From Paenibacillus sp. DCT19 (lineage in GTDB: Bacteria > Bacillota > Bacilli > Paenibacillales > Paenibacillaceae): a stretch of DNA of 64,000 nucleotides. Shown here piece after piece: positions 1 to 64,000 of the stretch. The notes under the pieces were generated by a model. It was not told the DNA's origin, ran no database searches, and saw only the letters and a program-made list of their open reading frames with translations. The stretch's first letter is position 1, and every line of letters begins with the position of its first letter. Position numbers and translations under genes: made by a program. Location: NCBI RefSeq assembly GCF_003268635.1, contig NZ_CP029639.1, positions 3,979,501 to 4,043,500 of the forward strand, in the 5' to 3' direction.

Positions 1-174
1 GGAGATGGTCAGCAAAAAAATAGGAAAATACGAATATAACCATTTAGAATACCAGTTCCGCTTCAGATGTATTTTCAAACGCATCCTCTCCTTCCACTTC
101 ATGCTCTAAATACAAAAGTAGATCGTGCTTCTAACCGTTGGTTTTGCTCCATTGTTGGGCTCTCTTCCTCTACA

Positions 175-1385
175 TCAGTTCAACGATTGCTGAGTCCTTG
201 CCTGCCTGCTAACGATTAACAAAATAAACGCACCCAGCGCTGCGCTGATTGTACAAGCCAAATACATGAGCGAAGGCCCACCTGAATCCAATAAATAACC
301 ATTTAACATATTACCTACAATGCCACCAAGTCCTGCAAATACCATATTAAATAAACTTTGACCCGTCGCTTGCATTTCCCGTCCTGTAACAGAAGCTACA
401 TATTCAACGGCTGCGATATAAAAGAATCCAAAAGATAGCCCATGTAAAACTTGAATGCCGATCATCACTTCGGGTGTTGGCCAGAGCCATTGAATACCCC
501 AACGAAGCATATACGCGCCTGCAGCCAAAAGCATGGTTCGTTCATGTCCCCATTTGCGGAGAATGAATGCAGCAACGAGCATCGAGGGCACATTCGTTAT
601 AGAGGCCAGAAGCAGTGCTGTACCTGTCATCGCTACAGAGCCGCCTGCCATTTGAAATGAAATGACAAAGAAAGAGTTAAACGCCGTTAACGTTTGATTC
701 ACTAGGAAACAGCCGATTAAAAATAGAAGGAATGTTCGGTTACGCAACAATCTTGCTAATCCTACGGAGAAGGTCACCGAGGAAGAAGAAATACTGGTTT
801 GCCGGGGAAGTGTGCTGGCCAGAACGGCACTTAGCACGTTAAATACTAGAAAAGGCAGCCACAACATATGAATGGAGAATTGGGACAGGTATATCCCGGC
901 TGCGAATCCTCCAAGCCCTGTACCTAAACTTCCAAACAATCGAATCATACCATAGGAAGTATTGGCTGCCTTAGCCGCAGTAACTGCATAAGAGTCAGCT
1001 ACAGGGATCTGAGTCACTTGAAATATAGTGCATAAAGTATAAATCAATATTAATATAATGTACACTTCTATATTGTAGAAATATGCTAACAACGCAGGAA
1101 CAAGCAAACTTAGCACTAATACAAAGCGAGTTTTTTTAAACTTATCTACCATAATCCCCATATCGGTTGGAGGATTATGGATATAAGTGTACCGAACGCC
1201 ATAATAAATCCGGTCTCTTTACTAGAGAAGCCTTGTGCAACCAAAATAGGATTAATATAGGGATTAAATATCCCTCCAGCAAGCCCCATAAACAAATACA
1301 GACCTTGCAGCTTCAATAATACATGCCTTGCTTCATTGGAATCGGCTTTTTCTCTTTCTCTGTATGCCTTCATATGTCTTCTCAT
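175..1385 (-). CDS. MFS transporter (frameshifted)
   Basis: Twelve-helix major facilitator permease of the MFS_1-like (HcaT-type) group; the substrate cannot be told from sequence. Two reading frames make one protein. The N-terminal frame ends just after the 'LQPIWG' loop at about 1149, and the second frame resumes at 'IMVDKFKKTR', the conserved cytoplasmic loop after helix 2. Adding one base to the CCCC run at 1156-1159 (GGGG on the coding strand) joins them as PIWG-IMVDKF and gives 403 residues. I chose the ATG at 1385 rather than 1397 because a GGAG lies six bases before it. It is the last gene of the ROK regulator-ROK kinase-MFS set, 111 bp after the kinase, so uptake or efflux of a sugar-like compound is plausible (inference). 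Confidence 0.8.
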
Positions 1386-1508
1386 CCGGATCTCCATCCT
1401 TTAATCCTGTAATGGCATCTCTTTCTATATAAGTTCAATATAAGAACGTTTATCTGACCACTCCAATGACAGAATAACATTCCGATCCATATTTAATAGA
1501 TTTATCTA

Positions 1509-2585
1509 TTATCGCTGTAGCACTTTCAAACGGATGGCTGCCAATGCACCATTGGCTCCTGCCGTATTGCCAAGTTCAGCGACAACGATTTTTGTAGCCA
1601 GCGCGGTATATCGACTCAGACGGCTGCGAACCTCATTTAGGTAATAATCAGGATTCGAAGCAGCTACACCGCCGCCAACAACAATAATAGATGGATTAAG
1701 TAATGCGACGATATTAGCCAGCCCTCTCGCCATATATTGTAATGGCACCTCCAGAATCTCAAGAGCGGCAACATCCCCCGCTTCAGCAGCTTTGAACACA
1801 TGCCGAGCCTCAATCTGGCTTACGTCTCCATCAGCAAGGCTATGAAGTAACGAGTGTGTATTGCCAGGTTCATCTGTAAAATAACGCCTTGCCTGTTGCG
1901 TAATGCCTGTGCCTGACGTATTCAGCTCGAACGCACCAAATGTATCTGAAGATGCCTTGTACTGACGATCAATTCCTTCGTCTCCAACAATAAAATGTCC
2001 AATTTCTCCTGCAGCTCCGTCTTGTCCACTATATAATTGTCCGTTAAGAATAAGCGCCGAACCGATTCCTGTCCCCACCGTCACCATTACACAATGTCGA
2101 TGCCCCTGAGCTGCACCGCGATCATATTCACCCATAGCTGCCATGTTCACATCGTTATCGAGATAAACCTCGCCTGCAAAATATGCAGCAATCACAGGTC
2201 TAATATCTTGCTCTGCCCACTGGAAAGCTGGCGCACTGCGCAGAATCCCTTCATCATCAAGGATAACGCCAGGAAAACCCATACCTATTCCAGATACCAG
2301 CTCTATTCCAATTCCACTATCCCTACAGAATTTTGCTACTTCATCAAATAACCACTTGAAAAACACGTCCGGTTGCTCTGTTGCACAGGTTGGAACCTTC
2401 CGCTCCCGTACCTCACTGCCCGGTTTCTCCGATGACAATAACATCAATGTTTTTGTACCACCAATATCAATCCCTATGATCCAACGATCTAATACATCCG
2501 TTTGATCAAGAGAACGTACTCTCTCTGTTGCGCGAAGAGGTTCTTCGAGTCTATTTCCTTGGGTATTACCGTCAAAAATATTCAT
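1509..2585 (-). CDS. ROK family sugar kinase-like protein
   Basis: A 358-residue ROK-fold protein, probably phosphorylating a sugar or amino sugar in the cytoplasm. The phosphate-binding motif DIGGTKT is at residues 40-46, the catalytic-base motif LDNDVN at 142-147 and the GEIGH substrate motif at 193-197. The cysteine-rich CxCGxxGC zinc motif typical of many ROK glucokinases is absent; residues after GEIGH read VGDEGID instead. A good SD (GAGAGGTAGGGA) precedes the ATG. It follows the ROK-type regulator by 36 bp and precedes the MFS gene, which fits a small sugar-use operon. The N-terminal 35 residues before the kinase fold are longer than usual. Substrate unknown. Confidence 0.82.
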   Translation of the reverse strand: MNIFDGNTQGNRLEEPLRATERVRSLDQTDVLDRWIIGIDIGGTKTLMLLSSEKPGSEVRERKVPTCATEQPDVFFKWLFDEVAKFCRDSGIGIELVSGIGMGFPGVILDDEGILRSAPAFQWAEQDIRPVIAAYFAGEVYLDNDVNMAAMGEYDRGAAQGHRHCVMVTVGTGIGSALILNGQLYSGQDGAAGEIGHFIVGDEGIDRQYKASSDTFGAFELNTSGTGITQQARRYFTDEPGNTHSLLHSLADGDVSQIEARHVFKAAEAGDVAALEILEVPLQYMARGLANIVALLNPSIIVVGGGVAASNPDYYLNEVRSRLSRYTALATKIVVAELGNTAGANGALAAIRLKVLQR

Positions 2586-2621
2586 TCTCTGTCCCTACCT
2601 CTCATCCTTGTTGTCAGTCAA

Positions 2622-3824
2622 TCATTCTGCAGTCTCTTGTTGAAGCCTTAGCATCGTTTGCTGCAAAGCGATATGCACTGCTCCAGTCACGACTGCCCGT
2701 TCTTCAAGCTTGGAGCAGATTAGTTCAGGTTGTGCAGGATATGGTTTGTTAATCATCTCTTTCAGGTAAGGCAACAACACATCTCCATTACCTCCGATGC
2801 CTCCACCAAGCACAATTAAATGTGGCGCAAGAAGCACGCTGATATTTCGCAACGCTAATGCCAGCATGTGACAGTACTTTCTGATAATCTCCACTGCATA
2901 GCTGTTACCAAGACGCGCAGCTTCAAACAGTTTCTCGGGAGTCAGCTGGCTACGTAGCTCTAGGATTCTTGAGTCGTTATGCTGAAGCTGAGCTTCATCT
3001 AGTAGATTGGCCGCCATCTCTATCAAACCACCAGCAGACAGCACGTCCTCTAGTCTTCGACCCTCCTGCATCATCTCGGCTACTTCTCCAGTTAGCCCTC
3101 TCATGCCACGCAGCAATTGACCATTCACCATAATGCCAGCACCAGTACCCACGCCAAGGGAAATAAACACAAATAGTTCTGAATCAGATGCTGACCCATC
3201 TCTGTATTCTCCTAGCGCAGCTAGATTGACGTCATTATCCAAGATCACTTCACAGGGAAAAGCGGCAGATAGAGATTCTAGAGACAACGCTTGTTCCAGC
3301 CCAGCTAGAGGAGCCACAATTCGACTGATCTCCCCTGAGCCAGGCAGGACAACACCAGGAATACCAAATCCTATACATTGAATCTCGTCCCAGTTCAGAT
3401 GATTCTGTCTCAATAGTTCATCCAAATGTTTCCGAAGAGTCTGGAGTATGCGTTCCCCTTGCCCAGACTCTGACTGCTGAACAGACATTGGATAGGTTTG
3501 GTAATCTAAGAGTTCACCATTCAGGTTGGATAGAGCGATACGAATTCGACTAGCTCCAATATCAACCCCGCAGATGTAATAGGCTTGTTCATTGAAACGA
3601 ATGAGCGTGGCTTTCCGTCCTTGCGCATTATCCGCTCTTCCCGTTTCCAACACGAGATTTCGTGCAATTAGATGTTCAACTGCCGACGATACCGTAGGTT
3701 TACTCAGTCCGGTCTGCCGGCTGATATCCGCTCTAGACAACATCCCATGAGCAATCAGTGCATCAATAATCAGATTCTCGTTCAGATTGCGTATGTATTG
3801 CGGTGTACCAGCGACTTGAATCAC
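2622..3824 (-). CDS. ROK family transcriptional regulator (NagC/XylR type)
   Basis: A 400-residue regulator with an N-terminal winged helix-turn-helix (about residues 28-62, with 'LSRADISRQTGLSKPTVS') fused to a ROK domain. The ROK half is degenerate as a kinase: the phosphate loop reads DIGASR instead of DxGGTK and GExGH is replaced by GEVAEM, so it should sense a sugar and not phosphorylate it. It probably represses itself and the two downstream genes through the palindrome at 3838-3858. The start is uncertain: the GTG at 3824 directly abuts AAGGGG with no spacer. One extra G in that run would place an upstream ATG in frame. Confidence 0.85.
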   Translation of the reverse strand: MIQVAGTPQYIRNLNENLIIDALIAHGMLSRADISRQTGLSKPTVSSAVEHLIARNLVLETGRADNAQGRKATLIRFNEQAYYICGVDIGASRIRIALSNLNGELLDYQTYPMSVQQSESGQGERILQTLRKHLDELLRQNHLNWDEIQCIGFGIPGVVLPGSGEISRIVAPLAGLEQALSLESLSAAFPCEVILDNDVNLAALGEYRDGSASDSELFVFISLGVGTGAGIMVNGQLLRGMRGLTGEVAEMMQEGRRLEDVLSAGGLIEMAANLLDEAQLQHNDSRILELRSQLTPEKLFEAARLGNSYAVEIIRKYCHMLALALRNISVLLAPHLIVLGGGIGGNGDVLLPYLKEMINKPYPAQPELICSKLEERAVVTGAVHIALQQTMLRLQQETAE

Positions 3825-3837
3825 CCCCTTCTCATAG

Positions 3838-3858
3838 TTAGTTAAGTTTATTAACTAA
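3838..3858 (-). promoter_or_regulatory. ROK/XylR-type operator palindrome
   Basis: A perfect 8-5-8 inverted repeat, TTAGTTAA-GTTTA-TTAACTAA, ends 14 bp upstream of the ROK regulator start. It has the TTAGTT...AACTAA form of Bacillus XylR operators. A repressor here would block transcription of its own gene and the operon (inference). Confidence 0.7.
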
Positions 3859-4007
3859 TTGTATTCAATATAGCATCGGGATTGGGGTGTGTACAGCGTT
3901 TTGTTAGGTATTTAGTCTGAGATTTTATACTATTTATTTCACTTGATGCATAGCAAAAGCTGCGGTGTATAGTCACCACAGCTCTTATATTTTTCATATT
4001 TATTCTA

Positions 4008-4847
4008 TTATGACTTAGACAATTCAATAAATCCTTCACCAAATACGTCACGTACATCGTGAATCGTAATAAAAGCGATCTCGTCCTCTGCACGCACGAT
4101 TTTCTTCAACATGGATACCTCTTGTTTACTAATGACAATGTACAGGATTTCTTTTGGGTTTTTCGTATAATAACCATGACCGGATAACACGGTAACCCCA
4201 CGATCCATCTTCTCAATCACTTGCTTCGCAATTGCATCCTGCTTGGTCGATATAATCGTGACTGCTTTTTTCGGATTCAAACCTTCAATAATAAACTCCA
4301 TCGTTTTGGTACCTACAAAGAGCATCACGATCGTGCACATCAATCCTTGTGGTCCTATAATAAAGAAAGACGAGAAAGCTACAATTAGATCGAAGAACAA
4401 TAATCCGTAACTGATATTCCAGTCCAAGTACTTATTAGCTAGACGAGCTAATATTACAGTACCTGCTGTAGTTCCTCCTACTCTTACAATTAATCCAATC
4501 CCTAGACCGGCAAATAGTCCACCAAAAATCGTATTAATCCAGAGCTCATGTGAATCAATCGTCCAGCTCTCTGTTAAATGTAGGAATAATGAGTTAAATA
4601 CGACGGCAACAATCGTATATATCGTCGTTGTTCTATCCAGAAATTTATAACCAACAATTAATAATACCCCATTAAGTAGTAAGTTCATTAAGCCAGGTGA
4701 CCACTCAAAGAGATAATACAAAATAATTGTAATCCCTGTTACGCCGCCCTCAGCCAGATCATTGGGGATGACAAACAGGTTAACAGCCAGCGCAAACAGA
4801 AATGCACCAGCCATAATAAATAAAATATCCGTTATTCTCTTTTTCAT
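4008..4847 (-). CDS. YitT family membrane protein (DUF2179)
   Basis: Integral membrane protein of the YitT family, function not established in any family member I know. The first two thirds hold about five or six transmembrane helices, starting 'ITDILFIMAGAFLFALAVNL', with the characteristic glycine-rich stretch 'EGGVTGITIILYY'. The C-terminal ~80 residues form the soluble DUF2179 domain ('AVTIISTKQDAIAKQVIEKM' onward). Three upstream in-frame ATGs exist; I chose 4847 (MKKRITD) because GGATGGAG sits six bases before it, giving 279 residues. Single gene on the minus strand, divergent from des. Confidence 0.85.
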   Translation of the reverse strand: MKKRITDILFIMAGAFLFALAVNLFVIPNDLAEGGVTGITIILYYLFEWSPGLMNLLLNGVLLIVGYKFLDRTTTIYTIVAVVFNSLFLHLTESWTIDSHELWINTIFGGLFAGLGIGLIVRVGGTTAGTVILARLANKYLDWNISYGLLFFDLIVAFSSFFIIGPQGLMCTIVMLFVGTKTMEFIIEGLNPKKAVTIISTKQDAIAKQVIEKMDRGVTVLSGHGYYTKNPKEILYIVISKQEVSMLKKIVRAEDEIAFITIHDVRDVFGEGFIELSKS

Positions 4848-5240
4848 CATGCACTCCATCCAATCCATCAAAAATTCAACCTATACTTCCAATCTCATAA
4901 GTTGTCATGATTTACTCCAAAATAGATTCTACCATGTCACCGCCAAAATTTGTATACAAAATACAAACTGTTGCACAAATTGTACAAAGGATTTACAAAT
5001 CGTGCTTACTTCCGCCCAATACATCGTGTTTTCAGCGTATCTGTATATGATAAATGTCATGGTTGATCCTTGATATTTATCATTATGACACATGACGTTT
5101 ATGACTTACCGTCACGAACTGATTCTCTTACAATAATAAAAACGCTTCCCAAACAGAATCTAACAGGGAACCGAGAGTTGCAACTTAAAGTTCGAGTTCG
5201 TGCTCGATAAGTTGTAATGATTGAAGGAGGACATTCGCTA
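4848..5240. promoter_or_regulatory. Divergent yitT/des upstream region with candidate DesR motifs
   Basis: No gene is visible. The region holds a perfect 9-bp inverted repeat, ATGATAAAT (5047-5055) and ATTTATCAT (5075-5083). It also holds three same-direction ATGAC pentamers at 5085, 5092 and 5101, and the reverse motif GTCATG near 4904 and 5056. In Bacillus subtilis phosphorylated DesR activates des from sites upstream of the promoter; these repeats are the natural candidates here, but the assignment is inference. I cannot place the -35/-10 with confidence. Confidence 0.45.
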
Positions 5241-6299
5241 ATGAGCAGAACGAAAGAAATGGCGTTAAAAAAAGAAGTCACCCCTTATGAAAAAAACAAT
5301 CTCAAATTAAGTATCCAACAAATGATGAATACGTTGATCCCATTATTATTGCTGTGGGCTGCAGCATACTATAGCTTATCTGTATCCTACTGGCTGACAT
5401 TACCGATCGCTCTTGTAGCTTCGGGATTTGTACTCCGGACGTTTATCATTTTCCATGACTGCTGCCATGGTTCATTCTTTAAGAGCAAACGTGCCAATGA
5501 CATTTTGGGAACGATTACTGGTGTATTGACCCTGACACCTTATCTGCAATGGAAGAACGAACACGCCATTCATCACGCTACCAGCAGTAATCTGGATAAG
5601 CGCGGTGTAGGAGATATATGGATTATGACCGTGGAGGAATATCAAGCTGCTTCCCCTTGGGTTCGCCTGTTCTATCGTGTTTATCGTAACCCACTAGTGA
5701 TGTTCGGCATTGGTCCCTTCTATGTGTTCCTCGTTGCTTACCGATTTAATCGTAAGGCAGCAAGGCGTAAAGAACGCATCAATACACACCTTACAACTGT
5801 ACTGATCATTGGTCTTTATGCATTCATGTGTTGGTTGATTGGCTGGCAGGCTTTTGTTCTGGTGCAGACACCTGTTTTCTTCTTCTCTGGTTTCTTCGGT
5901 ATCTGGTTGTTCTACGTGCAACATCAGTTTGAAGAAACATACTTCGAGCATGAAGATGAGTGGAGTTATGTCAAAGCTGCTGTCGAAGGAAGCTCATACT
6001 ACAAGCTGCCCAAACTGCTTCAATGGATCAGTGGCAACATCGGTTTCCACCATGTGCATCATCTGAGTCCTCGTGTCCCGAACTATTACCTTGAAGAGGC
6101 ACATAATTCAACACCACCTTTGCAAAAAGCGACGACGATTACCCTGCGTTCAAGTCTAGCTGCTTTGCGTTTCCGCCTGTGGGATGAAGATTCTAAACAA
6201 TTTATTAGTTTCAGACAGATCAAGAGCCTTCCCCGCAAGCCTTATGTTCAACCACCGATTCGTGTAACTAACCAAGCGGGTCTGACAGAGAAGCCTTAA
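5241..6299 (+). CDS. des: Acyl-lipid delta-5-type fatty acid desaturase
   Basis: Membrane-bound di-iron desaturase that introduces double bonds into membrane phospholipid acyl chains after a temperature drop. All three histidine boxes are present: HDCCH at residues 72-76, HAIHH at 108-112 and HHVHH at 270-274. Hydrophobic pairs flank the boxes, as in the family. The ATG at 5241 is preferred over 5217 because GAAGGAGG lies between them; the product is then 352 residues, the length known for B. subtilis Des. It is followed by the kinase and regulator that control it, with an intrinsic terminator overlapping the stop codon, so desKR are probably transcribed separately or by read-through. Confidence 0.95.
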   Translation: MSRTKEMALKKEVTPYEKNNLKLSIQQMMNTLIPLLLLWAAAYYSLSVSYWLTLPIALVASGFVLRTFIIFHDCCHGSFFKSKRANDILGTITGVLTLTPYLQWKNEHAIHHATSSNLDKRGVGDIWIMTVEEYQAASPWVRLFYRVYRNPLVMFGIGPFYVFLVAYRFNRKAARRKERINTHLTTVLIIGLYAFMCWLIGWQAFVLVQTPVFFFSGFFGIWLFYVQHQFEETYFEHEDEWSYVKAAVEGSSYYKLPKLLQWISGNIGFHHVHHLSPRVPNYYLEEAHNSTPPLQKATTITLRSSLAALRFRLWDEDSKQFISFRQIKSLPRKPYVQPPIRVTNQAGLTEKP

Positions 6300-6320
6300 C
6301 TCTGTCAGATTCGTTTTCTT
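6281..6320 (+). terminator. Intrinsic terminator overlapping des stop codon
   Basis: A perfect 10-bp stem TCTGACAGAG (6281-6290) and CTCTGTCAGA (6300-6309) with a 9-nt loop is followed by a T-rich tract. The TAA stop of des (6297-6299) lies in the loop, so terminating ribosomes would cover the hairpin. Confidence 0.75.
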
Positions 6321-6432
6321 GTATTCAGACCGAAGTCGTGCTACAGTCAGGCTAAGTTTGAGTACACTATAGACGTTGTTCAAATAATCATTGAGTTTGA
6401 GCAGTCCCTATAGTTCCAAGGAGGAGAATTTC

Positions 6433-7578
6433 ATTCAGAAGTGGTCGCAACTCTTTTATAAAAATACAGGATTAAACCCCTATGTATGGCTTGTTTTCTT
6501 CATTCTACCATTCTATTATATTTCCCAATATTCTAAATTGTGGACTTTGGTTACTGGCATTGTCATCATCCTAGTGTTCTTTGTTTGCTACCTACTCGCC
6601 TTCATCACCAAGGGCTGGCAGGTCTACATGTGGATCGGATTTCTAATTGCCATCTCCATTACGATGACCATTGCCTATGACTATGCTTACTTCTCTCTGT
6701 TCCTTGCTTTCTTTATTGGAAATATTAAAAATAAAGCAGGATTCGTTACACTATATTCGGTGAATCTAGGAACCAGTTTTCTCACGATTAACTACGGCTT
6801 TATCAATCAGAGCTCATTGCTGCTTAGTCAATTCCCGTTTGTCTTCATCTGTCTCATGGCCTCTATCCTTCTTCCGGTAAGTACGTATAACAAAAATAAA
6901 CGTGAACAACTGGAAGGCCAATTGGAGAATGCCAATAAACGTCTGGATGATCTGGTCAAAATGGAAGAACGCCAACGGATCGCACGTGATCTGCATGATA
7001 CCCTTGGGCAAAAGCTCTCCCTAATCGGTCTCAAAACCGATTTGGCGAAACGGCTGCTTCGCATGAATCCAGATCAAGCTGAAATTGAACTGAATGATCT
7101 GAGACAGACGGCAAGCACAGCTCTCAAGGAAGTACGTGAGATGGTTACAACGATGCGTGGCACCCAATTAGTAGACGAATTATTCCGAGCCGAACAAATT
7201 CTCAAGGCTGCCTCCATTGAGTTTGTATTGGAAGGCAATCCTAAATTGCAGGATACCTCTCAGCTTAACGAAAATGTGCTGGGCATGTGTCTGAAGGAAG
7301 CTGTTACGAATGTGGTTAAGCATAGTCAAGCAACAGAATGCATCATCCGACTTCAGGAAACACCTTCTGCCAATATTCTGACGGTTCAGGATAATGGCGT
7401 AGGTATAGAACGAACACGTAAACAGGATCGGCGCGGTACCGGCATTTTGGGAATGAAAGAACGCTTGGAATTCGTCAATGGATGTCTGGATATTCATTCT
7501 GGAGACGACATCGAAGGAACGCGAATTGCCATTCAAGTACCTAAACTGGTTCGCAAACCGATAAAGGAGGAAGAGTAA
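6433..7578 (+). CDS. desK: Thermosensor histidine kinase DesK, probable ATT start
   Basis: Membrane sensor kinase that reads membrane thickness or fluidity and controls DesR. Five transmembrane segments occupy residues ~15-150, then a coiled coil, the HisKA_3 box 'RIARDLHDTLGQ' and a GHKL ATPase ending near 'GTGILGMKERL'. The open frame extends back to a TTG at 6391, but that codon has no SD. A very strong SD (AAGGAGGAG, 6418-6426) lies six bases before an ATT at 6433. Starting there gives exactly 15 residues before the conserved PYVW, as I recall for B. subtilis DesK, and puts the phosphorylated histidine at position 188, the known B. subtilis number. The stop overlaps the desR start by one base (TAATG). 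Confidence 0.9.
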   Translation: MQKWSQLFYKNTGLNPYVWLVFFILPFYYISQYSKLWTLVTGIVIILVFFVCYLLAFITKGWQVYMWIGFLIAISITMTIAYDYAYFSLFLAFFIGNIKNKAGFVTLYSVNLGTSFLTINYGFINQSSLLLSQFPFVFICLMASILLPVSTYNKNKREQLEGQLENANKRLDDLVKMEERQRIARDLHDTLGQKLSLIGLKTDLAKRLLRMNPDQAEIELNDLRQTASTALKEVREMVTTMRGTQLVDELFRAEQILKAASIEFVLEGNPKLQDTSQLNENVLGMCLKEAVTNVVKHSQATECIIRLQETPSANILTVQDNGVGIERTRKQDRRGTGILGMKERLEFVNGCLDIHSGDDIEGTRIAIQVPKLVRKPIKEEE

Positions 7579-8177
7579 TGATCCGAATCGTAATTGCCGA
7601 AGATCAGCGCATGATGTTAGGCGCCTTATCTTCCCTGCTCAATCTGGAGGAGGATATGGAAGTCGTCGGACAAGCAGGTAATGGTCAGGAAGCCCTTGGC
7701 CTTGTTCAAGAGCTGAAACCGGATATCTGCCTGATGGATATCGAAATGCCTGTCAAAAGCGGTCTGGAGGCCGCTGAAGAAATGAAAGGTTTGAACTGCA
7801 AAGTTATTATTCTGACTACGTTTGCACGAACCGGCTACTTTGAGCGGGCTTTGAAAGGTGGCGTTCGTGGTTATCTATTGAAAGATAGTCCAATTGAGGA
7901 GCTGGCTGAAGCCATCCGCCAAGTGATGAACGGACGACGAATCTTTGCACCGGATTTAGTGGACGAAGCCTATGTAGAAGAAAATCCACTCACTGAACGT
8001 GAGCATGCTGTCCTTGGTCTAATGGCTGATGGGAAGAACACCAAGGAAATTGCAGGTCATTTATTTATAACTACAGGGACGGTTCGCAACTATATCTCCA
8101 TTATTCTCAACAAACTCAATGCAAGCAACCGTATTGAAGCCATTACTCGCTCCAAAGAAAAGGGCTGGTTTAAATGA
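7578..8177 (+). CDS. desR: Response regulator DesR
   Basis: NarL/LuxR-family response regulator, 199 residues. The receiver domain carries the acidic pair E8-D9, the phospho-acceptor D54 ('LMDIEMP') and the conserved lysine in 'LLKDSP'. The C-terminal helix-turn-helix has the family pattern 'LTEREHAVLGLMADGKNTKE'. D54 is the same position as in B. subtilis DesR. It is translationally coupled to desK (TAATG) with SD AAAGGAGGAAG. When phosphorylated in the cold it should activate des 2.3 kb upstream. A strong terminator follows at 8209. Confidence 0.95.
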   Translation: MIRIVIAEDQRMMLGALSSLLNLEEDMEVVGQAGNGQEALGLVQELKPDICLMDIEMPVKSGLEAAEEMKGLNCKVIILTTFARTGYFERALKGGVRGYLLKDSPIEELAEAIRQVMNGRRIFAPDLVDEAYVEENPLTEREHAVLGLMADGKNTKEIAGHLFITTGTVRNYISIILNKLNASNRIEAITRSKEKGWFK

Positions 8178-8208
8178 AAGCACCGCTTCAACCCATTAAA
8201 AACAAAAT

Positions 8209-8266
8209 AAAAGCTTGGTCAGGAGATGGGAATCAGTCCCATGATGCCTGCCAAGCTTTTTTATTT
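8209..8266. terminator. Bidirectional terminator between desR and lipoprotein gene
   Basis: A long stem pairs AAAGCTTGG-TCAGG with CCTG-CCAAGCTTT and encloses an inner ATGGGA/TCCCAT hairpin; T-runs flank both sides. It can serve desR (+) and the lipoprotein gene (-). Confidence 0.8.
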
Positions 8267-8326
8267 GATCTTTAGCCATCCGATTAAATCGAATGCACGC
8301 CCCTTAGGATACTAGAGCAACAGACT

Positions 8327-9253
8327 TTATTTCACAGAGGCCACAATGCCAAGTGCTTCATTAGGTACCAAAGAAGTCTTCAATTGCTGAATCTGCTGAC
8401 CGTTCTCCCATGAAATAACGACATTCACCGATTTCCCGCCACTCGGGTAATTTACGCTAACGAATCCCTTGTCTTTCGGTGCTGGTAAGGTATGCGACTC
8501 CAGATACTCCACCATCTTCTTCGCAATGCCCGGATTGTTCATGTTATCCTCTGATACAGAGCGGATCTGTAGTGTCCATCTACCTTCCATCCACGTCAGG
8601 TATTGGCTCCCTGCTGCACCTTCAACCATGCCCTTAATACCGTGACCCAGATCAACGGTCATCTCCTGTGGAATGTTGTTCAGATCCGTTTCAGGGAAGA
8701 TCCCCGTGGAATCTGGATCCTTGTCATTCTTGACTTCGAAGGATGCCAGTGATGTTAAACCTCCGCTGGAGGAAAGTGATGGATCATTCACTGGCAGAGC
8801 TTTATCGGTAGCATAAAAGTTCACTTGAAAATGATTAGCTGTATTGGTCTCAATATAAGCTCCCAAGTGTTTGCCTTTTTCTAAATTGAATGCCGTTGGC
8901 AAGACAACGTTCTTCATTTTTGACTGAGAACGCACTTCCTTAACTACATCGCTAATGCTAGCTTCATGCTGTGAAGTCCCTGCACTTCCAGTCTTCGTTC
9001 CTGATGTCTCTGTATCAGATGTAGTAGAAGCATCTCCACTAGAAGTAGAATTGTTACTCGTTGCTCCCCCCGCATTTCCTTGACTAGCCGCCGGGTCCGT
9101 GCTGTTATTTGCTGAGCCTATTTGTTCCCCAGCGGTTGTCGAAGGTGTCTGCTCTGCTGCTGATGTATTGGTGTCTTGACCTCCGCATCCTGCAAGCGCA
9201 AGAAGAACTGCTGTCGTAACAGGAATAATGACCCATCGTTTTTGTTTTCTCAT
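8327..9253 (-). CDS. Secreted lipoprotein of unknown function
   Basis: A 308-residue lipoprotein. The N-terminus 'MRKQKRWVIIPV' leads into a hydrophobic segment ending in the lipobox LALAGC, so the mature protein is anchored at the outer membrane face through Cys. Next comes an ~85-residue serine/threonine/glycine/asparagine-rich linker, then a globular part (about residues 100-308) with no motif I recognise. The ATG at 9253 follows AGAGGAGG by eight bases; the upstream in-frame ATG at 9289 has no such site. It lies 56 bp after the polysaccharide deacetylase and is probably co-transcribed, suggesting an envelope role (inference). Confidence 0.8.
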   Translation of the reverse strand: MRKQKRWVIIPVTTAVLLALAGCGGQDTNTSAAEQTPSTTAGEQIGSANNSTDPAASQGNAGGATSNNSTSSGDASTTSDTETSGTKTGSAGTSQHEASISDVVKEVRSQSKMKNVVLPTAFNLEKGKHLGAYIETNTANHFQVNFYATDKALPVNDPSLSSSGGLTSLASFEVKNDKDPDSTGIFPETDLNNIPQEMTVDLGHGIKGMVEGAAGSQYLTWMEGRWTLQIRSVSEDNMNNPGIAKKMVEYLESHTLPAPKDKGFVSVNYPSGGKSVNVVISWENGQQIQQLKTSLVPNEALGIVASVK

Positions 9254-9309
9254 GTTGTGTTCCTCCTCTAATCCGTTGGTGAATGTCATTTCTTAATGGT
9301 TAGTATGTC

Positions 9310-10047
9310 TTATCGTTTGTCATTCCAGAAGTTCACTGGCTGCACGCTTTTGTTCAACACTTCGAATTGATAACCCTCTGATTTCAGTGTTTTCAACACT
9401 TTCGGTAACACTTTCAAAGTCGCCTCCTGATCGTGCATCAGCACAATTGGAGTTGTTCCACTTTTTTGCACATTATGAATCTGCTTCATTACACTGTTGT
9501 ATACTCTCTGATGATCTTTCTTGTATTTCCAATCCTCCGAGTCTACATTCCAATCCCACATATGAAATCCACCTTGTGCAAGCATTACGTTCCGATAAGG
9601 AGCTTTCATATATGGCTTACTGCCATAGGGTGTACGTACCAAACTTGTTTTGACACCAGCTACTTTATTCAAACTAACGTTGGCTTGTTGCATTTCTTTC
9701 AATGCAGTATACGGTGTTTTGTAAAATTTGCCCGGAACATGTGTTACACCATGAAGACCTAAGCCGTGTCCGTCAGCAACGATACGTTTGGTCGCTTTGG
9801 GGTATGTTTCCATGTGAGGTCCCAACATGAAGAACGTAGCTTTGGCATGATATTGATCCAAAATATCTAAAAGCTGACCTGTATGTGCAGTTGGCCCATC
9901 GTCAAAGGTCAGATATATGATTTTGCTGTTAGCCTTAGCTCCGTTATCCTTGGAAGAAGCCTTGGCAGAAACCGCCTGTGGTAAAAGTAATGGAATAATA
10001 AGTAAAATAGCAAGTGCGGTGATCCATGATCTGCGAATATGTAACAT
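9310..10047 (-). CDS. Secreted polysaccharide deacetylase (NodB domain)
   Basis: Carbohydrate esterase family 4 enzyme, predicted to remove N-acetyl groups from a cell-wall polymer outside the cell. A signal peptide ('SWITALAILLIIPLLLPQAV', probable cut after AVSA) precedes the NodB fold. Catalytic motifs are present in order: TFDDGP (motif 1), HGVTH (motif 2, metal histidines), RTPYGS (motif 3), DWNVDSEDW (motif 4) and IVLMHD (motif 5). Motif 2 has G where many relatives have S, which is within the family's range. 245 residues, first gene of a probable two-gene operon with the lipoprotein. Confidence 0.92.
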   Translation of the reverse strand: MLHIRRSWITALAILLIIPLLLPQAVSAKASSKDNGAKANSKIIYLTFDDGPTAHTGQLLDILDQYHAKATFFMLGPHMETYPKATKRIVADGHGLGLHGVTHVPGKFYKTPYTALKEMQQANVSLNKVAGVKTSLVRTPYGSKPYMKAPYRNVMLAQGGFHMWDWNVDSEDWKYKKDHQRVYNSVMKQIHNVQKSGTTPIVLMHDQEATLKVLPKVLKTLKSEGYQFEVLNKSVQPVNFWNDKR

Positions 10048-10438
10048 AAATTGAAGTCTCCCTTGTGTCTTGTATTTCCCCGGGTGTCGAAATTTCTCTC
10101 ACTGCATCCCTTGGCGATTAACACCAATTCTATCAAGAAAGATGCCTATCAATCTCGCTTTAAATGCTACGGTCGAGTTACACTTTTGTCAGATCAACCG
10201 AAAAAATAAAACGAAAATGATAGATTTGAGTTGAATAATGCCCTGCAGGATAAATAAATACTTACATATTATCATATTAACCTAATTTGACCCATTTGAT
10301 AGACTCAGTAAAATTAATTCAGGGTACAACGCAAAGAAGCCTGCATAGCGCAGGCTTCTTGTATGTAGATCTATGTGCGATCAGGCTCAAATATCTCAAA
10401 CATTTCTCACATCACTTGAGCCGAATCCATCGAACCTA
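10048..10438. other. Intergenic region, no gene seen
   Basis: This 391-bp stretch separates ferritin (-) from the deacetylase (-). It contains the ferritin terminator at 10334-10360 and must contain the deacetylase promoter, which I could not place with confidence. Only short shadow frames are present. Confidence 0.6.
10334..10360 (-). terminator. Terminator of the ferritin gene
   Basis: A perfect 11-bp stem (AAGAAGCCTGC / GCAGGCTTCTT) with a 5-nt loop lies 79 bp after the ferritin stop, with only a short T-tract on the minus strand. Confidence 0.65.
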
Positions 10439-10942
10439 TTACTCTGCTGGAGCTGTAAATGAGCGTTTAGCAAATTCAGCATCTAGCATATAGAACGCAT
10501 TGCTGTCTTTCTCGATGCGACGAAGCTTTTGAATGATATTATCAAACAACGCCTCTTCTTCCACCTGCTCGTCAATGAACCACTTCAGGAAATACATTGT
10601 TGCGTGTTCACGCTCATTCAATGCAATATCTGCCAGATTGTAGAATTTTTTCGTATTTTGTTGTTCATGGGCATAACCATGTTCGAACACATCCAACATG
10701 GAAGAATACTCATTTTTTGGCTCAGGCAGTGCAGCAAGTGTCGCACGTTGTCCACGATCATTCAAGAATTTGTAGATTTTCATACCATGAAAACGTTCCT
10801 CTTCTGCTTGTACGATGAAGAAGTTAGCAAAACCATCTAGACTTTTGCTGGAACAATATGCTGCCATTGCAAGATATACATGAGCTGAATAAAACTCAAA
10901 GTTCATCTGTTCATTCAGCGCTTCTGTCAGTTCTTTACTCAT
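10439..10942 (-). CDS. Bacterial non-heme ferritin
   Basis: Cytoplasmic iron-storage protein of 167 residues that assembles into a 24-mer cage and oxidises Fe(II). The four-helix ferritin fold is evident, with ferroxidase-centre residues in 'NEQMNFEFYSAHVY' (Glu), 'EEERFHGMK' (Glu-Glu-His), 'HEQQNT' and 'FIDEQVEEE'. The length is usual for the FtnA type, and no heme-ligand methionine of bacterioferritin is seen. Monocistronic, divergent from the YjeH-like permease. No Fur or PerR box is visible in the 171-bp upstream gap, so its iron control is not evident from sequence. Confidence 0.93.
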   Translation of the reverse strand: MSKELTEALNEQMNFEFYSAHVYLAMAAYCSSKSLDGFANFFIVQAEEERFHGMKIYKFLNDRGQRATLAALPEPKNEYSSMLDVFEHGYAHEQQNTKKFYNLADIALNEREHATMYFLKWFIDEQVEEEALFDNIIQKLRRIEKDSNAFYMLDAEFAKRSFTAPAE

Positions 10943-11113
10943 TGTGAATACACCTCTTACTTTCTCTAGGAATGTTCCTATCTTACCATATTGTGCATGG
11001 AACTAACATCGTTTTTCTACAAAATTCGCCAATGACTTAACGATGGTTTCTCCTATATAATGTCATAGTTATATGTTCATTATTCTCATCTAGAAAGCAG
11101 GTACATCTCTCTT

Positions 11114-12372
11114 ATGCAATCATCAAACGAGCTCAAAAAAACGATTGGCATGCCACAAGCTGTTGCACTCTATGTAAGTGCAGTCCTCGGCTCGGGTGTC
11201 TTAATCGTTCCTGGTCTTGCTGCCGAGCTGGCCGGGCCTGCATCACTCTTAGCCTGGGAGGTATGGTACTGCTCATCCTTCCACTCGCTTTGTCCATGGG
11301 TCTGCTCTCCGCTCGTTACCCGAACGCAGGTGGCGTATCCCATTTTGTTACACTTGCTTTTGGCCCAAGAGCAGGAGCAATGGTCGGCTGGTTCTTCCTC
11401 ATGTCAGTACCCATCGGCGCTCCAGTTGCTTCATTAACCGGTGCAGGATATATGACGGCGGCGCTTGGTTTGGGAGAAGGTGCTCGTATTGCCATTGCAG
11501 CGACCATGTTGACGGCAGGGCTACTCATCAACATTGTCGGGATGCAGCTCGCAGGCAAAGTTCAAATCGGCGTTGTCATCGCAATCATTGCGGTACTTAT
11601 CATGACCTTTATTCTTGCCGTGCCTCATCTGGAATCCAGTCATTTCGAGCCTTTTATGCCACATGGATGGATGAGTGTAGGACAAGCCGGAGCTATATTA
11701 TTCTGGTGCTTCATCGGTTGGGAGGCTGTTTCTCATCTCTCTGAGGAATTTACCGATCCCCGAAAAGCCGCAATCAAAGGTGTGACCATTGCCGCCGTTA
11801 TTGTTGGAATACTCTATTTCCTAACGGCTCTTGCCACAGTAGGTACCCAAAGTTATCTGCATGGCGGAGCAGATGTTTCCCTTGTTTGGATTATTAGCCA
11901 AGCGCTTGGCTCCTGGGGAAGTCTCATCGCAGGTCTAACAGGTGTATTTATCTGTACAGCGACAGTCATCGCCTATACAGGTGCTGCTTCTCGCGTAGCC
12001 TTTGCACTGGCAAGACAAGGCGCTGCACCACAATGGTTGACACGTCTATCCGGTCGTTTCCATACACCGATTGCAGCACTTGGTTTTCTCGCCATCTGCT
12101 TTATCCTTGTTCTCAGTATCTATAGCTCGGGACTTGTTTCTTTAACGACACTGATCCAGCTCCCGAACGCAACCTTCATCCTAACCTATCTAGGAGGTTG
12201 TGCAGCGGGGATCCGATTGCTCAAAGGTAATCGCACTGGAGTCATCATAAGCTGGATTTCCTTCATCGCTACAGCGATTATTTTTCCTTTTGCTGGCTGG
12301 GCGGTGTTATATCCGGTAGTGATCGTCATTCTCTATGGGCTGGTTAGTCGTAATCGAAAGGCAATCCAATAA
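11114..12372 (+). CDS. APC family amino acid permease, YjeH-like (frameshifted)
   Basis: Twelve-helix amino acid/polyamine/organocation transporter closest to YjeH, an exporter of methionine and branched-chain amino acids in E. coli. The start 'MPQAVALYVSAVLGSGVLIV' carries the G-S-G-V helix-1 break of the family; later landmarks are 'YPNAGGVSHFV' and 'FWCFIGWEAVSHLSEEF'. The frame breaks after 'LLAWG': the GGG at 11256-11258 needs a fourth G to read LAWGGMVLLILPL. With it the gene is 419 residues. The SD is weak (AGCAGG, distant), so the start is only fairly sure. Confidence 0.8.
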
Positions 12373-12385
12373 GTGAAGTATAAAA

Positions 12386-12410
12386 AAGCTCTGCCTCGGC
12401 GGCAGAGCTT
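12386..12410. terminator. Bidirectional terminator
   Basis: Stem AAGCTCTGCC/GGCAGAGCTT with a 5-nt loop. The minus strand has a T6 run, so it serves the small YjcZ gene best; it also lies 14 bp after the permease stop. Confidence 0.75.
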
Positions 12411-12430
12411 ACTTTCGTTCCTTTATGCAA

Positions 12431-12550
12431 TTATACCAAGAACGCTTTGGAGATGATAACCAACAGGATGAACAGAACCAGAATGGCACCTACAGATGTG
12501 AAACCTCCGTATCCGTAGCCTCTTGTGTCTCCGCCTAATACTTCGCTCAT
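12431..12550 (-). CDS. YjcZ-type sporulation peptide
   Basis: A 39-residue peptide that begins MSEVLGG, has a glycine/tyrosine-rich stretch (RGYGYGGF) and ends in a single hydrophobic helix 'VGAILVLFILLVIISKAFLV'. This layout matches the YjcZ family of very small sporulation-associated membrane peptides in Bacillus and Paenibacillus. AGAGGAGG lies eight bases before the ATG and a terminator follows. Precise function unknown. Confidence 0.85.
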   Translation of the reverse strand: MSEVLGGDTRGYGYGGFTSVGAILVLFILLVIISKAFLV

Positions 12551-12645
12551 TGACCGTACCTCCTCTGCAACAGGTATGGGTTATCTTATGCAGGATGGAG
12601 GGTTTTGACTAGGCGAATATACTCAATTTTAAATAATGGGCTATT

Positions 12646-12906
12646 TTAATAATATCTGGGTGAATCTACACGCATTATATCCAAGAAAGGAACCTTAGCC
12701 GTAAAATCCTCTTCGGTATGCTCTACATGCACCAGCCGAGTACGTGAATCAAGCTTTACAATAACGCCTTGAACCTGCTCTTCCTTCCCCCACACCGTCA
12801 ACAATACTTCTGAACGCTCATGGTAGGCTTCAACGAGTTGATTGCCCAGCTCCTCAAGTTCAAATTCATCCCGCGTGGGTCGCTTTGCTACTTTTGCTTT
12901 TGCCAA
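12646..12906 (-). CDS. YolD-like family protein
   Basis: An 86-residue protein with the YolD-like signature (start 'RPTRDEFELEELGNQL', then 'GVIVKLDSRTRLVHVE'). YolD members often sit beside Y-family DNA polymerases of the DinB/UvrX type, but none is next to this copy, so a DNA-damage role is not supported by context. Translation starts at TTG (12906) with AGAGGAGG seven bases upstream. Confidence 0.8.
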   Translation of the reverse strand: MAKAKVAKRPTRDEFELEELGNQLVEAYHERSEVLLTVWGKEEQVQGVIVKLDSRTRLVHVEHTEEDFTAKVPFLDIMRVDSPRYY

Positions 12907-13098
12907 AATAGGGCCTCCTCTACAACTAATCCGATATCCCGATCCGCAGGGTAACTGCAGGCATATTCAATTAGTATACCATTCATTTACGCTCGTGTAC
13001 TGTTTTGGCGAAGATTCGAAGGTCTAAATATCGAACAAGTTCTGGAAACAAGCCTATGACTCAAATCATGCAAAAATGGATTGCGAACCTCGCTCGTG

Positions 13099-16000
13099 CT
13101 ACTCATCTCTTTCCTCCACAATAATCGTATACTCATTCGAAAGGGACTTCCCAACTCTGCGCTGACCTCTCCACTCATAAGAATAATTCGCGGTTAGGGT
13201 ACCTTGCTGCTTCGTTATATCTCCATCGGGTGTAATTTGAACAACATACGAAATATCCTTCTCCTCGCCTGGCTCCACATCACCTAAATGTAGATTTCGT
13301 GGTGTAGCGTATTCCGGGATATTTATTTGCAGCTCTCCATGAGCACGCCCAACCCATCTAGCTCCCGGTGGCAGTATATTCGTTAATTGTACACGCGCAG
13401 GCCAACTGCCGTGATTGGCAACTCGAACTTGGAAGACTACCTCTCCCCCTGCTTCTACAAGTGTCGGAGCCACCTCCACATAGACTGTGATTATAGGAAC
13501 CTTCAATTGAATCGTTGCATCATTTGATATCACGGTTCGCTGCACATTTCGCGAATCTGGCAATCGAAACGTGTAGAGCAGACGTGCCTTATTCACGATT
13601 TCAAGCTGCTGAGGATTCACTTGATCCATCTCCATAAGTTGTGCCTCGAACTGAATATGCATAGTAGAGCGGGCAGTCAGTGTTCCAAGGTTGAATCCAC
13701 GACTCGGATCAGCACCTGGCCTTTTGACTCCATTCCACCCAAGACTTCCTTCCACAAATCTCACTCCGTTGGGTAGCACATCCAGCATTGTTGCATCTAC
13801 GGCGTAACGGCTCTCGTTCGCAACCGTAATGTCATAACACACCGTGTCTTCCACCGTTGCGACCTCAGGATTTACCGTTTTGCGAATGGAGATACGAGGC
13901 TGAATGACCTCAAGTGTTGCTTCATTAGAGTAGATCGTTTCTCTCTGTCCTGCTGAGATGTAACTTAATCTAGCCTGGCTTGTAACCCCTTCTGTGTCCA
14001 ACGCAGCTGTCACTTGCACGCGGTATTGAATCTGTATTGAACGTTCTGGCAACACATCCCCAATTATAATTCCCGATTCTGGTGTCATCTGAGGAACGAA
14101 CATGTCATTCACAACAACACTTCCAGGAATAAACTGAACTCCTGAAGGCAACACAACCGTCACTTGGGCATCTGTCGCCGTTACAAAACCAGGATTACGT
14201 ACAATGATGTTATACGTTACAATGTCACCTGGAAAAGTCTGAACATGGTCTGCTTGCAGAGCAATCTCAAGACGAGGGGAGACAAGACTGACCTCCACCG
14301 TGTTCGAACGCTCCTCCCCCTGTACGTTCTCCCTTCTGATGTCACAAACTCATAACGAACAAGAGCCTGGTTCAATAACTTCAAACTTTCGGGTAAGCGG
14401 ATAATCATGACTTGAAAATGAAACCGCAAACTCGCTCCGGGCGCAATCTCACTCGGTGGCAACCCTTGTGCTGGGGATGATCCAGGCAACGGAATCCCAT
14501 CACGAAGTACGCTATTTGGCAACAGAGAGGTATCTGCGGATAATGAATCCGATACATAGACCGTAGCCGTGCAATTGCCTGAATTGATAATTTCAATGAG
14601 ATAGATCAAGGACTGACCCAATGTTGCCACTGTGGCACTGCACTGTTTACGAACTTCAAGTCTTGGTCCTACCCACGGTGTAACGACCGTATTAGAATAA
14701 GCTACCTGCTCTTGTTCAGTTGTACCTGAATTGAATCGAACCATGGATTGATTCTGCAGCCAATGTGACCACGAATCGGAAGTCGAACTCATATCACCAC
14801 AACCTCAACCCTAAATGTAATCGTAACCGAAGCACCTGCAGCAATGGATCCCAGTGTAATTCCGGTATTCGGATTCGCAGTTGGACGCGCTGCTCCATCC
14901 ACGGTTACGCTACCTGGTACAAACACACTTCCTGCTGGCACGGGATCGACCATCACGACGTTGTTAACAACTTCAATACCGCTGTTAGTTACAACAATGG
15001 TATACGTGATCACATCTCCTACCACTGCATCAATCGCACTCGTACTCTTGACAACTACGACATTCGGCGCTGACACAGGGATGACAAGAACATTAGACAC
15101 AACACTTCCCGTTAATTGGCGGCCATCTGGCGGGCTATACGTGAAGTCCGCAACAGCTTGGTTAATAAGTTGTTGATTCTGTGGTAACGAATCGACCGTT
15201 ACGCCAAGGGTAACCGTCACATTAACAGATGCACCTGGAGACAACGTACCTACGACAATACCTGTATTGGGATCAGCTCCAGGTTGTGGCACACCATCGA
15301 TCAGCACACTGTTCGGCAGCAATACTGTTCCATCTGGGATAGAGTCGGTCAATGTTAACTGGACAGGGAGATTTCCTGTATTGGTTAAGGAGAAAGAATA
15401 AATAATGGTATCACCAATTGTGGCATTTGAAGTACTGGCAGTTTTGGTCACAGCAACAATCGGTTGATAGATTGGCGTAACGACTGTATTGGAATATGAA
15501 GCACCAGAGAAAACTCCAGATGTGAAGCTTACATAAGACTGGCTACTCACCTGAGGTGGTGTAGGTAATGTATTAACTCGTACGGTATAAGACACCGCAG
15601 CAGAAGCACCTGGTGCGAGCGTGCCTATAGCTATGCCTAACGCAGGGTTTGCCGATGCCCTAACAACGCCGTCTACTAACACACTCCCTGTAATAAAAGT
15701 TACAGCTGGACTAATAGGGTCTGTTAATAACACATTGTTGACGGGGTCTATTCCGTTGTTCGTTATGACCATCTCATAAACAATGGTATCCCCCACTACA
15801 GCGTCAGTCGCAGGTGTTGTTTTGACAACCGTAACATCAGGAGCGGATACCTGAATTGCAAGTGTATTAGACGTCAAACTTCCTCCAAGCGTTCTACCGT
15901 CAGGTAACGTATAAGAAAAAGTTGCAGAAGCCTGGTTAACAATCGACTGACTGAGTGGCAATGTTACGATGACAACCGAAAACATTACTATCGTTGTTGT

Positions 16001-19000
16001 AGAAACGACGCCTAAAGGAATACCCGATGCAGGATCAGCGCCTGGCGCACTTGCTCCATTAATGATGACACTGTTTGGAACCAATTCGGTGCCAGCAGGG
16101 ATCGTATCGGTAAGCGTCACCGTTGCTCCATAGTTTCCAGCGTTGGAGATGGCGATGCTGTACACGACGGTATCCCCAACGGTAGCAAGAGCCTGATCTC
16201 CTGTTTTGACCGCAGTCAAAATAGGCTGATATACCGGCGTTGTTACTGTATTCGAGAAGGTGGTTGCAGAAAAAGCTCCCGAAGTGAAGCTGACAGTCGA
16301 TTGATTGTTGAGTACCGCGCTCGCTGGAAGAGCCGTCACTCTTATGCTAAACACAACGGTTACCGTTGCACCTGGTGCAATAGAACCCAGTGAAAGTCCA
16401 GTTGATGGATTAGCTCCGGGACGTAACACCCCATCTACAAAGACACTATTTGCCACCAGTGCCGTACTGGCCGGGATTGCATCTGTAAATATGACATTGC
16501 TAACACTCGCAATTCCGTTATTCCGCACAGCAATGCTATAGGTTACCGTATCGCCAACGGAGACCGCCGTAGACGTTGTTGATTTAACCACAGCGATATC
16601 TGGAGCAGACACAGGAATCGTGACAACATTGGACTGAATCGAGCCTGTAATGTTTCTTCCATCTGGAAGTGTAAAGGATAGTGCTACAGTAGCCTGATTA
16701 ACCAATTGCTGTGGCGTTGGCAGACTATCAATAACAACGGAGTACGTAATCGTTGTTGTTGCACCTGCAGCCACATTCCCGGCTGGAATACCTGTTGCAG
16801 GATTGGCTGCTGGTAATGGCTGACCATTCACAATAACGCTGTTGGGAACAAAAATTGTACCCGCAGGTAATGCTGCAGACAAGTTAATCTGAGCACCGTA
16901 ATTCCCCTGATTGCTCACCGTTACCGTATAACTGACTGTGTCTCCTACCGTTGCATTCTGTGTACTTGCGGTTAAAACGGCAGACAGAATGGGCTGGAAT
17001 ACAGGTGTCACTACTGTATTGGAGAAGGTCGTACCTGAGAATGCACCTGAGGTGAAACTTACTGTCGATCGATTGCTTAACTGTCCTCCTGGTGGAATTT
17101 CATTGACTCTAATATTGAAGGTAACTGTAGCACTCGCTCCTGGTGCCAGTGTGCCAAGCGCTACTCCTCCTGCCGGATTAGCCGCCGGTTGGACAACACC
17201 ATTGACTGTAACACTTCCTGCAACAAAGGTTGCACCGGCAGGAATGGGATCAGAAAACTGAATATTACTTACAGGTGCAATACCACTATTCGTGACGAGA
17301 ATAGAGTACGTTACTATATCGTTAACTGCTGCTGCTGTAGATACTGTACTTTTTACCACAGCCACATTCGGAGCAGACACAGGGAATGTAAGTGTGTTAG
17401 AAGTGGCTGAGCCGGTTAATGTCCGTCCATCGGGCGGAGTGAACGTAAATGATGCTGTAGCAAAATTGCTCAGCTGTTGAGGTGTTGGCAAGGAAGACAG
17501 TATAACAGCAAACGTTACAGTAGCTGTTACTCCCGCAGCTACATTTCCTACCGGAATTCCCGTTACAGGTGAAGCTCCGGGTTGCGGTACTCCAGCGACA
17601 ACGACGCTATTGGGTACAAAGGTAGTCACCGCAGGAATTGCGTCCGTTAACGTGACGATGGCTTCAAGATTTCCCGCGTTACTTACAGTTACTGTGTAGA
17701 CAATCGTATCCCCAACAGTTGCATTGACTGTGTTAGCCGTTTTCACAAGCGAGATCTGCGGTTGTATAACCGGGGTCACTGTTGTGTTGGACGATGATGA
17801 TCCCGAGAATGTACCTGATGTAAAGCTAACCGTAGACTGATTGCTAATCTGCGAAGGAACCGGCATAGTAATCCTCACCTCAAAAGTTACGGTAGCTTCC
17901 GCTCCTGGAGCTAGAGTACCGATTGGAATACCGGCTGACGGATTGGAGAGCGGGAATGAAACCCCGTTCACAATGACGCTTCCGGGTACAAACGGGGTAT
18001 TCGCTGGAAGTGGGTTGTTAAATACAACATTGTTGACAGCAACCGTTCCATTGTTACGAATGACTGACGTATAAATAACGGTATCGCCAGATACGGCATA
18101 GTCTAGATTATCGCTGTTTACAACCGTTACATTGGGAAGAGATACCGGAACAGTAACTGTGTTGGAGGAGGAAGTAGCTGTAATGACTCTTCCGCTTGGG
18201 AGAGTAAAGTTGTATACCGCTCCTGACTGGTTCGTTAATTGCCTTGAACTTGGCAGACTTGTTACGGTGGCAACAAAGGTTACCGTAGCGCTGCCCCGGC
18301 TGGGACTTGCCCTATATTAATTCCGGTATTCGGACTTACGCCTGGGGCTGGAGCACCGTTAATGATGACACTGTTGGTGTTAAATACTGCACCGGCGGGT
18401 ACAGGGTCGTTTATCGTCACTACTGCAGCGATATTACCCCTGTTATTAACTTGGATTGTATAGTTAAACGAATCTCCAACCGTCAGATTTGTTGTACTCG
18501 CGGATTTCACCAATTGTATGATCGGTTGAAATACGGGAGTCGTGACAACAACGGAAGAAGATACGCCATTAACACTTCCGGTTGTAAATGCAGCTCCCGC
18601 TCGGTTGCTAACAGAACCTGTGGTGGGTACCGCTGTAACTCTTGCCTGATACGTGATGGTTGCACTGTTAGAGCTACTGCTGGAGCTACCTAATGTGCCT
18701 ATCGAAATCCCTGCAATTGGACTTGCGGATCTCGCAGCAGTCCCGTTAATGGTTACACTGCCTGACACAAATTCTAGGCCTGTCGATGGAGAATCCGAAA
18801 CAATGACATTTTGTACAGCAGCGATGCCTGCATTCGTAACTACCACCGTATAGGTTAGAATCTCACCCACTGTAACATCAGGCGCATTCACGGTTTTGGT
18901 GATGGTGACATTGGGAGCAGAAGCCGCAATCTGAACTTGGTTAGACGCTGCGCTTCCCGATAGACTCCGACCACTTGGCAGTAGATACGTGTAACTGGCT

Positions 19001-21504
19001 GTTGCCTGATTCTGCAAGGTCGGTGGTGAAGGAATCGAGCTCAATGTTGTTTGAAAAACAACCGTCGAGATCCCTCCTGGCGCAAGAGTTCCCAATGAAA
19101 TTCCTGTTACTGGACTCGTTCCTGGTCGAGCCGAGCCATTCACGGTTACAGATCCAGCAATAAAGGTAAGACCTGCCGGAATCGTATCTGTTACATTCAC
19201 TTGAGCACTTAGATTCCCTGTATTTCTAACAATCAACGTATACCCAATCTGGTCACCCAACGTTGCATTTGTTGCGCTAGCCGACTTATTGATTGATATT
19301 ACAGGTTGAAATACAGGTGTACTTATTGAATTGGAGTTCGAAATCCCTGAGAACGCACCGGAACTGTACGACACGACTGCTTGGTTACCTAGTGATCCCG
19401 ACACAGGTAGGGACTGCACATTAACCTGAAACGTAACTGTAGCTGAAGTGCCGGCTGCCAGTGTGCCAAGAGATATGCCACTGCCTGGATTGGCAGCAGG
19501 TACATTCGTTCCTCTAACGACCACACTACCAGGTACAAATGCTGTGCCAGCGGGAAGAATGTCCGTAAGTACGACATTGTTGATCGCCTGAATGCCACCA
19601 TTCGATGTAACGATGGAATACGTAAATGTTTCGCCAACAGCAACGTCCGTAATCGTTGCTGATTTGACCACGACAACATTTGGTAACGTAACAGGAATAG
19701 ATAAAATGTTCGATGCCACTGAACCGTTAATCGTTCGTCCGTCAGGCGAATTAAAGGTATAGGTAGCCGTAGCTTGATCCACCAGTGTTGGGGGCGAAGG
19801 CAGATTCGTTACAAGCACCTGAAAGGTTACTGTCGTTACACTTCCTGCTGCAAGGCTTCCAAGATTCACACCTGTCGCCGGGTTGGCTCCTGCCACCACA
19901 TTGCCATTCACACGAAAGCTGCCTGCAACATAAGAGCTGCCTGCAGGAATGTTATCCGTGAGGGTCACGTTTGCCGCTACATTGCCTCCATTGTTAACTT
20001 GAAGAGTGTAGGTCACTTGATCCCCAACCGTAGCATTGGTAGTACTCGCTGATTTCACAATAGACAGGTTAGGAGAATATACCGGTAATACAGAGCTGTT
20101 GGACGGAATTACACCCGTGATGACCGAACCACCTGCTACACTCTGAAAAGTAAAGGCCGCACTAGCAGAATTGACTAGTTGCAAAATATTAGCATCGGGT
20201 CCGATTAATGCGCGATATGTGACGACAATACTACTAGATAGATTCAATGAGCCCAGAGGTATACCCGTTGTCACATCCAGCGTTGGCCTAGATACTCCTG
20301 CCACAGTGACACTGCCTGGAATAAAGGTGAGACCCGGTGGCAATGTATCCGAAAGCACCACACTAGCGGCACTAGCTGTACCTCCGTTACTAATCGTTAC
20401 TGTATACAGGATACTGTCCCCTGCAACAGCTCCGGTGGCGACGGAAGCCTTAGCAACTGTAATTCGGGGTGCATTGATATCAACCTGTATGGCATTGGCA
20501 TTAACGATGTAGGCATCTCCCGAAGTGGTAAGCGTCAGTACCGCTGAGGACTGGTTATTAATCAGCCTAGCCGAGACATCTACATTCGTAATATCCCAGC
20601 CTTGACGTCCACCAACGATGTTGGAACCAGGAGCTCCATTCACTTGGTTACGTGTGCCAAACGTACCTGTTGTGTTCAGCGCTCCGGTATCCCCGTTAAT
20701 TTGAGACGCAAAAAAATTCGCTGCCAGATTGTTCGGGCCAGATAAAGCAACCGAAGTCGCTGATGTCGGGCCAAAGAGCGCCTGGTCTCCGGTTCGGTTA
20801 GCATCTCCCTCCTGTGCACTGAATAAAGCCCTGCCCCCAAGCGTACCGGATAGTGGCGTAGCAAACCCAGTCAGTGTGGTGACTACTGGCGCCGAAGTGG
20901 ATTGTACAAGCACACCACCAGCCCGAAGAGACATGTTTCGAAACGGAAGATTTCCGTTCTGGTAAATAACCCCTAGTGTCCAACCCGCGTGATTCGCTGT
21001 AGCATCGTTTGTAATGACAATCGTGCCTACGACAGCCCCCGTGATGTATGTACCTGCCCCACCATTTGCGACTAATGTGGTTACATTCGCTGAACGTACG
21101 TACCCCGCAGCATTATTTCCTAGATCGAATTGATTGTACGTAAGTGGATCGGGAGTAATGCTAAAAGTCCCCGCCGGAGTAGTAAAGGTTACAGGGTTAT
21201 TAATGGCTGCACTGAGATTGACCGTGCCATTAATATAACTTCCTCCCCAGATTAATTCTGCGTACAAGATTGTACTGCCAGCAGGAAGATTCAGAATGGC
21301 TGCGGAACTGTTGCTCTGGTATGCACTTGTAGTCCCAAGAGGATATGTTCCGTATTGCACACCCGCATTCGTTGTCGTAAAACCTCCGATACTGTCTTGC
21401 GTTCCAGGTACCCCTGCCGTATCTGAACGACTTAGACCAAGGGTATTGCCCGTAAAAGTGATTGCTCCTGTAGCGTTAACGGTTGAGCGAACGACAAGAG
21501 GAAT
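13099..21504 (-). CDS. Giant DUF11-repeat protein (three frameshifts)
   Basis: One locus of about 2,800 residues split by three single-base shifts at 18294-18297 (CCCC), about 14790, and 14316-14320 (CCCCC). Residues ~1-340 form a unique head ('GAITFTGNTLGLSRSDTAGV') of the kind that opens Bacillus-group conserved-repeat proteins. Then come 19 tandem Ig-like DUF11 repeats of ~115-130 residues, each with a 'VGDxVxYTVxVxNxG' strand and 'PAGxxFVPGSVxVNG'. Repeats 2-15 alternate between two sub-types, one opening APNVxVVK and the other (Y/F)QPIxxxxK; the last four are more divergent and more charged. No signal peptide, sortase motif or transmembrane helix is visible. I place the start at an ATT (21504), eight bases after GGAGG within AAGGGGAGGTGA; GTG 21573 is the alternative. 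A spore-surface or extracellular role is inference. Confidence 0.8.
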
Positions 21505-21737
21505 GGAGTTCACCTCCCCTTCATCCAAAATCATGTTCCTTGATATGGAGCCTTGTAAAAGTCTATGACGCACCCTTCAGAAATTTGTTTATTCTATGGT
21601 GAAAATTTCTTTCTTTTGGTGTATACTTGTACATTTTATTTCAAATTTAATGATTGCCTTTTGTCCAATGTGATTTATAATCATCATATACGAGAGAAGA
21701 AGTTTCGTATCATTATGATGCAGTCAGCGGTGATATA

Positions 21738-22883
21738 TTGAAAATTCCCTTTACACAACGTAGTCATATACCTACAGATTATGAGTTCAAACATTCCAAG
21801 TGGATGAAGAAAATATTACGAGCCTACTGGCTTGTTATTAGCCTCCATGCACTCGTACAGATTGCTTGCTACGTATTCCTCGCTTATGATCGCACTCCAG
21901 CCGATTTCATCGTGAATGTAGTCATTTTGCCTACGGCGGCGGGAAGTGCAGGTATTCTCTTCGCAAGTTGGATTGATCGACGGTTGAGCTCCTATTCCTC
22001 TTATGCCATGTCGGCAGCCAGCACCATCATTGCTTGGACGATCATTCATGTCAATTATGACATTCGGATTATTATGGCCGCATGTTTGTTGCCTATATTT
22101 TCTTCCGTGTTGTTCTTCAACAAAAAAGGAGTATGGGTCTCTTTTGTCATGCAGATGATAGGTTATCTTCTATTACTTGGAGTGCCTAGCTATCGCCAGT
22201 TTTTAAGTTCATTTGATATCGTTTCCATACCTGTATTCCTGCTTGCCGGCACTTATGTTGCTCAAGTCATTGTTACCAGCAGTATTGAAGTTCTGGATGA
22301 TCTCAAGGACAGCATGTTAGCGAAACAAGACCTGATCGTTAGAAATGCTATTATGGCCAAACAATCCAAAACAGATGGATTAACCAACCTGTATAATCAA
22401 AGTTCATTCAAGGATTATTATGATAAAGCGTATGAATACGCCAATAACGGCATGAGTCTTCACCTCGCATTAATCGATATCGACGATTTCAAAGCGATTA
22501 ATGATACCTACGGACATCGCGTGGGCGATGTTATTTTAGAGAAAGTTTCATTAATCATTCAAGAAAATATAACTTCAAGTGATATTGCGGCACGTTACGG
22601 TGGAGAAGAGTTTGCCATCTTAATGTTCGAGCAGTCTTTTGAGCAAGCTTATGCGATGGTAGAGCAGATTCGGCAAAAAATTGCGAATATGGGACATCTC
22701 GAACTTGATGGTGCTTTTGTTACCGTTAGTGTTGGTCTCAAGAGTTATAGCCCACACCTCTCAAAGGACAAGTTGTTTGAAGAGGTTGATGCCTGCCTAT
22801 ATGCCGCCAAACGGACAGGAAAAAACAAAACCGTCACCTCCCTTGATCTGCCAAATCTAAAGTCTGACGTATCCGGTGTATAG
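21738..22883 (+). CDS. Membrane GGDEF protein (diguanylate cyclase)
   Basis: A 381-residue membrane-bound protein predicted to make cyclic di-GMP. About six transmembrane helices lie in residues 30-195, followed by a linker and a GGDEF domain with 'DGLTNLYNQSSF', 'LIDIDDFKAINDTYGH' and the active-site loop RYGGEEF. The inhibitory I-site (RxxD) is absent: the expected position reads TSSD, so product inhibition should be weak. Translation appears to start at TTG 21738 behind GGTGA. Divergent from the giant DUF11 gene and followed by a strong bidirectional terminator. Confidence 0.88.
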   Translation: MKIPFTQRSHIPTDYEFKHSKWMKKILRAYWLVISLHALVQIACYVFLAYDRTPADFIVNVVILPTAAGSAGILFASWIDRRLSSYSSYAMSAASTIIAWTIIHVNYDIRIIMAACLLPIFSSVLFFNKKGVWVSFVMQMIGYLLLLGVPSYRQFLSSFDIVSIPVFLLAGTYVAQVIVTSSIEVLDDLKDSMLAKQDLIVRNAIMAKQSKTDGLTNLYNQSSFKDYYDKAYEYANNGMSLHLALIDIDDFKAINDTYGHRVGDVILEKVSLIIQENITSSDIAARYGGEEFAILMFEQSFEQAYAMVEQIRQKIANMGHLELDGAFVTVSVGLKSYSPHLSKDKLFEEVDACLYAAKRTGKNKTVTSLDLPNLKSDVSGV

Positions 22884-22898
22884 GAATGGTCAAAATCA

Positions 22899-22949
22899 AA
22901 AAAAGTTGTGTTGTTTAACCGCATTACGGTTAACAGCACAACTTTTTTG
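22899..22949. terminator. Bidirectional terminator
   Basis: A long stem (AAAGTTGTG..TTTAACCG with CGGTTAA..CACAACTTT) is flanked by A and T runs, between the convergent GGDEF gene and the hypothetical gene at 22987. Confidence 0.85.
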
Positions 22950-22986
22950 GCATTTAGCATGTATTCGATTCATGGCATATTGGCGA

Positions 22987-23508
22987 TTATTCCGCCCAAT
23001 CCCAGCGATTCTTATTTTGCTCCAATCTGGGATGAAGTTCTGTAGCTGGGCCATCAATAATAATCCGCACTTCTTTGATCCATTCCTTGAAGGAGTCGAA
23101 GGAAGCGAACAGATTCGCCATTTCAGTGGTTAGATACAAAAAATGAGGTGCTGGATACTCGGCTTTAATATGACGTAAGGCTGTATCCATCGGTGTGTAT
23201 TTCTTCCGCTTTCCCTCAAGCCCTTCTACACGTATACGGGCATCTGTATGTTCCCGTCTCCATTCGTGCAGCCGATCCTCTCGTTTGAAGTAAGGCAGTA
23301 TGCTCCCTGATCTCATCCGTTTAAATGTACTTTCATGAAGCGGATAGAGCACTAATTGTGCAAAAGCACGACTGTTCGCGAGGTTCAACGCATGCTCCAA
23401 TTGTTCGTCTGTGACCTGCTCGAATGTATCATAAAAAATGAGTGTACCCTTGCGGCTCGCCGCCGGGGGTTCGTAACCGTATGGCACGTTAGTATACGAA
23501 TTAGCCAT
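22987..23508 (-). CDS. Hypothetical protein
   Basis: A soluble 173-residue protein that I do not recognise. It has an alternating strand/helix pattern ('GTLIFYDTFEQVTDEQLEHA', 'FAQLVLYPLHESTFKRM', 'FLYLTTEMANLF', 'VRIIIDGP'), compatible with a Rossmann-like fold, and a basic middle ('GLEGKRKKY'). The ATG at 23508 is preferred because GGAGGG and GGGGGAAG lie before it; the longer frame starts at 23556. No operon partner is obvious: it ends near the convergent terminator at 22949 and the next gene, a GGDEF protein, lies 62 bp upstream on the same strand. Confidence 0.6.
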   Translation of the reverse strand: MANSYTNVPYGYEPPAASRKGTLIFYDTFEQVTDEQLEHALNLANSRAFAQLVLYPLHESTFKRMRSGSILPYFKREDRLHEWRREHTDARIRVEGLEGKRKKYTPMDTALRHIKAEYPAPHFLYLTTEMANLFASFDSFKEWIKEVRIIIDGPATELHPRLEQNKNRWDWAE

Positions 23509-23570
23509 TCTTCCCCCACCCTCCTTAATCGATTGCTTCACAGAAGCATGTAACATATGTTTATTATGGA

Positions 23571-24146
23571 CTACCCGTTACTTTTCAAATCCGAATAAAA
23601 TGTCATCCGATTTTTACCTGCACGCTTGGATTCATACAATGCCTCATCGGCCATCCGAATAATTTCGCTTGGATTGTTACTGTTGGTTGGATACTCCGCA
23701 CCACCGATACTGCATCCAATCTGAATACGCTCATATTCAATTACAAAAGGTTTGTTCAAACTTTGGATAATGTCCTCCGCATACACTCTAGCTTCCTCAC
23801 GTGGATTGCTTCCCACTGAACGAAGCACGATCAGAAACTCATCTCCGCCCAATCTGACAGTTATCCCTTTTTCCTGACTTAGCGCATTGAGACGTTGAGC
23901 TACTTTTTGTAACAAGACATCCCCCGTTTGATGACCAAGGGAATCATTCACGCTTTTGAATCCATCCAGATCAAGATAGAGGAAGGTGAGTGTGTGATCC
24001 ACGCTTTCTGTCTCCAGCGACTCTTCCAGGTAGTATTCAAGAGCCGTCCGGTTTGGTAAACCGGTTAATTGATCGAAGTGCGCCAAATTCTGCATTACAA
24101 CAAGCTCAGAGTCTTTATTTTTACAGCAAGTGCCATCATGAGCCAT
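23571..24146 (-). CDS. GGDEF domain protein (diguanylate cyclase), Fur box upstream
   Basis: A 191-residue protein that is almost only a GGDEF domain ('FDQLTGLPNRTALEYYLEE', 'YLDLDGFKSVNDSLGHQTGD', active loop RLGGDEF). No I-site RxxD precedes the loop. The ~20 residues before the domain contain 'CCKNK' and no sensor or membrane helix. A perfect Fur box lies 48 bp upstream, so expression may rise on iron starvation (inference). The ATG 24146 has AAGGG about 11 bases upstream; a TTG slightly upstream with a better SD opens a different, short frame, so the N-terminus is uncertain. Confidence 0.82.
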   Translation of the reverse strand: MAHDGTCCKNKDSELVVMQNLAHFDQLTGLPNRTALEYYLEESLETESVDHTLTFLYLDLDGFKSVNDSLGHQTGDVLLQKVAQRLNALSQEKGITVRLGGDEFLIVLRSVGSNPREEARVYAEDIIQSLNKPFVIEYERIQIGCSIGGAEYPTNSNNPSEIIRMADEALYESKRAGKNRMTFYSDLKSNG

Positions 24147-24193
24147 ATAGAAGTTTTCCCTTTACGCAAAATAAACCCACCTCTTATTTGATA

Positions 24194-24210
24194 TTGATAA
24201 TCATTATCAA
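24194..24210. promoter_or_regulatory. Fur box
   Basis: TTGATAATCATTATCAA contains the 7-1-7 inverted repeat TGATAAT-N-ATTATCA without mismatch. It is 48 bp from the GGDEF start (-) and about 200 bp from uppP (+), so the GGDEF gene is the likelier target. Confidence 0.8.
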
Positions 24211-24411
24211 ATAATATCATGCTATGAAACAACTGACAAGCATATTTCATATGTCGTTGTTAGTGTTATTTTCTACTCTTTACGAAATTGAAACTTGCAA
24301 GTCAGTTAGCTAAACAACTATCATCAATAGAGTAGAATATCCTTTATAAGAGAAAAAGAGCTGATCATTGGAAGCATCAACGCCCAATGATACATATTCA
24401 AGGAGGACAAG

Positions 24412-25224
24412 ATGGAAGACATTATATTGTGGTTAAAGTATTTATTATTAGGTATTGTACAAGGTGCGACAGAGCCCATCCCGGTTTCCTCCAGTGGCCA
24501 TCTGATTATTGCCCAACGACTTATGGGGTTGAAGCAGAACGGATTGTCATTTGAGATTTTGACCAACACAGCGTCTCTACTAGCGATCATTTTTATTTTC
24601 CGGGAAGATATCAAAAAACTGATTATCGGTGCATTAGGTTATCTGCGAACGCGAAAACAAGAATATAAAGCAGACTTCATGTTTTGCTTATACATAGTGA
24701 TTGGTACAGTTCCAGCTGCTGTCGCTGCAGTGCTGTTCAAAGATCAGATTGAAGAAATCTTCTCGTCTGTATACACCGTTGCCATCGCACTATTAATTAC
24801 TGGGGTTGCTCTATGGCTGATCCGTAATCTTCGTGGACGCAAGCAGGACGGGGATCTCTCCACTAAGGATGCGCTGTTGGTTGGTCTTGCTCAGGCCGTT
24901 GCGCTGATTCCAGGCATAAGCCGTTCTGGGGCTACAGTCATTGCTTCTATCGCCGTTGGTATGAAACAGGAAACTGCCTTAAAGTTCTCGTTTATGCTCT
25001 ATATTCCTATTAGTATCGGCGGACTCATTCTAGGCGTATCTGACATTGCCAACGATCCGAACCGCGGCCAGCTTGCTATTCCTTATCTGATTGCATTCAT
25101 CACAACCCTCTTCGTCACTTACTTCTCCATGAGATGGTTTATGGGAATTATGGCGAAAGGCAATCTTAAATATTTCTCGTATTACTGTTTTGCAGCGGGT
25201 ACATTACTGCTTATCTTTTTATAA
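24412..25224 (+). CDS. uppP: Undecaprenyl-diphosphate phosphatase
   Basis: Integral membrane phosphatase (BacA/UppP) that converts undecaprenyl diphosphate to the monophosphate, recycling the lipid carrier for peptidoglycan; overexpression gives bacitracin resistance in other bacteria. 270 residues with seven to eight helices. Catalytic motif 1 is '[14 protein letters not shown]' (Q17, E21, S26-28, H30), with Q in place of the usual E at the first position, and motif 2 is 'PGISRSGAT'. Start ATG with AAGGAGGA seven bases upstream. Followed by a strong terminator; monocistronic. Confidence 0.93.
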
Positions 25225-25240
25225 AAAAAACAAGTACACA

Positions 25241-25279
25241 AAAAAGGAACAATTGGCCCGTCGCCATTTGTTCCTTTTT
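25241..25279. terminator. Bidirectional terminator of uppP and AAA gene
   Basis: A 17-bp stem with one mismatch (AAAAAGGAACAA.TGGC / GCCA.TTGTTCCTTTTT) and a 5-nt loop lies between the convergent genes. Confidence 0.85.
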
Positions 25280-25335
25280 CAATTCAACTACCCATTCTCC
25301 GTTGATAATCTTCCGTTTGATCGGCAGTCTTTGCA

Positions 25336-26097
25336 TTAGGTGCCTAGTAGCCGTGGCATATATTCATCGTAGGCATCTGAGATCAATTGCTCGTGCAGAG
25401 GACTGCTCGTTATAATCGCTTTTCTTTTGGCTTTCAGTATAATCTGCTCCACATCTGCGAAGCTACAGCCTTCTAAACGCTGACACATATAATGTTGTAC
25501 ATCAGGCTGGTGTTCGAACTGCCCGACCAGCTTGCTAATATAGCGTTGCCTGCTTGGAGTATCTGGCATAGCGTAATTCATTTTGGTATCAAATCTGCGC
25601 CAGATCGCATGATCCAATTGTGTTTCAAGGTTAGTCGCAGCAATACATATACTGTCCCCTTCGAACTCATCAAGGCATTGCAGCAACGTATTCACAACCC
25701 TGGCCATCTCTTTTACCTCATCGTTACTTTCTCTTGTGCGCGCAATGGCGTCGAACTCGTCCAAGAAGAGCACGCATGGATTCACCCTCGCGTATTCAAA
25801 CAATTTGCGCACATTGGTACTTGTTTCCCCAAGATGACTATGAATGATCGCATCCAGACGCACAAGCACCAACGGCAAGTTCAAACGATCTGCTACATAC
25901 GATGCGGTTAACGTTTTCCCTGTGCCTGGCGGCCCAAACATGACCAATTTATTAGGGATCGGAACCTCGTGTTCTGCAAAACGATCCTTCATCCCAAGAA
26001 TCGTTATAAACTCTTCAATAATGCGTTCATTCTCCGCCGAGAATACAATATGTTTGGCTTTACGTGCACATTCCTTGGGTGAATAGAATGCAGCCAT
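25336..26097 (-). CDS. AAA family ATPase
   Basis: A 253-residue single-domain AAA ATPase. Walker A GPPGTGKT is at residues 55-62, Walker B 'VLFLDEFDAIA' near 109-119, sensor 1 in 'CIAATNLE' and a candidate arginine finger in 'IWRRFD'; a C-terminal lid follows. There is no protease or membrane segment, so it is not FtsH; the ATPase core resembles SpoVK/FtsH-type modules. The substrate is unknown and no partner gene adjoins it. The SD (AAGGGAT) is buried in a perfect hairpin just before the start, suggesting translational control. Confidence 0.85.
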   Translation of the reverse strand: MAAFYSPKECARKAKHIVFSAENERIIEEFITILGMKDRFAEHEVPIPNKLVMFGPPGTGKTLTASYVADRLNLPLVLVRLDAIIHSHLGETSTNVRKLFEYARVNPCVLFLDEFDAIARTRESNDEVKEMARVVNTLLQCLDEFEGDSICIAATNLETQLDHAIWRRFDTKMNYAMPDTPSRQRYISKLVGQFEHQPDVQHYMCQRLEGCSFADVEQIILKAKRKAIITSSPLHEQLISDAYDEYMPRLLGT

Positions 26098-26101
26098 ATC
26101 A

Positions 26102-26121
26102 ATCCCTTTTGCTCAAGGGAT
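26102..26121 (-). promoter_or_regulatory. Hairpin that sequesters the AAA gene SD
   Basis: On the minus strand ATCCCTT pairs perfectly with AAGGGAT across a 6-nt loop. The second arm is the SD of the AAA gene, ending 5 nt before the ATG, so the ribosome site would be closed when folded. Confidence 0.5.
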
Positions 26122-26507
26122 ACGATTGATGTGATTGGTTTTACTCATTACGCTAACTCTCCTTCAACGCTAATCAAGCGGTATCCATTAGAATTGTTGA
26201 TGATCTATAAATAAGTATGATCCGTCATTCGGTTTTTATTCGTAATAATTACTATTAAAAGATATCATACAATCTCCTTTTTGCCAAGGACGTACCTATT
26301 TTAATGAAAAAAGCACCACCATGGACTTGTCCTGTTGCAAGCTGAGACATTATTTGCTATTCTAAATGTGCATCGTTGTGTGTAACGCAAAAAAGCCCTC
26401 AAGTATCAGAGAGCAATAAAGTTCAGATTAGCAAGCGGCAACTTGCAGAATCTGAGTATGTCTTATACCAACGAATGTAATCCCACTACAAAGCGAGGTA
26501 ATTAATC
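26122..26507. other. Intergenic region with a hairpin
   Basis: No gene is seen. At 26424-26454 CAGATT..GCAAG pairs with CTTGC..AATCTG around a 6-nt loop, with small bulges, about 50 nt before the DUF1540 gene; it could be a structured leader. The AAA promoter must lie in the left part but was not located. Confidence 0.45.
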
Positions 26508-26660
26508 ATGGCAAAAGACGTATTGTGTGAAGTAAATTCTTGTGTTCACTGGGCTCAAGAGAACAAATGTAATGCAAGCTCCATTTATATCGTAAGCCAC
26601 AGCTCCAAAAAAGCAAGTGAGTCTGCGGAAACAGACTGCAAAACTTTTGAAGTAAAATAA
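26508..26660 (+). CDS. DUF1540 domain peptide
   Basis: A 50-residue cysteine-rich peptide with cysteines at positions 7, 12, 21 and 44, in the order CEVNSC...KC...DC. This is the DUF1540 pattern, a small probably metal-binding domain common in Firmicutes, with unknown function. GAGG lies eight bases before the ATG. The coding frame fits exactly between the leader hairpin and the terminator at 26682. Confidence 0.85.
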   Translation: MAKDVLCEVNSCVHWAQENKCNASSIYIVSHSSKKASESAETDCKTFEVK

Positions 26661-26681
26661 GATAATCCATTGTTTGAAGTT

Positions 26682-26716
26682 AAAGGAGCCCTAGCCGGTT
26701 CCTTTTTCTTTTTGTA
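26682..26716 (+). terminator. Terminator of the DUF1540 gene
   Basis: Stem AAAGGAGCC/GGTTCCTTT (one G-T pair) is followed by T-rich sequence. Confidence 0.7.
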
Positions 26717-26728
26717 TTGTAACAAGAA

Positions 26729-26743
26729 TGATAATTATTATCA
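26729..26743 (+). promoter_or_regulatory. Fur box upstream of the HpaB-family gene
   Basis: TGATAATTATTATCA is a perfect 7-1-7 Fur inverted repeat, 127 bp before the start of the monooxygenase gene and after the preceding terminator. Confidence 0.8.
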
Positions 26744-26869
26744 AGCCTTTCTTACAAAAAAATCGTTATTCCCTTAACGCGCTCGGATGCACACTGGACG
26801 TTCTTCATACGTAAACTACGAAAGCAGTGCGTATGCCTATGCACGATTAGATCCAAGAGGTGAATAACG

Positions 26870-28324
26870 ATGCCCGTTAAAAATGGCAAACAGTATGTTG
26901 AACGTATCAATGCCCAAACTGTACCTGTGTGGTACAAAGGAAACCTAGTGACCGGAAACCGTTCAGACCATCTTGCTTTTGCTGGTTTAATGGATACTCA
27001 GGCCAAAATGTATGATATGCAGCACGACCCATTGCTTGCGGCTAAGATGACCTATGCCTCCCCAGTAGATGGCAAACCAGTCGGTCTCTCCTTTCTGCCC
27101 CCCAAAAGCGTGGATGATCTAGAGAGACGCCGTATCTCCATGAATCTATGGTCTAATATGCATCATGGCTTCTTAGGTCGCTCCCCTGATTACATGAATA
27201 CTGCAATTATGTCCTTTTATACTGCCGCAGACCTACTGAATGACTTATCGCCACAATATGCTGAGAATTTGAAAAACTACTATGCTTATTGTCGTGACAA
27301 TGACATTACACTCTCTCATGCATTCATTCAACCCCATGCCAGCAAAATCTCCGGACAGATTGATGCAACCGAGGATGCCATTGCGGCTAAGATTGTAGAT
27401 CGAACACCTGATGGATTGATCATCAACGGTGCATTCATGATGGCAACTCAAGGTACCACTTGTGATGAGATTTTTGTATATCCATCCCCTTCTCCAGCAC
27501 CATTTGAAGATGAAAATCCGTTTGCCTTCTCCTTTGCTGTCCCGAATGATCTACCAGGCATCAGCATGATCTGCCGAGATACGTATGCAGCAGATTCACG
27601 TTATAACTATCCGCTCAGTTCCAGATATGAAGAGATGGATAACATCGTTATTTTTGACCATGTATTAGTGCCTCATGAACGAGTCTTCTTCGCCGGAGAT
27701 GAAGAAATGTCCTCACGTTTATTCAGTGGAAGTCATTTCCACATCTACGCAGGACATCAGGTATTGTGTCGCTATATTGCCAAGACTGAATTTATTTTGG
27801 GAACGATACAGTTACTTACGGAAACACTGGATCAGGTCTCCGAGACTCATGTCATTGAAAAAACAGCTCGCATATTAGCTGGGCTTGAAACGTTAAAGGC
27901 GTTAGCTATTGCGGCAGAAACCAATGCCATACCCGATGGTAGAGGATTCTTACTGCCTGCTCCCAAACCTCTGATGGCAGCGAACATCTTGTACCCGAAA
28001 CTCTATCCTGACATGATGGATACGATGCAGTTGTTAGCCTCCAGCGGCATGATTATGATCCCGCAACAAGAGGAGTTCCAATCCGATGTAGCTGCTCATC
28101 TCAACACGTATCTTAAAGGCACCAGCTCAACATCTGTAGAACGCACTGCACTGTTTCGTCTGGTCTGGGAGCTAGGTTCAGGTTCCTTCGGTGGCAGACA
28201 GACCCAATTTGAACGGTTCTTCTTTGGCAATACGATAACGGTATCCAATCGACTGTATGGTACTTACTTGAAGGATCAGACCTACCGCGAACTCGTTCGC
28301 AGCTTCATCACAGACACAAAATGA
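26870..28324 (+). CDS. 4-hydroxyphenylacetate 3-hydroxylase (HpaB) family monooxygenase
   Basis: A 484-residue flavin-dependent monooxygenase large subunit of the HpaB/PvcC family, which uses FADH2 supplied by a separate reductase to hydroxylate phenols. The family length and landmarks are present: 'MPVKNGKQYVERINAQTVPV' at the N-terminus, 'HAFIQPHASKI' in the acyl-CoA dehydrogenase-like fold, 'GLIINGAFMMATQG' and the C-terminal 'GSFGGRQTQFERFFFGN'. SD AGAGGTG before the ATG. The perfect Fur box upstream argues for expression under iron starvation, which is unusual for plain aromatic catabolism; no hpa pathway genes are nearby. A flavin reductase partner could be the nitroreductase-like protein on the opposite strand (inference). 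Confidence 0.85.
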   Translation: MPVKNGKQYVERINAQTVPVWYKGNLVTGNRSDHLAFAGLMDTQAKMYDMQHDPLLAAKMTYASPVDGKPVGLSFLPPKSVDDLERRRISMNLWSNMHHGFLGRSPDYMNTAIMSFYTAADLLNDLSPQYAENLKNYYAYCRDNDITLSHAFIQPHASKISGQIDATEDAIAAKIVDRTPDGLIINGAFMMATQGTTCDEIFVYPSPSPAPFEDENPFAFSFAVPNDLPGISMICRDTYAADSRYNYPLSSRYEEMDNIVIFDHVLVPHERVFFAGDEEMSSRLFSGSHFHIYAGHQVLCRYIAKTEFILGTIQLLTETLDQVSETHVIEKTARILAGLETLKALAIAAETNAIPDGRGFLLPAPKPLMAANILYPKLYPDMMDTMQLLASSGMIMIPQQEEFQSDVAAHLNTYLKGTSSTSVERTALFRLVWELGSGSFGGRQTQFERFFFGNTITVSNRLYGTYLKDQTYRELVRSFITDTK

Positions 28325-28336
28325 CGACATTTGTAA

Positions 28337-28355
28337 CGTTTAATTCGGTTAAACG
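28337..28355. other. Small hairpin between convergent genes
   Basis: CGTTTAA-TTCGG-TTAAACG forms a 7-bp stem with a TTCGG loop and covers the nitroreductase stop codon. There is no T-run, so termination here is doubtful. Confidence 0.35.
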
Positions 28356-28915
28356 AGATGATCGTACACCGTCATAAGCTCAGAAGCGGGTCTTCCATAG
28401 TCCACATGCCTGAACGCTGGCTGGTCTCCATACCCGATATGAAACACACCTAGCACTTTCTCTTCAGGGGTTAGACCCATCAGATTCATGAACACTGGAT
28501 GATGTTGATAGTCGTTCATCTTCCACACAGCATGCAAACCTTTTTCTGCTGCCAGCAAGGAGAATCGTCTGCTCCATGCTTTTGCTGGTAACAATTGATC
28601 CTCTCTGGCAGCAGATGGGGCTACGACGACTAGATGTGCTGGGATCGCTTCAGTATATTGATACGTAGCCCAGTCCCCATAACGATCAGCCAAGTGAGGA
28701 GGATAGCTCTGTCTAACTGCCTCCAAGTATAACTGGCGACCTTCCCCCGCGAACAACATAAAGCGCCACGGCTCTGAACTCATTACATATAATGATGGGT
28801 CTGCTTCATCCAACAATTGTCCAATAACAGCTTTTGGGACAGGAAGTGGACTAAATTCACAGCTGCCAGCTTGACTTCTCACATTACCCATCTCATGCTT
28901 CGTATGGCTAGACAT
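28349..28915 (-). CDS. Nitroreductase family protein
   Basis: A 188-residue FMN-dependent nitroreductase-fold protein that would transfer electrons from NAD(P)H. Visible family marks are 'SSEPWRFMLF' (phosphate/flavin contact after helix 2), 'GLHAVWKMNDY' and 'VLGVFHIGYGDQP'. The usual N-terminal R-R-S-[IV]-R-x-[FY] motif is degraded to 'VRSQAGSCEFSP', so activity is not certain. GAAGGAGG precedes the ATG. It is the third gene of a Fur-box operon after flavodoxin and an unknown protein, so it may act in iron-limited redox metabolism, for example as a flavin reductase (inference). Confidence 0.75.
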   Translation of the reverse strand: MSSHTKHEMGNVRSQAGSCEFSPLPVPKAVIGQLLDEADPSLYVMSSEPWRFMLFAGEGRQLYLEAVRQSYPPHLADRYGDWATYQYTEAIPAHLVVVAPSAAREDQLLPAKAWSRRFSLLAAEKGLHAVWKMNDYQHHPVFMNLMGLTPEEKVLGVFHIGYGDQPAFRHVDYGRPASELMTVYDHLV

Positions 28916-28949
28916 GGTATCAATCCTCCTTCATCTCACTTTAGCTTCT

Positions 28950-29753
28950 CTACATTAACCAGGTTTTCTTCGTCTCAGTTTCACTTCTACGTCGATCAGC
29001 CTCTTCATGAATACGAGCTTTGTCACGCGCACTGAATTGGTCTGATTCTACATCTTCGGCTTGCGGTACACTGTCTCGAATCAAATGAATATAATCCATA
29101 GAACGAGCAAGTGACTTCCGTCCAGGCATAAAACGAATTTTACGTCCTTCCAACAAACAATACACTTCAATCATGCCAGGCAGTTTGCCAAAGGCCTCAT
29201 AACAAAACACGCTTGTCATATGTTGAAAAGCTTCAACCACATTTGGGTCATAACCAACCATATATTTCTGGATTAACAGTGAGTCCCAGCCTTCAGGCTG
29301 CCAAGCTGCATGAAAAATCATCGACAGCTCCATAGACAGCGAAGGAATCTCTGTTTTCCACTGCTCGAACAAAATCGAAGGATGCTGCAGGTCTTCGTTT
29401 GTCCGGATGATACGTGATAACTCATCAATGATTTTATTTTTTACTTCCCAGTAGTGGAGCACCGATTCGAATCCCGTTGTTTTTTTGGGCCACCACTTCT
29501 CCAGCATGTACTGCACAGGCACTTCCTTACGCACATCCGGATCCATACTGTAAAAGGCATTCACGGCGTGACTGACTGCATACTGGACTCGATGTCTCCA
29601 TAGGAGTTGAGATGCCTGCGTAATCTCCGGTTCTGGGCGAATGAACCGGTGTGGACTCCGCAGCATCTCCTCTAATTTGTAATCTTCAAGCAGTCGTGTT
29701 GAGATTCCCGATAACCCCAATGGAACGCCTGCTTGAACATGTTGTTTTAACAT
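28950..29753 (-). CDS. Unknown protein of the Fur-regulated flavodoxin operon
   Basis: A soluble 267-residue protein that I do not recognise with certainty. Tryptophan/tyrosine-rich helices dominate ('ASQLLWRHRVQYAVSHAVNA', 'VLHYWEVKNKIIDELSRII'), and the C-terminal 40 residues are strongly charged ('ARDKARIHEEADRRR'). The overall pattern recalls Bacillus proteins loosely grouped near PD-(D/E)XK nucleases, but I cannot point to catalytic residues. It starts 5 nt after the flavodoxin stop. In B. subtilis the Fur-controlled ykuNOP operon also places an uncharacterised protein beside flavodoxins; homology to YkuO is a guess. Confidence 0.65.
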   Translation of the reverse strand: MLKQHVQAGVPLGLSGISTRLLEDYKLEEMLRSPHRFIRPEPEITQASQLLWRHRVQYAVSHAVNAFYSMDPDVRKEVPVQYMLEKWWPKKTTGFESVLHYWEVKNKIIDELSRIIRTNEDLQHPSILFEQWKTEIPSLSMELSMIFHAAWQPEGWDSLLIQKYMVGYDPNVVEAFQHMTSVFCYEAFGKLPGMIEVYCLLEGRKIRFMPGRKSLARSMDYIHLIRDSVPQAEDVESDQFSARDKARIHEEADRRRSETETKKTWLM

Positions 29754-29758
29754 TTTCT

Positions 29759-30211
29759 CTAGGAAACCTGTAATCCGGCAGCAATGAATTTTTTGCCAAA
29801 GTCACGGCAAGTATCCTTCTCCTGCTCCAGCGGACTATATTCGATTTTAAGCATCTCTGGATATACTTCCGCCCCACGCTCCTGCAACTTCTCTGCCGCC
29901 AGATCAACCGCTCCGCAGTACTGCTCATAGGAAGTATCACCACTACCAAATACTGCGGCTCTTTTCCCGGTCAGATCCAACTCATCCAGCTCTTCATAAA
30001 AATCTAGAAACTCATCCGGTAGCTCGCCGTCTCCCCAGGTATACACTCCAATTAGAAATCCATCATAATCCAGCACATCCGCTGCATTACAATCCGTTAC
30101 AGACTTCAGATCCGCCTCATGACCGCTCTGTTTGATTCCTTCCACAATCAATTCAGCAATTTCTTCCGTATTTCCTGTCATACTTGCATAAGCCACTAAC
30201 AATTTAGCCAT
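29759..30211 (-). CDS. Flavodoxin
   Basis: A 150-residue FMN electron carrier that replaces ferredoxin under iron shortage. The FMN phosphate loop 'SMTGNTEE' is at residues 10-17, the isoalloxazine-contact loop is 'YTWGDGELPDEF' and the second loop is 'GSGDTSYEQYCGAVD'. The start has GAGGGAA upstream. It is the first gene of the flavodoxin-unknown-nitroreductase operon with a perfect Fur box 79 bp before the ATG. The likely electron donor in this window is the ferredoxin/flavodoxin reductase at 49386-50407. Confidence 0.94.
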   Translation of the reverse strand: MAKLLVAYASMTGNTEEIAELIVEGIKQSGHEADLKSVTDCNAADVLDYDGFLIGVYTWGDGELPDEFLDFYEELDELDLTGKRAAVFGSGDTSYEQYCGAVDLAAEKLQERGAEVYPEMLKIEYSPLEQEKDTCRDFGKKFIAAGLQVS

Positions 30212-30289
30212 CTATTATTCCCTCACTTTATATAATCATGGATATTCGATTCACGAATGAAGTAACATTTGAATTATCAAAATCATATG

Positions 30290-30304
30290 TGATAATGATT
30301 ATCA
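30290..30304 (-). promoter_or_regulatory. Fur box upstream of flavodoxin
   Basis: TGATAATGATTATCA is a perfect 7-1-7 repeat, 79 bp from the flavodoxin start; GTGATAATGATTATCATTG extends the match. The divergent methyltransferase starts 215 bp away and is a less likely target. Confidence 0.85.
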
Positions 30305-30518
30305 TTGTCAAATTAAATTTTCCAATGTAATCAATTTTAGTATACGGAGCTACCTCAAAAACAACACTAAAATGTATATCGTTATAGAACTTTACATTAT
30401 GACATGGAGCAACATATCTTGCGGGTTCGTTTTCTTATAGGTCTTGCGCCCCCTAACTGGCGTATATGTCTATTTTTGTTGTACAATAGTATCCAAATGA
30501 CTTTTGAAGGATGGATAA

Positions 30519-31388
30519 ATGAATATGTACGTAGCTAATCAATGGAAGGATTATGAAGTAATTGATACTGGAGGCGGCGAGAAGCTGGAGCGTTGGGGCG
30601 ATGTCATTTTGCGCAGACCCGATCCACAGATTATCTGGCCACTTAAACAAGAAACGAATGAATGGCGTCAGGTGCACGGTCATTATCACCGTAGTTCTTC
30701 TGGTGGCGGCAGCTGGGATATGAAACAGCCGATTCCAGAACGCTGGACAATCGGTTATGAGAACCTCAAGTTTCACATTAAACCAACTAGCTTTAAGCAT
30801 ACGGGTCTGTTCCCTGAACAAGCCGCTAACTGGAGCTGGATGATGGATAAAATTAAGAACGCAGGTCGTCCAATATCCGTACTGAACCTGTTTGCATACA
30901 CAGGTGGAGCAACCGTTGCTGCTGCCTATGCAGGCGCTTCTGTTGTACATGTGGATGCAGCTAAAGGCATGGTACAATGGGCAAAAGAAAATGTGCAGTT
31001 ATCTGGGCTGGCAGATCGTCCTGTTCGCTTCATTACAGATGATGTATTCAAATTCGTACAACGGGAAGAACGTCGTGGTAACCGTTACGATGCGATTATT
31101 ATGGATCCTCCTTCCTATGGTCGTGGACCCAATGGAGAGACTTGGAAGCTGGAACAGAACCTGTATCCGTTCCTTAAGTCCTGCATGAATATTTTGTCGG
31201 ATAATCCGTTGTTCTTGCTCATTAACTCATATACAACAGGTATCTCTCCAACGGTATTGCGTAACATGCTTACGATGACGATGTCCGCTCAATATGGAGG
31301 CAACATTACCGCAGGCGAGATCGGTTTGCCGATTACACGTAGTGGTCTTGACCTGCCTTGCGGCATCTTGGGCCGCTGGGAATCCTGA
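30519..31388 (+). CDS. Class I SAM-dependent methyltransferase (RlmI/RlmK-like)
   Basis: A 289-residue methyltransferase of the type that modifies rRNA cytosines. The SAM motif I is 'VLNLFAYTGGATVAAA', followed by 'VVHVDAAKGMVQWA' (acidic ribose contact) and the catalytic 'IIMDPPSYGRG' (DPPSY as in RlmI/RlmK). The N-terminal ~100 residues form the small beta domain ('WGDVILRRPDPQIIWPL'). No PUA domain is present, so it is a shorter relative. It is followed after 2 nt by an RluA-type synthase, pointing to a shared RNA-modification operon. Confidence 0.88.
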   Translation: MNMYVANQWKDYEVIDTGGGEKLERWGDVILRRPDPQIIWPLKQETNEWRQVHGHYHRSSSGGGSWDMKQPIPERWTIGYENLKFHIKPTSFKHTGLFPEQAANWSWMMDKIKNAGRPISVLNLFAYTGGATVAAAYAGASVVHVDAAKGMVQWAKENVQLSGLADRPVRFITDDVFKFVQREERRGNRYDAIIMDPPSYGRGPNGETWKLEQNLYPFLKSCMNILSDNPLFLLINSYTTGISPTVLRNMLTMTMSAQYGGNITAGEIGLPITRSGLDLPCGILGRWES

Positions 31389-31390
31389 TT

Positions 31391-32115
31391 ATGTCTGATC
31401 ATTCACACAGTACGGTAGATATCCCTATTTTGTTTGAGGATAATCACTTGCTCGGTATTGTTAAACCCGTGAACGTCCCAACTCAGGAGGATGCTTCTGG
31501 AGATCCGGATCTACTTACACTGCTTAAGCAGGATCTGAAGGAACGCTACAATAAACCGGGCAATGTGTATCTCGGTCTCGTTCATCGGCTCGATCGACCT
31601 GTCGGTGGGGCGATGATCTTTGCCAAAACATCCAAAGCAGCTTCTCGTTTGTCTGAGACTGTTCGGGACGAGATTTCCGCAAAATATATACAGCTGTTGT
31701 ACATGGCAAGCCACCAGCTCAGCGTGGTACGCTGAAGCATACGTTGCTGAAGGATGCCCGTACAAATACGGTTACCGTTGTACCCCCAGGTACACGTGGC
31801 GGTAAAGATGCGATATTAGACTACCAAGTGCTCGGCCAGAATGACCGGTACAGTCTTGTGCATGTTGAACTACATACTGGCAGATCCCATCAGATTCGGG
31901 TACAGATGCAAGCCATCCATTGCCCTCTGTTCGGAGATCAGAAGTACGGCGCAGGAGTGAATAAACCAGGCCAGCAGATCGCCCTCTGGTCTACTATTGC
32001 AGGATTTCCCCATCCGGTGACCAAAGAAGAGATTACGCTAAAATCGCTTCCTCCGCGGGAATTCCCTTGGGCTGAGTGGCCAATTCAAGTGTATGAGCAG
32101 GCTTTTCAGAATTAG
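31391..32115 (+). CDS. RluA family pseudouridine synthase (frameshifted)
   Basis: Pseudouridine synthase acting on rRNA or tRNA uridines, about 240 residues. The catalytic motif 'GLVHRLDRPVGGAMIFAKTS' holds the invariant Asp of HRLDR; the C-terminal part has 'HVELHTGRSHQIRVQMQ' and 'PLFGDQKYG'. The frame breaks at the TATATA repeat 31685-31690: the first frame reads 'AKYI' then loses the family, and the other frame supplies 'AVVHGKPPAQRGTLKHTLL'. Either one missing base or an extra TA pair explains it. No S4 domain is present. Coupled to the methyltransferase gene upstream. Confidence 0.8.
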
Positions 32116-32121
32116 TGCAAT

Positions 32122-32160
32122 AACCGTGTATCCCGCTTAGACATGGGTACACGGTTTTAT
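32122..32160 (+). terminator. Terminator after the RluA gene
   Basis: AACCGTGTA..CCC pairs with GGG..TACACGGTT and TTTTATT follows. Confidence 0.75.
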
Positions 32161-32187
32161 TCTATTGTGAAAGGAAACTTCATTCTT

Positions 32188-32502
32188 ATGACACCATTCA
32201 CACAAAATGTCGTCTCCATCATCTCTTCTATTCCCGAAGGCAAAGTCATGACCTATGGACAGATTGCCGCTCATGCGGGGAGTCCACGAGCAGCAAGACA
32301 GGTTGTACGTATCCTGCACTCCATGAGCCGGAAAGAGCGTCTTCCTTGGCACCGAGTCGTGAATGCCAAAGGTGAAATTGCAATTCCAGATGAACATTCA
32401 CGGCTAATCCAGGAAACCGAACTGATCAGTGAAGGTGTAGAATTCAAGCTAGATGGAACCATTAATCTTGAATTATTTGGTTACCAACCTGAGCTTGAAT
32501 AG
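32188..32502 (+). CDS. Alkyltransferase-like protein (ATL, MGMT family)
   Basis: A 104-residue homolog of the C-terminal domain of O6-alkylguanine-DNA alkyltransferase. The active-site PCHRV is replaced by PWHRV (Trp54), the substitution that defines alkyltransferase-like proteins such as E. coli YbaZ and yeast Atl1. These bind O6-alkylguanine and flag it for nucleotide excision repair instead of transferring the alkyl group. The DNA-binding helix 'TYGQIAAHAGSPRAARQV' with its Arg finger is intact. The ATG at 32188 is preferred; a frame from 32143 exists but overlaps the preceding terminator. Confidence 0.88.
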   Translation: MTPFTQNVVSIISSIPEGKVMTYGQIAAHAGSPRAARQVVRILHSMSRKERLPWHRVVNAKGEIAIPDEHSRLIQETELISEGVEFKLDGTINLELFGYQPELE

Positions 32503-32505
32503 CAA

Positions 32506-32550
32506 AACAGAGCCCGGACAGATTGATCTGTCCAGGCTCTGTTTTTTTCG
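32506..32550. terminator. Bidirectional terminator of ATL and DHA2 genes
   Basis: A long stem ACAGAGCC-GGACAGAT / ATCTGTCC-GGCTCTGT is followed by T7 on the plus strand, between convergent genes. Confidence 0.88.
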
Positions 32551-32575
32551 TTTATTTTACATGAAGCATTAATCC

Positions 32576-34084
32576 TTACGCTGTTGCGTTGACTTCTGCA
32601 GATTCTTGAGGCGTCGGTTCGACAGCCGGTTTTGTTTTGCGAATAAAGAACGCCATTAGCATCGCCACAACCGTCATACCAGTCGCTACCGTGAAGGCAT
32701 AGTTAACACCATAGATCGTTGCGTCAGCTGTCGCACGCAGCATTGCTGCTTGGTCATTTGGGTTAATCTGCCCTTGAGCAAGTGTATCTGCCAAGTGAGA
32801 TTTCAGCTTACTACTCATAATAGTGACAAGGATTGCCGTACCGATTGCACCTGCCACGGTACGCAGTGTGTTAGACATTGCCGTACCATGTGCGTTGAGA
32901 CGCTGAGGGAGCTGGTTCAGACCAGCAGTCTGAATTGGCATCATTAGCATGGACATCCCGAACATACGAGCTGTGTAGATAAACATCATATAGCCATATG
33001 TTGTATCAATCGCTAAACGGCTAAGTCCCCAGGTTGTAACAGCTGTAATCGCTAGACCCGCAACGGACAACCATCGCGCCCCTACTTTATCGAAGATCCG
33101 ACCTGTAATCGGGGACATAATTCCCATTAGAATTGCACCTGGCATCATAAGAAGCCCTGATTCAATCGGTGAGAACCCACGAATGTTTTGCAAGAAAATA
33201 GGTAGCAGGATCATACCTGCAAACATAGCCATCGTTACAAGCATGTTAATAATCGTTGTTAGAGTATACATGTTGTATTTGAAAATGCGGAACTCCAGAA
33301 GCGGATGATCTGTTGTCAATTGACGAATAACGAATAGAACCAGAGAAAGTGCACCTACAATCAGACAACTGATAACAATTGCGCTGCCCCATCCATCTGT
33401 ACCTGCATCACTGAAACCATACAGCAAGCTACCAAATCCGAGTGTGGATAGGATAACGCCTGGATAATCCAATTTCGGTTTAGATTGACGTGTTACATTT
33501 TTGACAAATGCGATACCGATCCCTGTTGCAATAATAGAAAATGGCAGAATGATGTAAAACAATAATCTCCAAGAATAGTGCTCAACCACGTAACCTGACA
33601 ATGTTGGTCCAATCGCTGGAGCCAAAATCATTGCAATCCCCATTGTACCCATAGCTTGACCACGTTTCTCAATAGGGAAGATTGTCAGGAAGACAACGGT
33701 CATCAGTGGCATTAGAATACCTGCACCTGCTGCTTGAATGACACGACCGACCATAAGGATCGCAAAGGTAGGACTAATCCCACAGACTAATGTTCCTAAT
33801 GTAAAAAGCATCATAGCAGTGATAAAAATCTGACGTGTAGAAAACTTGGCAATAAGATATGCCGTAACGGGGATCAGTACCCCATTGACAAGCATATATC
33901 CAGTTGTAAGCCATTGGGCCTTATTCGCGTTAATCGCGAGGTCTTCCATGATCTTAGGAAGAGCTACGTTCATCAGTGTTTGATTCAAGAAGGCTACAAA
34001 AGCACCGATTAACAACGCGGCAACGATTGGCCCTTTCTTGATGTTGTCCATCCCCATGGATGGCGCTGTAGCGGTTGTACTCAT
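32576..34084 (-). CDS. DHA2 family multidrug MFS exporter (EmrB/QacA type)
   Basis: A 502-residue, 14-helix drug:proton antiporter. Motif A is seen in 'KFSTRQIFITAMMLFTLG', the antiporter motif C in 'GIAMILAPAIGPTLSGYVVE' and the family start in 'FVAFLNQTLMNVALPKIMED'. The substrate range is unknown. Its ATG overlaps the TGA of the upstream MarR gene (ATGA), so the two are translationally coupled and the exporter is probably controlled by that repressor through the palindrome at 34556. Confidence 0.9.
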   Translation of the reverse strand: MSTTATAPSMGMDNIKKGPIVAALLIGAFVAFLNQTLMNVALPKIMEDLAINANKAQWLTTGYMLVNGVLIPVTAYLIAKFSTRQIFITAMMLFTLGTLVCGISPTFAILMVGRVIQAAGAGILMPLMTVVFLTIFPIEKRGQAMGTMGIAMILAPAIGPTLSGYVVEHYSWRLLFYIILPFSIIATGIGIAFVKNVTRQSKPKLDYPGVILSTLGFGSLLYGFSDAGTDGWGSAIVISCLIVGALSLVLFVIRQLTTDHPLLEFRIFKYNMYTLTTIINMLVTMAMFAGMILLPIFLQNIRGFSPIESGLLMMPGAILMGIMSPITGRIFDKVGARWLSVAGLAITAVTTWGLSRLAIDTTYGYMMFIYTARMFGMSMLMMPIQTAGLNQLPQRLNAHGTAMSNTLRTVAGAIGTAILVTIMSSKLKSHLADTLAQGQINPNDQAAMLRATADATIYGVNYAFTVATGMTVVAMLMAFFIRKTKPAVEPTPQESAEVNATA

Positions 34085-34527
34085 TGATTGTTCATCTCTC
34101 TTCCTTCTAACTTTTCAATCATTTGGGTATGGATTCTTAGCAGATGATCAAGATCTTCCTTCGGAATATCCAGAATAGGCGATACTCTTTCCATCCATAA
34201 GTGATGTGTCTCCTGCTGCGCCTTCTCCCCTTTATCCGTAATCTGCAACATAACGGATCGGCGGTCAGCATGCGAACGAGTCCGGATGATGTATTCACCT
34301 TTCACGAGACGCTCTATAACTGCACTCATAGAGCTGCTTCCCATATGGCAAAGTTCTGCCACTTCGTTAACTCCGATTGAAGGTCGCTCCTTCAGAATGG
34401 ATAACACCATAAACTGAATAGAGGTCAACTCGATCTGCTTGTTTTCATTCCAGAATGCTCGAAAGAGCATTTGATTCACCTGTCGGAACGAATTAATAAT
34501 ATAGAATACTTCATACGTATCAGTCAT
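34081..34527 (-). CDS. MarR family regulator of the adjacent exporter
   Basis: A 148-residue winged-helix repressor with the MarR core 'IGVNEVAELCHMGSSSMSAV' (recognition helix) and the wing 'TRSHADRRSVMLQITDKG'. It is first in a two-gene operon with the DHA2 exporter and should respond to a drug or lipophilic ligand. A perfect 9-2-9 palindrome lies 29 bp upstream of its start, fitting autorepression. SD GGGTGAAAC precedes the ATG. Confidence 0.9.
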   Translation of the reverse strand: MTDTYEVFYIINSFRQVNQMLFRAFWNENKQIELTSIQFMVLSILKERPSIGVNEVAELCHMGSSSMSAVIERLVKGEYIIRTRSHADRRSVMLQITDKGEKAQQETHHLWMERVSPILDIPKEDLDHLLRIHTQMIEKLEGREMNNQ

Positions 34528-34555
34528 TGTTTCACCCGTTTACTTTTGGAATATA

Positions 34556-34575
34556 ATATTTCGTACACGAAATAT
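34556..34575 (-). promoter_or_regulatory. MarR operator palindrome
   Basis: ATATTTCGT-AC-ACGAAATAT is a perfect 9-2-9 inverted repeat immediately upstream of the MarR-exporter operon, with the 20-bp size usual for MarR sites. Confidence 0.72.
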
Positions 34576-34873
34576 CAGGGGAACAATTACTTATTATAAC
34601 AAAAATATTTACATAGTCAACTCTTTACATATGATTTTTAAAATAATATTAGAACATATCATATTTGATATATAAATTATATAAGCAAGCCCAGTAGGAG
34701 CTAATCAGTTTGATTGTAGCTTTTCCTTGAACGATGAGTTTATGCAGCCATAGTCTCGAACTGTAAGGTTGTTCTTGTCATCATAATCGCCAAAAACCTC
34801 TATTCCACTTGAGGTGAAATAGAGGTTTGATAAATTCGAGAGTAAGATTGAGTTAAGTTACGATTTTACACGT
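34576..34873. other. AT-rich intergenic region
   Basis: No gene is seen. The first 110 bp are very A+T-rich and presumably carry the promoter of the MarR operon; the CoA-disulfide reductase terminator lies at 34794-34828. Confidence 0.5.
34794..34828 (-). terminator. Terminator of the CoA-disulfide reductase gene
   Basis: Stem AAACCTCTATT/AATAGAGGTTT encloses a small inner CAC/GTG pair, and the minus strand runs into a T5 tract. Confidence 0.8.
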
Positions 34874-37415
34874 TTAGATAAACAAATTATGATTCGCCTG
34901 ATCTGCTTGTCCGAGATAATAACCAACACCACCAATGACAGCCTGATCAATTAATTCCTCACGCTGTATGCCCATCAGATCCATCGACATCTGGCAAGCC
35001 ACGATCTCTACCCCTTGTGCGATAGCAGACTGCATAAGTTGCTCCAGCGAAGCGACATTATTTTTTTTCATCAAACCTCGTATCATCTTCGGCCCTGCAC
35101 CAAACATATTCATCTTGGAAAGTCCTAGCTTGAGACTGTTGCTTGGCAACATCATATCAAACATACGAGCCATACCTGTTTTAACAGGTGCTTGTAACCT
35201 CTCTTGCTTACGTATGATATTTAAGCCCCAGAAGGTGAAAAACATCGTTACTTTCCGTCCGCTTGCTGCCGCCCATTGGCAATAATAAACGAGGCAATGG
35301 CCTTATCGAGTTCACCGCTGAATACTACCATCGTACTGGCTTTATCAAGTTGTTGTGAATGGCTTGTGACAGGTGTATTATTCTTGGCCAAAACTGCTTC
35401 AATCACCCCGCCCTTGTCCCTCTCCAGCTTAAGGACGTCAGATCCGGACATCGTAGCCCATGCCTTCACATCCTCATAGAATCCTGGATCGGAAGCTTTC
35501 ACTCGAAGTGTTTGCCCGTCTGCCAACTGGTCCATTTTTTGTTTCACCTCAATCAAAGGCCCTGGGCAACTCAAACCACATACATTCAATTCGTTATCGA
35601 TGCGAAGTTCATCTGATGAATTTACAGATGATCCTTGCTTTGTTTCGTCATCCATCAGAATTCTCCCTTGCGTTTCCTGTACTTTATTCATTTCATTACC
35701 GTTAGTTCCATTATTGTTGTTACTTCCGTGATCCCCATCGCCGCTTCCACTTAAGACGGTTGCAGGTTTAAATTGCACCTGATGATAGGTTTTGTACCCC
35801 CCGCTTAAGTTTTTCACCTTATAGCCATGCTGACGCAGAATTTGTGTGGCGGTATAACCACGAAGGCCAACCTGGCAATAAACCCAAATTTCTTTGGAAG
35901 CATCCAGCTCATCGAGCCGTTGACGCAGCTCATCCACCGGAATGGACAATGAACCTGGAATACTCGCGTTACGGTGTTCAAGGTCACTCCTCACGTCTAG
36001 TAATATAGACTCCGCAGGATTGCGCTCTGAGAGTCGATCATACGTGAATGAGTCTACTCGGCCCTCGATCATGTTTTCAGCAGCATACCCAACCATGTTT
36101 ACCGGATCTTTCGCAGAAGAGTATGGAGGTGCATAGCTCAATTCAAGTTCCGTCAGATCTCTTACATTTCCTCCGAAGTGAATCGCCACCGCAATATCAT
36201 CAATTCGTTTGTCCACCCCCTCATAACCAACAGCTTGTGCACCTAGAATTTTCCCATCTGGAGCAAAGAGCAATTTTAATGTGACAGCACTGGAGCCTGG
36301 ATAATAGGAAGCATGGGACGCGGGATGTACAATCACACTGCGATAGTCCTTCTGCATTCGTTTGAGCGTTTTCTCATTGCTTCCGGTAGATGCCCCCGTC
36401 AACCCAAATACTTTGATGATCGACGTTCCCTGAGTCCCTTTGTACGTAGTTGACAGACCAGCGATTTGATCCGCTACAATGCGTCCCTGTTTGTTCGCAG
36501 GACCCGCAAGCGGAATCGCTGTCTGCGTCCCATGAATGTAATCCTTTACTTCAATGGCATCACCGACCGCATAGATATGAGAGACACTGCTTTCCATCCT
36601 TTCATTGACGAGTATATGTCCACGCGAACCTAGAGCCACGCCACTGTTCTGCAAGAATGAAGTGTCTGGTGTAACGCCAATCGCCAGAATGACTAGATCA
36701 GCAGATAATACAGAACCATCCCACAGTTCTACGCCGATACCTTGATCCAACGTAAGGAAGCCTTGAACGCGTTGCGAAAATATAAGTTTTACTCCATTTT
36801 GCTCCATCTCTTGAGCTAGCGCAGCAGCAAGTTCAGGGTCAAACGGTGTTAACAGTTGATCATTGCCTTCTATCAAAGTTACATCGAGTCCAGCTTGCTT
36901 CAAATTCTCAGCCATCTCTACACCTATAAATCCTCCACCAATAACAATTGAACTTTGGTTGTTATGAGAACTTATTTGTTCTTTGATTCGATCAATATCC
37001 GGAATGTTCCGCACGGTATAAATTAACGGGTTCTCTTTACCAGGCAGATCAGGCACAAGCGGACGTGCGCCAGGTGACAAAATCAAGTCATCGTAGCTTT
37101 CCTCGTATAGACCACGTTCAGCACTACGTACGTGCACAGTGCGTTTAGTTGAATCAACAGCTATAACCTCACTTTTGGTGCGAACATCGATGTTGAATCG
37201 TTCCTCCATACCTTTCGGAGTCTGTACGAGTAGTCGTGCGCGCTCTTCAATTGTACCTCCAATGTAATAAGGCAAGCCGCAGTTAGCAAATGAAATATAA
37301 GGTCCCTTTTCAAACATAATGATCTCGGCATGTTCGTCCAGGCGCCGGAGGCGTGCAGCAGCAGATGCACCCCAGCGACACCTCCCACGATTAACACTTT
37401 TTTACGTTTATTCAT
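34874..37415 (-). CDS. CoA-disulfide reductase-rhodanese-TusA-DsrE fusion (two frameshifts)
   Basis: A multidomain persulfide/thiol enzyme of about 847 residues after repairing two one-base losses at 37370-37373 (CCCC) and 35272-35274 (CCC). Domains in order: FAD/NAD(P)H CoA-disulfide reductase (~1-445) with active cysteine in 'FANCGLPYYIGG'; rhodanese (~460-550) with 'WVYCQVGLRGY'; TusA-like (~610-680) with 'CGLSCPGPL'; DsrE-like (~695-847), which begins 'TMVVFSGELDKAIASFIIAN' and runs on in the next frame as 'MFFTFWGLN'. All three catalytic cysteines are present. Such fusions reduce CoA persulfides and pass sulfane sulfur (family knowledge). The start at 37415 overlaps the ArsR stop, so the two genes form one operon. 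Confidence 0.83.
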
Positions 37416-37725
37416 CTTCGCATTCATCCTTCTCGAATAAAATCATGATCAACTGCTCTACACGTGCATCAGCAAGTACGTAATTCACTTCAAGACCATT
37501 TCGCTCGGTAGCAACAATTCCTGCACTGCGAAGCTTCTGCAAATGCTGTGACACCGTCGATTGCGGAAGATCCAAACACTCCTGCATATATGAAACGTTA
37601 CATTTCTTTTTGCGCATCAAACCTCGAACGATACATAAACGCACCGGGTGAGACAGCGCCTTAAGAAACTCAGCTGGTTCGTCAAACTGTTTTAATTGAT
37701 TCCGATCAAAAGCAGGAAACTCCAA
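37408..37725 (-). CDS. ArsR family regulator of the sulfur operon
   Basis: A 105-residue ArsR/SmtB winged-helix repressor with the recognition helix 'LDLPQSTVSQHLQKLRSAGI'. Four cysteines occur (in 'RLCIV', 'KKKCNV', 'MQEC' and 'KDEC'), more than in a metal-independent member; a pair could form a disulfide or polysulfide bridge, as in the persulfide sensors BigR/SqrR (inference). It overlaps the CoA-disulfide reductase start and is followed by it, so it probably controls sulfide or persulfide stress. A palindrome is just upstream. Confidence 0.88.
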   Translation of the reverse strand: MEFPAFDRNQLKQFDEPAEFLKALSHPVRLCIVRGLMRKKKCNVSYMQECLDLPQSTVSQHLQKLRSAGIVATERNGLEVNYVLADARVEQLIMILFEKDECEDE

Positions 37726-37750
37726 AATAAGCCCTCCTAAAACGTTATAA

Positions 37751-37762
37751 CGTAATATTACG
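37751..37762 (-). promoter_or_regulatory. ArsR operator candidate
   Basis: CGTAATATTACG is a perfect 12-bp palindrome 26 bp upstream of the ArsR start, flanked by related TAACGT and CGATAT half-sites; the A+T-rich imperfect repeat is typical of ArsR-family operators. Confidence 0.55.
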
Positions 37763-37860
37763 ATATATTGATTTTAAAGTCAATTTTATTTTCTAAAAGT
37801 CTTCTAACATGAATTCAAATGTTGTGCTGTTGATACGATTCTAATAAATTCAGGCTCAAA

Positions 37861-37898
37861 AAACAGACTCCCGGCTAATAAAAACCAGAAGTCTGTTC
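37861..37898 (-). terminator. Terminator of the second MarR gene
   Basis: AACAGACT..GG pairs with CC..AGTCTGTT, with T6 following on the minus strand. Confidence 0.75.
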
Positions 37899-37973
37899 AG
37901 TAATTCTTTTTTGTTTTCTAAATCACCAAATATGATACTACCTAAGCCACCCTTATAAATACATTAACTTAGT

Positions 37974-38418
37974 TTAACCTGAACTCGTTAAGGCTGGCTG
38001 TTGAACGTTGGTTTTGGGTGTTGTCATTTTGCCAAGGAGGTATACCAGTAGTTGTTGATTGTGCATCGAAATATTACTAAGCACTGAATTCATGAAGTCA
38101 TTGCGAATAGCAATGCCTCGCTCTGTCTCCTTCCGTCCTTTATCCGATAGAGAAACCCAGACGATCCGTCTGTCCTGATTATCTCGATCTCTACGGATCA
38201 AATCATTCTTCTCCATGCGATCAAGCAACATCGTTACCGCCGCAGGCGTTGTCGCCAAAAAAGGAATCAAATCAGATGGCTTCATTCTCTGGTGATCCTC
38301 AAGAACCTCCAGTACAGCCAACTGAGCTTCAGTTAGGGGGGGCTAATTCTTGATCCATATGCAATTTATAGTCCTTCGTTAACCTTGACCAGCATTTAGC
38401 AAAATCGGAATTATACAT
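37974..38418 (-). CDS. MarR family regulator (frameshifted)
   Basis: A winged-helix regulator of about 147 residues. The visible C-terminal frame holds the recognition helix 'TTPAAVTMLLDRMEKNDLI' and the wing 'RDRDNQDRRIVWVSLSDKG'. The N-terminus (MYNSDFAKCW...) lies in another frame and stops at 'ELAPPN'. Removing one base from the G7 run at 38336-38342 joins them as APLTEAQLAVLEVLEDH and makes the length a multiple of three. The ATG at 38418 follows GAGAGGAG by nine bases. This is the only site here where the run looks too long. Target unknown; no exporter adjoins it. Confidence 0.78.
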
Positions 38419-38585
38419 GTTATATCGCTCCTCTCTGCATCCGGTTATCACTTCACCTGCTTAAGTTTTCGCCCTCGAAAGCTGCATTCCTGCTGGGTTT
38501 TTGCAATTTCCTAGCGATCGACCGCAATCGACGAAGGTTGTTAAACTTCGCATGAAAGCTCTCTTGTAATCCGCCTCATAGCTAC

Positions 38586-38636
38586 AAAAAAAGACTCCTC
38601 ACATGACAGCATTAACTGTACTGTGAAGAGTCTTTC
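38586..38636 (-). terminator. Terminator of parC
   Basis: AAAGACTC..TCACA pairs with TGTGA..GAGTCTTT and T7 follows on the minus strand, 20 bp after the parC stop. Confidence 0.85.
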
Positions 38637-38655
38637 ATTAGGAACATTTTGCAAT

Positions 38656-41118
38656 TTATAATGTTGCGCCAGACTGATCTTCCGTAAAGTCTGCCAGCAA
38701 TTCCATAATTTCGTCTTGTTTATCTACATGTACAAGTAACTTACCGATGTGCTTACGCTCTGTGATCGGTACACCTTCCGAAGAAATCGCATGCGTATGC
38801 CCTTCCTTCGTCATTACATTGAAGCTACGTTTTTCACGACAATAGAAGGCTGCTGCAATACGGCTACCGTTCGGTTTAACGCGCTTGCCTTCCTTGAACT
38901 CAAATGTCGCAAGACCTTTGCCTCCGCGGCTCTGTAATGCATAATCGAGCAATAATGAACGTTTGCCATAGCCCAGATCAGACAACACAGCAATTTCACC
39001 TTCATCGCCCTCTACCCATAGAGCAGCAACCACTTCGTCTGTATCTTTTAACTGTATCCCGCGTACGCCACCAGATACCCTTCCCATGGGATTCACTTCA
39101 TCCTCACGGAAACGAATCGCCATCGCTTCTTTGGTAATCAGCATAATTTCTTTGTCACTCGTGCTTAAGTGAACAGATAATACCTCATCATCCTTGCCTA
39201 CTTTGCACGCCGCCACAGCACCCGAACGTTTCGTTACATACTCTTTTAATTCGGTACGCTTCACCTGGCCTTTACGAGTCACAAACACCAGGCTGTGATT
39301 CGGCTCCTCAAATGACTTCACTGCAAGTACTGTGGATATCCGATCATCTTTGGCAAGTGGAATCACATTGACAATGGCTGTCCCTGGATCTTTCCATTTG
39401 AACTCTGGCACCTGATGAACAGGCAGAAGGAAATACTGTCCTTTCTTAGTGAACACCAGCAGGTTTTCAAGTGTATTCACTTCAAGAACTTGTGCAATAT
39501 AGTCCCCTTCTTTTACACCGCTTCCGTTACGTTCCCCACCAGATCGGGAAAAGGACTGCATACCTGTACGTTTAATGTATCCTTCCTTAGACAAAGTCAC
39601 AAATACATCTTCCGCATTAACCAGCACTTCCAAATTAACCTTAAGCTCTTCGACTTCACCTTGGATTGCAGAGCGGCGATCAATACCGTATTTCTCGCGA
39701 ATCTCCAACAATTCCTTGCGAATAACTCCAATCAACTTGCGGTCACTATCCAGAATAGCGCGTAACTGTGCAATCTTTTTCATCAGATCGCCAAGTTCCT
39801 TCTCCAGCGAAGTGATCTCCAGATTCGTCAGACGGTATAATTGCAGGGTCAAAATCGAATCCGCCTGACGCTCGGAGAACCCAAACATCCACATCAGATT
39901 ATTTTGAGCATCCTGGCGATTTTTTGATGCTTTGATCGCAGCGATTACTTCATCCAAAATGTTGAGTGCTTTAACGAGCCCTTCCAGCACGTGTGCACGG
40001 TCTTCCGCTTTCTCCAGCTCATACTGAGTACGGAACGTCACAACTTCACGCTGGTGGGCAATATAAGCCTCCAGAATCGCTTTTAAGCCTAATTGCTGCG
40101 GCGCTTTGTTGACTATCGCCACCATATTAAAGTTATAGGTGACCTGTAAATCGGTTTTTTTGAGCAAATAAGCCAGAATACCCTGTGCATCTGCTTCTTT
40201 TTTCAACTCGATGACGATACGTAGACCTTCACGCCCACTCTCGTCACGTACCTCTGCAATGCCTTCGACCTTTTTCTCCAGACGGATGTTCTCCATCGCC
40301 GTGACCAGGCGAGACTTTACGACTTGATAAGGAATCTCTGTAATGACAATCTGCTGTCTGCCACCACGCATATTCTCGATATCCGTTTTGGAGCGAATGT
40401 AGATACGTCCTTTACCCGTACGGTACGCATCCAGAATGCCATCTCCGCCCATGATCAATCCACCTGTAGGAAAGTCAGGACCTTTCATGAACATCATGAT
40501 CTCTTCAAGTTCAATCGAAGGTTTCTCCATCACAGCAATACTTGCATCAATGACTTCCCGCAGATTATGCGTTGGGATCTCGGTTGCAAAGCCAGAAGAA
40601 ATCCCGCTTACCCCGTTAACCAGCAAGTTCGGGTAACGTGAAGGCAATACAACGGGCTCTTTAGCTGTATTATCAAAGTTATCCTTGAACAAGACGGTAC
40701 GTTTTTCAATATCACGTAACATCTCCATTGCAATCGGTGACAAACGCGCTTCTGTATAACGCATCGCTGCAGCCGGATCATCATCCTGCGAGCCCCAGTT
40801 ACCATGACCGTCCACCAGCATATGGCCCATTTTCCATGGCTGTGCCATCCGCACCATACCATCATAGATGGAGGAGTCACCGTGAGGGTGGTAGTTACCC
40901 ATAACGTCCCCAACAGTTTTGGCAGACTTACGATACGGCTTCTCAGGCGTATTACCTGAGTCATACATGGCATACAAAATACGCCGCTGCACGGGTTTTA
41001 ACCCATCACGCACATCGGGGATTGCCCGATCCTGAATAATGTATTTGGAGTAGCGACCGAAACGGTCACCGACGACCTCTTCAAGAAAGGCCGGCATAAA
41101 TTGTTCTGATAGACTCAT
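38656..41118 (-). CDS. parC: DNA topoisomerase IV subunit A
   Basis: Cuts and re-joins DNA to unlink daughter chromosomes, acting as ParC2ParE2. 820 residues from the ATG at 41118 (AAGG eight bases upstream; the frame also has a GTG at 41127). The catalytic tyrosine is in '[10 protein letters not shown]', and the quinolone-determining segment '[17 protein letters not shown]' keeps Ser at the resistance position, with Asp where S. aureus GrlA has Glu84. The C-terminal beta-pinwheel has ParC-style GyrA-box relatives ('GVRGIQLK'). It lies 12 bp after parE. The parE-parC order and the short C-terminus argue against GyrA. Confidence 0.93.
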
Positions 41119-41130
41119 TCCAAGCACCTT

Positions 41131-43109
41131 CTATTCTTCGTACTCTGTAAAGTCAACGTTCTCTACAATCCAGCGTTTACGTGGGTCTACTTTGTCACCC
41201 ATAAGTGTAGATACCCGACGCTCTGCTTTTGCCGCATCGACAATCTCAACTTTGAGCAATGCACGCGACTCCGGGTTCATTGTCGTTTCCCACAGTTGAT
41301 CAGGGTTCATCTCGCCCAATCCTTTGTAACGCTGAAGTTCGACGTTTTTACCTAATTCTTTCATGTAATTGGCCAACTGTTCATCCGTCCATGCATAACG
41401 AACGGTTGACATTTTGCCTGATTTGCTAGTGATTTTGTATAGCGGCGGCTGAGCAATGTACACTTTGCCCTCATCAATCAAAGGTTTCATATAGCGATAA
41501 AAGAACGTAAGCAACAATACCTGAATATGCGCACCGTCTGTATCGGCATCTGTCATAATGATGATTTTGGAATAATTGCTGTCTTCAACCGCAAACTCGG
41601 TACCAATACCTGCTCCAATGGCAGCAGTAATGGCACGGTACTCTTCATTTTTCAAAATGTCAGCAAGCTTGGCTTTCTCTGGGTTGAGCGGCTTTCCTTT
41701 TAGCGGAAGAATAGCTTGAATTTTGGAATCCCGCCCTTGTTTCGCTGAACCTCCCGCTGAATCTCCCTCTACAATAAACAGCTCATTCCGGGAAAAATCC
41801 TTCGATTGTGCAGGAGTTAACTTACCGTTTAGATTGGAGCTTTCGCTACGCTTTTTGCCTGAACGCATCTCGTCACGTGCTTTACGCGCCGCTTCTCTTG
41901 CACGAGATGCCTGAACTGCCTTGCGAATAAGCGTCTGCGCAACCTGTGGGTTCTCTTCCAAAAAGCGCTGCATGTTCTCTGCCACGACAGAATCCACTAC
42001 ACTTCGAGCAGATGCGCTTCCGAGTTGGTCTTTCGTTTGACCGACGAATTCAACCTCAGACATTTTGACACTAATAACAGACATCATACCTTCACGAAGA
42101 TCGTTACCTTCTAGGTTTTTGTCCTTTTCCTTAATCATGCTCGTCCGTCTTGCATATTCATTCATCACACGGGTGTAGGCTGTCTTGAATCCGGTCTCAT
42201 GTGTTCCCCCACCCTAGTAGGTATGGAGTTAACAAATGACGCTAGCGTTTCGGTATAACCAGCGTTGTACTGAATCGCCACTTCGACTTCGATATCATCC
42301 TTCTCCGCAACAAAATGAATGACATCATGTAGCACATCTTTATTTTCGTTCAAGTATGCGACAAATTGACTTGCTCCACCTTCATACATGTACTCATCTT
42401 GATTTCCTGAGCGCTCATCCTTGAGCACAATCCGTAGACCAGAGTTTAAGAAAGCAATCTCTTGCAAACGCTCCGCGAGTGTATCGTAATTTAACTGAAT
42501 ACCATTTTGAAAAACACGAATATCCGGCTTGAACGTAACCTTCGTTCCGGTGCGATTAGTGTTACCCAGCACTTCAAGACCTGTAATAGGCTCTCCGACA
42601 TGCTCCACACCTTTTTTATCTTGCCAATATTCGAATCGTTGACGATGAATCTTACCATCACGGAAAATTTCAACTTCTAGCCACTCAGACAAAGCGTTCG
42701 TCACCGAAGCACCAACGCCGTGAAGTCCGCCAGATTTCTTGTATCCTGATCCACCGAATTTTCCGCCTGCGTGCAAAATCGTAAACACGACCTGGGGAGT
42801 AGGAATCCCTGTTTTATGTATACCTGTCGGAATTCCCCTTCCGTTATCCTGAACCGTAATGGAACCGTCCTTATGCAGGGTGATATCGATTTTGGAGCAG
42901 AATTTGGCGAGATGTTCGTCGACAGCATTGTCAACAATTTCCCATACCAAATGATGCAGACCTGAAGAACTGGTGCTGCCGATGTACATCCCGGGCCGTT
43001 TCCGAACCGCAACCAGTCCTTCAAGTACTTGAATGTCGTCCGCGTCGTAGCCTGAAGACCCTTGTCCCCCGCCTGTCGAACCTGCCGACATATCGATTTG
43101 CTCGACCAT
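41131..43109 (-). CDS. parE: DNA topoisomerase IV subunit B (frameshifted)
   Basis: ATPase subunit of topoisomerase IV, 659 residues once repaired. The GHKL ATPase is seen in 'VWEIVDNAVDEHLAKF', 'VQDNGRGIPTGIHK' and 'GGKFGGSGYKKSGGLHGVGA'; the TOPRIM domain in 'FIVEGDSAGGSAKQGRDSKI' and 'TDADTDGAHIQVLLL'. The frame breaks in the highly conserved 'NSIPTR-GGTHETGFK' strand: the CCCCC at 42206-42210 needs a sixth C. As parE is essential, an assembly error is far likelier than inactivation. SD GGGGGAGC before the ATG. Upstream of parC in the same operon. Confidence 0.9.
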
Positions 43110-43185
43110 TCATGCTCCCCCTTCTTCACTACCAACTAAAAAAAATTCTAAAATGCAAACAGATGTTTTCTTATCCTTGTCCATT

Positions 43186-44184
43186 TTAATTCAAGATATC
43201 CCGTTTCGTAAAGACAAGGAATGACACAATGAGTGAAGCAATGCCCCAAACACTAAGCACAATAAGGGAAAATGACAAATTCATTCCTTCAATTGGAGGT
43301 AATCCACCTGACAAATAATTAGGAAGTTCAAGGTTTACCATGAAGAGATATTTGGCTGTTTCCCACGAAGCTGCCATATTCGTAAGGATCGTTCCTGCGA
43401 TAAGAGCAGCCATCATAATGACAATACTTGCAGCTGTACTCCGTACCAGAACGGATACCATGAAGGCCAGCATTGCAACGATCACACTAACAAACCAAAT
43501 TAACCCCGCCTGCATAAGCATATACTGCCACTGATCTACAGCATGTACAGTTGACATATCCACTTCTGTCCCCACAATCTTGAAGCCCGTGAAGACCGGC
43601 ATCGTAAATCCTTTATATCCAAAAACTGCGCCCGATATGGCATAACAGATAACATAAGCCGATACCACGATAATCGAGACAAACATGATCAGCGTGATCA
43701 GTTTGCTTAGCAGCACTTTCCATCGCCTAACCGGACGAGTTAAGAGCATTTTAATGGTTCCTGTTGTACGTTCTCCTGACACAAGATCTGAAGCAATCGC
43801 CATGATTAGTAAGGGGATAAATAAACCAACCGCATTGTTCATGAACTCTCTCGTAAAGGTAACACCACCCGGTTCTTTCGGATTGATGTCATTTTCCAGA
43901 TAATATTGCATCTGCTGGATATACACCGTTCTATATTTCTTAAATTCTTCAGGAACCCGATCACTGCCAAGCGAGTTCTGATTATCAGTAATCGCCTGTT
44001 GCAGTTCAAGTCGCCAATCGCCGTTAAACTTGTCCTGATTATTTTGCGAAGATTTCATCTGTGCATACGTAAACATCGGTACCAAAACGGCCAGAACGAT
44101 AAAAATAATATAAAGGCGTTTTTTCTTCACCATTTTAATCGTTTCGTTGCGAATTAATGGCATGATATTATTCAATGGATTCAC
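43186..44184 (-). CDS. ABC transporter permease (ABC-2 type)
   Basis: A 332-residue membrane subunit. An N-terminal helix ('LYIIFIVLAVLVPMFTYA') is followed by a ~70-residue extracellular loop rich in Gln and Asn, then five helices from 'FIPLLIMAIASDLVSGERTT' onward; the 'SGERTTGTIKMLLTRPVRR' loop is the ABC-2 signature (NatB/BcrB-like). Its start overlaps the ATPase gene by 17 bp. Exported substrate unknown; bacitracin-, lantibiotic- or Na-type exporters share this layout. Confidence 0.85.
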   Translation of the reverse strand: MNPLNNIMPLIRNETIKMVKKKRLYIIFIVLAVLVPMFTYAQMKSSQNNQDKFNGDWRLELQQAITDNQNSLGSDRVPEEFKKYRTVYIQQMQYYLENDINPKEPGGVTFTREFMNNAVGLFIPLLIMAIASDLVSGERTTGTIKMLLTRPVRRWKVLLSKLITLIMFVSIIVVSAYVICYAISGAVFGYKGFTMPVFTGFKIVGTEVDMSTVHAVDQWQYMLMQAGLIWFVSVIVAMLAFMVSVLVRSTAASIVIMMAALIAGTILTNMAASWETAKYLFMVNLELPNYLSGGLPPIEGMNLSFSLIVLSVWGIASLIVSFLVFTKRDILN

Positions 44185-45133
44185 CTTCTGTCATTTTTAA
44201 GAATAGTTGTTCCAGTGTAGGCTGGATACGCTGCACACCTTCCACTTGAATCCCGGCTTGAACCATTTGTTGTACCAGATCAGGGATCCGTTCTTCGGGC
44301 ATTTCAGCGACAACAGCGTTAGAACCAAGTCCTGCAACAAGGGTGTCATCCATCACATTGCCAGGTCGATCGACCAGCGTAATTCCTGCATCAAGCAGCA
44401 ACTTTTTGCCTTGTTCCAGGGGTGTAAGATGCCATATTGCTATCTTCGAATGGTCTTCAATTAATTCATGAACGCCACCAACCGCAAGAACACGTCCAGC
44501 ACTAATAATGGCTACACGATCACAGAGAAGCTGAATTTCACTTAACAAATGACTGCTGACAAATACAGCCATACCTTCACTAGCGAGCTGCTTGATAAAG
44601 ATACGTAATTCCTTAATCCCCTTAGGGTCAAGTCCATTCGTCGGTTCATCCAAGATGAGCAGACGTGGACGTCCAAGCAGTGCTTGGGCAATCCCAAGCC
44701 GCTGACGCATTCCCAGAGAATACGTTCTAACCTTGTCATGTATCCGCTGATCGAGCCGAACAATATCAACAACTTCCTGAATGCGGTCGTGATCCACACC
44801 AGGCTGCATACGAGCGAAATGTTCAAGGTTCTCCCACCCGGTCAAATATGTATATACCTCTGGATTCTCAACGATCGAACCAACATACTTCAGAGCTCTC
44901 TCCGGATCTCGGTTCACATCATAACCACAGACTTTAATTTTGCCTTCAGTTGGTTTGATCAGATCCACAAGCATACGAATGGTGGTTGTTTTACCTGCTC
45001 CATTGGGTCCTAGAAATCCAAAAATCTCGCCTGGCCTAACGTCAAACGTAACGTCCTTAATAATCCATTTACGTCCAATTTTTTTCTTCAGATGTTGTAC
45101 GGATAATACCGAATCGTATTGCTTCTCTGCCAT
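44168..45133 (-). CDS. ABC transporter ATP-binding protein
   Basis: A 321-residue ATPase with Walker A GPNGAGKTT, Q-loop 'VENPEVYTYLTGWENL', signature 'YSLGMRQRLG' and Walker B 'LLILDEPTNGLDPKG'. The C-terminal ~90 residues form the extra domain typical of CcmA/BcrA-type exporters. The ATG directly follows the TAA of the GDSL gene (zero spacing) and the 3' end overlaps the permease gene, so the three genes form one operon. Confidence 0.9.
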   Translation of the reverse strand: MAEKQYDSVLSVQHLKKKIGRKWIIKDVTFDVRPGEIFGFLGPNGAGKTTTIRMLVDLIKPTEGKIKVCGYDVNRDPERALKYVGSIVENPEVYTYLTGWENLEHFARMQPGVDHDRIQEVVDIVRLDQRIHDKVRTYSLGMRQRLGIAQALLGRPRLLILDEPTNGLDPKGIKELRIFIKQLASEGMAVFVSSHLLSEIQLLCDRVAIISAGRVLAVGGVHELIEDHSKIAIWHLTPLEQGKKLLLDAGITLVDRPGNVMDDTLVAGLGSNAVVAEMPEERIPDLVQQMVQAGIQVEGVQRIQPTLEQLFLKMTEGESIE

Positions 45134-46002
45134 TTATTTAGCGCTCCCCTCTGCCGGTGTCTCTGCTTGATATTCCTGTGCAATCCGAACCGCAATCTGT
45201 TCATAACCTTGTCCATTCGGATGGAAATGATCGGATGATAAATATTCCCCGAGATGATTCTCAAATAGATCAAATGTAGGAACAAGGGTCATATTATCTT
45301 CGTTGTCCAGAATAGCAGAAGCCGCATCGTTCCATGCTGAAACTACTGCATTGCCGGGCTTCTCCAGTTCTTTCACATCACCAAACGGATTATACAGACC
45401 AAGGTATGCAATCTGAGCAGTAGGATTAATCTCCTTTACTTTCTTCAAAATTTCCTGAAGGCGTTTAGATGTTTCCGGTAAAGCGGCTGACAACGATTCT
45501 GCTGTTGGTGGATCTTCCCCTGCAGAACTTGTCCTCCCTGGAACAGGTCATTCGCACCAATTGAAATAAGAATAAAATTGGACTGTTTCAGCACATAACG
45601 TACGCCTTGTTCATCAAGTTTCGTCAATAACGCATCCGTTCTCAGTCCATTAACACCAAGGTTATTCAAAACCTGAACATCGTAACCTTCATCTTTTAGA
45701 ATATTTCCTGCACGTCTAACAAAGCCGAGACCCTGATCATCTCCTGTACCTCTTGCTAGGGAATCCCCAATAACAGCCATGTGTATCTTGCCATCCTCTA
45801 CGACAGCCGGTTCATCCTGTTTATCGTTTGATGCAGCCGCCTTATCACCTGAGTTTAGCGATGTGTCTCCTTCAGGATTAATAACGTCTTTTATGGCGTA
45901 GCCAAATCCAAATAACAGCAACAAAGTTGCCAGTATCGAAACTGTACCTACAATTCGCCAGATCCATGGCGCTGAATCCAGTATTTTTTTCTGCTTTTTC
46001 AT
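45134..46002 (-). CDS. Membrane-anchored SGNH/GDSL esterase (frameshifted)
   Basis: A 289-residue SGNH hydrolase with an N-terminal membrane anchor (~residues 15-37, 'IVGTVSILATLLLLFGFGYA') and an extracellular catalytic domain. Block I is 'VIGDSLARGTGDD' (catalytic Ser), the oxyanion Gly and Asn lie in 'NLGVNGLRTD' and 'ISIGANDLF', and the Asp-His pair in 'SSDHFHPNG'. The frame breaks after 'GGQVLQG': one base is missing from the CCCC at 45517-45520, and repair gives 'QGEDPPTAESL'. Directly coupled to an ABC exporter, so it may act on a lipid or acylated product of that system (inference). Confidence 0.82.
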
Positions 46003-46163
46003 CCATCACATCTCCACTCATCACACCGCTTTGGTGCTCATAATTTATAAATGACTTTACACTAAAGATGATGTTTTCTTAAATAACATAAATCTTCTGT
46101 CGTTAATTTGCAAACTTTGTCATGGTAACTGTAAAATGCATTTTCATTATGTCATTTTACGGC

Positions 46164-46215
46164 AAAAAGGTTATACCATACACAGAAGTTTATCTGTGTT
46201 GGCATAACCTTTTTG
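46164..46215 (-). terminator. Terminator of the CAP-domain gene
   Basis: A long stem AAAAGGTTAT..CCA..ACACAGA / TCTGTGT..TGG..ATAACCTTTT is flanked by A and T runs on both sides. Confidence 0.85.
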
Positions 46216-46264
46216 GAAGCTTTATTTTATCATATATTATTCTTCATTACACATATAGCTGAAC

Positions 46265-47029
46265 TTATTTACCTACGAACTCTTGAGCCCAGTATCCGTT
46301 GTAGTATCCAACACCGATTTGAGTGTAGTTTTTGTTCAGAATGTTTGCACGGTGACCTTCACTGTTCATCCAAGCTGTAACAACTTCTTGCGGTGTTTTT
46401 TGACCTTGGGCAATATTCTCCCCAGCGTAGCTGTAAGTTACGCCAAACTGTTTCATCATGTCAAATGGAGAACCATACGTTGGTGATTGGTGAGCAAAGT
46501 ACTTATTGTCACTCATATCTTTAGCTTTCGCAAGAGCAACTTTATCCAGAAGTGCATCGGAAGCCAGTGCATTTAGACCAGCTTTGGCACGTTCAGCATT
46601 CACCAATTTTACAACTTGAGCAGCAAAATCGGACTTAGTGCTGTCGGTGTTCGTGTTGTTTGTATTACCTGCATTGCCTGTGTTGTTTGTATTACCTGTG
46701 TTTCCTGTATTCGAAGGATCTTTAGCTGGCGTAGTCGCAGGCTTGTCTTCTTTAACTGGTTGTGCTGGTTTAGCAGGAGCAGTAGGTGTAGTCGGCTGAG
46801 CTTCAGGCTCTTTAACCACTTGGCCATTCGTAACAGTGAATCCATTGTCTTTCAACCATTTCTCCAAGAAGGTTTGCAAGCTACCTACATCTGTAATTTT
46901 GTATGATTGCTTATATGTGGATGGGTTAGCAGCAGATGCGGAGGCAGGGAGCATAACCCCTACAGCCAATACAGCTGTCAAACTTCCAGCGACGACAGTT
47001 TTGATCAAGTTCTTCTTCAAATAATTCAT
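46265..47029 (-). CDS. Secreted CAP/SCP-domain protein (YkwD-like)
   Basis: A 254-residue secreted protein. The signal peptide 'LIKTVVAGSLTAVLAVGVML' ends at ASASA, followed by a short conserved N-terminal region, a proline/lysine/threonine linker, and a low-complexity asparagine-glycine-threonine tract (repeats of NTGN and NTNN, ~residues 106-128). The C-terminal ~115 residues are a CAP domain with 'HQSPTYGSPF', 'GENIAQG' and 'SEGHRANIL', which carry the family His/Glu residues. Function in bacteria is unclear; relatives bind the cell wall or appear in spores. The long upstream region has three phased ACGGT elements. Confidence 0.9.
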   Translation of the reverse strand: MNYLKKNLIKTVVAGSLTAVLAVGVMLPASASAANPSTYKQSYKITDVGSLQTFLEKWLKDNGFTVTNGQVVKEPEAQPTTPTAPAKPAQPVKEDKPATTPAKDPSNTGNTGNTNNTGNAGNTNNTNTDSTKSDFAAQVVKLVNAERAKAGLNALASDALLDKVALAKAKDMSDNKYFAHQSPTYGSPFDMMKQFGVTYSYAGENIAQGQKTPQEVVTAWMNSEGHRANILNKNYTQIGVGYYNGYWAQEFVGK

Positions 47030-47407
47030 CTCCTCAAAAATTAATTATGACAACTTTGTAATGAATACTCTAGCAGTATATCAATTAAGAGGAGTGTTGT
47101 GAACCTTTAAAATATGGAAAAATGACTTTTTTGTCATTTTTATAACTGTTTCAAAGCTGACTCAACGGTTTAAATGACTATGCTAACGGTATAAAACGAC
47201 TTTATCACGGTGTACATCAAAAACTATTTTCTGAGATAGATCAGAAGAAAAAAGCCCACAATCCTACGCTTTATTGCTTTATGTAACTACATATCGAAAA
47301 AAAAATGGCATCCAGACCGATAAAGCTTGTCCGAATGCCATCATTTTGTCTTGTTAAACCACAGAGGGAGCCCTGTTGGGTTCCTCTAAAGGAAAAGACT
47401 TTACTAT
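47030..47407. other. Intergenic region with phased ACGGT repeats
   Basis: No gene is seen. ACGGT occurs at 47165, 47186 and 47207, exactly 21 bp apart, each preceded by GAC(T). The GNAT terminator is at 47297-47342 and a second GGGA..CC/GG..TCCC hairpin lies near 47368-47390. A regulatory use of the repeats is inference. Confidence 0.4.
47297..47342 (-). terminator. Terminator of the purT-GNAT operon
   Basis: ATGGCAT..GAC pairs with GTC..ATGCCAT and a T9 run follows on the minus strand. Confidence 0.8.
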
Positions 47408-47866
47408 CTATAGAAGGACTTTACTGAAACGATATCCTTTTTTATTGAAGCCAATATGCTCGTAGAAAGAATATGTTGGTGAAGTAGCTTCGCGATTACC
47501 TCCGGTAACAAACAGCTGTTTGCCGCCTTTCTGTTTGCCCCAAGCCTCTGCACGAGCCATCAAACGACGACCAATTCCGCCTCCACGATGTTCTTCTCCC
47601 ACAATTAAAGAAGTAATCTGTGCTGCTGGTTCTGGATAGGCATGACTTTGCACACATTGCAAGCCAATCACACCAATAATTTGTTCATCCACTTCAGCAA
47701 CAAGCATGCAAGCATTCGGATTGTTCTCCAACCCTTCGATACGCTCTTTCATAACATTTGTTGTTGTTGGATAGCTGACCTCTCGCATCAATCCTGTTAC
47801 CGCTTCTGCATCTCGCAGTTCACACTCTCGGATCATCAGTACAGGGGCCTGGGCATTATTGGACAT
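47408..47866 (-). CDS. GNAT family N-acetyltransferase
   Basis: A 152-residue acetyl-CoA-dependent acetyltransferase. The acetyl-CoA pyrophosphate loop is '[13 protein letters not shown]' (Q/RxxGxG/A), preceded by '[14 protein letters not shown]' and followed by '[14 protein letters not shown]', the conserved C-terminal strand. Substrate unknown. Its start overlaps the end of purT by 11 bp, so it is translated from the same mRNA. Confidence 0.88.
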
Positions 47867-49043
47867 GATTTACCTCCACTTTCAGCATATTTGCGGCTTG
47901 AACCGCTGTTTTTCGAGCTTCTTCCACATTTGAGTCTGCACTTAACGCTACAGCCATTCGGCGTCCAACCTTGGTCTCAGGCTTACCAAAAACTCGAACC
48001 TGAGTACGTGGAAGTGCCAATGCTTCTTCGATACCGCCTATAGTAAAGTCAGATGTTTCATCAGTCGCTTTCAGCGTAGCTGAAGCTCCCGGTGTGAGCA
48101 AATGTACGCCCGTTACCGGAAAACCAAGGATAGCACGGACATGTAATGCAAACTCAGAACAATCCTGAGTAATCATTGTAACCATGCCTGTATCATGTGG
48201 ACGAGGGGATACCTCGCTAAACACAACACCATCCGCAGTCAGAAACAGTTCAACCCCGAAGAGTCCATATCCGCCAAGTTCATCGGTAACAGACTTGGCA
48301 ATATGACAAGCTTGCTTCCATTGTTCCGGCGTCATCGCATGAGGCTGCCAAGATTCGACATAATCCCCATCCTTCTGAATATGACCGATCGGAGGACAAA
48401 ATACCGTCCCTGATACAGATCTTACAGTTAACAGCGTAATTTCACTCTCAAATTTCACGAAGCTCTCTACGATGACACGTACAGACTTGCCTCTAGCTCC
48501 CGAAAGAGCAATGTTCCAGCAGTCCTCTACATCATCTGGCGTACGGCATACACTCTGCCCTTTGCCCGAAGAACTCATCAGTGGTTTGATCACACAAGGT
48601 GTACCCAATTCACGAACAGCTTCTTGAAGTTGTTCCAGATTGTCTGCAAATAGATAAGCTGCTGTTGGAAGTTTCAATTGTTCCGCTGCCAGACGACGAA
48701 TACCTTCACGATCCATCGTTAAACGAGCAGCACGAGCCGTAGGTACGACACAAAATCCTTCTTCCTCAAGCTCAAGCAGAGCTTCTGTCGCAATAGCTTC
48801 GATCTCAGGTACAATATAATGCGGTTGTTCCTTACGAATCAATTGTTTCAGAGCCTCGGCATCTAGCATGTCGATGCAGTATGACCGGTGTGCAACCTGC
48901 ATTGCAGGTGCATTCTCGTAACGATCAACAGCGATCGTTTCGACTCCCAGCCGCGTGGCCTCAATAACGACCTCTTTTCCCAATTCTCCGCTGCCTAATA
49001 GCAGCATTTTTTTGGCTTGAGCCGAAAAAGGAGCACCCCACAT
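47856..49043 (-). CDS. purT: Formate-dependent phosphoribosylglycinamide formyltransferase
   Basis: A 395-residue ATP-grasp enzyme that makes formyl-GAR from GAR, formate and ATP in purine synthesis, an alternative to folate-dependent PurN. The N-terminal nucleotide fold has '[20 protein letters not shown]' and '[14 protein letters not shown]'; the ATP-grasp part has '[16 protein letters not shown]' and '[25 protein letters not shown]', which is diagnostic for PurT. No purine riboswitch is recognisable upstream. Confidence 0.94.
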
Positions 49044-49385
49044 GTTCTTTCCAATCCTCCCAAAGAGAAATCTTCTATATCTGTCTCTCTATTTTCGGGG
49101 TTTTGGTTAAAGATTGCAAGAGTACTCCCTATTTTTCTTGTGAATTTTACAAGATTTTTTCTGTTTTTTCGATCAAATTTTACAATTATTGCTTAGCGTT
49201 TTGGCACTCTTTCCAATCTTCCCAGAAATAAGGATATAAATATAATGTTAAAGCTTGTCATGTAAGAGGCTCAACATCTCGGAGATCTCAGTCACCTTTC
49301 ATGATAGAGGAGAAACCGATTGACGAACGATGAGAAAACGTAAATCTTCTCCTACATGTCTACGACAAAACATTTCATTGCCCAC
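49044..49385. other. Intergenic region, no gene seen
   Basis: A 342-bp stretch between the reductase and purT, both on the minus strand. It must hold the purT promoter; a T-rich segment (49130-49200) and two AATTTTACAA copies are visible but I cannot assign a PurR box or riboswitch. Confidence 0.5.
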
Positions 49386-50407
49386 TTATGAACGGGATAT
49401 ACTCCGATTTTTATCACGGAAGAGCTCATTATGGGAGGAAACATACGCCATCCTAGCTGCCTCTGGATTCAAGTATAGTTTCGCACGATTCACCGCAACG
49501 ATTGCATCATTAAAAGCCCCAGCTATGAGCCGTACTTTGCTCTCATTGGTGGCACAATCTCCAGCTGCAAATACACCCGGTAGGTTGGTCTCAGCGTGTT
49601 GACTCATCAAAACCATTCCGTCACTCATTTTTAATCCACAACTGGCAAGATCACTTAGATTACTTGTATATCCATGGCTAATCACTACTTCATCCACATC
49701 CAATAAGATATGCTCTCGGTTCAACGTATGCGTAATGCCAACCTGGTTAATGCGTTCACCATTGGTTTGTAGCTGTGTAATCTGATACGGAGTTCTTACA
49801 TCCGCTATCTCGTACATCTCGCTGACATTCCGTTCCATTGCACGAAATTCAGATTGACGATGAACCACGTTAACACGTTGAGCAACTTTAGCAAGTTCAA
49901 TGGCCCAGTCTACAGCACTGTTGCCTCCACCTGAAACAAGCACACGTTTACCTGCAAAGTATTCCGGGTTTTGCACCGTATAGTGAAGATTTACATGCTC
50001 ATTATCATTTGATTCCTGGAGCTCTAGCCTCTGAATTTCAGCGACGCCACGACCTACTGCGATGATCATCGTTCGGGTATAGTGGATCTCCCCTCAGTGG
50101 TATACATCGCCAATATTCCGTTATCCAGACGAGAGAAGCGTTCCATCTGACGATTGAATATAACCGTTGGGTTAAATGTGTTGGCCTGCTGTACAAGCCA
50201 CTCTATCAACTTCGAACATTTCATAGGTGGTAACCCACCTACATCCCAAATCGTCTTCTCGGCATAGGTGTGCAGAAATCCGCCAAGTTGATCTTTACCT
50301 TCAATAATTTTGACCTTCATCTCACGCATGCCCGCATAAAAGGCCGCATACATTCCGGCAGGGCCGCCTCCAATGATGGTTACATCATAAATATCTTCTT
50401 CACGCAT
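49386..50407 (-). CDS. Ferredoxin/flavodoxin-NADP reductase, YumC type (frameshifted)
   Basis: A thioredoxin-reductase-like FAD enzyme of about 340 residues that passes electrons between NADPH and ferredoxin or flavodoxin. The FAD site is 'DVTIIGGGPAGMYAAFYAGM', the NADPH site 'RVLVSGGGNSAVDWAIELA' and the second FAD motif 'LPGVFAAGDCA'. No CxxC redox pair is present, which separates it from thioredoxin reductase. The frame breaks after 'YTTEG': the CCCC at 50090-50093 needs one more C, giving 'TEGEIHYTRTMIIAVG'. It follows the siderophore-binding lipoprotein by 61 bp behind the same Fur box, so it may supply electrons for flavodoxin or siderophore iron release (inference). Confidence 0.85.
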
Positions 50408-50468
50408 TGTGAACACATCCTGTATTCATTAGTTATGAAATGCGAGACTCGATAGCGGAGTCCATTTT

Positions 50469-51458
50469 CTACAATTCATTTTTCTCCTCAAAAGCAGCAA
50501 CGATATCATCAATCACATAGCTATCTGCAAGTGGAGCCATACCTAGATTGAACCATTCCTTGCCACCTACCATGTACACATGATCTCCCTTGACGGCTTT
50601 TAGATTTTTCCACAATGATGTCGATAACATCTGTTCAAATTTCTTTTTAATTTCCGGATTATTCTCGTCATCAAGCTGAACGATTAGATGATCTGCATCG
50701 TACTCAGGCAGCACCTCCAGGGATACGGACATGGCCTTTTCGGACTGCGGGAAATTAGGAACCGGCTTCATTCCGAGTCGTTTGTGTACAAAGTTGCCTC
50801 GGTCGATGTTTTCACCATGCATTACAATTTCTTTTTCCATGACCCGAATATACAGCACCGTTTCATCACCAATCAGTTTGTTCAATGTGTCAGCAGCTGT
50901 CTTCTCCTTCTGCACTAAATCTTGTATGACCTTCTCGGCCTGCTCTTCCTTGTCTACAATTTTGGCGATATCACGAAGCTCATCACGCCAGTCATCACGA
51001 CCTTGCAACAATACAGTTGGGGCTATTAGCGTCAACTGGTCATAGTCTTTTTCAGACCACCAGGCTGGAGCAATAATTAAATCAGGATTCGCTTCCATAA
51101 TAGCTTCAAAATTTGGTGTTTTGCCAATGCCCATTTTCATCGTATTCGAGAAAGGCTCTGACAGATATGAAGGAAATTCGTCATGATAATTTTGTACAGC
51201 AACAGGCACAATACCAAGGGCATACAAAAATTCTGGATATACTACGGATAGACCAACCACCCTTTGTGGTGATTCTGGAATTTCAATTTCGCCCATCTCA
51301 CTATTCACTGTTTTTACGTTACTTTCTTGTGACGTTGCTCCACTCTCCACATGATCCTGTCCGGAGCCCGTGCTTACTTCCTGCCCCTTCGCACCACACG
51401 CGGTAATAACGAGCAGAATCAAAATTGTGCTTACTAAAGTTAGCCATTTAAATCTCAT
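50469..51458 (-). CDS. Iron-siderophore ABC transporter substrate-binding lipoprotein
   Basis: A 329-residue extracellular lipoprotein (lipobox VITAC, Cys ~21) of the FhuD/FepB/BtuF group. Family marks are 'SPQRVVGLSVVYPEFLYALG', 'ANPDLIIAPAWW' and 'LWKNLKAVKGDHVYMVGG'. It would deliver a ferric siderophore to a permease that is not in this window. A 19-bp Fur box lies 49 bp upstream, and a Btr-like AraC regulator is the preceding gene. Co-transcribed with the ferredoxin/flavodoxin reductase. Confidence 0.92.
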   Translation of the reverse strand: MRFKWLTLVSTILILLVITACGAKGQEVSTGSGQDHVESGATSQESNVKTVNSEMGEIEIPESPQRVVGLSVVYPEFLYALGIVPVAVQNYHDEFPSYLSEPFSNTMKMGIGKTPNFEAIMEANPDLIIAPAWWSEKDYDQLTLIAPTVLLQGRDDWRDELRDIAKIVDKEEQAEKVIQDLVQKEKTAADTLNKLIGDETVLYIRVMEKEIVMHGENIDRGNFVHKRLGMKPVPNFPQSEKAMSVSLEVLPEYDADHLIVQLDDENNPEIKKKFEQMLSTSLWKNLKAVKGDHVYMVGGKEWFNLGMAPLADSYVIDDIVAAFEEKNEL

Positions 51459-51506
51459 TTCTGTATGTACCCCCTATATGTCAATAAGTAATGACAATGT
51501 CTAATT

Positions 51507-51525
51507 AATAATAATTATCATTATC
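51507..51525 (-). promoter_or_regulatory. Fur box of the siderophore operon
   Basis: On the minus strand GATAATGATAATTATTATT matches the classical 19-bp Fur consensus at 17 positions. It lies 49 bp upstream of the lipoprotein gene. Confidence 0.85.
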
Positions 51526-51590
51526 ATCGTGATATAGGAGTAGTATAATTAAATTTAGTCTAGCATGATATTGACGATTCAGACTTTTTA

Positions 51591-53234
51591 CTATGGACGA
51601 TCGTGCCATAGCTTTAATAGTTCGTGCAGCATAAGTTCATGGGTAAACGCAGTATAATCGAGCAGAACGCTAGACATTAATATGTCCACCTTACCGTTTC
51701 GTACAGCATCAATGTTATTCCATTCGTCTGAAGCTCGAAGGCGTGTCCAAGTCTGTTTAGAAGTCTCATCTTCACCTATGATCAACAATAATCTTGCAAA
51801 ATGGAGCATGGATACTTCCTGTAGGGTGACGGAATCCTTGTTCCAGAGAGCCTCTGTTCCTGAAGGAGCATTCATTTCCATATCTTCATAAAAGACAGAA
51901 GCAATACTTCCAGGTCCAAGTACCTGCAGATGCTCACCGTACACTTTCAAGACGAGCAATTCGTCTTCACGAATTGTCACTGCAAGCTCCCTCTTCACTT
52001 GGGCTGCCTGCTCTTCGTACCGCTTAAGCCACACATCCGCGATATCCGATCTATCCAAAAATCGAGCAACCACTCTCAAATGCTCTTTCCAGTCATTGTT
52101 TTCCCAAGGAATCGTGCAGACGGGAGCAATGGTCTGAAGCTGACTTTGCAAAGACTCAGACTGATCTGTTGATACAGCAACAATATAATCTGGTTGAATG
52201 GATTCAAGCTGTTCCAGCCAAGTGTCCTCCACTTCTGCGAGTGGGATCACCTTGTCCGTCTGATATTTTCGACGGTAATAATTCGTCCACGGATGACGTG
52301 CTGGAGCGGCACATGGGATGATCTGTAATGCAAGCAGGATGCCAATACTGAACGGATGAACGGCAGCAATTTTTTGTTTGCTATTGCGTATGAATGCGGC
52401 TGGTGGAATACCCGAGATTTGTTTGAATTTACGGCGGAAATATGATTCATCCTGATAACCTACATATGAAGCAACATCCTTGAGTCGATAATTGTGATCG
52501 TTCCTCATCAAAATCTGGGCCTGCTTGATTCGGTAAGAGGTCAAATAATCCATTGCACTACAACCATATCTCTTTTTAAATACACGCATGAAGTGCCTTG
52601 AACTCATTCGCGCAACAGCTGCCAGCTCCGGAATGCTTATTTTATTCGTATAATTCTGCTCCAAGTAGATCTTCACCTGTTCAACAGGTAAAGCCTGTTC
52701 ATTCTCATCTGCAAGAACACCATCGGAAAATATGGTATACATTAGCTCCTGAAATCGAATCTGGCCGTAATACCGTTTCAAGCCGTCTTTGTCCATGATG
52801 AACTGATAGATCATCTGGCAGAGTTCACCTACAACAACGGGTGAAAGGGATGTTAGTTCACCGTTTAGCTCATAACGGATCAGCTGCTTGATTCGATCCA
52901 AAGCTACTAATTTGTCTTGCTTCTGTGTGAACAATACATCAAAGCTCATATGATACACACCGTATTCGTCTAAGGAATGCACATTCGCCTCTACCAATTG
53001 CCCAGGAAAGCCGATATATAGTCCGCCTGAACGCAACTCCACAAAATTACCGTCGATCCTTAACCAGCCCTGTCCACTAACCACAAATATAAGCAGATAA
53101 GTTTCAATAAAATGCTTTTTCAAGAACCATTCGCTCGTATTCTCATTTGTATGATCTATATAAGTGAGCTTAAAATGCATATGATCCAACGGCTCAAACC
53201 GAGCTGATGGTATAGTCGTATAGGTATCGTGCAA
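51591..53234 (-). CDS. AraC regulator fused to a siderophore-binding domain (Btr-like)
   Basis: A 547-residue transcriptional activator. It has an N-terminal cupin-like ligand domain, two AraC helix-turn-helix motifs (~residues 190-290: 'ISIPELAAVARMSSRHFMRV' and 'LKDVASYVGYQDESYFRRKF'), and a C-terminal periplasmic-binding-protein domain (~305-545: 'IQPDYIVAVSTDQSE'). B. subtilis Btr has the same layout and activates ferric-bacillibactin uptake genes when it binds the siderophore. It is upstream of, and on the same strand as, the binding lipoprotein, which is its likely target. 132 bp separate the two genes. Confidence 0.9.
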   Translation of the reverse strand: MHDTYTTIPSARFEPLDHMHFKLTYIDHTNENTSEWFLKKHFIETYLLIFVVSGQGWLRIDGNFVELRSGGLYIGFPGQLVEANVHSLDEYGVYHMSFDVLFTQKQDKLVALDRIKQLIRYELNGELTSLSPVVVGELCQMIYQFIMDKDGLKRYYGQIRFQELMYTIFSDGVLADENEQALPVEQVKIYLEQNYTNKISIPELAAVARMSSRHFMRVFKKRYGCSAMDYLTSYRIKQAQILMRNDHNYRLKDVASYVGYQDESYFRRKFKQISGIPPAAFIRNSKQKIAAVHPFSIGILLALQIIPCAAPARHPWTNYYRRKYQTDKVIPLAEVEDTWLEQLESIQPDYIVAVSTDQSESLQSQLQTIAPVCTIPWENNDWKEHLRVVARFLDRSDIADVWLKRYEEQAAQVKRELAVTIREDELLVLKVYGEHLQVLGPGSIASVFYEDMEMNAPSGTEALWNKDSVTLQEVSMLHFARLLLIIGEDETSKQTWTRLRASDEWNNIDAVRNGKVDILMSSVLLDYTAFTHELMLHELLKLWHDRP

Positions 53235-53512
53235 AGATCTCCCTCCAGCCCTAAGTATCGATTTTCTCTAAGTTGTTTCAATATAACATATGAATTCTAG
53301 CTTGATCTAAGATAAACGTTTCATAAGATGACCATCGTTTGTTGATTTTATTGAATTGACAGTAAAGGGAGTACTAGATAAAAAAACACCCCGGTAACCT
53401 TTATACTTGCCTCCAACGAATAGGTTGCTCTTATCCGAGAAGATCAAGTTAAAAGAATACCAGAGTGTTCTAGTTTAAAATCTTATACGCTTAGGAAGTG
53501 TTCAAGTTTGCT
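53235..53512. other. Intergenic region, no gene seen
   Basis: It lies between the second ABC exporter gene and btr. A T7 tract on the minus strand near 53378-53386 follows weakly paired sequence and may end the ABC transcript; no clear hairpin or regulator site is visible. Confidence 0.4.
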
Positions 53513-55363
53513 CTACAAAAATTTGTACTGAGCCTCAATAAGCCCATTATACACACCTTGCTGTTTAATCAACTGATCATGGTTTCCTTCTTCTTTAATT
53601 TCACCATGATCCAGTACAATAATATTATCCGCATTCCGAATCGTCGAGAGACGGTGAGCGACCATAAAGGATGTTCTACCCTGCAACAGAACCTTCAATG
53701 CCTCTTGGATTTTCAGTTCAGTCTCCGTATCAATACTTGCTGTCGCTTCATCTAGAATTAAGATACGCGGATTAGCTAGCAATGCACGAGCGAAGGATAA
53801 CAGTTGGCGTTGACCCATAGATAAGACATTGCCGCGCTCTTCAACTTCGGTATCATACCCACCTGGAAGCTTCATAATGAATTCATGAGCGTTTACTGCT
53901 TTTGCAGCGTCCTCCACTTCTTCATTGGTTGCATCCAACCGCCCGAATCGAATATTATCACGGATCGTACCAGAGAAAATAAACGTATCCTGCAGTACGA
54001 TACTGATCTGACTTCGTAAGCTCTCTACGGTTACATCCCGAACGTCCCGACCATCAATCGTTAAACGCCCGTCAGATATGTCATAGAAACGGCTGATTAA
54101 GTTAATGATTGTACTTTTACCGGAGCCTGTGTGACCCACTAGTGCAATCGATTGACCAGCGGCTGCCTTAAAGCTGATTCCCTTCAGCGCCTGTCTGCCT
54201 TTCTCGTACTCGAATACAACATTGTCAAATACGATGTCCCCTTTGATTGCAGGAAGTGGCTTCGCACCCGGTTTGTCTGCAATGCTTGGCTTCTCATCCA
54301 TGAATTCAAAGATCCGTTCAGAAGACGCCATTGCAACCAGTAATTGATTGTACATTTGACCTAGACGATTGATTGGGTCCCAGAAGTTACCAACGTAGTT
54401 GGCGAATGCAACAAGCAAGCCGACAGTCAACTGATTATCCTGGATCAGGTAAGCACCAAACCAGAACAGAATTAATGTACCAAAGCCACCCGTAATCTCA
54501 ATGAGCGGTCCGAAGCCCTGGTTCATCGCCGAAGCTCTATCCCAAGACTTTTTGCTGGACATATTCATGTTGTCAAAGTATTTCATGTTCTCTTTTTCCT
54601 GCGTATACGCTTGAGTCACTCGAATCCCTTGAATGGATTCATTCAAGTGGGAGTTAATACGGGAGTTCTTCATACGTACATCCTGCCATGCACGGCGGAT
54701 TAACACACGCAGTTTGGTCGAGATAATAAACATAATTGGAACCGTGATAATGACAGCAAGCCCCAGCTTCCAGTTAATTAGCAACAAAATGACGATGATA
54801 CCAAGCAACTGTACACAGTCGATCATGACGTTAACTGCACCATTCGTAAACAAGTCCTGCAAGGAGTTAATGTCATTGGTGACACGTACAAGCACTGAGC
54901 CTGCTGGTCTTTTGTCAAAAAAGTTAAAGGACAATTTCTGGATATGCTTGAACAGATCTGACCGAAGATCGTAAATCACTCGCTGTCCAATAATATTGGT
55001 CAATTTGATCCGATACGTATTGGCACCCCACTGAATTAAATACAGTGCAAGAACCGAGCCAGCGATCAAATAAAGCAATGTCATACTGGGCAATCCCGTC
55101 TGTGGTGCTATTGCACGGTCAATCGCCAAACTGATTAGAAACGGTACAGACAATTTGGTTATTGTCCCCAGAATCATCATTAATATAACGAGTGGCAAGA
55201 GCTGCCTTGCATAAGGTTTCATATATGCAAACAATCGGCCAAACTCTTTCCAGTTAAACGGTTTCTCAATAATTTCGTCATCTTGATATACGAATCTTTC
55301 ATTTAACTTTTGATTAGAAGTCCCCTTGACCTCGCCCCTATCTGCTACCGTATCGGCACTCAT
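53513..55363 (-). CDS. ABC exporter half-transporter, catalytic-site subunit (BmrD/YheH-like)
   Basis: A 616-residue type IV ABC half-exporter: six helices (~residues 60-350) then an ATPase with Walker A 'GHTGSGKST', signature LSMGQ and canonical Walker B 'ILILDEATASID' with the catalytic Glu. The N-terminal ~50 residues are an extra hydrophilic arm, as in BmrD/LmrD. The frame is open up to 55603, but the true start is the ATG at 55363, four nucleotides past the TGA of the upstream partner and behind AGGTGA. It forms a heterodimer with that partner; drugs and lipids are the usual substrates. Confidence 0.9.
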   Translation of the reverse strand: MSADTVADRGEVKGTSNQKLNERFVYQDDEIIEKPFNWKEFGRLFAYMKPYARQLLPLVILMMILGTITKLSVPFLISLAIDRAIAPQTGLPSMTLLYLIAGSVLALYLIQWGANTYRIKLTNIIGQRVIYDLRSDLFKHIQKLSFNFFDKRPAGSVLVRVTNDINSLQDLFTNGAVNVMIDCVQLLGIIVILLLINWKLGLAVIITVPIMFIISTKLRVLIRRAWQDVRMKNSRINSHLNESIQGIRVTQAYTQEKENMKYFDNMNMSSKKSWDRASAMNQGFGPLIEITGGFGTLILFWFGAYLIQDNQLTVGLLVAFANYVGNFWDPINRLGQMYNQLLVAMASSERIFEFMDEKPSIADKPGAKPLPAIKGDIVFDNVVFEYEKGRQALKGISFKAAAGQSIALVGHTGSGKSTIINLISRFYDISDGRLTIDGRDVRDVTVESLRSQISIVLQDTFIFSGTIRDNIRFGRLDATNEEVEDAAKAVNAHEFIMKLPGGYDTEVEERGNVLSMGQRQLLSFARALLANPRILILDEATASIDTETELKIQEALKVLLQGRTSFMVAHRLSTIRNADNIIVLDHGEIKEEGNHDQLIKQQGVYNGLIEAQYKFL

Positions 55364-55367
55364 GAGT

Positions 55368-57131
55368 TCACCTGCTCCCAGCCTCCCGCTTACCGCGGGC
55401 AATGTAATCTGCATATTGAATTTTATAAACATCCTGATATGGTCCAGGTACTTCAATAAGGTCTTTGTGTTTCCCGCGCTGCACGACACGCCCTTCATCG
55501 AGCACCAGAATCTCATCTGCATGTCGTAGAGAAGATATCCGGTGGGCAATAATAAATGTCGTTCTACCACGCATGACCTCTTGGAAGCCGGATTGAATCT
55601 CATGCTCGGTTTCCATATCTACCGCACTGGTTGCATCATCAAGCACTAGAATTTTCGGGTTTTTCAACAAAGCTCTTGCGATCGCAATCCGCTGTTTCTG
55701 ACCACCTGAAAGACCCATTCCGCGCTCACCGACAACCGTGTCATACCCTTCCGGGAACTCCATAATGAAATCATGTGCTTTGGCCAGCTTCGCTGCCCGA
55801 ATAATTTCATCCATCGTTACATTTTTCAAACCGTAGGAAATATTGTTACGAATGCTTGAGGAGAACAGGAACGTCTCCTGAAAAACTGAAGCGATCTGAC
55901 TACGTAAACTACGAATACCGATGTCTTTAATATTTTTTCCATCCAGCTTAATCGTGCCCGAGTTCACGTTGTACGCACGCATCAGGAGCTGAATAATCGT
56001 CGATTTTCCTGACCCTGTTCCGCCAAGGAAACCGATGACTGTTCCAGGAGGTGCATCAAAGTTAATATCTGTCACAGCTGCCATCTTGTTGCCATACGCA
56101 AAGGTTACTGACTCGAAGGTTACATGTCCTTTAACATGATCTGCCTCCATAATAAGTGGATCTTCTGTTTCTTGTACATCTACTGGCGTATTCAATAGTT
56201 CTAGTACGCGTTCACCCGAAGCTTTTGATTGAGTATAGTTGTTGATATGGAAACCGAGGTTCCACATTGGTCCAATTATGTACCAGATCAAACTGAAAAA
56301 GGCAACGAGTTCACCAAGTGTTAGCGTTTGCTGAATAACCATTCTGCCACCGATGACCAAGAGCAAGACCACACTTACAGAAGCAAGGATCTCCATGATC
56401 GGAAAATAATGACTCCATAAGGTTGCTGCATGAATCTGATTCGTTTTGTAACGTTCGTTGCGTGTAGAGAACTTCTCCACTTCATAAGGCTCACGAGCAA
56501 AAGATTTAACCGTACGCACGCCTGTGATATTCTCCTGTACGGCTGTCGTGAGTGAACTCAGCGCGAGTCGCATTTCCTGGAACGCAGGGTGAATTCGGGA
56601 TTCGAATCTTAGCGCAACGAAGGCAAGTAGAGGAATACAAATGAGTGTATACAGGGTAAGCTGCCAACTCATCGTCATCATCATAATTGCGCCGAATACG
56701 ACCATTAATACCATGTTGAGAATCTGGGCGAAGCCAAACCCGATAAAGTTCCGGATCGCTTCCAAATCTCCCGTGAGGCGGGACATCAGATCTCCCGTTT
56801 TGGCCGTGTCATAATAACGGAAGGATAAAAATTGAAGCTTTTCATAACAAGCATTACGAAGCCGGTATGCCAAAAAGTTACCCAGTCGGCCTCCAAAGAA
56901 ACCGTGTAAAAATTGCATGCCCGCTTTTAAAATAACAACACCTAACACTGTCAAAGCAAGTATGGGAACGTCTTCAAAATTTCGCGGTATAATTACGTTA
57001 TCAATCAAAATCCTTAGCAGGTTCGGATATACAAGCCCGAGTGCAGTCGCTATGGCGAGGAACAAGATTGATACAAATAAATACGATCGCTTTTCCCAAA
57101 AAAAGGTTTGCAGTTGCCTGAGAACATCCAT
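55368..57131 (-). CDS. ABC exporter half-transporter, degenerate-site subunit (BmrC/YheI-like)
   Basis: A 587-residue half-exporter with six helices and an ATPase carrying Walker A 'GGTGSGKST', signature LSGGQ and Walker B 'ILVLDDATSAVD'. The catalytic Glu is replaced by Asp, so one of the two ATP sites of the heterodimer should be weak, as known for BmrC/BmrD and LmrCD. It is the first gene of the pair; 4 nt separate its stop from the partner's start. A 268-bp leader lies upstream. Confidence 0.9.
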   Translation of the reverse strand: MDVLRQLQTFFWEKRSYLFVSILFLAIATALGLVYPNLLRILIDNVIIPRNFEDVPILALTVLGVVILKAGMQFLHGFFGGRLGNFLAYRLRNACYEKLQFLSFRYYDTAKTGDLMSRLTGDLEAIRNFIGFGFAQILNMVLMVVFGAIMMMTMSWQLTLYTLICIPLLAFVALRFESRIHPAFQEMRLALSSLTTAVQENITGVRTVKSFAREPYEVEKFSTRNERYKTNQIHAATLWSHYFPIMEILASVSVVLLLVIGGRMVIQQTLTLGELVAFFSLIWYIIGPMWNLGFHINNYTQSKASGERVLELLNTPVDVQETEDPLIMEADHVKGHVTFESVTFAYGNKMAAVTDINFDAPPGTVIGFLGGTGSGKSTIIQLLMRAYNVNSGTIKLDGKNIKDIGIRSLRSQIASVFQETFLFSSSIRNNISYGLKNVTMDEIIRAAKLAKAHDFIMEFPEGYDTVVGERGMGLSGGQKQRIAIARALLKNPKILVLDDATSAVDMETEHEIQSGFQEVMRGRTTFIIAHRISSLRHADEILVLDEGRVVQRGKHKDLIEVPGPYQDVYKIQYADYIARGKREAGSR

Positions 57132-57320
57132 GTTTCTCCTCCTCTTGTCTAGTTCAAAATAGTATGAACATTTATGAAGTTTATCACCGTCCCCCTTCGC
57201 GGCAAAGCGAATAACAGACCATATTCAGGCTACTTTCTCCTTAATGCGGCATTAACAGGGGTAAACAACCACCTATCAATCAAATGTTTGAATATTCTCT
57301 TCATTTCAGGTTGTTCGTAC

Positions 57321-57364
57321 AAAAAAAAGGCTCCCTTGTTGACCTCTTGGTCGGGAGCCTTTTT
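57321..57364 (-). terminator. Terminator of dynA, or attenuator of the ABC operon
   Basis: AAAAAGGCTCCC pairs with GGGAGCCTTTTT around a 17-nt loop; T8 follows on the minus strand, 36 bp after the dynA stop. Confidence 0.82.
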
Positions 57365-57399
57365 GAACATGAATTTATAGGTACACACTTCGTGTAGAC

Positions 57400-60300
57400 T
57401 TATTCGTGTACGAATTGCTGTATTTGTAGGGAAAGAGCATTCCATTCGTCTGCGAGTATGCCGCTAGTCAACGTTTCGTTCAACGCGTTTACTGCTTCTT
57501 GTAGTCTCTCCTCCAACTGTCTGGATTGATGCTGTAACGACTGCTGAAGCTGCACATCATAGAATTCAATAAGCTTTTGTTGCGCAGGAGGTAACACATC
57601 AGCAACCATTTGTTTGATGACAGGCTCCAGCACTTCTTGCAGTCGCTGACGTCCGCCTCCTTCGAAGAACTGCTTCGGATTGCGTAAATAACTCTGATAG
57701 GTTTTCCAGCCGGATGGCTCCTCTAATCGAATCTCTTCAAGAACCGGTGTCGTCCATTCTTCATTAAAGGATAAGGATAGATCCATCCCCTCAGATAGGC
57801 GTTTGAGTTCCTCGATGCAATCCGTAATCTGCTTCTGCAGCCATGTCTGACCTGTCTGTTCTAATCGCAGTGTCGTTGCGAGCAGTTCCTGTTCAAGCTC
57901 AACCGCGATCATGCGCAACAGCTCACGTCCACATGCGGCAAAGGCACTTTTCAACTGACCACGATCTTCTCGTAGTACAGAGGGATGGAATGCCTCAGCC
58001 ATAAATGTACCCAGTCGATATCCGAGTCGCTGTCTGACATGGAAGAGCAATTCACCTGTCTCTTGTGTCAGCTCCTCTTTCATAGAACGTTCAGAGAGGG
58101 TGCGTATACGACCAACGGATTGATCCATGATGGCATTCAGCTCCAGACGACGCTGCTCTAATACCTCTTCACCTTGTACCGCATCCTCTGCTCTCTGCTT
58201 CAAGCGCTGCACCACACGGTTCAACTCTTCCGCTGCTCCGTGAACAGCAAGATCGGCAAGCTCTCTACCAGCAAAACGATTAAATTCTTCTTCAAACCGC
58301 GTGAAACCTGATTGCTGAAGCAGCTCTTCATTGCCCGTACTCTTGCCATCCATCGCAAGCAAGCTAGACACCGGGAATAATCGAGGTGAACGAATTCCGT
58401 TTGTTCGAAGCTGGGTGCTCACATGATCCAGAACCTGTTCCAATTCCTCTTCTGACGAAGAAAGATCACTCGCATTCACAACGAAGAACATCTGATCCAT
58501 AGCGGAGTTGTCCTTCACCCGGCCTAATTGGTTCAGGAATTGTCGATCTCCTTGTGAAAAGGCATGGTTATAATACGTTACAAATATAAGCGCATCTGCA
58601 TTCTTCATATAATTAAACGTTACTCCGGTATGACGGGCATTCACCGAGTCAGCTCCCGGCGTATCCACCAGGACAATGCCTTGCTCCGTAACTGCACAAC
58701 TATAGTAGAGGTCGATGCTATCAACAAAGCAGGACTTCCGTTCATTCGCCACAAAGTTACGATAACCAGCCAGATCAACTAACACATCTTGACCCAATTG
58801 ATCCGCTGTATCCTCCCAACCAGCCGCAGCCGCTTGTAAAAAGCTATAATGCGGTCTTCCTGCTGGATGTACATCTTGAGGCGACAGAGATTGGACGCGC
58901 TTCTGCCAATCTGCTCCCGGTTCACCTAAGCCAAGCAAGCGGAACGAATATGCCAGATCCTCTTGGAAGGCATTCCGAGTCTTCATCCGGACTCGGGCAG
59001 TGCCATGCTCCGCTCCACCGGACGGAGCCATAATGCGGTTAATCGCCGCTGTTGTTGGGTGCGGCGAGACCGGTAAGATAGCTTCGCCGAGCAAAGCGTT
59101 GGCGAAGGAGGACTTACCCGCGCTGAACGCACCGAACAGCGCGAGTGTAAACGTGCCGCCGGCAAGCGAAGCCGCGCGTGCACGTAAATCCCGTACCGCC
59201 GACCTCATGGCGGGGTACGGCTCCACCACCGCAGCGGCGGCTTCCAGCCGTGCCGCCGCTGCGTCCAGGCGCCGGCGACGCTCAGCGCCAGCCGCCGGGT
59301 GCCCTTGCGCCGCTGCTGCTGTGCGCGGCGGCGTTGCCTGTGGCTGCGCAGCCACAGGCGTGGTGCCCGTGTGCGAGCCGGGAGCTTCGCTCGGCGGCTC
59401 GTGCGCGGGCACTTGCGGGCTCCGCACCTCCGGCAATAGCCCGGAGGGGAGGGAGCCCGCAGGAGGCAGCAGGCTGCGCAGCCCTGCTGCCTCCGCTGCG
59501 GCGGCGCGCTGGAGCGCAGTGTAGCGCGTCGCCGCAGCGGATTGCGCCAGCAACGCTGTGCGGCTGGCGTCCAGCGCTTGAAGCGCGGCTTCGCCTTGCG
59601 CGCTCAGCGCTTCAAGCATGCGGTCGACCAGCATCATGGCCGACTTGCGGTAGCGAGCCTCAATCTCGCCTCGCAACTCTTTGCTATATTGAAGTATATA
59701 CTCAGGAGACAGCTCTGCACTGGCACTTCGTTTCATCTCTAGCAAAGTTTCATCTATAACAGGAAGCTCCGCATTCAGCGCCTGCTCCCAATCAGCTCCC
59801 CAGAGCTGATGAGATTCACCCAGCTTTCTAAGCATCGTGCGGATATGAACCTCCACTTGTCCCTGAACTTGATCTTTCAGCAAGCCAGCAAGCTCCGTCG
59901 CTCGGCGTTGTTTCTCATGCTCTGTTTTGCCACCCGAAAATAGGAGCCCTACCCGGAATCCAGGTTTGCGGCTTTCCAGAAATGCACCTGCCGACGTACG
60001 GATATCCGCTGGCGTGAGATTAGCATTAGCCAGAAGCGGTTCAAGCTCTGCCCGAAACTTCTCTCGTTCCCATGACGGCTTGGAACGAAGCTCAGCTTCT
60101 TGCTGCTGAATTGCCGCTAGCTCATGCTCCAATCGCTGCAAACCTTCCTGCCCACCGATTTCCTCAAGCAGACTCGCTTCTTCCTCTTCTCGTTCTTCCG
60201 CTCGCCGCTCTAAATGTTGTTCTGTCACATGACTCGCGGAACTCAACAAACTATGCTGGATCAGTCCCTCTTTATGTTCCAACATATGTTCAATAAGCTC

Positions 60301-61074
60301 AGGAATCTGCTTCCACTGGTTGTAGCGGTGATCCTTATCTCGAAGTGATGTGAACAATAACCCATCATATCGAACTTCCCAAGCATTAAAGATCGTTTCA
60401 ACACCCTCAACATACGTATCAAACGAAAGCTCTTTTTCTCGATGCTTATCAATCTGATTCACGATCAGGAACAGCGGTTTGCCCCAATCCGACAAACTTT
60501 TAGCAAATGACAGGTTACTCTCTGACTGCACATGATTATAATCCATTACATAGAACACAACGTCAGCTAAATGAAGTGCTGAATGTGTTGCCAATCCATG
60601 ACCTCGATCTGTTGAATCCACACCGGGTGTATCTAACAGTACTGCACCATTTTTCAGCAAGGGAATATCATCCCACACTTCAATCGAACGGTATGCGCCA
60701 CCATTCTTGCAATATGCTTCTAACTGCTCAGGGGAAACCTCCAGCGTACTGTTAGCACCTGATGCATTGTCAGCGCTTTCGTCATTCGTCATATGAATAA
60801 TCGCTCGTGGAGCCCCATTACGGATCGATACGACGTTAGCACTTGTAGGCACAGGACTTGAAGGCAGTACCCGTTTACCACACAAACTATTAATCAGACT
60901 AGACTTACCGGCTGAGAAGTGACCGCAGAATGCAATGGTTAACTGTTTCATTTCCGCTTTGCGGATCAGATCTGTTATAGCCTGTACTGCCGTATGGTCT
61001 CTCGTCTGCTCCATTGCCTCTCGCAGTGGAAGCAGAGGTTTAGCCATCTCTACTGGATAATCTGTTTTCGTCAT
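57400..61074 (-). CDS. dynA: Double dynamin-like GTPase
   Basis: A 1,224-residue tandem dynamin of the DynA (YpbR) type, a soluble GTPase that binds and tethers or fuses membranes and helps cells survive membrane damage and phage in B. subtilis. GTPase 1 has P-loop 'GHFSAGKSS' (51-59), switch 'LLDTPGVDSTD' and 'NQIDK'. GTPase 2 has 'GAFSAGKSS' (~645-653), 'VLVDTPGADSVNA' and 'VVNASD'. Long helical stalk segments follow each. B. subtilis DynA has 1,193 residues, so the size fits. The linker before GTPase 2 is alanine/proline-rich and encoded by extremely G+C-rich DNA. SD AAAGG six bases before the ATG. Confidence 0.92.
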   Translation of the reverse strand: MTKTDYPVEMAKPLLPLREAMEQTRDHTAVQAITDLIRKAEMKQLTIAFCGHFSAGKSSLINSLCGKRVLPSSPVPTSANVVSIRNGAPRAIIHMTNDESADNASGANSTLEVSPEQLEAYCKNGGAYRSIEVWDDIPLLKNGAVLLDTPGVDSTDRGHGLATHSALHLADVVFYVMDYNHVQSESNLSFAKSLSDWGKPLFLIVNQIDKHREKELSFDTYVEGVETIFNAWEVRYDGLLFTSLRDKDHRYNQWKQIPELIEHMLEHKEGLIQHSLLSSASHVTEQHLERRAEEREEEEASLLEEIGGQEGLQRLEHELAAIQQQEAELRSKPSWEREKFRAELEPLLANANLTPADIRTSAGAFLESRKPGFRVGLLFSGGKTEHEKQRRATELAGLLKDQVQGQVEVHIRTMLRKLGESHQLWGADWEQALNAELPVIDETLLEMKRSASAELSPEYILQYSKELRGEIEARYRKSAMMLVDRMLEALSAQGEAALQALDASRTALLAQSAAATRYTALQRAAAAEAAGLRSLLPPAGSLPSGLLPEVRSPQVPAHEPPSEAPGSHTGTTPVAAQPQATPPRTAAAAQGHPAAGAERRRRLDAAAARLEAAAAVVEPYPAMRSAVRDLRARAASLAGGTFTLALFGAFSAGKSSFANALLGEAILPVSPHPTTAAINRIMAPSGGAEHGTARVRMKTRNAFQEDLAYSFRLLGLGEPGADWQKRVQSLSPQDVHPAGRPHYSFLQAAAAGWEDTADQLGQDVLVDLAGYRNFVANERKSCFVDSIDLYYSCAVTEQGIVLVDTPGADSVNARHTGVTFNYMKNADALIFVTYYNHAFSQGDRQFLNQLGRVKDNSAMDQMFFVVNASDLSSSEEELEQVLDHVSTQLRTNGIRSPRLFPVSSLLAMDGKSTGNEELLQQSGFTRFEEEFNRFAGRELADLAVHGAAEELNRVVQRLKQRAEDAVQGEEVLEQRRLELNAIMDQSVGRIRTLSERSMKEELTQETGELLFHVRQRLGYRLGTFMAEAFHPSVLREDRGQLKSAFAACGRELLRMIAVELEQELLATTLRLEQTGQTWLQKQITDCIEELKRLSEGMDLSLSFNEEWTTPVLEEIRLEEPSGWKTYQSYLRNPKQFFEGGGRQRLQEVLEPVIKQMVADVLPPAQQKLIEFYDVQLQQSLQHQSRQLEERLQEAVNALNETLTSGILADEWNALSLQIQQFVHE
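58981..59640. other. G+C-rich island inside dynA
   Basis: Base composition jumps within the gene: 59221-59280 has 48 G+C of 60, while 60241-60300 in the same gene has 23 of 60. The island encodes the alanine/proline linker and the first part of GTPase 2, and codons switch to G/C-ending forms. The edges are approximate. Confidence 0.75.
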
Positions 61075-61573
61075 GACTGGCCTTTCCCCCTGGCTCCTTT
61101 AATTTGGCATCATTCATGATAATGCCTTTCTCTTATAGAAGTTGTTCAAAAAGTCCGCTTGGATTATAAAACTAAAAAATCTCATACTTACTCAGCATTT
61201 TCAGCATTAAAGTTGGATTCCTTTTGAACTCGCATTTATAATAGTCCCATTTTAACATTACCTCGTGCGAATTTGAACGATTTCTATGTAATAACGCATA
61301 GACAAAGCATCTTTTGCACCACAGATTCTGTCAACGCTCGACTTCAGATTACACTTGCCACTTCAATGACAGAAAAATTTTCCGAGCGCTGTTATCCCCA
61401 GTTTTCTTGCATTCCCTTTTTCAATGGGAAAATTCGGATATAAAAAAATAAAACCGAATATATCGGTTTTATCGATGGTACTTCACGAACATGCTGCACC
61501 CTTAATATGCGGTATTGCTCCGTAATGAGCATGTCAACATAGATGCAACATATCCATGGGTATAGGTGTAATA
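61075..61573. other. Intergenic region, no gene seen
   Basis: A 499-bp stretch between dynA and the small gene at 61574. It contains the terminator at 61448-61472 and presumably the dynA promoter, which I could not place. No frame with an SD is visible on either strand. Confidence 0.5.
61448..61472 (-). terminator. A+T-rich intrinsic terminator
   Basis: A perfect 10-bp stem ATAAAACCGA/TCGGTTTTAT with a 5-nt loop; the minus strand continues into a T7 tract. It ends the transcript of the 61574 gene. Confidence 0.65.
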
Positions 61574-61846
61574 TTAAGAAACCGCGTTCTCCATTGTAGG
61601 CAACAAGATTTCAAATACTTGTCCGTGCTGAAGAATTGTAATATTTCTTCCTTTGTCTCTCATAACTACAACTTCTGGTTTTGTGGACATGCGCTCCAAA
61701 TAATGCTCAGGCACGTCGCCAGAATGACTTACAGTGATACCTTCGACTTCTTTTTCTTCATTTTCAGCCATTTCCTGCTCCACAACTTGTTCAAAAATAT
61801 CGGAGAAGGCTTCAAAATTGTCAGTGTACACGGAAATGCATTTCAT
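61574..61846 (-). CDS. Small conserved-looking protein of unknown function
   Basis: A 90-residue soluble, acidic protein that I do not recognise. Its first half is Glu-rich ('FEQVVEQEMAENEEKEVEG'), and the second half has strand-like segments ('PEVVVMRDKGRNITILQHG'). It lies 24 bp after nth on the same strand with its own terminator, so it is probably translated from the nth mRNA. The ATG 61846 is preceded by GAGGATGAG. Confidence 0.6.
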   Translation of the reverse strand: MKCISVYTDNFEAFSDIFEQVVEQEMAENEEKEVEGITVSHSGDVPEHYLERMSTKPEVVVMRDKGRNITILQHGQVFEILLPTMENAVS

Positions 61847-61869
61847 CGTTACTCATCCTCTTCTAGTCA

Positions 61870-62565
61870 TTAATTTATTTTTCGTTTTGGGGTACTGCTA
61901 CGTTCCTTATCTTTCCTGATTTGGGACGTTTTCATACGCTTTTTCCCTTCTCTGCATATATCCAGCAGAGGGCAGATCTGGCACGCTGGGTTCTGGGCCT
62001 TACAATGGTAACGTCCAAAAAAAATGATCCGGTGATGGGTCAACGTCCATTCATCTCGGGGTACGCGCTTCATCAATTTTTTCTCGACTTCAAGAACAGA
62101 GTCATCCCAACCAGCTAGTCCTAGCCGCTTGGACACACGTTCTACATGCGTATCCACCGCAATGGCAGGAACGCCAAACGCATTAGAAACAACAACGTTC
62201 GCGGTTTTCCGTCCGACCCCTGGTAGCGTCACAAGCTGATCATGTTCCTGCGGTACATCACCGCCATACTGCTCTATTAAAATACGGCACATGTTCTGGA
62301 TATGCTTGGCCTTGTTTCGATACAGACCGATTCGCCGAATATCCTGTTCCAATTCCTCTAGAGGAACCGCCAGATAATCAGCAGGGCTCGTATACTTTTG
62401 AAACAAGTCTGCGGTTACCTTGTTTACTGTTTCGTCGGTGCATTGGGCCGACAATAGGACAGCTACCGTCAATTCAAACGCATTGCTGTGATTTAATTCG
62501 CAATGTGCATCAGGAAACATCGATTCCATCGTATCGAGTATGTGCCTAACTGTCGCTGCATTCAT
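61870..62565 (-). CDS. nth: Endonuclease III
   Basis: A 231-residue DNA glycosylase/AP lyase that removes oxidised pyrimidines in base excision repair. The helix-hairpin-helix 'LPGVGRKTANVV' contains the catalytic Lys, the catalytic Asp is in 'AVDTHVERV', and the [4Fe-4S] ligands are spaced C-x6-C-x2-C-x5-C ('CKAQNPACQICPLLDIC'). The ~25-residue basic tail after the cluster is slightly longer than in E. coli. Not adjacent to dnaD as in B. subtilis. Confidence 0.96.
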   Translation of the reverse strand: MNAATVRHILDTMESMFPDAHCELNHSNAFELTVAVLLSAQCTDETVNKVTADLFQKYTSPADYLAVPLEELEQDIRRIGLYRNKAKHIQNMCRILIEQYGGDVPQEHDQLVTLPGVGRKTANVVVSNAFGVPAIAVDTHVERVSKRLGLAGWDDSVLEVEKKLMKRVPRDEWTLTHHRIIFFGRYHCKAQNPACQICPLLDICREGKKRMKTSQIRKDKERSSTPKRKIN

Positions 62566-62656
62566 GAAGAGCTACCTCCCACAGAATCACCACACATGGT
62601 GGAGCCTTACTTCCAAACTTATTTCGAGTACTTTACGAGGACACAAAAGCTTGCAA

Positions 62657-62697
62657 AAAAAACGTCCTGATGCGGGAAAGATCCCGCATCAAGACGG
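62657..62697 (-). terminator. Terminator of the beta-rich repeat protein gene
   Basis: GTC.TGATGCGGGA pairs with TCCCGCATCA.GAC around an AAGA loop, and a T8 run follows on the minus strand. Confidence 0.88.
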
Positions 62698-62725
62698 TCA
62701 TTCTTTGATCCTCAAAAAGAAACGA

Positions 62726-64000
62726 TTACTGTTTTTGGATCTCCATCACGATGTTGTTCAGGAGATACAATACAATATTATCATTATCTCTGAGAGATTG
62801 CACGCTTAAAGTGTTGTCACCCTGGTGAACATATACTCCTGTACCAAGTGCAAAACGATAGTTAGTGTCCGTAGTTGTCTCACGTTTCACCAGAATTTGG
62901 TTCCCTACGCCATCGTAAGACCAGAACTGTTTGCTCAGAATTGTCATCACTCTGAAACGAGTGGAGTTATCCGTATCCTTCGTCATTTCGACCCGATCTC
63001 CAACAGTAAGACTTCCCAATGAAGTTAAAGTAGAACCGGATTTAATCACTTTGACGGGACCGCTAACCGGAACTGTCTCGGATTGACCGTTGAATAGTTT
63101 CAGTGTAACTGAAGTTGCATCAACTGAAGTGACCTCAGCGAGTGTACGTTTCACAACCTGAACAGCTTTAGGTGTAATCCCTTCAAACGTAACGTTGATC
63201 AAGTTTCCTACTGTCAATTGTGAAGCAGTTAACGTCTGACCACTTTCTCCTGTCAGCGTTGCTTGATCGAAGTAAAATTGGCTTGTCAGCAAATCCGATT
63301 TTACACGAACACGACCATTGGTTTCAATACCCGTAATTTCGAATTGAGCAACGGTGTTCAGAGCGACCTTTTGGATATAATCCTGATTCGCGCCCAACGT
63401 GACCGTAACGTTGTCGCCAATTTTCAAATCTGAGAGACTTGCACCAGACTTATTATATATTTCCACTGTAGGAGCGATTGTATAAGGAACGGTTATTGTC
63501 TGATTGCCAGACAACAAACTAATTTTCCGGTTGGAAGTATCAATATTGCTAATGGTACCCTCATACTTGAAAATAACCTTAACGGAAAGCGCACGAGTAC
63601 CTACATATGTTAGATCCAGCTTGCGTCCTTCGTTCAGCAGAGACTCCAGACCTGCCATAGTTGGCTTCGTTGAATTATAATCCAACTTTGTTTTTTCATC
63701 CAATGTAAATACAAACGGTTTTTTGTTGCTATCCAGCACAGTAAGTACTTTTGTTTTAGCGTTATAGGATACTACAGATGCACCATTCATCGGTTCCATT
63801 TGGCGGCCAATGACCTGGATCCGTGTAACACGATCTTCAGCGTTCAATGTTAACTCTACCTGATCTCCATTTGTTGCATCTGTGATGAGATCATTTAATG
63901 AAGCATCCTGTATTCCATTAATAATAACTTCCGGTTTCTCAACCAGCAGCTTAGCTTCAAGGGAGCCACCTTCACGCTTGAATGTCAATGTAGACTGATT
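62726..64000 (-). CDS. C-terminal part of a secreted beta-rich repeat protein (5' end outside window)
   Basis: The frame runs off the window edge without a start; 424 codons are visible. It consists of ~60-75-residue beta modules of the form 'GDxVxLxLxxxxxVxxI' ('TNGDQVELTLNAEDRVTRIQ', 'KIGDNVTVTLGANQDYIQKV', 'TVGDRVEMTKDTDNSTRFRV'), rich in Thr, Val and Ser, with no cysteine. In Paenibacillus such C-terminal parts often follow S-layer-homology domains, but the N-terminus is not visible, so the surface assignment is inference. A strong terminator follows. Confidence 0.7.
   Translation of the reverse strand, partial: NQSTLTFKREGGSLEAKLLVEKPEVIINGIQDASLNDLITDATNGDQVELTLNAEDRVTRIQVIGRQMEPMNGASVVSYNAKTKVLTVLDSNKKPFVFTLDEKTKLDYNSTKPTMAGLESLLNEGRKLDLTYVGTRALSVKVIFKYEGTISNIDTSNRKISLLSGNQTITVPYTIAPTVEIYNKSGASLSDLKIGDNVTVTLGANQDYIQKVALNTVAQFEITGIETNGRVRVKSDLLTSQFYFDQATLTGESGQTLTASQLTVGNLINVTFEGITPKAVQVVKRTLAEVTSVDATSVTLKLFNGQSETVPVSGPVKVIKSGSTLTSLGSLTVGDRVEMTKDTDNSTRFRVMTILSKQFWSYDGVGNQILVKRETTTDTNYRFALGTGVYVHQGDNTLSVQSLRDNDNIVLYLLNNIVMEIQKQ

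What the first reader, a model, noticed from the sequence alone, without database searches (positions are those of the whole stretch)
1..64000. Twelve frameshifts in nine genes, mostly G/C homopolymer contractions
Breaks occur at 1156 (MFS), 11256 (APC), 14316, 14790 and 18294 (DUF11), 31685 (RluA), 35272 and 37370 (CoA-disulfide reductase), 38336 (MarR), 42206 (parE), 45517 (GDSL) and 50090 (FNR). In ten cases the site is a G/C run of 3-7. Nine runs look one base short and one (38336) one base long. Adding or removing one base restores conserved sequence and makes every gene length divisible by three (RluA fits a one-base loss or an extra TA). This is the mark of homopolymer indels in the assembly. 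Any protein set predicted from it will contain false pseudogenes.
Basis: partly seen in the sequence, partly recalled or inferred. Interest (0 to 1): 0.75.

Follow-up and report, generated by a model that had tools for sequence, protein, structure and literature searches.

The report
Assembly-made frameshifts in a Paenibacillus
Twelve reading-frame breaks in this stretch of a Paenibacillus genome sit at or beside short runs of G or C where close relatives have one or two more bases and an unbroken frame, and they are most likely mistakes of the assembly rather than dead genes.

Summary
The window lies in a one-contig 6.67 Mb Paenibacillus genome; a near relative is P. tundrae (89-96% DNA identity). 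Eleven of the 12 listed breaks are real one- or two-base losses in genes that relatives read in one frame. The twelfth (14790) is an ATGA stop/start overlap between two DUF11 genes, present in 10 of 10 relatives that align across it. One break was missed (55377, ABC transporter), so the window holds 12 breaks in 11 genes. The site read as one base long (38336, MarR) is two bases shorter than in both closest relatives, so all 12 are losses.

Over 417 kb, G/C runs of 3, 4, 5 and 6 in ORFs are one base short in 1/1706, 4/306, 5/40 and 6/9 cases; A/T runs barely; the reverse direction is rare (30 vs 3). Genes are not spared relative to other DNA (P=0.41), though they are for A/T-run indels (P=5e-6). 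Near-identical proteins from other contigs are full length over four of the breaks. No reads were seen and the platform is unknown. This is an ordinary, well-known kind of artefact.

The parts
175..1397 (-). MFS transporter gene, broken near 1160
   Evidence: One ORF in P. tundrae, two frames here; two 403-aa proteins, 100% and 99.7% identical over the long piece, span the site; Pfam MFS_1_like
11114..12372 (+). APC-type amino-acid permease gene, broken near 11259
   Evidence: Frame change against P. tundrae and three other aligned loci, of which L115 and L129 are the same genome; Pfam AA_permease_2
13099..14792 (-). Second DUF11 gene, broken near 14321
   Evidence: Single ORF in P. tundrae and one frame in 9 of 9 informative loci; a 564-aa protein, 99.4% and 98.5% identical to the two frames, spans the site
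14789..14792 (-). ATGA stop/start overlap joining the two DUF11 genes; not a frameshift
   Evidence: Same ATGA in 10 of 10 relatives that align there; L139 did not align and was left out
14789..21534 (-). First DUF11 gene (6747-base ORF in P. tundrae), broken near 18298
   Evidence: one frame across the site in 19 of 19 informative loci, several from the same genome
31358..32115 (+). RluA-type pseudouridine synthase gene, broken near 31668
   Evidence: Both pieces match PseudoU_synth_2; one frame in 79 of 79 informative loci
34874..37436 (-). CoA-disulfide reductase type gene (Pyr_redox, rhodanese, TusA, DrsE domains), broken near 37375 and 35275
   Evidence: an 847-aa protein, 99.7% and 98.5% identical to the two long frames, spans both sites; its first 15 residues were too short to align on their own
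37974..38451 (-). MarR-family regulator gene, broken near 38339 by a net loss of two bases
   Evidence: one frame in 83 of 83 informative loci
41131..43109 (-). parE, topoisomerase IV subunit B gene, broken near 42214
   Evidence: Pieces match HATPase_c, DNA_gyraseB, Toprim, DNA_gyraseB_C; one frame in 85 of 85 informative loci; one other DNA_gyraseB_C match in the genome
45134..46002 (-). GDSL lipase/esterase gene, broken near 45521
   Evidence: one frame in 51 of 52 informative loci
49386..50416 (-). FAD/NAD(P) oxidoreductase (FNR-like) gene, broken near 50091
   Evidence: one frame in 18 of 18 informative loci
55360..57205 (-).
   Evidence: 22 of 26 informative loci read to the end in one frame, the other 4 alignments stop short of the end

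Best explanation
The twelve breaks are most likely base-calling or consensus errors of the assembly that shorten short G/C runs, not mutations in the living strain. As a G/C run grows from 3 to 6 bases, the share that is one base shorter here than in P. tundrae rises from under 0.1% to 6 of 9 in genes (shown). Each shortening inside a gene shifts the frame and leaves one protein split between two frames (shown). That the reads or the consensus step made the shortenings is inferred, since no reads were available. An under-polished long-read assembly is the likely source, and the platform is not identified.
For: Length and base dependence: P. tundrae G/C runs of 3, 4, 5 and 6 in accepted ORFs are one base shorter here in 1/1706, 4/306, 5/40 and 6/9 cases, and outside accepted ORFs in 4/538, 4/131, 6/37 and 4/6; A/T runs of 4 or more in 3/1441 and 13/763. 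Direction: for G/C runs of 4 or more, own shorter 30 vs P. tundrae shorter 3 (P=1.4e-6); for A/T runs 16 vs 13 (P=0.71). Blind to coding: length-matched odds ratio ORFs vs rest 0.63, P=0.41 for G/C losses, against 0.10, P=5e-6 for A/T-run indels. Place: 37 of 45 breaks lie within 3 bases of a G/C run of 3 or more vs 11.9% background, P=5e-27; 11 of 11 in the window. Repeat in own genome 1-400,000 vs G016: own shorter 2/148, 5/37, 2/4 at G/C runs of 4, 5, 6; reverse 0/151, 0/34, 0/2. Near-identical full-length proteins from other contigs span four breaks in three genes. Third-position mismatches dominate around the window breaks, except the short stretch beside 37375 (0,2,1). Of the genome's two matches to the gyrase B C-terminal family, one is the broken parE and the other lies near base 6,215, by its place gyrB (recalled).
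Against: No reads were seen. 8 of 45 breaks in the wider region are not near a G/C run, so some may be natural or another error type. Density falls along the region (11, 7, 9, 4, 5, 3, 3, 3 per 58 kb bin, the last bin half aligned), which a uniform error process would not give unless coverage varies. Listed completeness is 99.98%, which looks good for so broken an assembly. At G/C runs of 3 the second region shows no bias (own shorter by one in 3 of 672, reverse 4 of 674). The coding-blind test is small: 15 losses in ORFs, 14 outside, odds ratio below 1. The error profiles I read about do not point to a G/C-only loss: one benchmark found residual errors biased to A/T runs in its best polished pipelines, though one polisher left more in G and C runs (PMC11232133, passages).
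Confidence: 0.96

Rival explanations
1. The breaks are true mutations: the strain is a mutator or a decaying lineage that loses bases from G/C runs.
For: Losses do follow run length, as slippage would.
Against: Genes are not detectably spared relative to other DNA although A/T-run indels are strongly depleted in genes in the same alignments; slippage should also hit A/T runs and give gains, and neither is seen at a comparable rate; third-position bias around most breaks shows protein selection; the only parE is hit, and topoisomerase IV is essential in Bacillus subtilis (recalled); near-identical proteins elsewhere are intact.
Confidence: 0.03
2. Some breaks are functional frame changes (programmed frameshifting, or phase variation by run-length change).
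For: The DUF11 pair keeps a change of frame at 14790 in 10 of 10 relatives that align there.
Against: That change is an ordinary ATGA stop/start overlap. At the real breaks relatives stay in one frame: 79/79, 83/83, 85/85, 51/52 and 18/18 informative loci for RluA, MarR, parE, GDSL and FNR. Runs are short, and housekeeping genes are hit.
Confidence: 0.01
3. The relative is wrong and the window right: P. tundrae and others have extra bases.
For: At 11761 in the APC permease it is P. tundrae that appears to break.
Against: Relatives of many named species read through the window's sites in one frame, and a second relative gives the same direction in another region.
Confidence: 0.005

Closest known systems
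Homopolymer-length errors of long-read bacterial assemblies that split genes
   Same: Indels at homopolymers that cause frameshifts at gene calling, described in PMC9262707 (passages); homopolymer indels as the hardest errors to correct in PMC11232133 (passages); gene-fragmenting errors are the subject of PMC12007338 (abstract start); homopolymer-length errors as the commonest residue in PMC8812927 (abstract start).
   Different: Here G/C runs from about 4 bases upward are affected, while A/T runs of 4 to 7 in ORFs are nearly clean (2 of 1438). I did not find a platform with exactly this profile.
Natural bacterial pseudogenes
   Same: A frame break splits a gene into two ORFs.
   Different: No clear sign of relaxed selection, no detectable protection of genes against the breaks, near-identical copies elsewhere intact for the three genes searched.
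ATGA stop/start overlap of adjacent genes
   Same: The 14790 site has it, as do 10 of 10 relatives that align there.

Membership tests
Homopolymer-length assembly error | Breaks lie at homopolymers | tested here: met
   37 of 45, and 11 of 11 in the window, within 3 bases of a G/C run of 3 or more; background 11.9%
Homopolymer-length assembly error | Rate rises with run length | tested here: met
   1/1706, 4/306, 5/40, 6/9 for runs 3 to 6 in ORFs; repeated for runs 4 to 6
Homopolymer-length assembly error | Blind to whether DNA codes for protein | tested here: met
   ORFs vs rest P=0.41 for G/C losses (one gain outside ORFs left out of the table); A/T-run indels P=5e-6 as control
Homopolymer-length assembly error | Near-identical genomes have intact genes | tested here: met
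   Tested for 3 of 11 genes (4 breaks): MFS, second DUF11, CoA-disulfide reductase; the other 8 were not searched
Homopolymer-length assembly error | Accurate reads disagree with the assembly | not testable with these tools
   No reads are held
Natural pseudogene | Relaxed protein selection around the break | tested here: not met
   Third-position mismatches dominate, e.g. parE 1,0,21 and 2,1,49 by codon position. Beside 37375 (0,2,1) and 38339 (1,1,3) counts are too small, and ORFs had been chosen for at least half third-position mismatches overall
Programmed frameshift | Frame change kept in relatives | tested here: not met
   One frame in nearly all informative loci. The tblastn test was insensitive for APC and the first DUF11 gene: it did not flag the window's own break there, so those two rest on DNA alignment
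Stop/start overlap (14790) | ATGA at the same place in relatives | tested here: met
   10 of 10 that align there; an eleventh, distant sequence left out

The most novel reading that the evidence does not exclude
The strain is a true mutator that deletes bases from G/C runs only, so recently that selection has not yet removed lethal-looking breaks such as the one in parE.
Probability: 0.02. Interest if true: 0.8.

Novelty: not a real feature. Interest (0 to 1): 0.12.

Why it matters
Anyone using this genome's protein set would count false gene losses, including an apparently dead parE. With 45 breaks in 417 kb compared, the whole 6.67 Mb record would hold several hundred if the rate were even (extrapolated; density varies). 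At least one broken piece is already held as a protein in the searched collection. Comparing run-length loss inside and outside genes, with A/T runs as the control, can tell assembly error from pseudogenes without reads.

Tried and rejected
Considered and rejected: natural mutator or decay, programmed frameshifting, phase variation, and error in the relative (see rivals). A platform fingerprint from the literature was sought and not found: searches; passages of two papers seen. One of those passages reports residual errors biased to A/T runs, which is against a simple match.

Rows set aside: one search lists 15 P. tundrae ORFs in the window with an out-of-frame part; four of them differ only in the first 41 bases (near 6410/6433, 10095, 53233, 61098), and the ABC ORF also differs near its start (57191). 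These were treated as differing starts, not breaks, without a separate test. Blocks at or below 84% identity or under 1 kb were dropped before counting; 42 blocks with 417,136 bases remained, 61,142 bases of them in blocks wholly inside the window and one more block running across its end. ORFs with fewer than 8 mismatches or under half of them at third positions were dropped. Interior breaks were counted only from base 60 to 20 bases before the ORF end, which excludes 55377. Of the 9 reverse candidates, one is 55377 itself and six lie in the first 140 bases of the ORF. Run comparisons needed three identical flanking bases on each side. The tables tested were typed in; one G/C gain outside ORFs and runs beyond 6 (G/C) or 8 (A/T) were left out of the length-matched test. 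One search used blocks of 72-93% identity (72 blocks, 255,263 bases) and did not separate genes from other DNA. 'Informative loci' include several loci from one genome. The junction count leaves out L139.
Full report
What the window is. The window is bases 3,979,501-4,043,500 of a one-contig genome of 6,667,063 bases. By one protein (ParC), the closest named records listed are P. tundrae DS1314 and Paenibacillus sp. Root52; records very near the window may be left out of that list. It aligns to nearly the whole window at 89-96% identity.

The observation. I aligned 464 kb of the genome, window included, to P. tundrae and kept 42 blocks, 417,136 bases. Genes were P. tundrae ORFs with at least half of their mismatches at third positions: 339 ORFs, 345,591 bases. 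Alignments of each site with further relatives agree where those could be aligned; for MFS only P. tundrae aligned. Across informative loci the relatives stay in one frame: RluA 79/79, MarR 83/83, parE 85/85, FNR 18/18, GDSL 51/52, second DUF11 gene 9/9, first DUF11 gene 19/19, CoA-disulfide reductase 5/5 and 6/6, APC 3/3, MFS 1/1 (several loci can come from one genome). The same kind of tblastn test, run on the window itself as a control, did not flag the break for APC and the first DUF11 gene, so for those two the DNA alignments carry the case.

Three corrections. First, 14790 is not a break. The first DUF11 gene ends and the second begins in an ATGA overlap, and 10 of 10 relatives that align across it have the same ATGA; an eleventh, distant sequence did not align there and was left out. 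Second, the MarR site is a net loss of two bases against both closest relatives, which gives the frame of a one-base gain; with it, all window breaks are losses. Third, a break at 55377 displaces the last few codons of an ABC-transporter gene and seems to open a false upstream extension of the next ORF. The corrected tally is 12 breaks in 11 genes.

Why it is the assembly. Over the wider region 45 interior breaks were counted: 42 one-base losses, two two-base losses, one gain; the reverse search gave 9, of which one is 55377 and six are near ORF starts. 37 of 45 lie within 3 bases of a G/C run of 3 or more against 11.9% of background (P=5e-27), and 6 of 45 near A/T runs against 26%. Eight of 45 are not near a G/C run.

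Run lengths give the clearest picture. Where flanks match, P. tundrae G/C runs of 3, 4, 5 and 6 in accepted ORFs are one base shorter here in 1/1706, 4/306, 5/40 and 6/9 cases; outside accepted ORFs in 4/538, 4/131, 6/37 and 4/6. A/T runs of 4 or more are one base shorter in 3/1441 and 13/763. For G/C runs of 4 or more the own genome is the shorter one 30 times and P. tundrae 3 times (P=1.4e-6); for A/T runs the split is 16 to 13. Selection should spare genes. It does so for A/T-run indels (odds ratio 0.10, P=5e-6) and not detectably for G/C losses (0.63, P=0.41; 15 losses in ORFs, 14 outside). Losses that selection has not seen are unlikely to be in the cell.

Repeat. Bases 1-400,000 of the genome against G016 (72 blocks, 255,263 bases) show the same: own shorter in 2/148, 5/37 and 2/4 at G/C runs of 4, 5 and 6, and the reverse 0/151, 0/34 and 0/2. 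At runs of 3 there is no bias (3/672 and 4/674), and at A/T runs of 4 or more one-base losses are 4 of 527 and 5 of 525.

Near-identical copies. Searches with three window pieces found full-length proteins on other contigs: a 564-aa DUF11 protein (99.4% and 98.5% identical to the two frames), an 847-aa CoA-disulfide reductase (99.7% and 98.5%), and two 403-aa MFS proteins (100% and 99.7% over the long piece, 92.9% over the short one, where the alignment runs past the break). They cover four breaks. One MFS protein and the DUF11 protein share a contig length of 132,817, and the other MFS protein and the reductase share 2,413,229, so two near-identical genomes are likely. The window's own 689-aa reductase piece is held too, from a 6,667,063-base contig.

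Selection and essentiality. Mismatches by codon position keep a third-position excess around the window breaks, for example 1,0,21 and 2,1,49 in parE; beside 37375 (0,2,1) and 38339 (1,1,3) the counts are too small to say much, and the ORFs had been chosen for such an excess overall. The genome has two matches to the gyrase B C-terminal family, one near base 6,215 and the window's parE, so this parE appears to have no intact spare. That topoisomerase IV is essential in Bacillus subtilis is recalled.

What is inferred. That reads or consensus made the losses is inference. Long-read assemblies are known for homopolymer indels that cause frameshifts at gene calling (PMC9262707, passages). The G/C-only profile was not matched to a platform: PMC11232133 (passages) reports residual errors biased to A/T runs in its best pipelines and more G/C-run errors for one polisher. 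Density falls along the region, 11, 7, 9, 4, 5, 3, 3, 3 per 58 kb bin, the last bin half aligned, which may reflect coverage. I give no list of base changes for the genes.

Noticed in passing
14789-14792: ATGA stop/start overlap between two DUF11-repeat genes, kept in 10 of 10 relatives that align across it.
   Followed up: yes
11761: Against P. tundrae the APC permease shows a second frame change here, and at this one it is P. tundrae that appears to depart from the other relatives.
   Followed up: partly
window and the following 400 kb of the genome: Breaks are denser in and near the window (11 in the first 58 kb) than further on (3 per 58 kb bin).
   Followed up: partly
18280-21573: In read-through, the best match to this DUF11 piece holds one in-frame stop in three of 11 relatives (G011, G013, G022); in G011 it lies mid-gene, at residue 942 of the P. 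tundrae protein.
   Followed up: partly
57400-61074: A 1224-aa protein with two dynamin-family matches, open in one frame.
   Followed up: no
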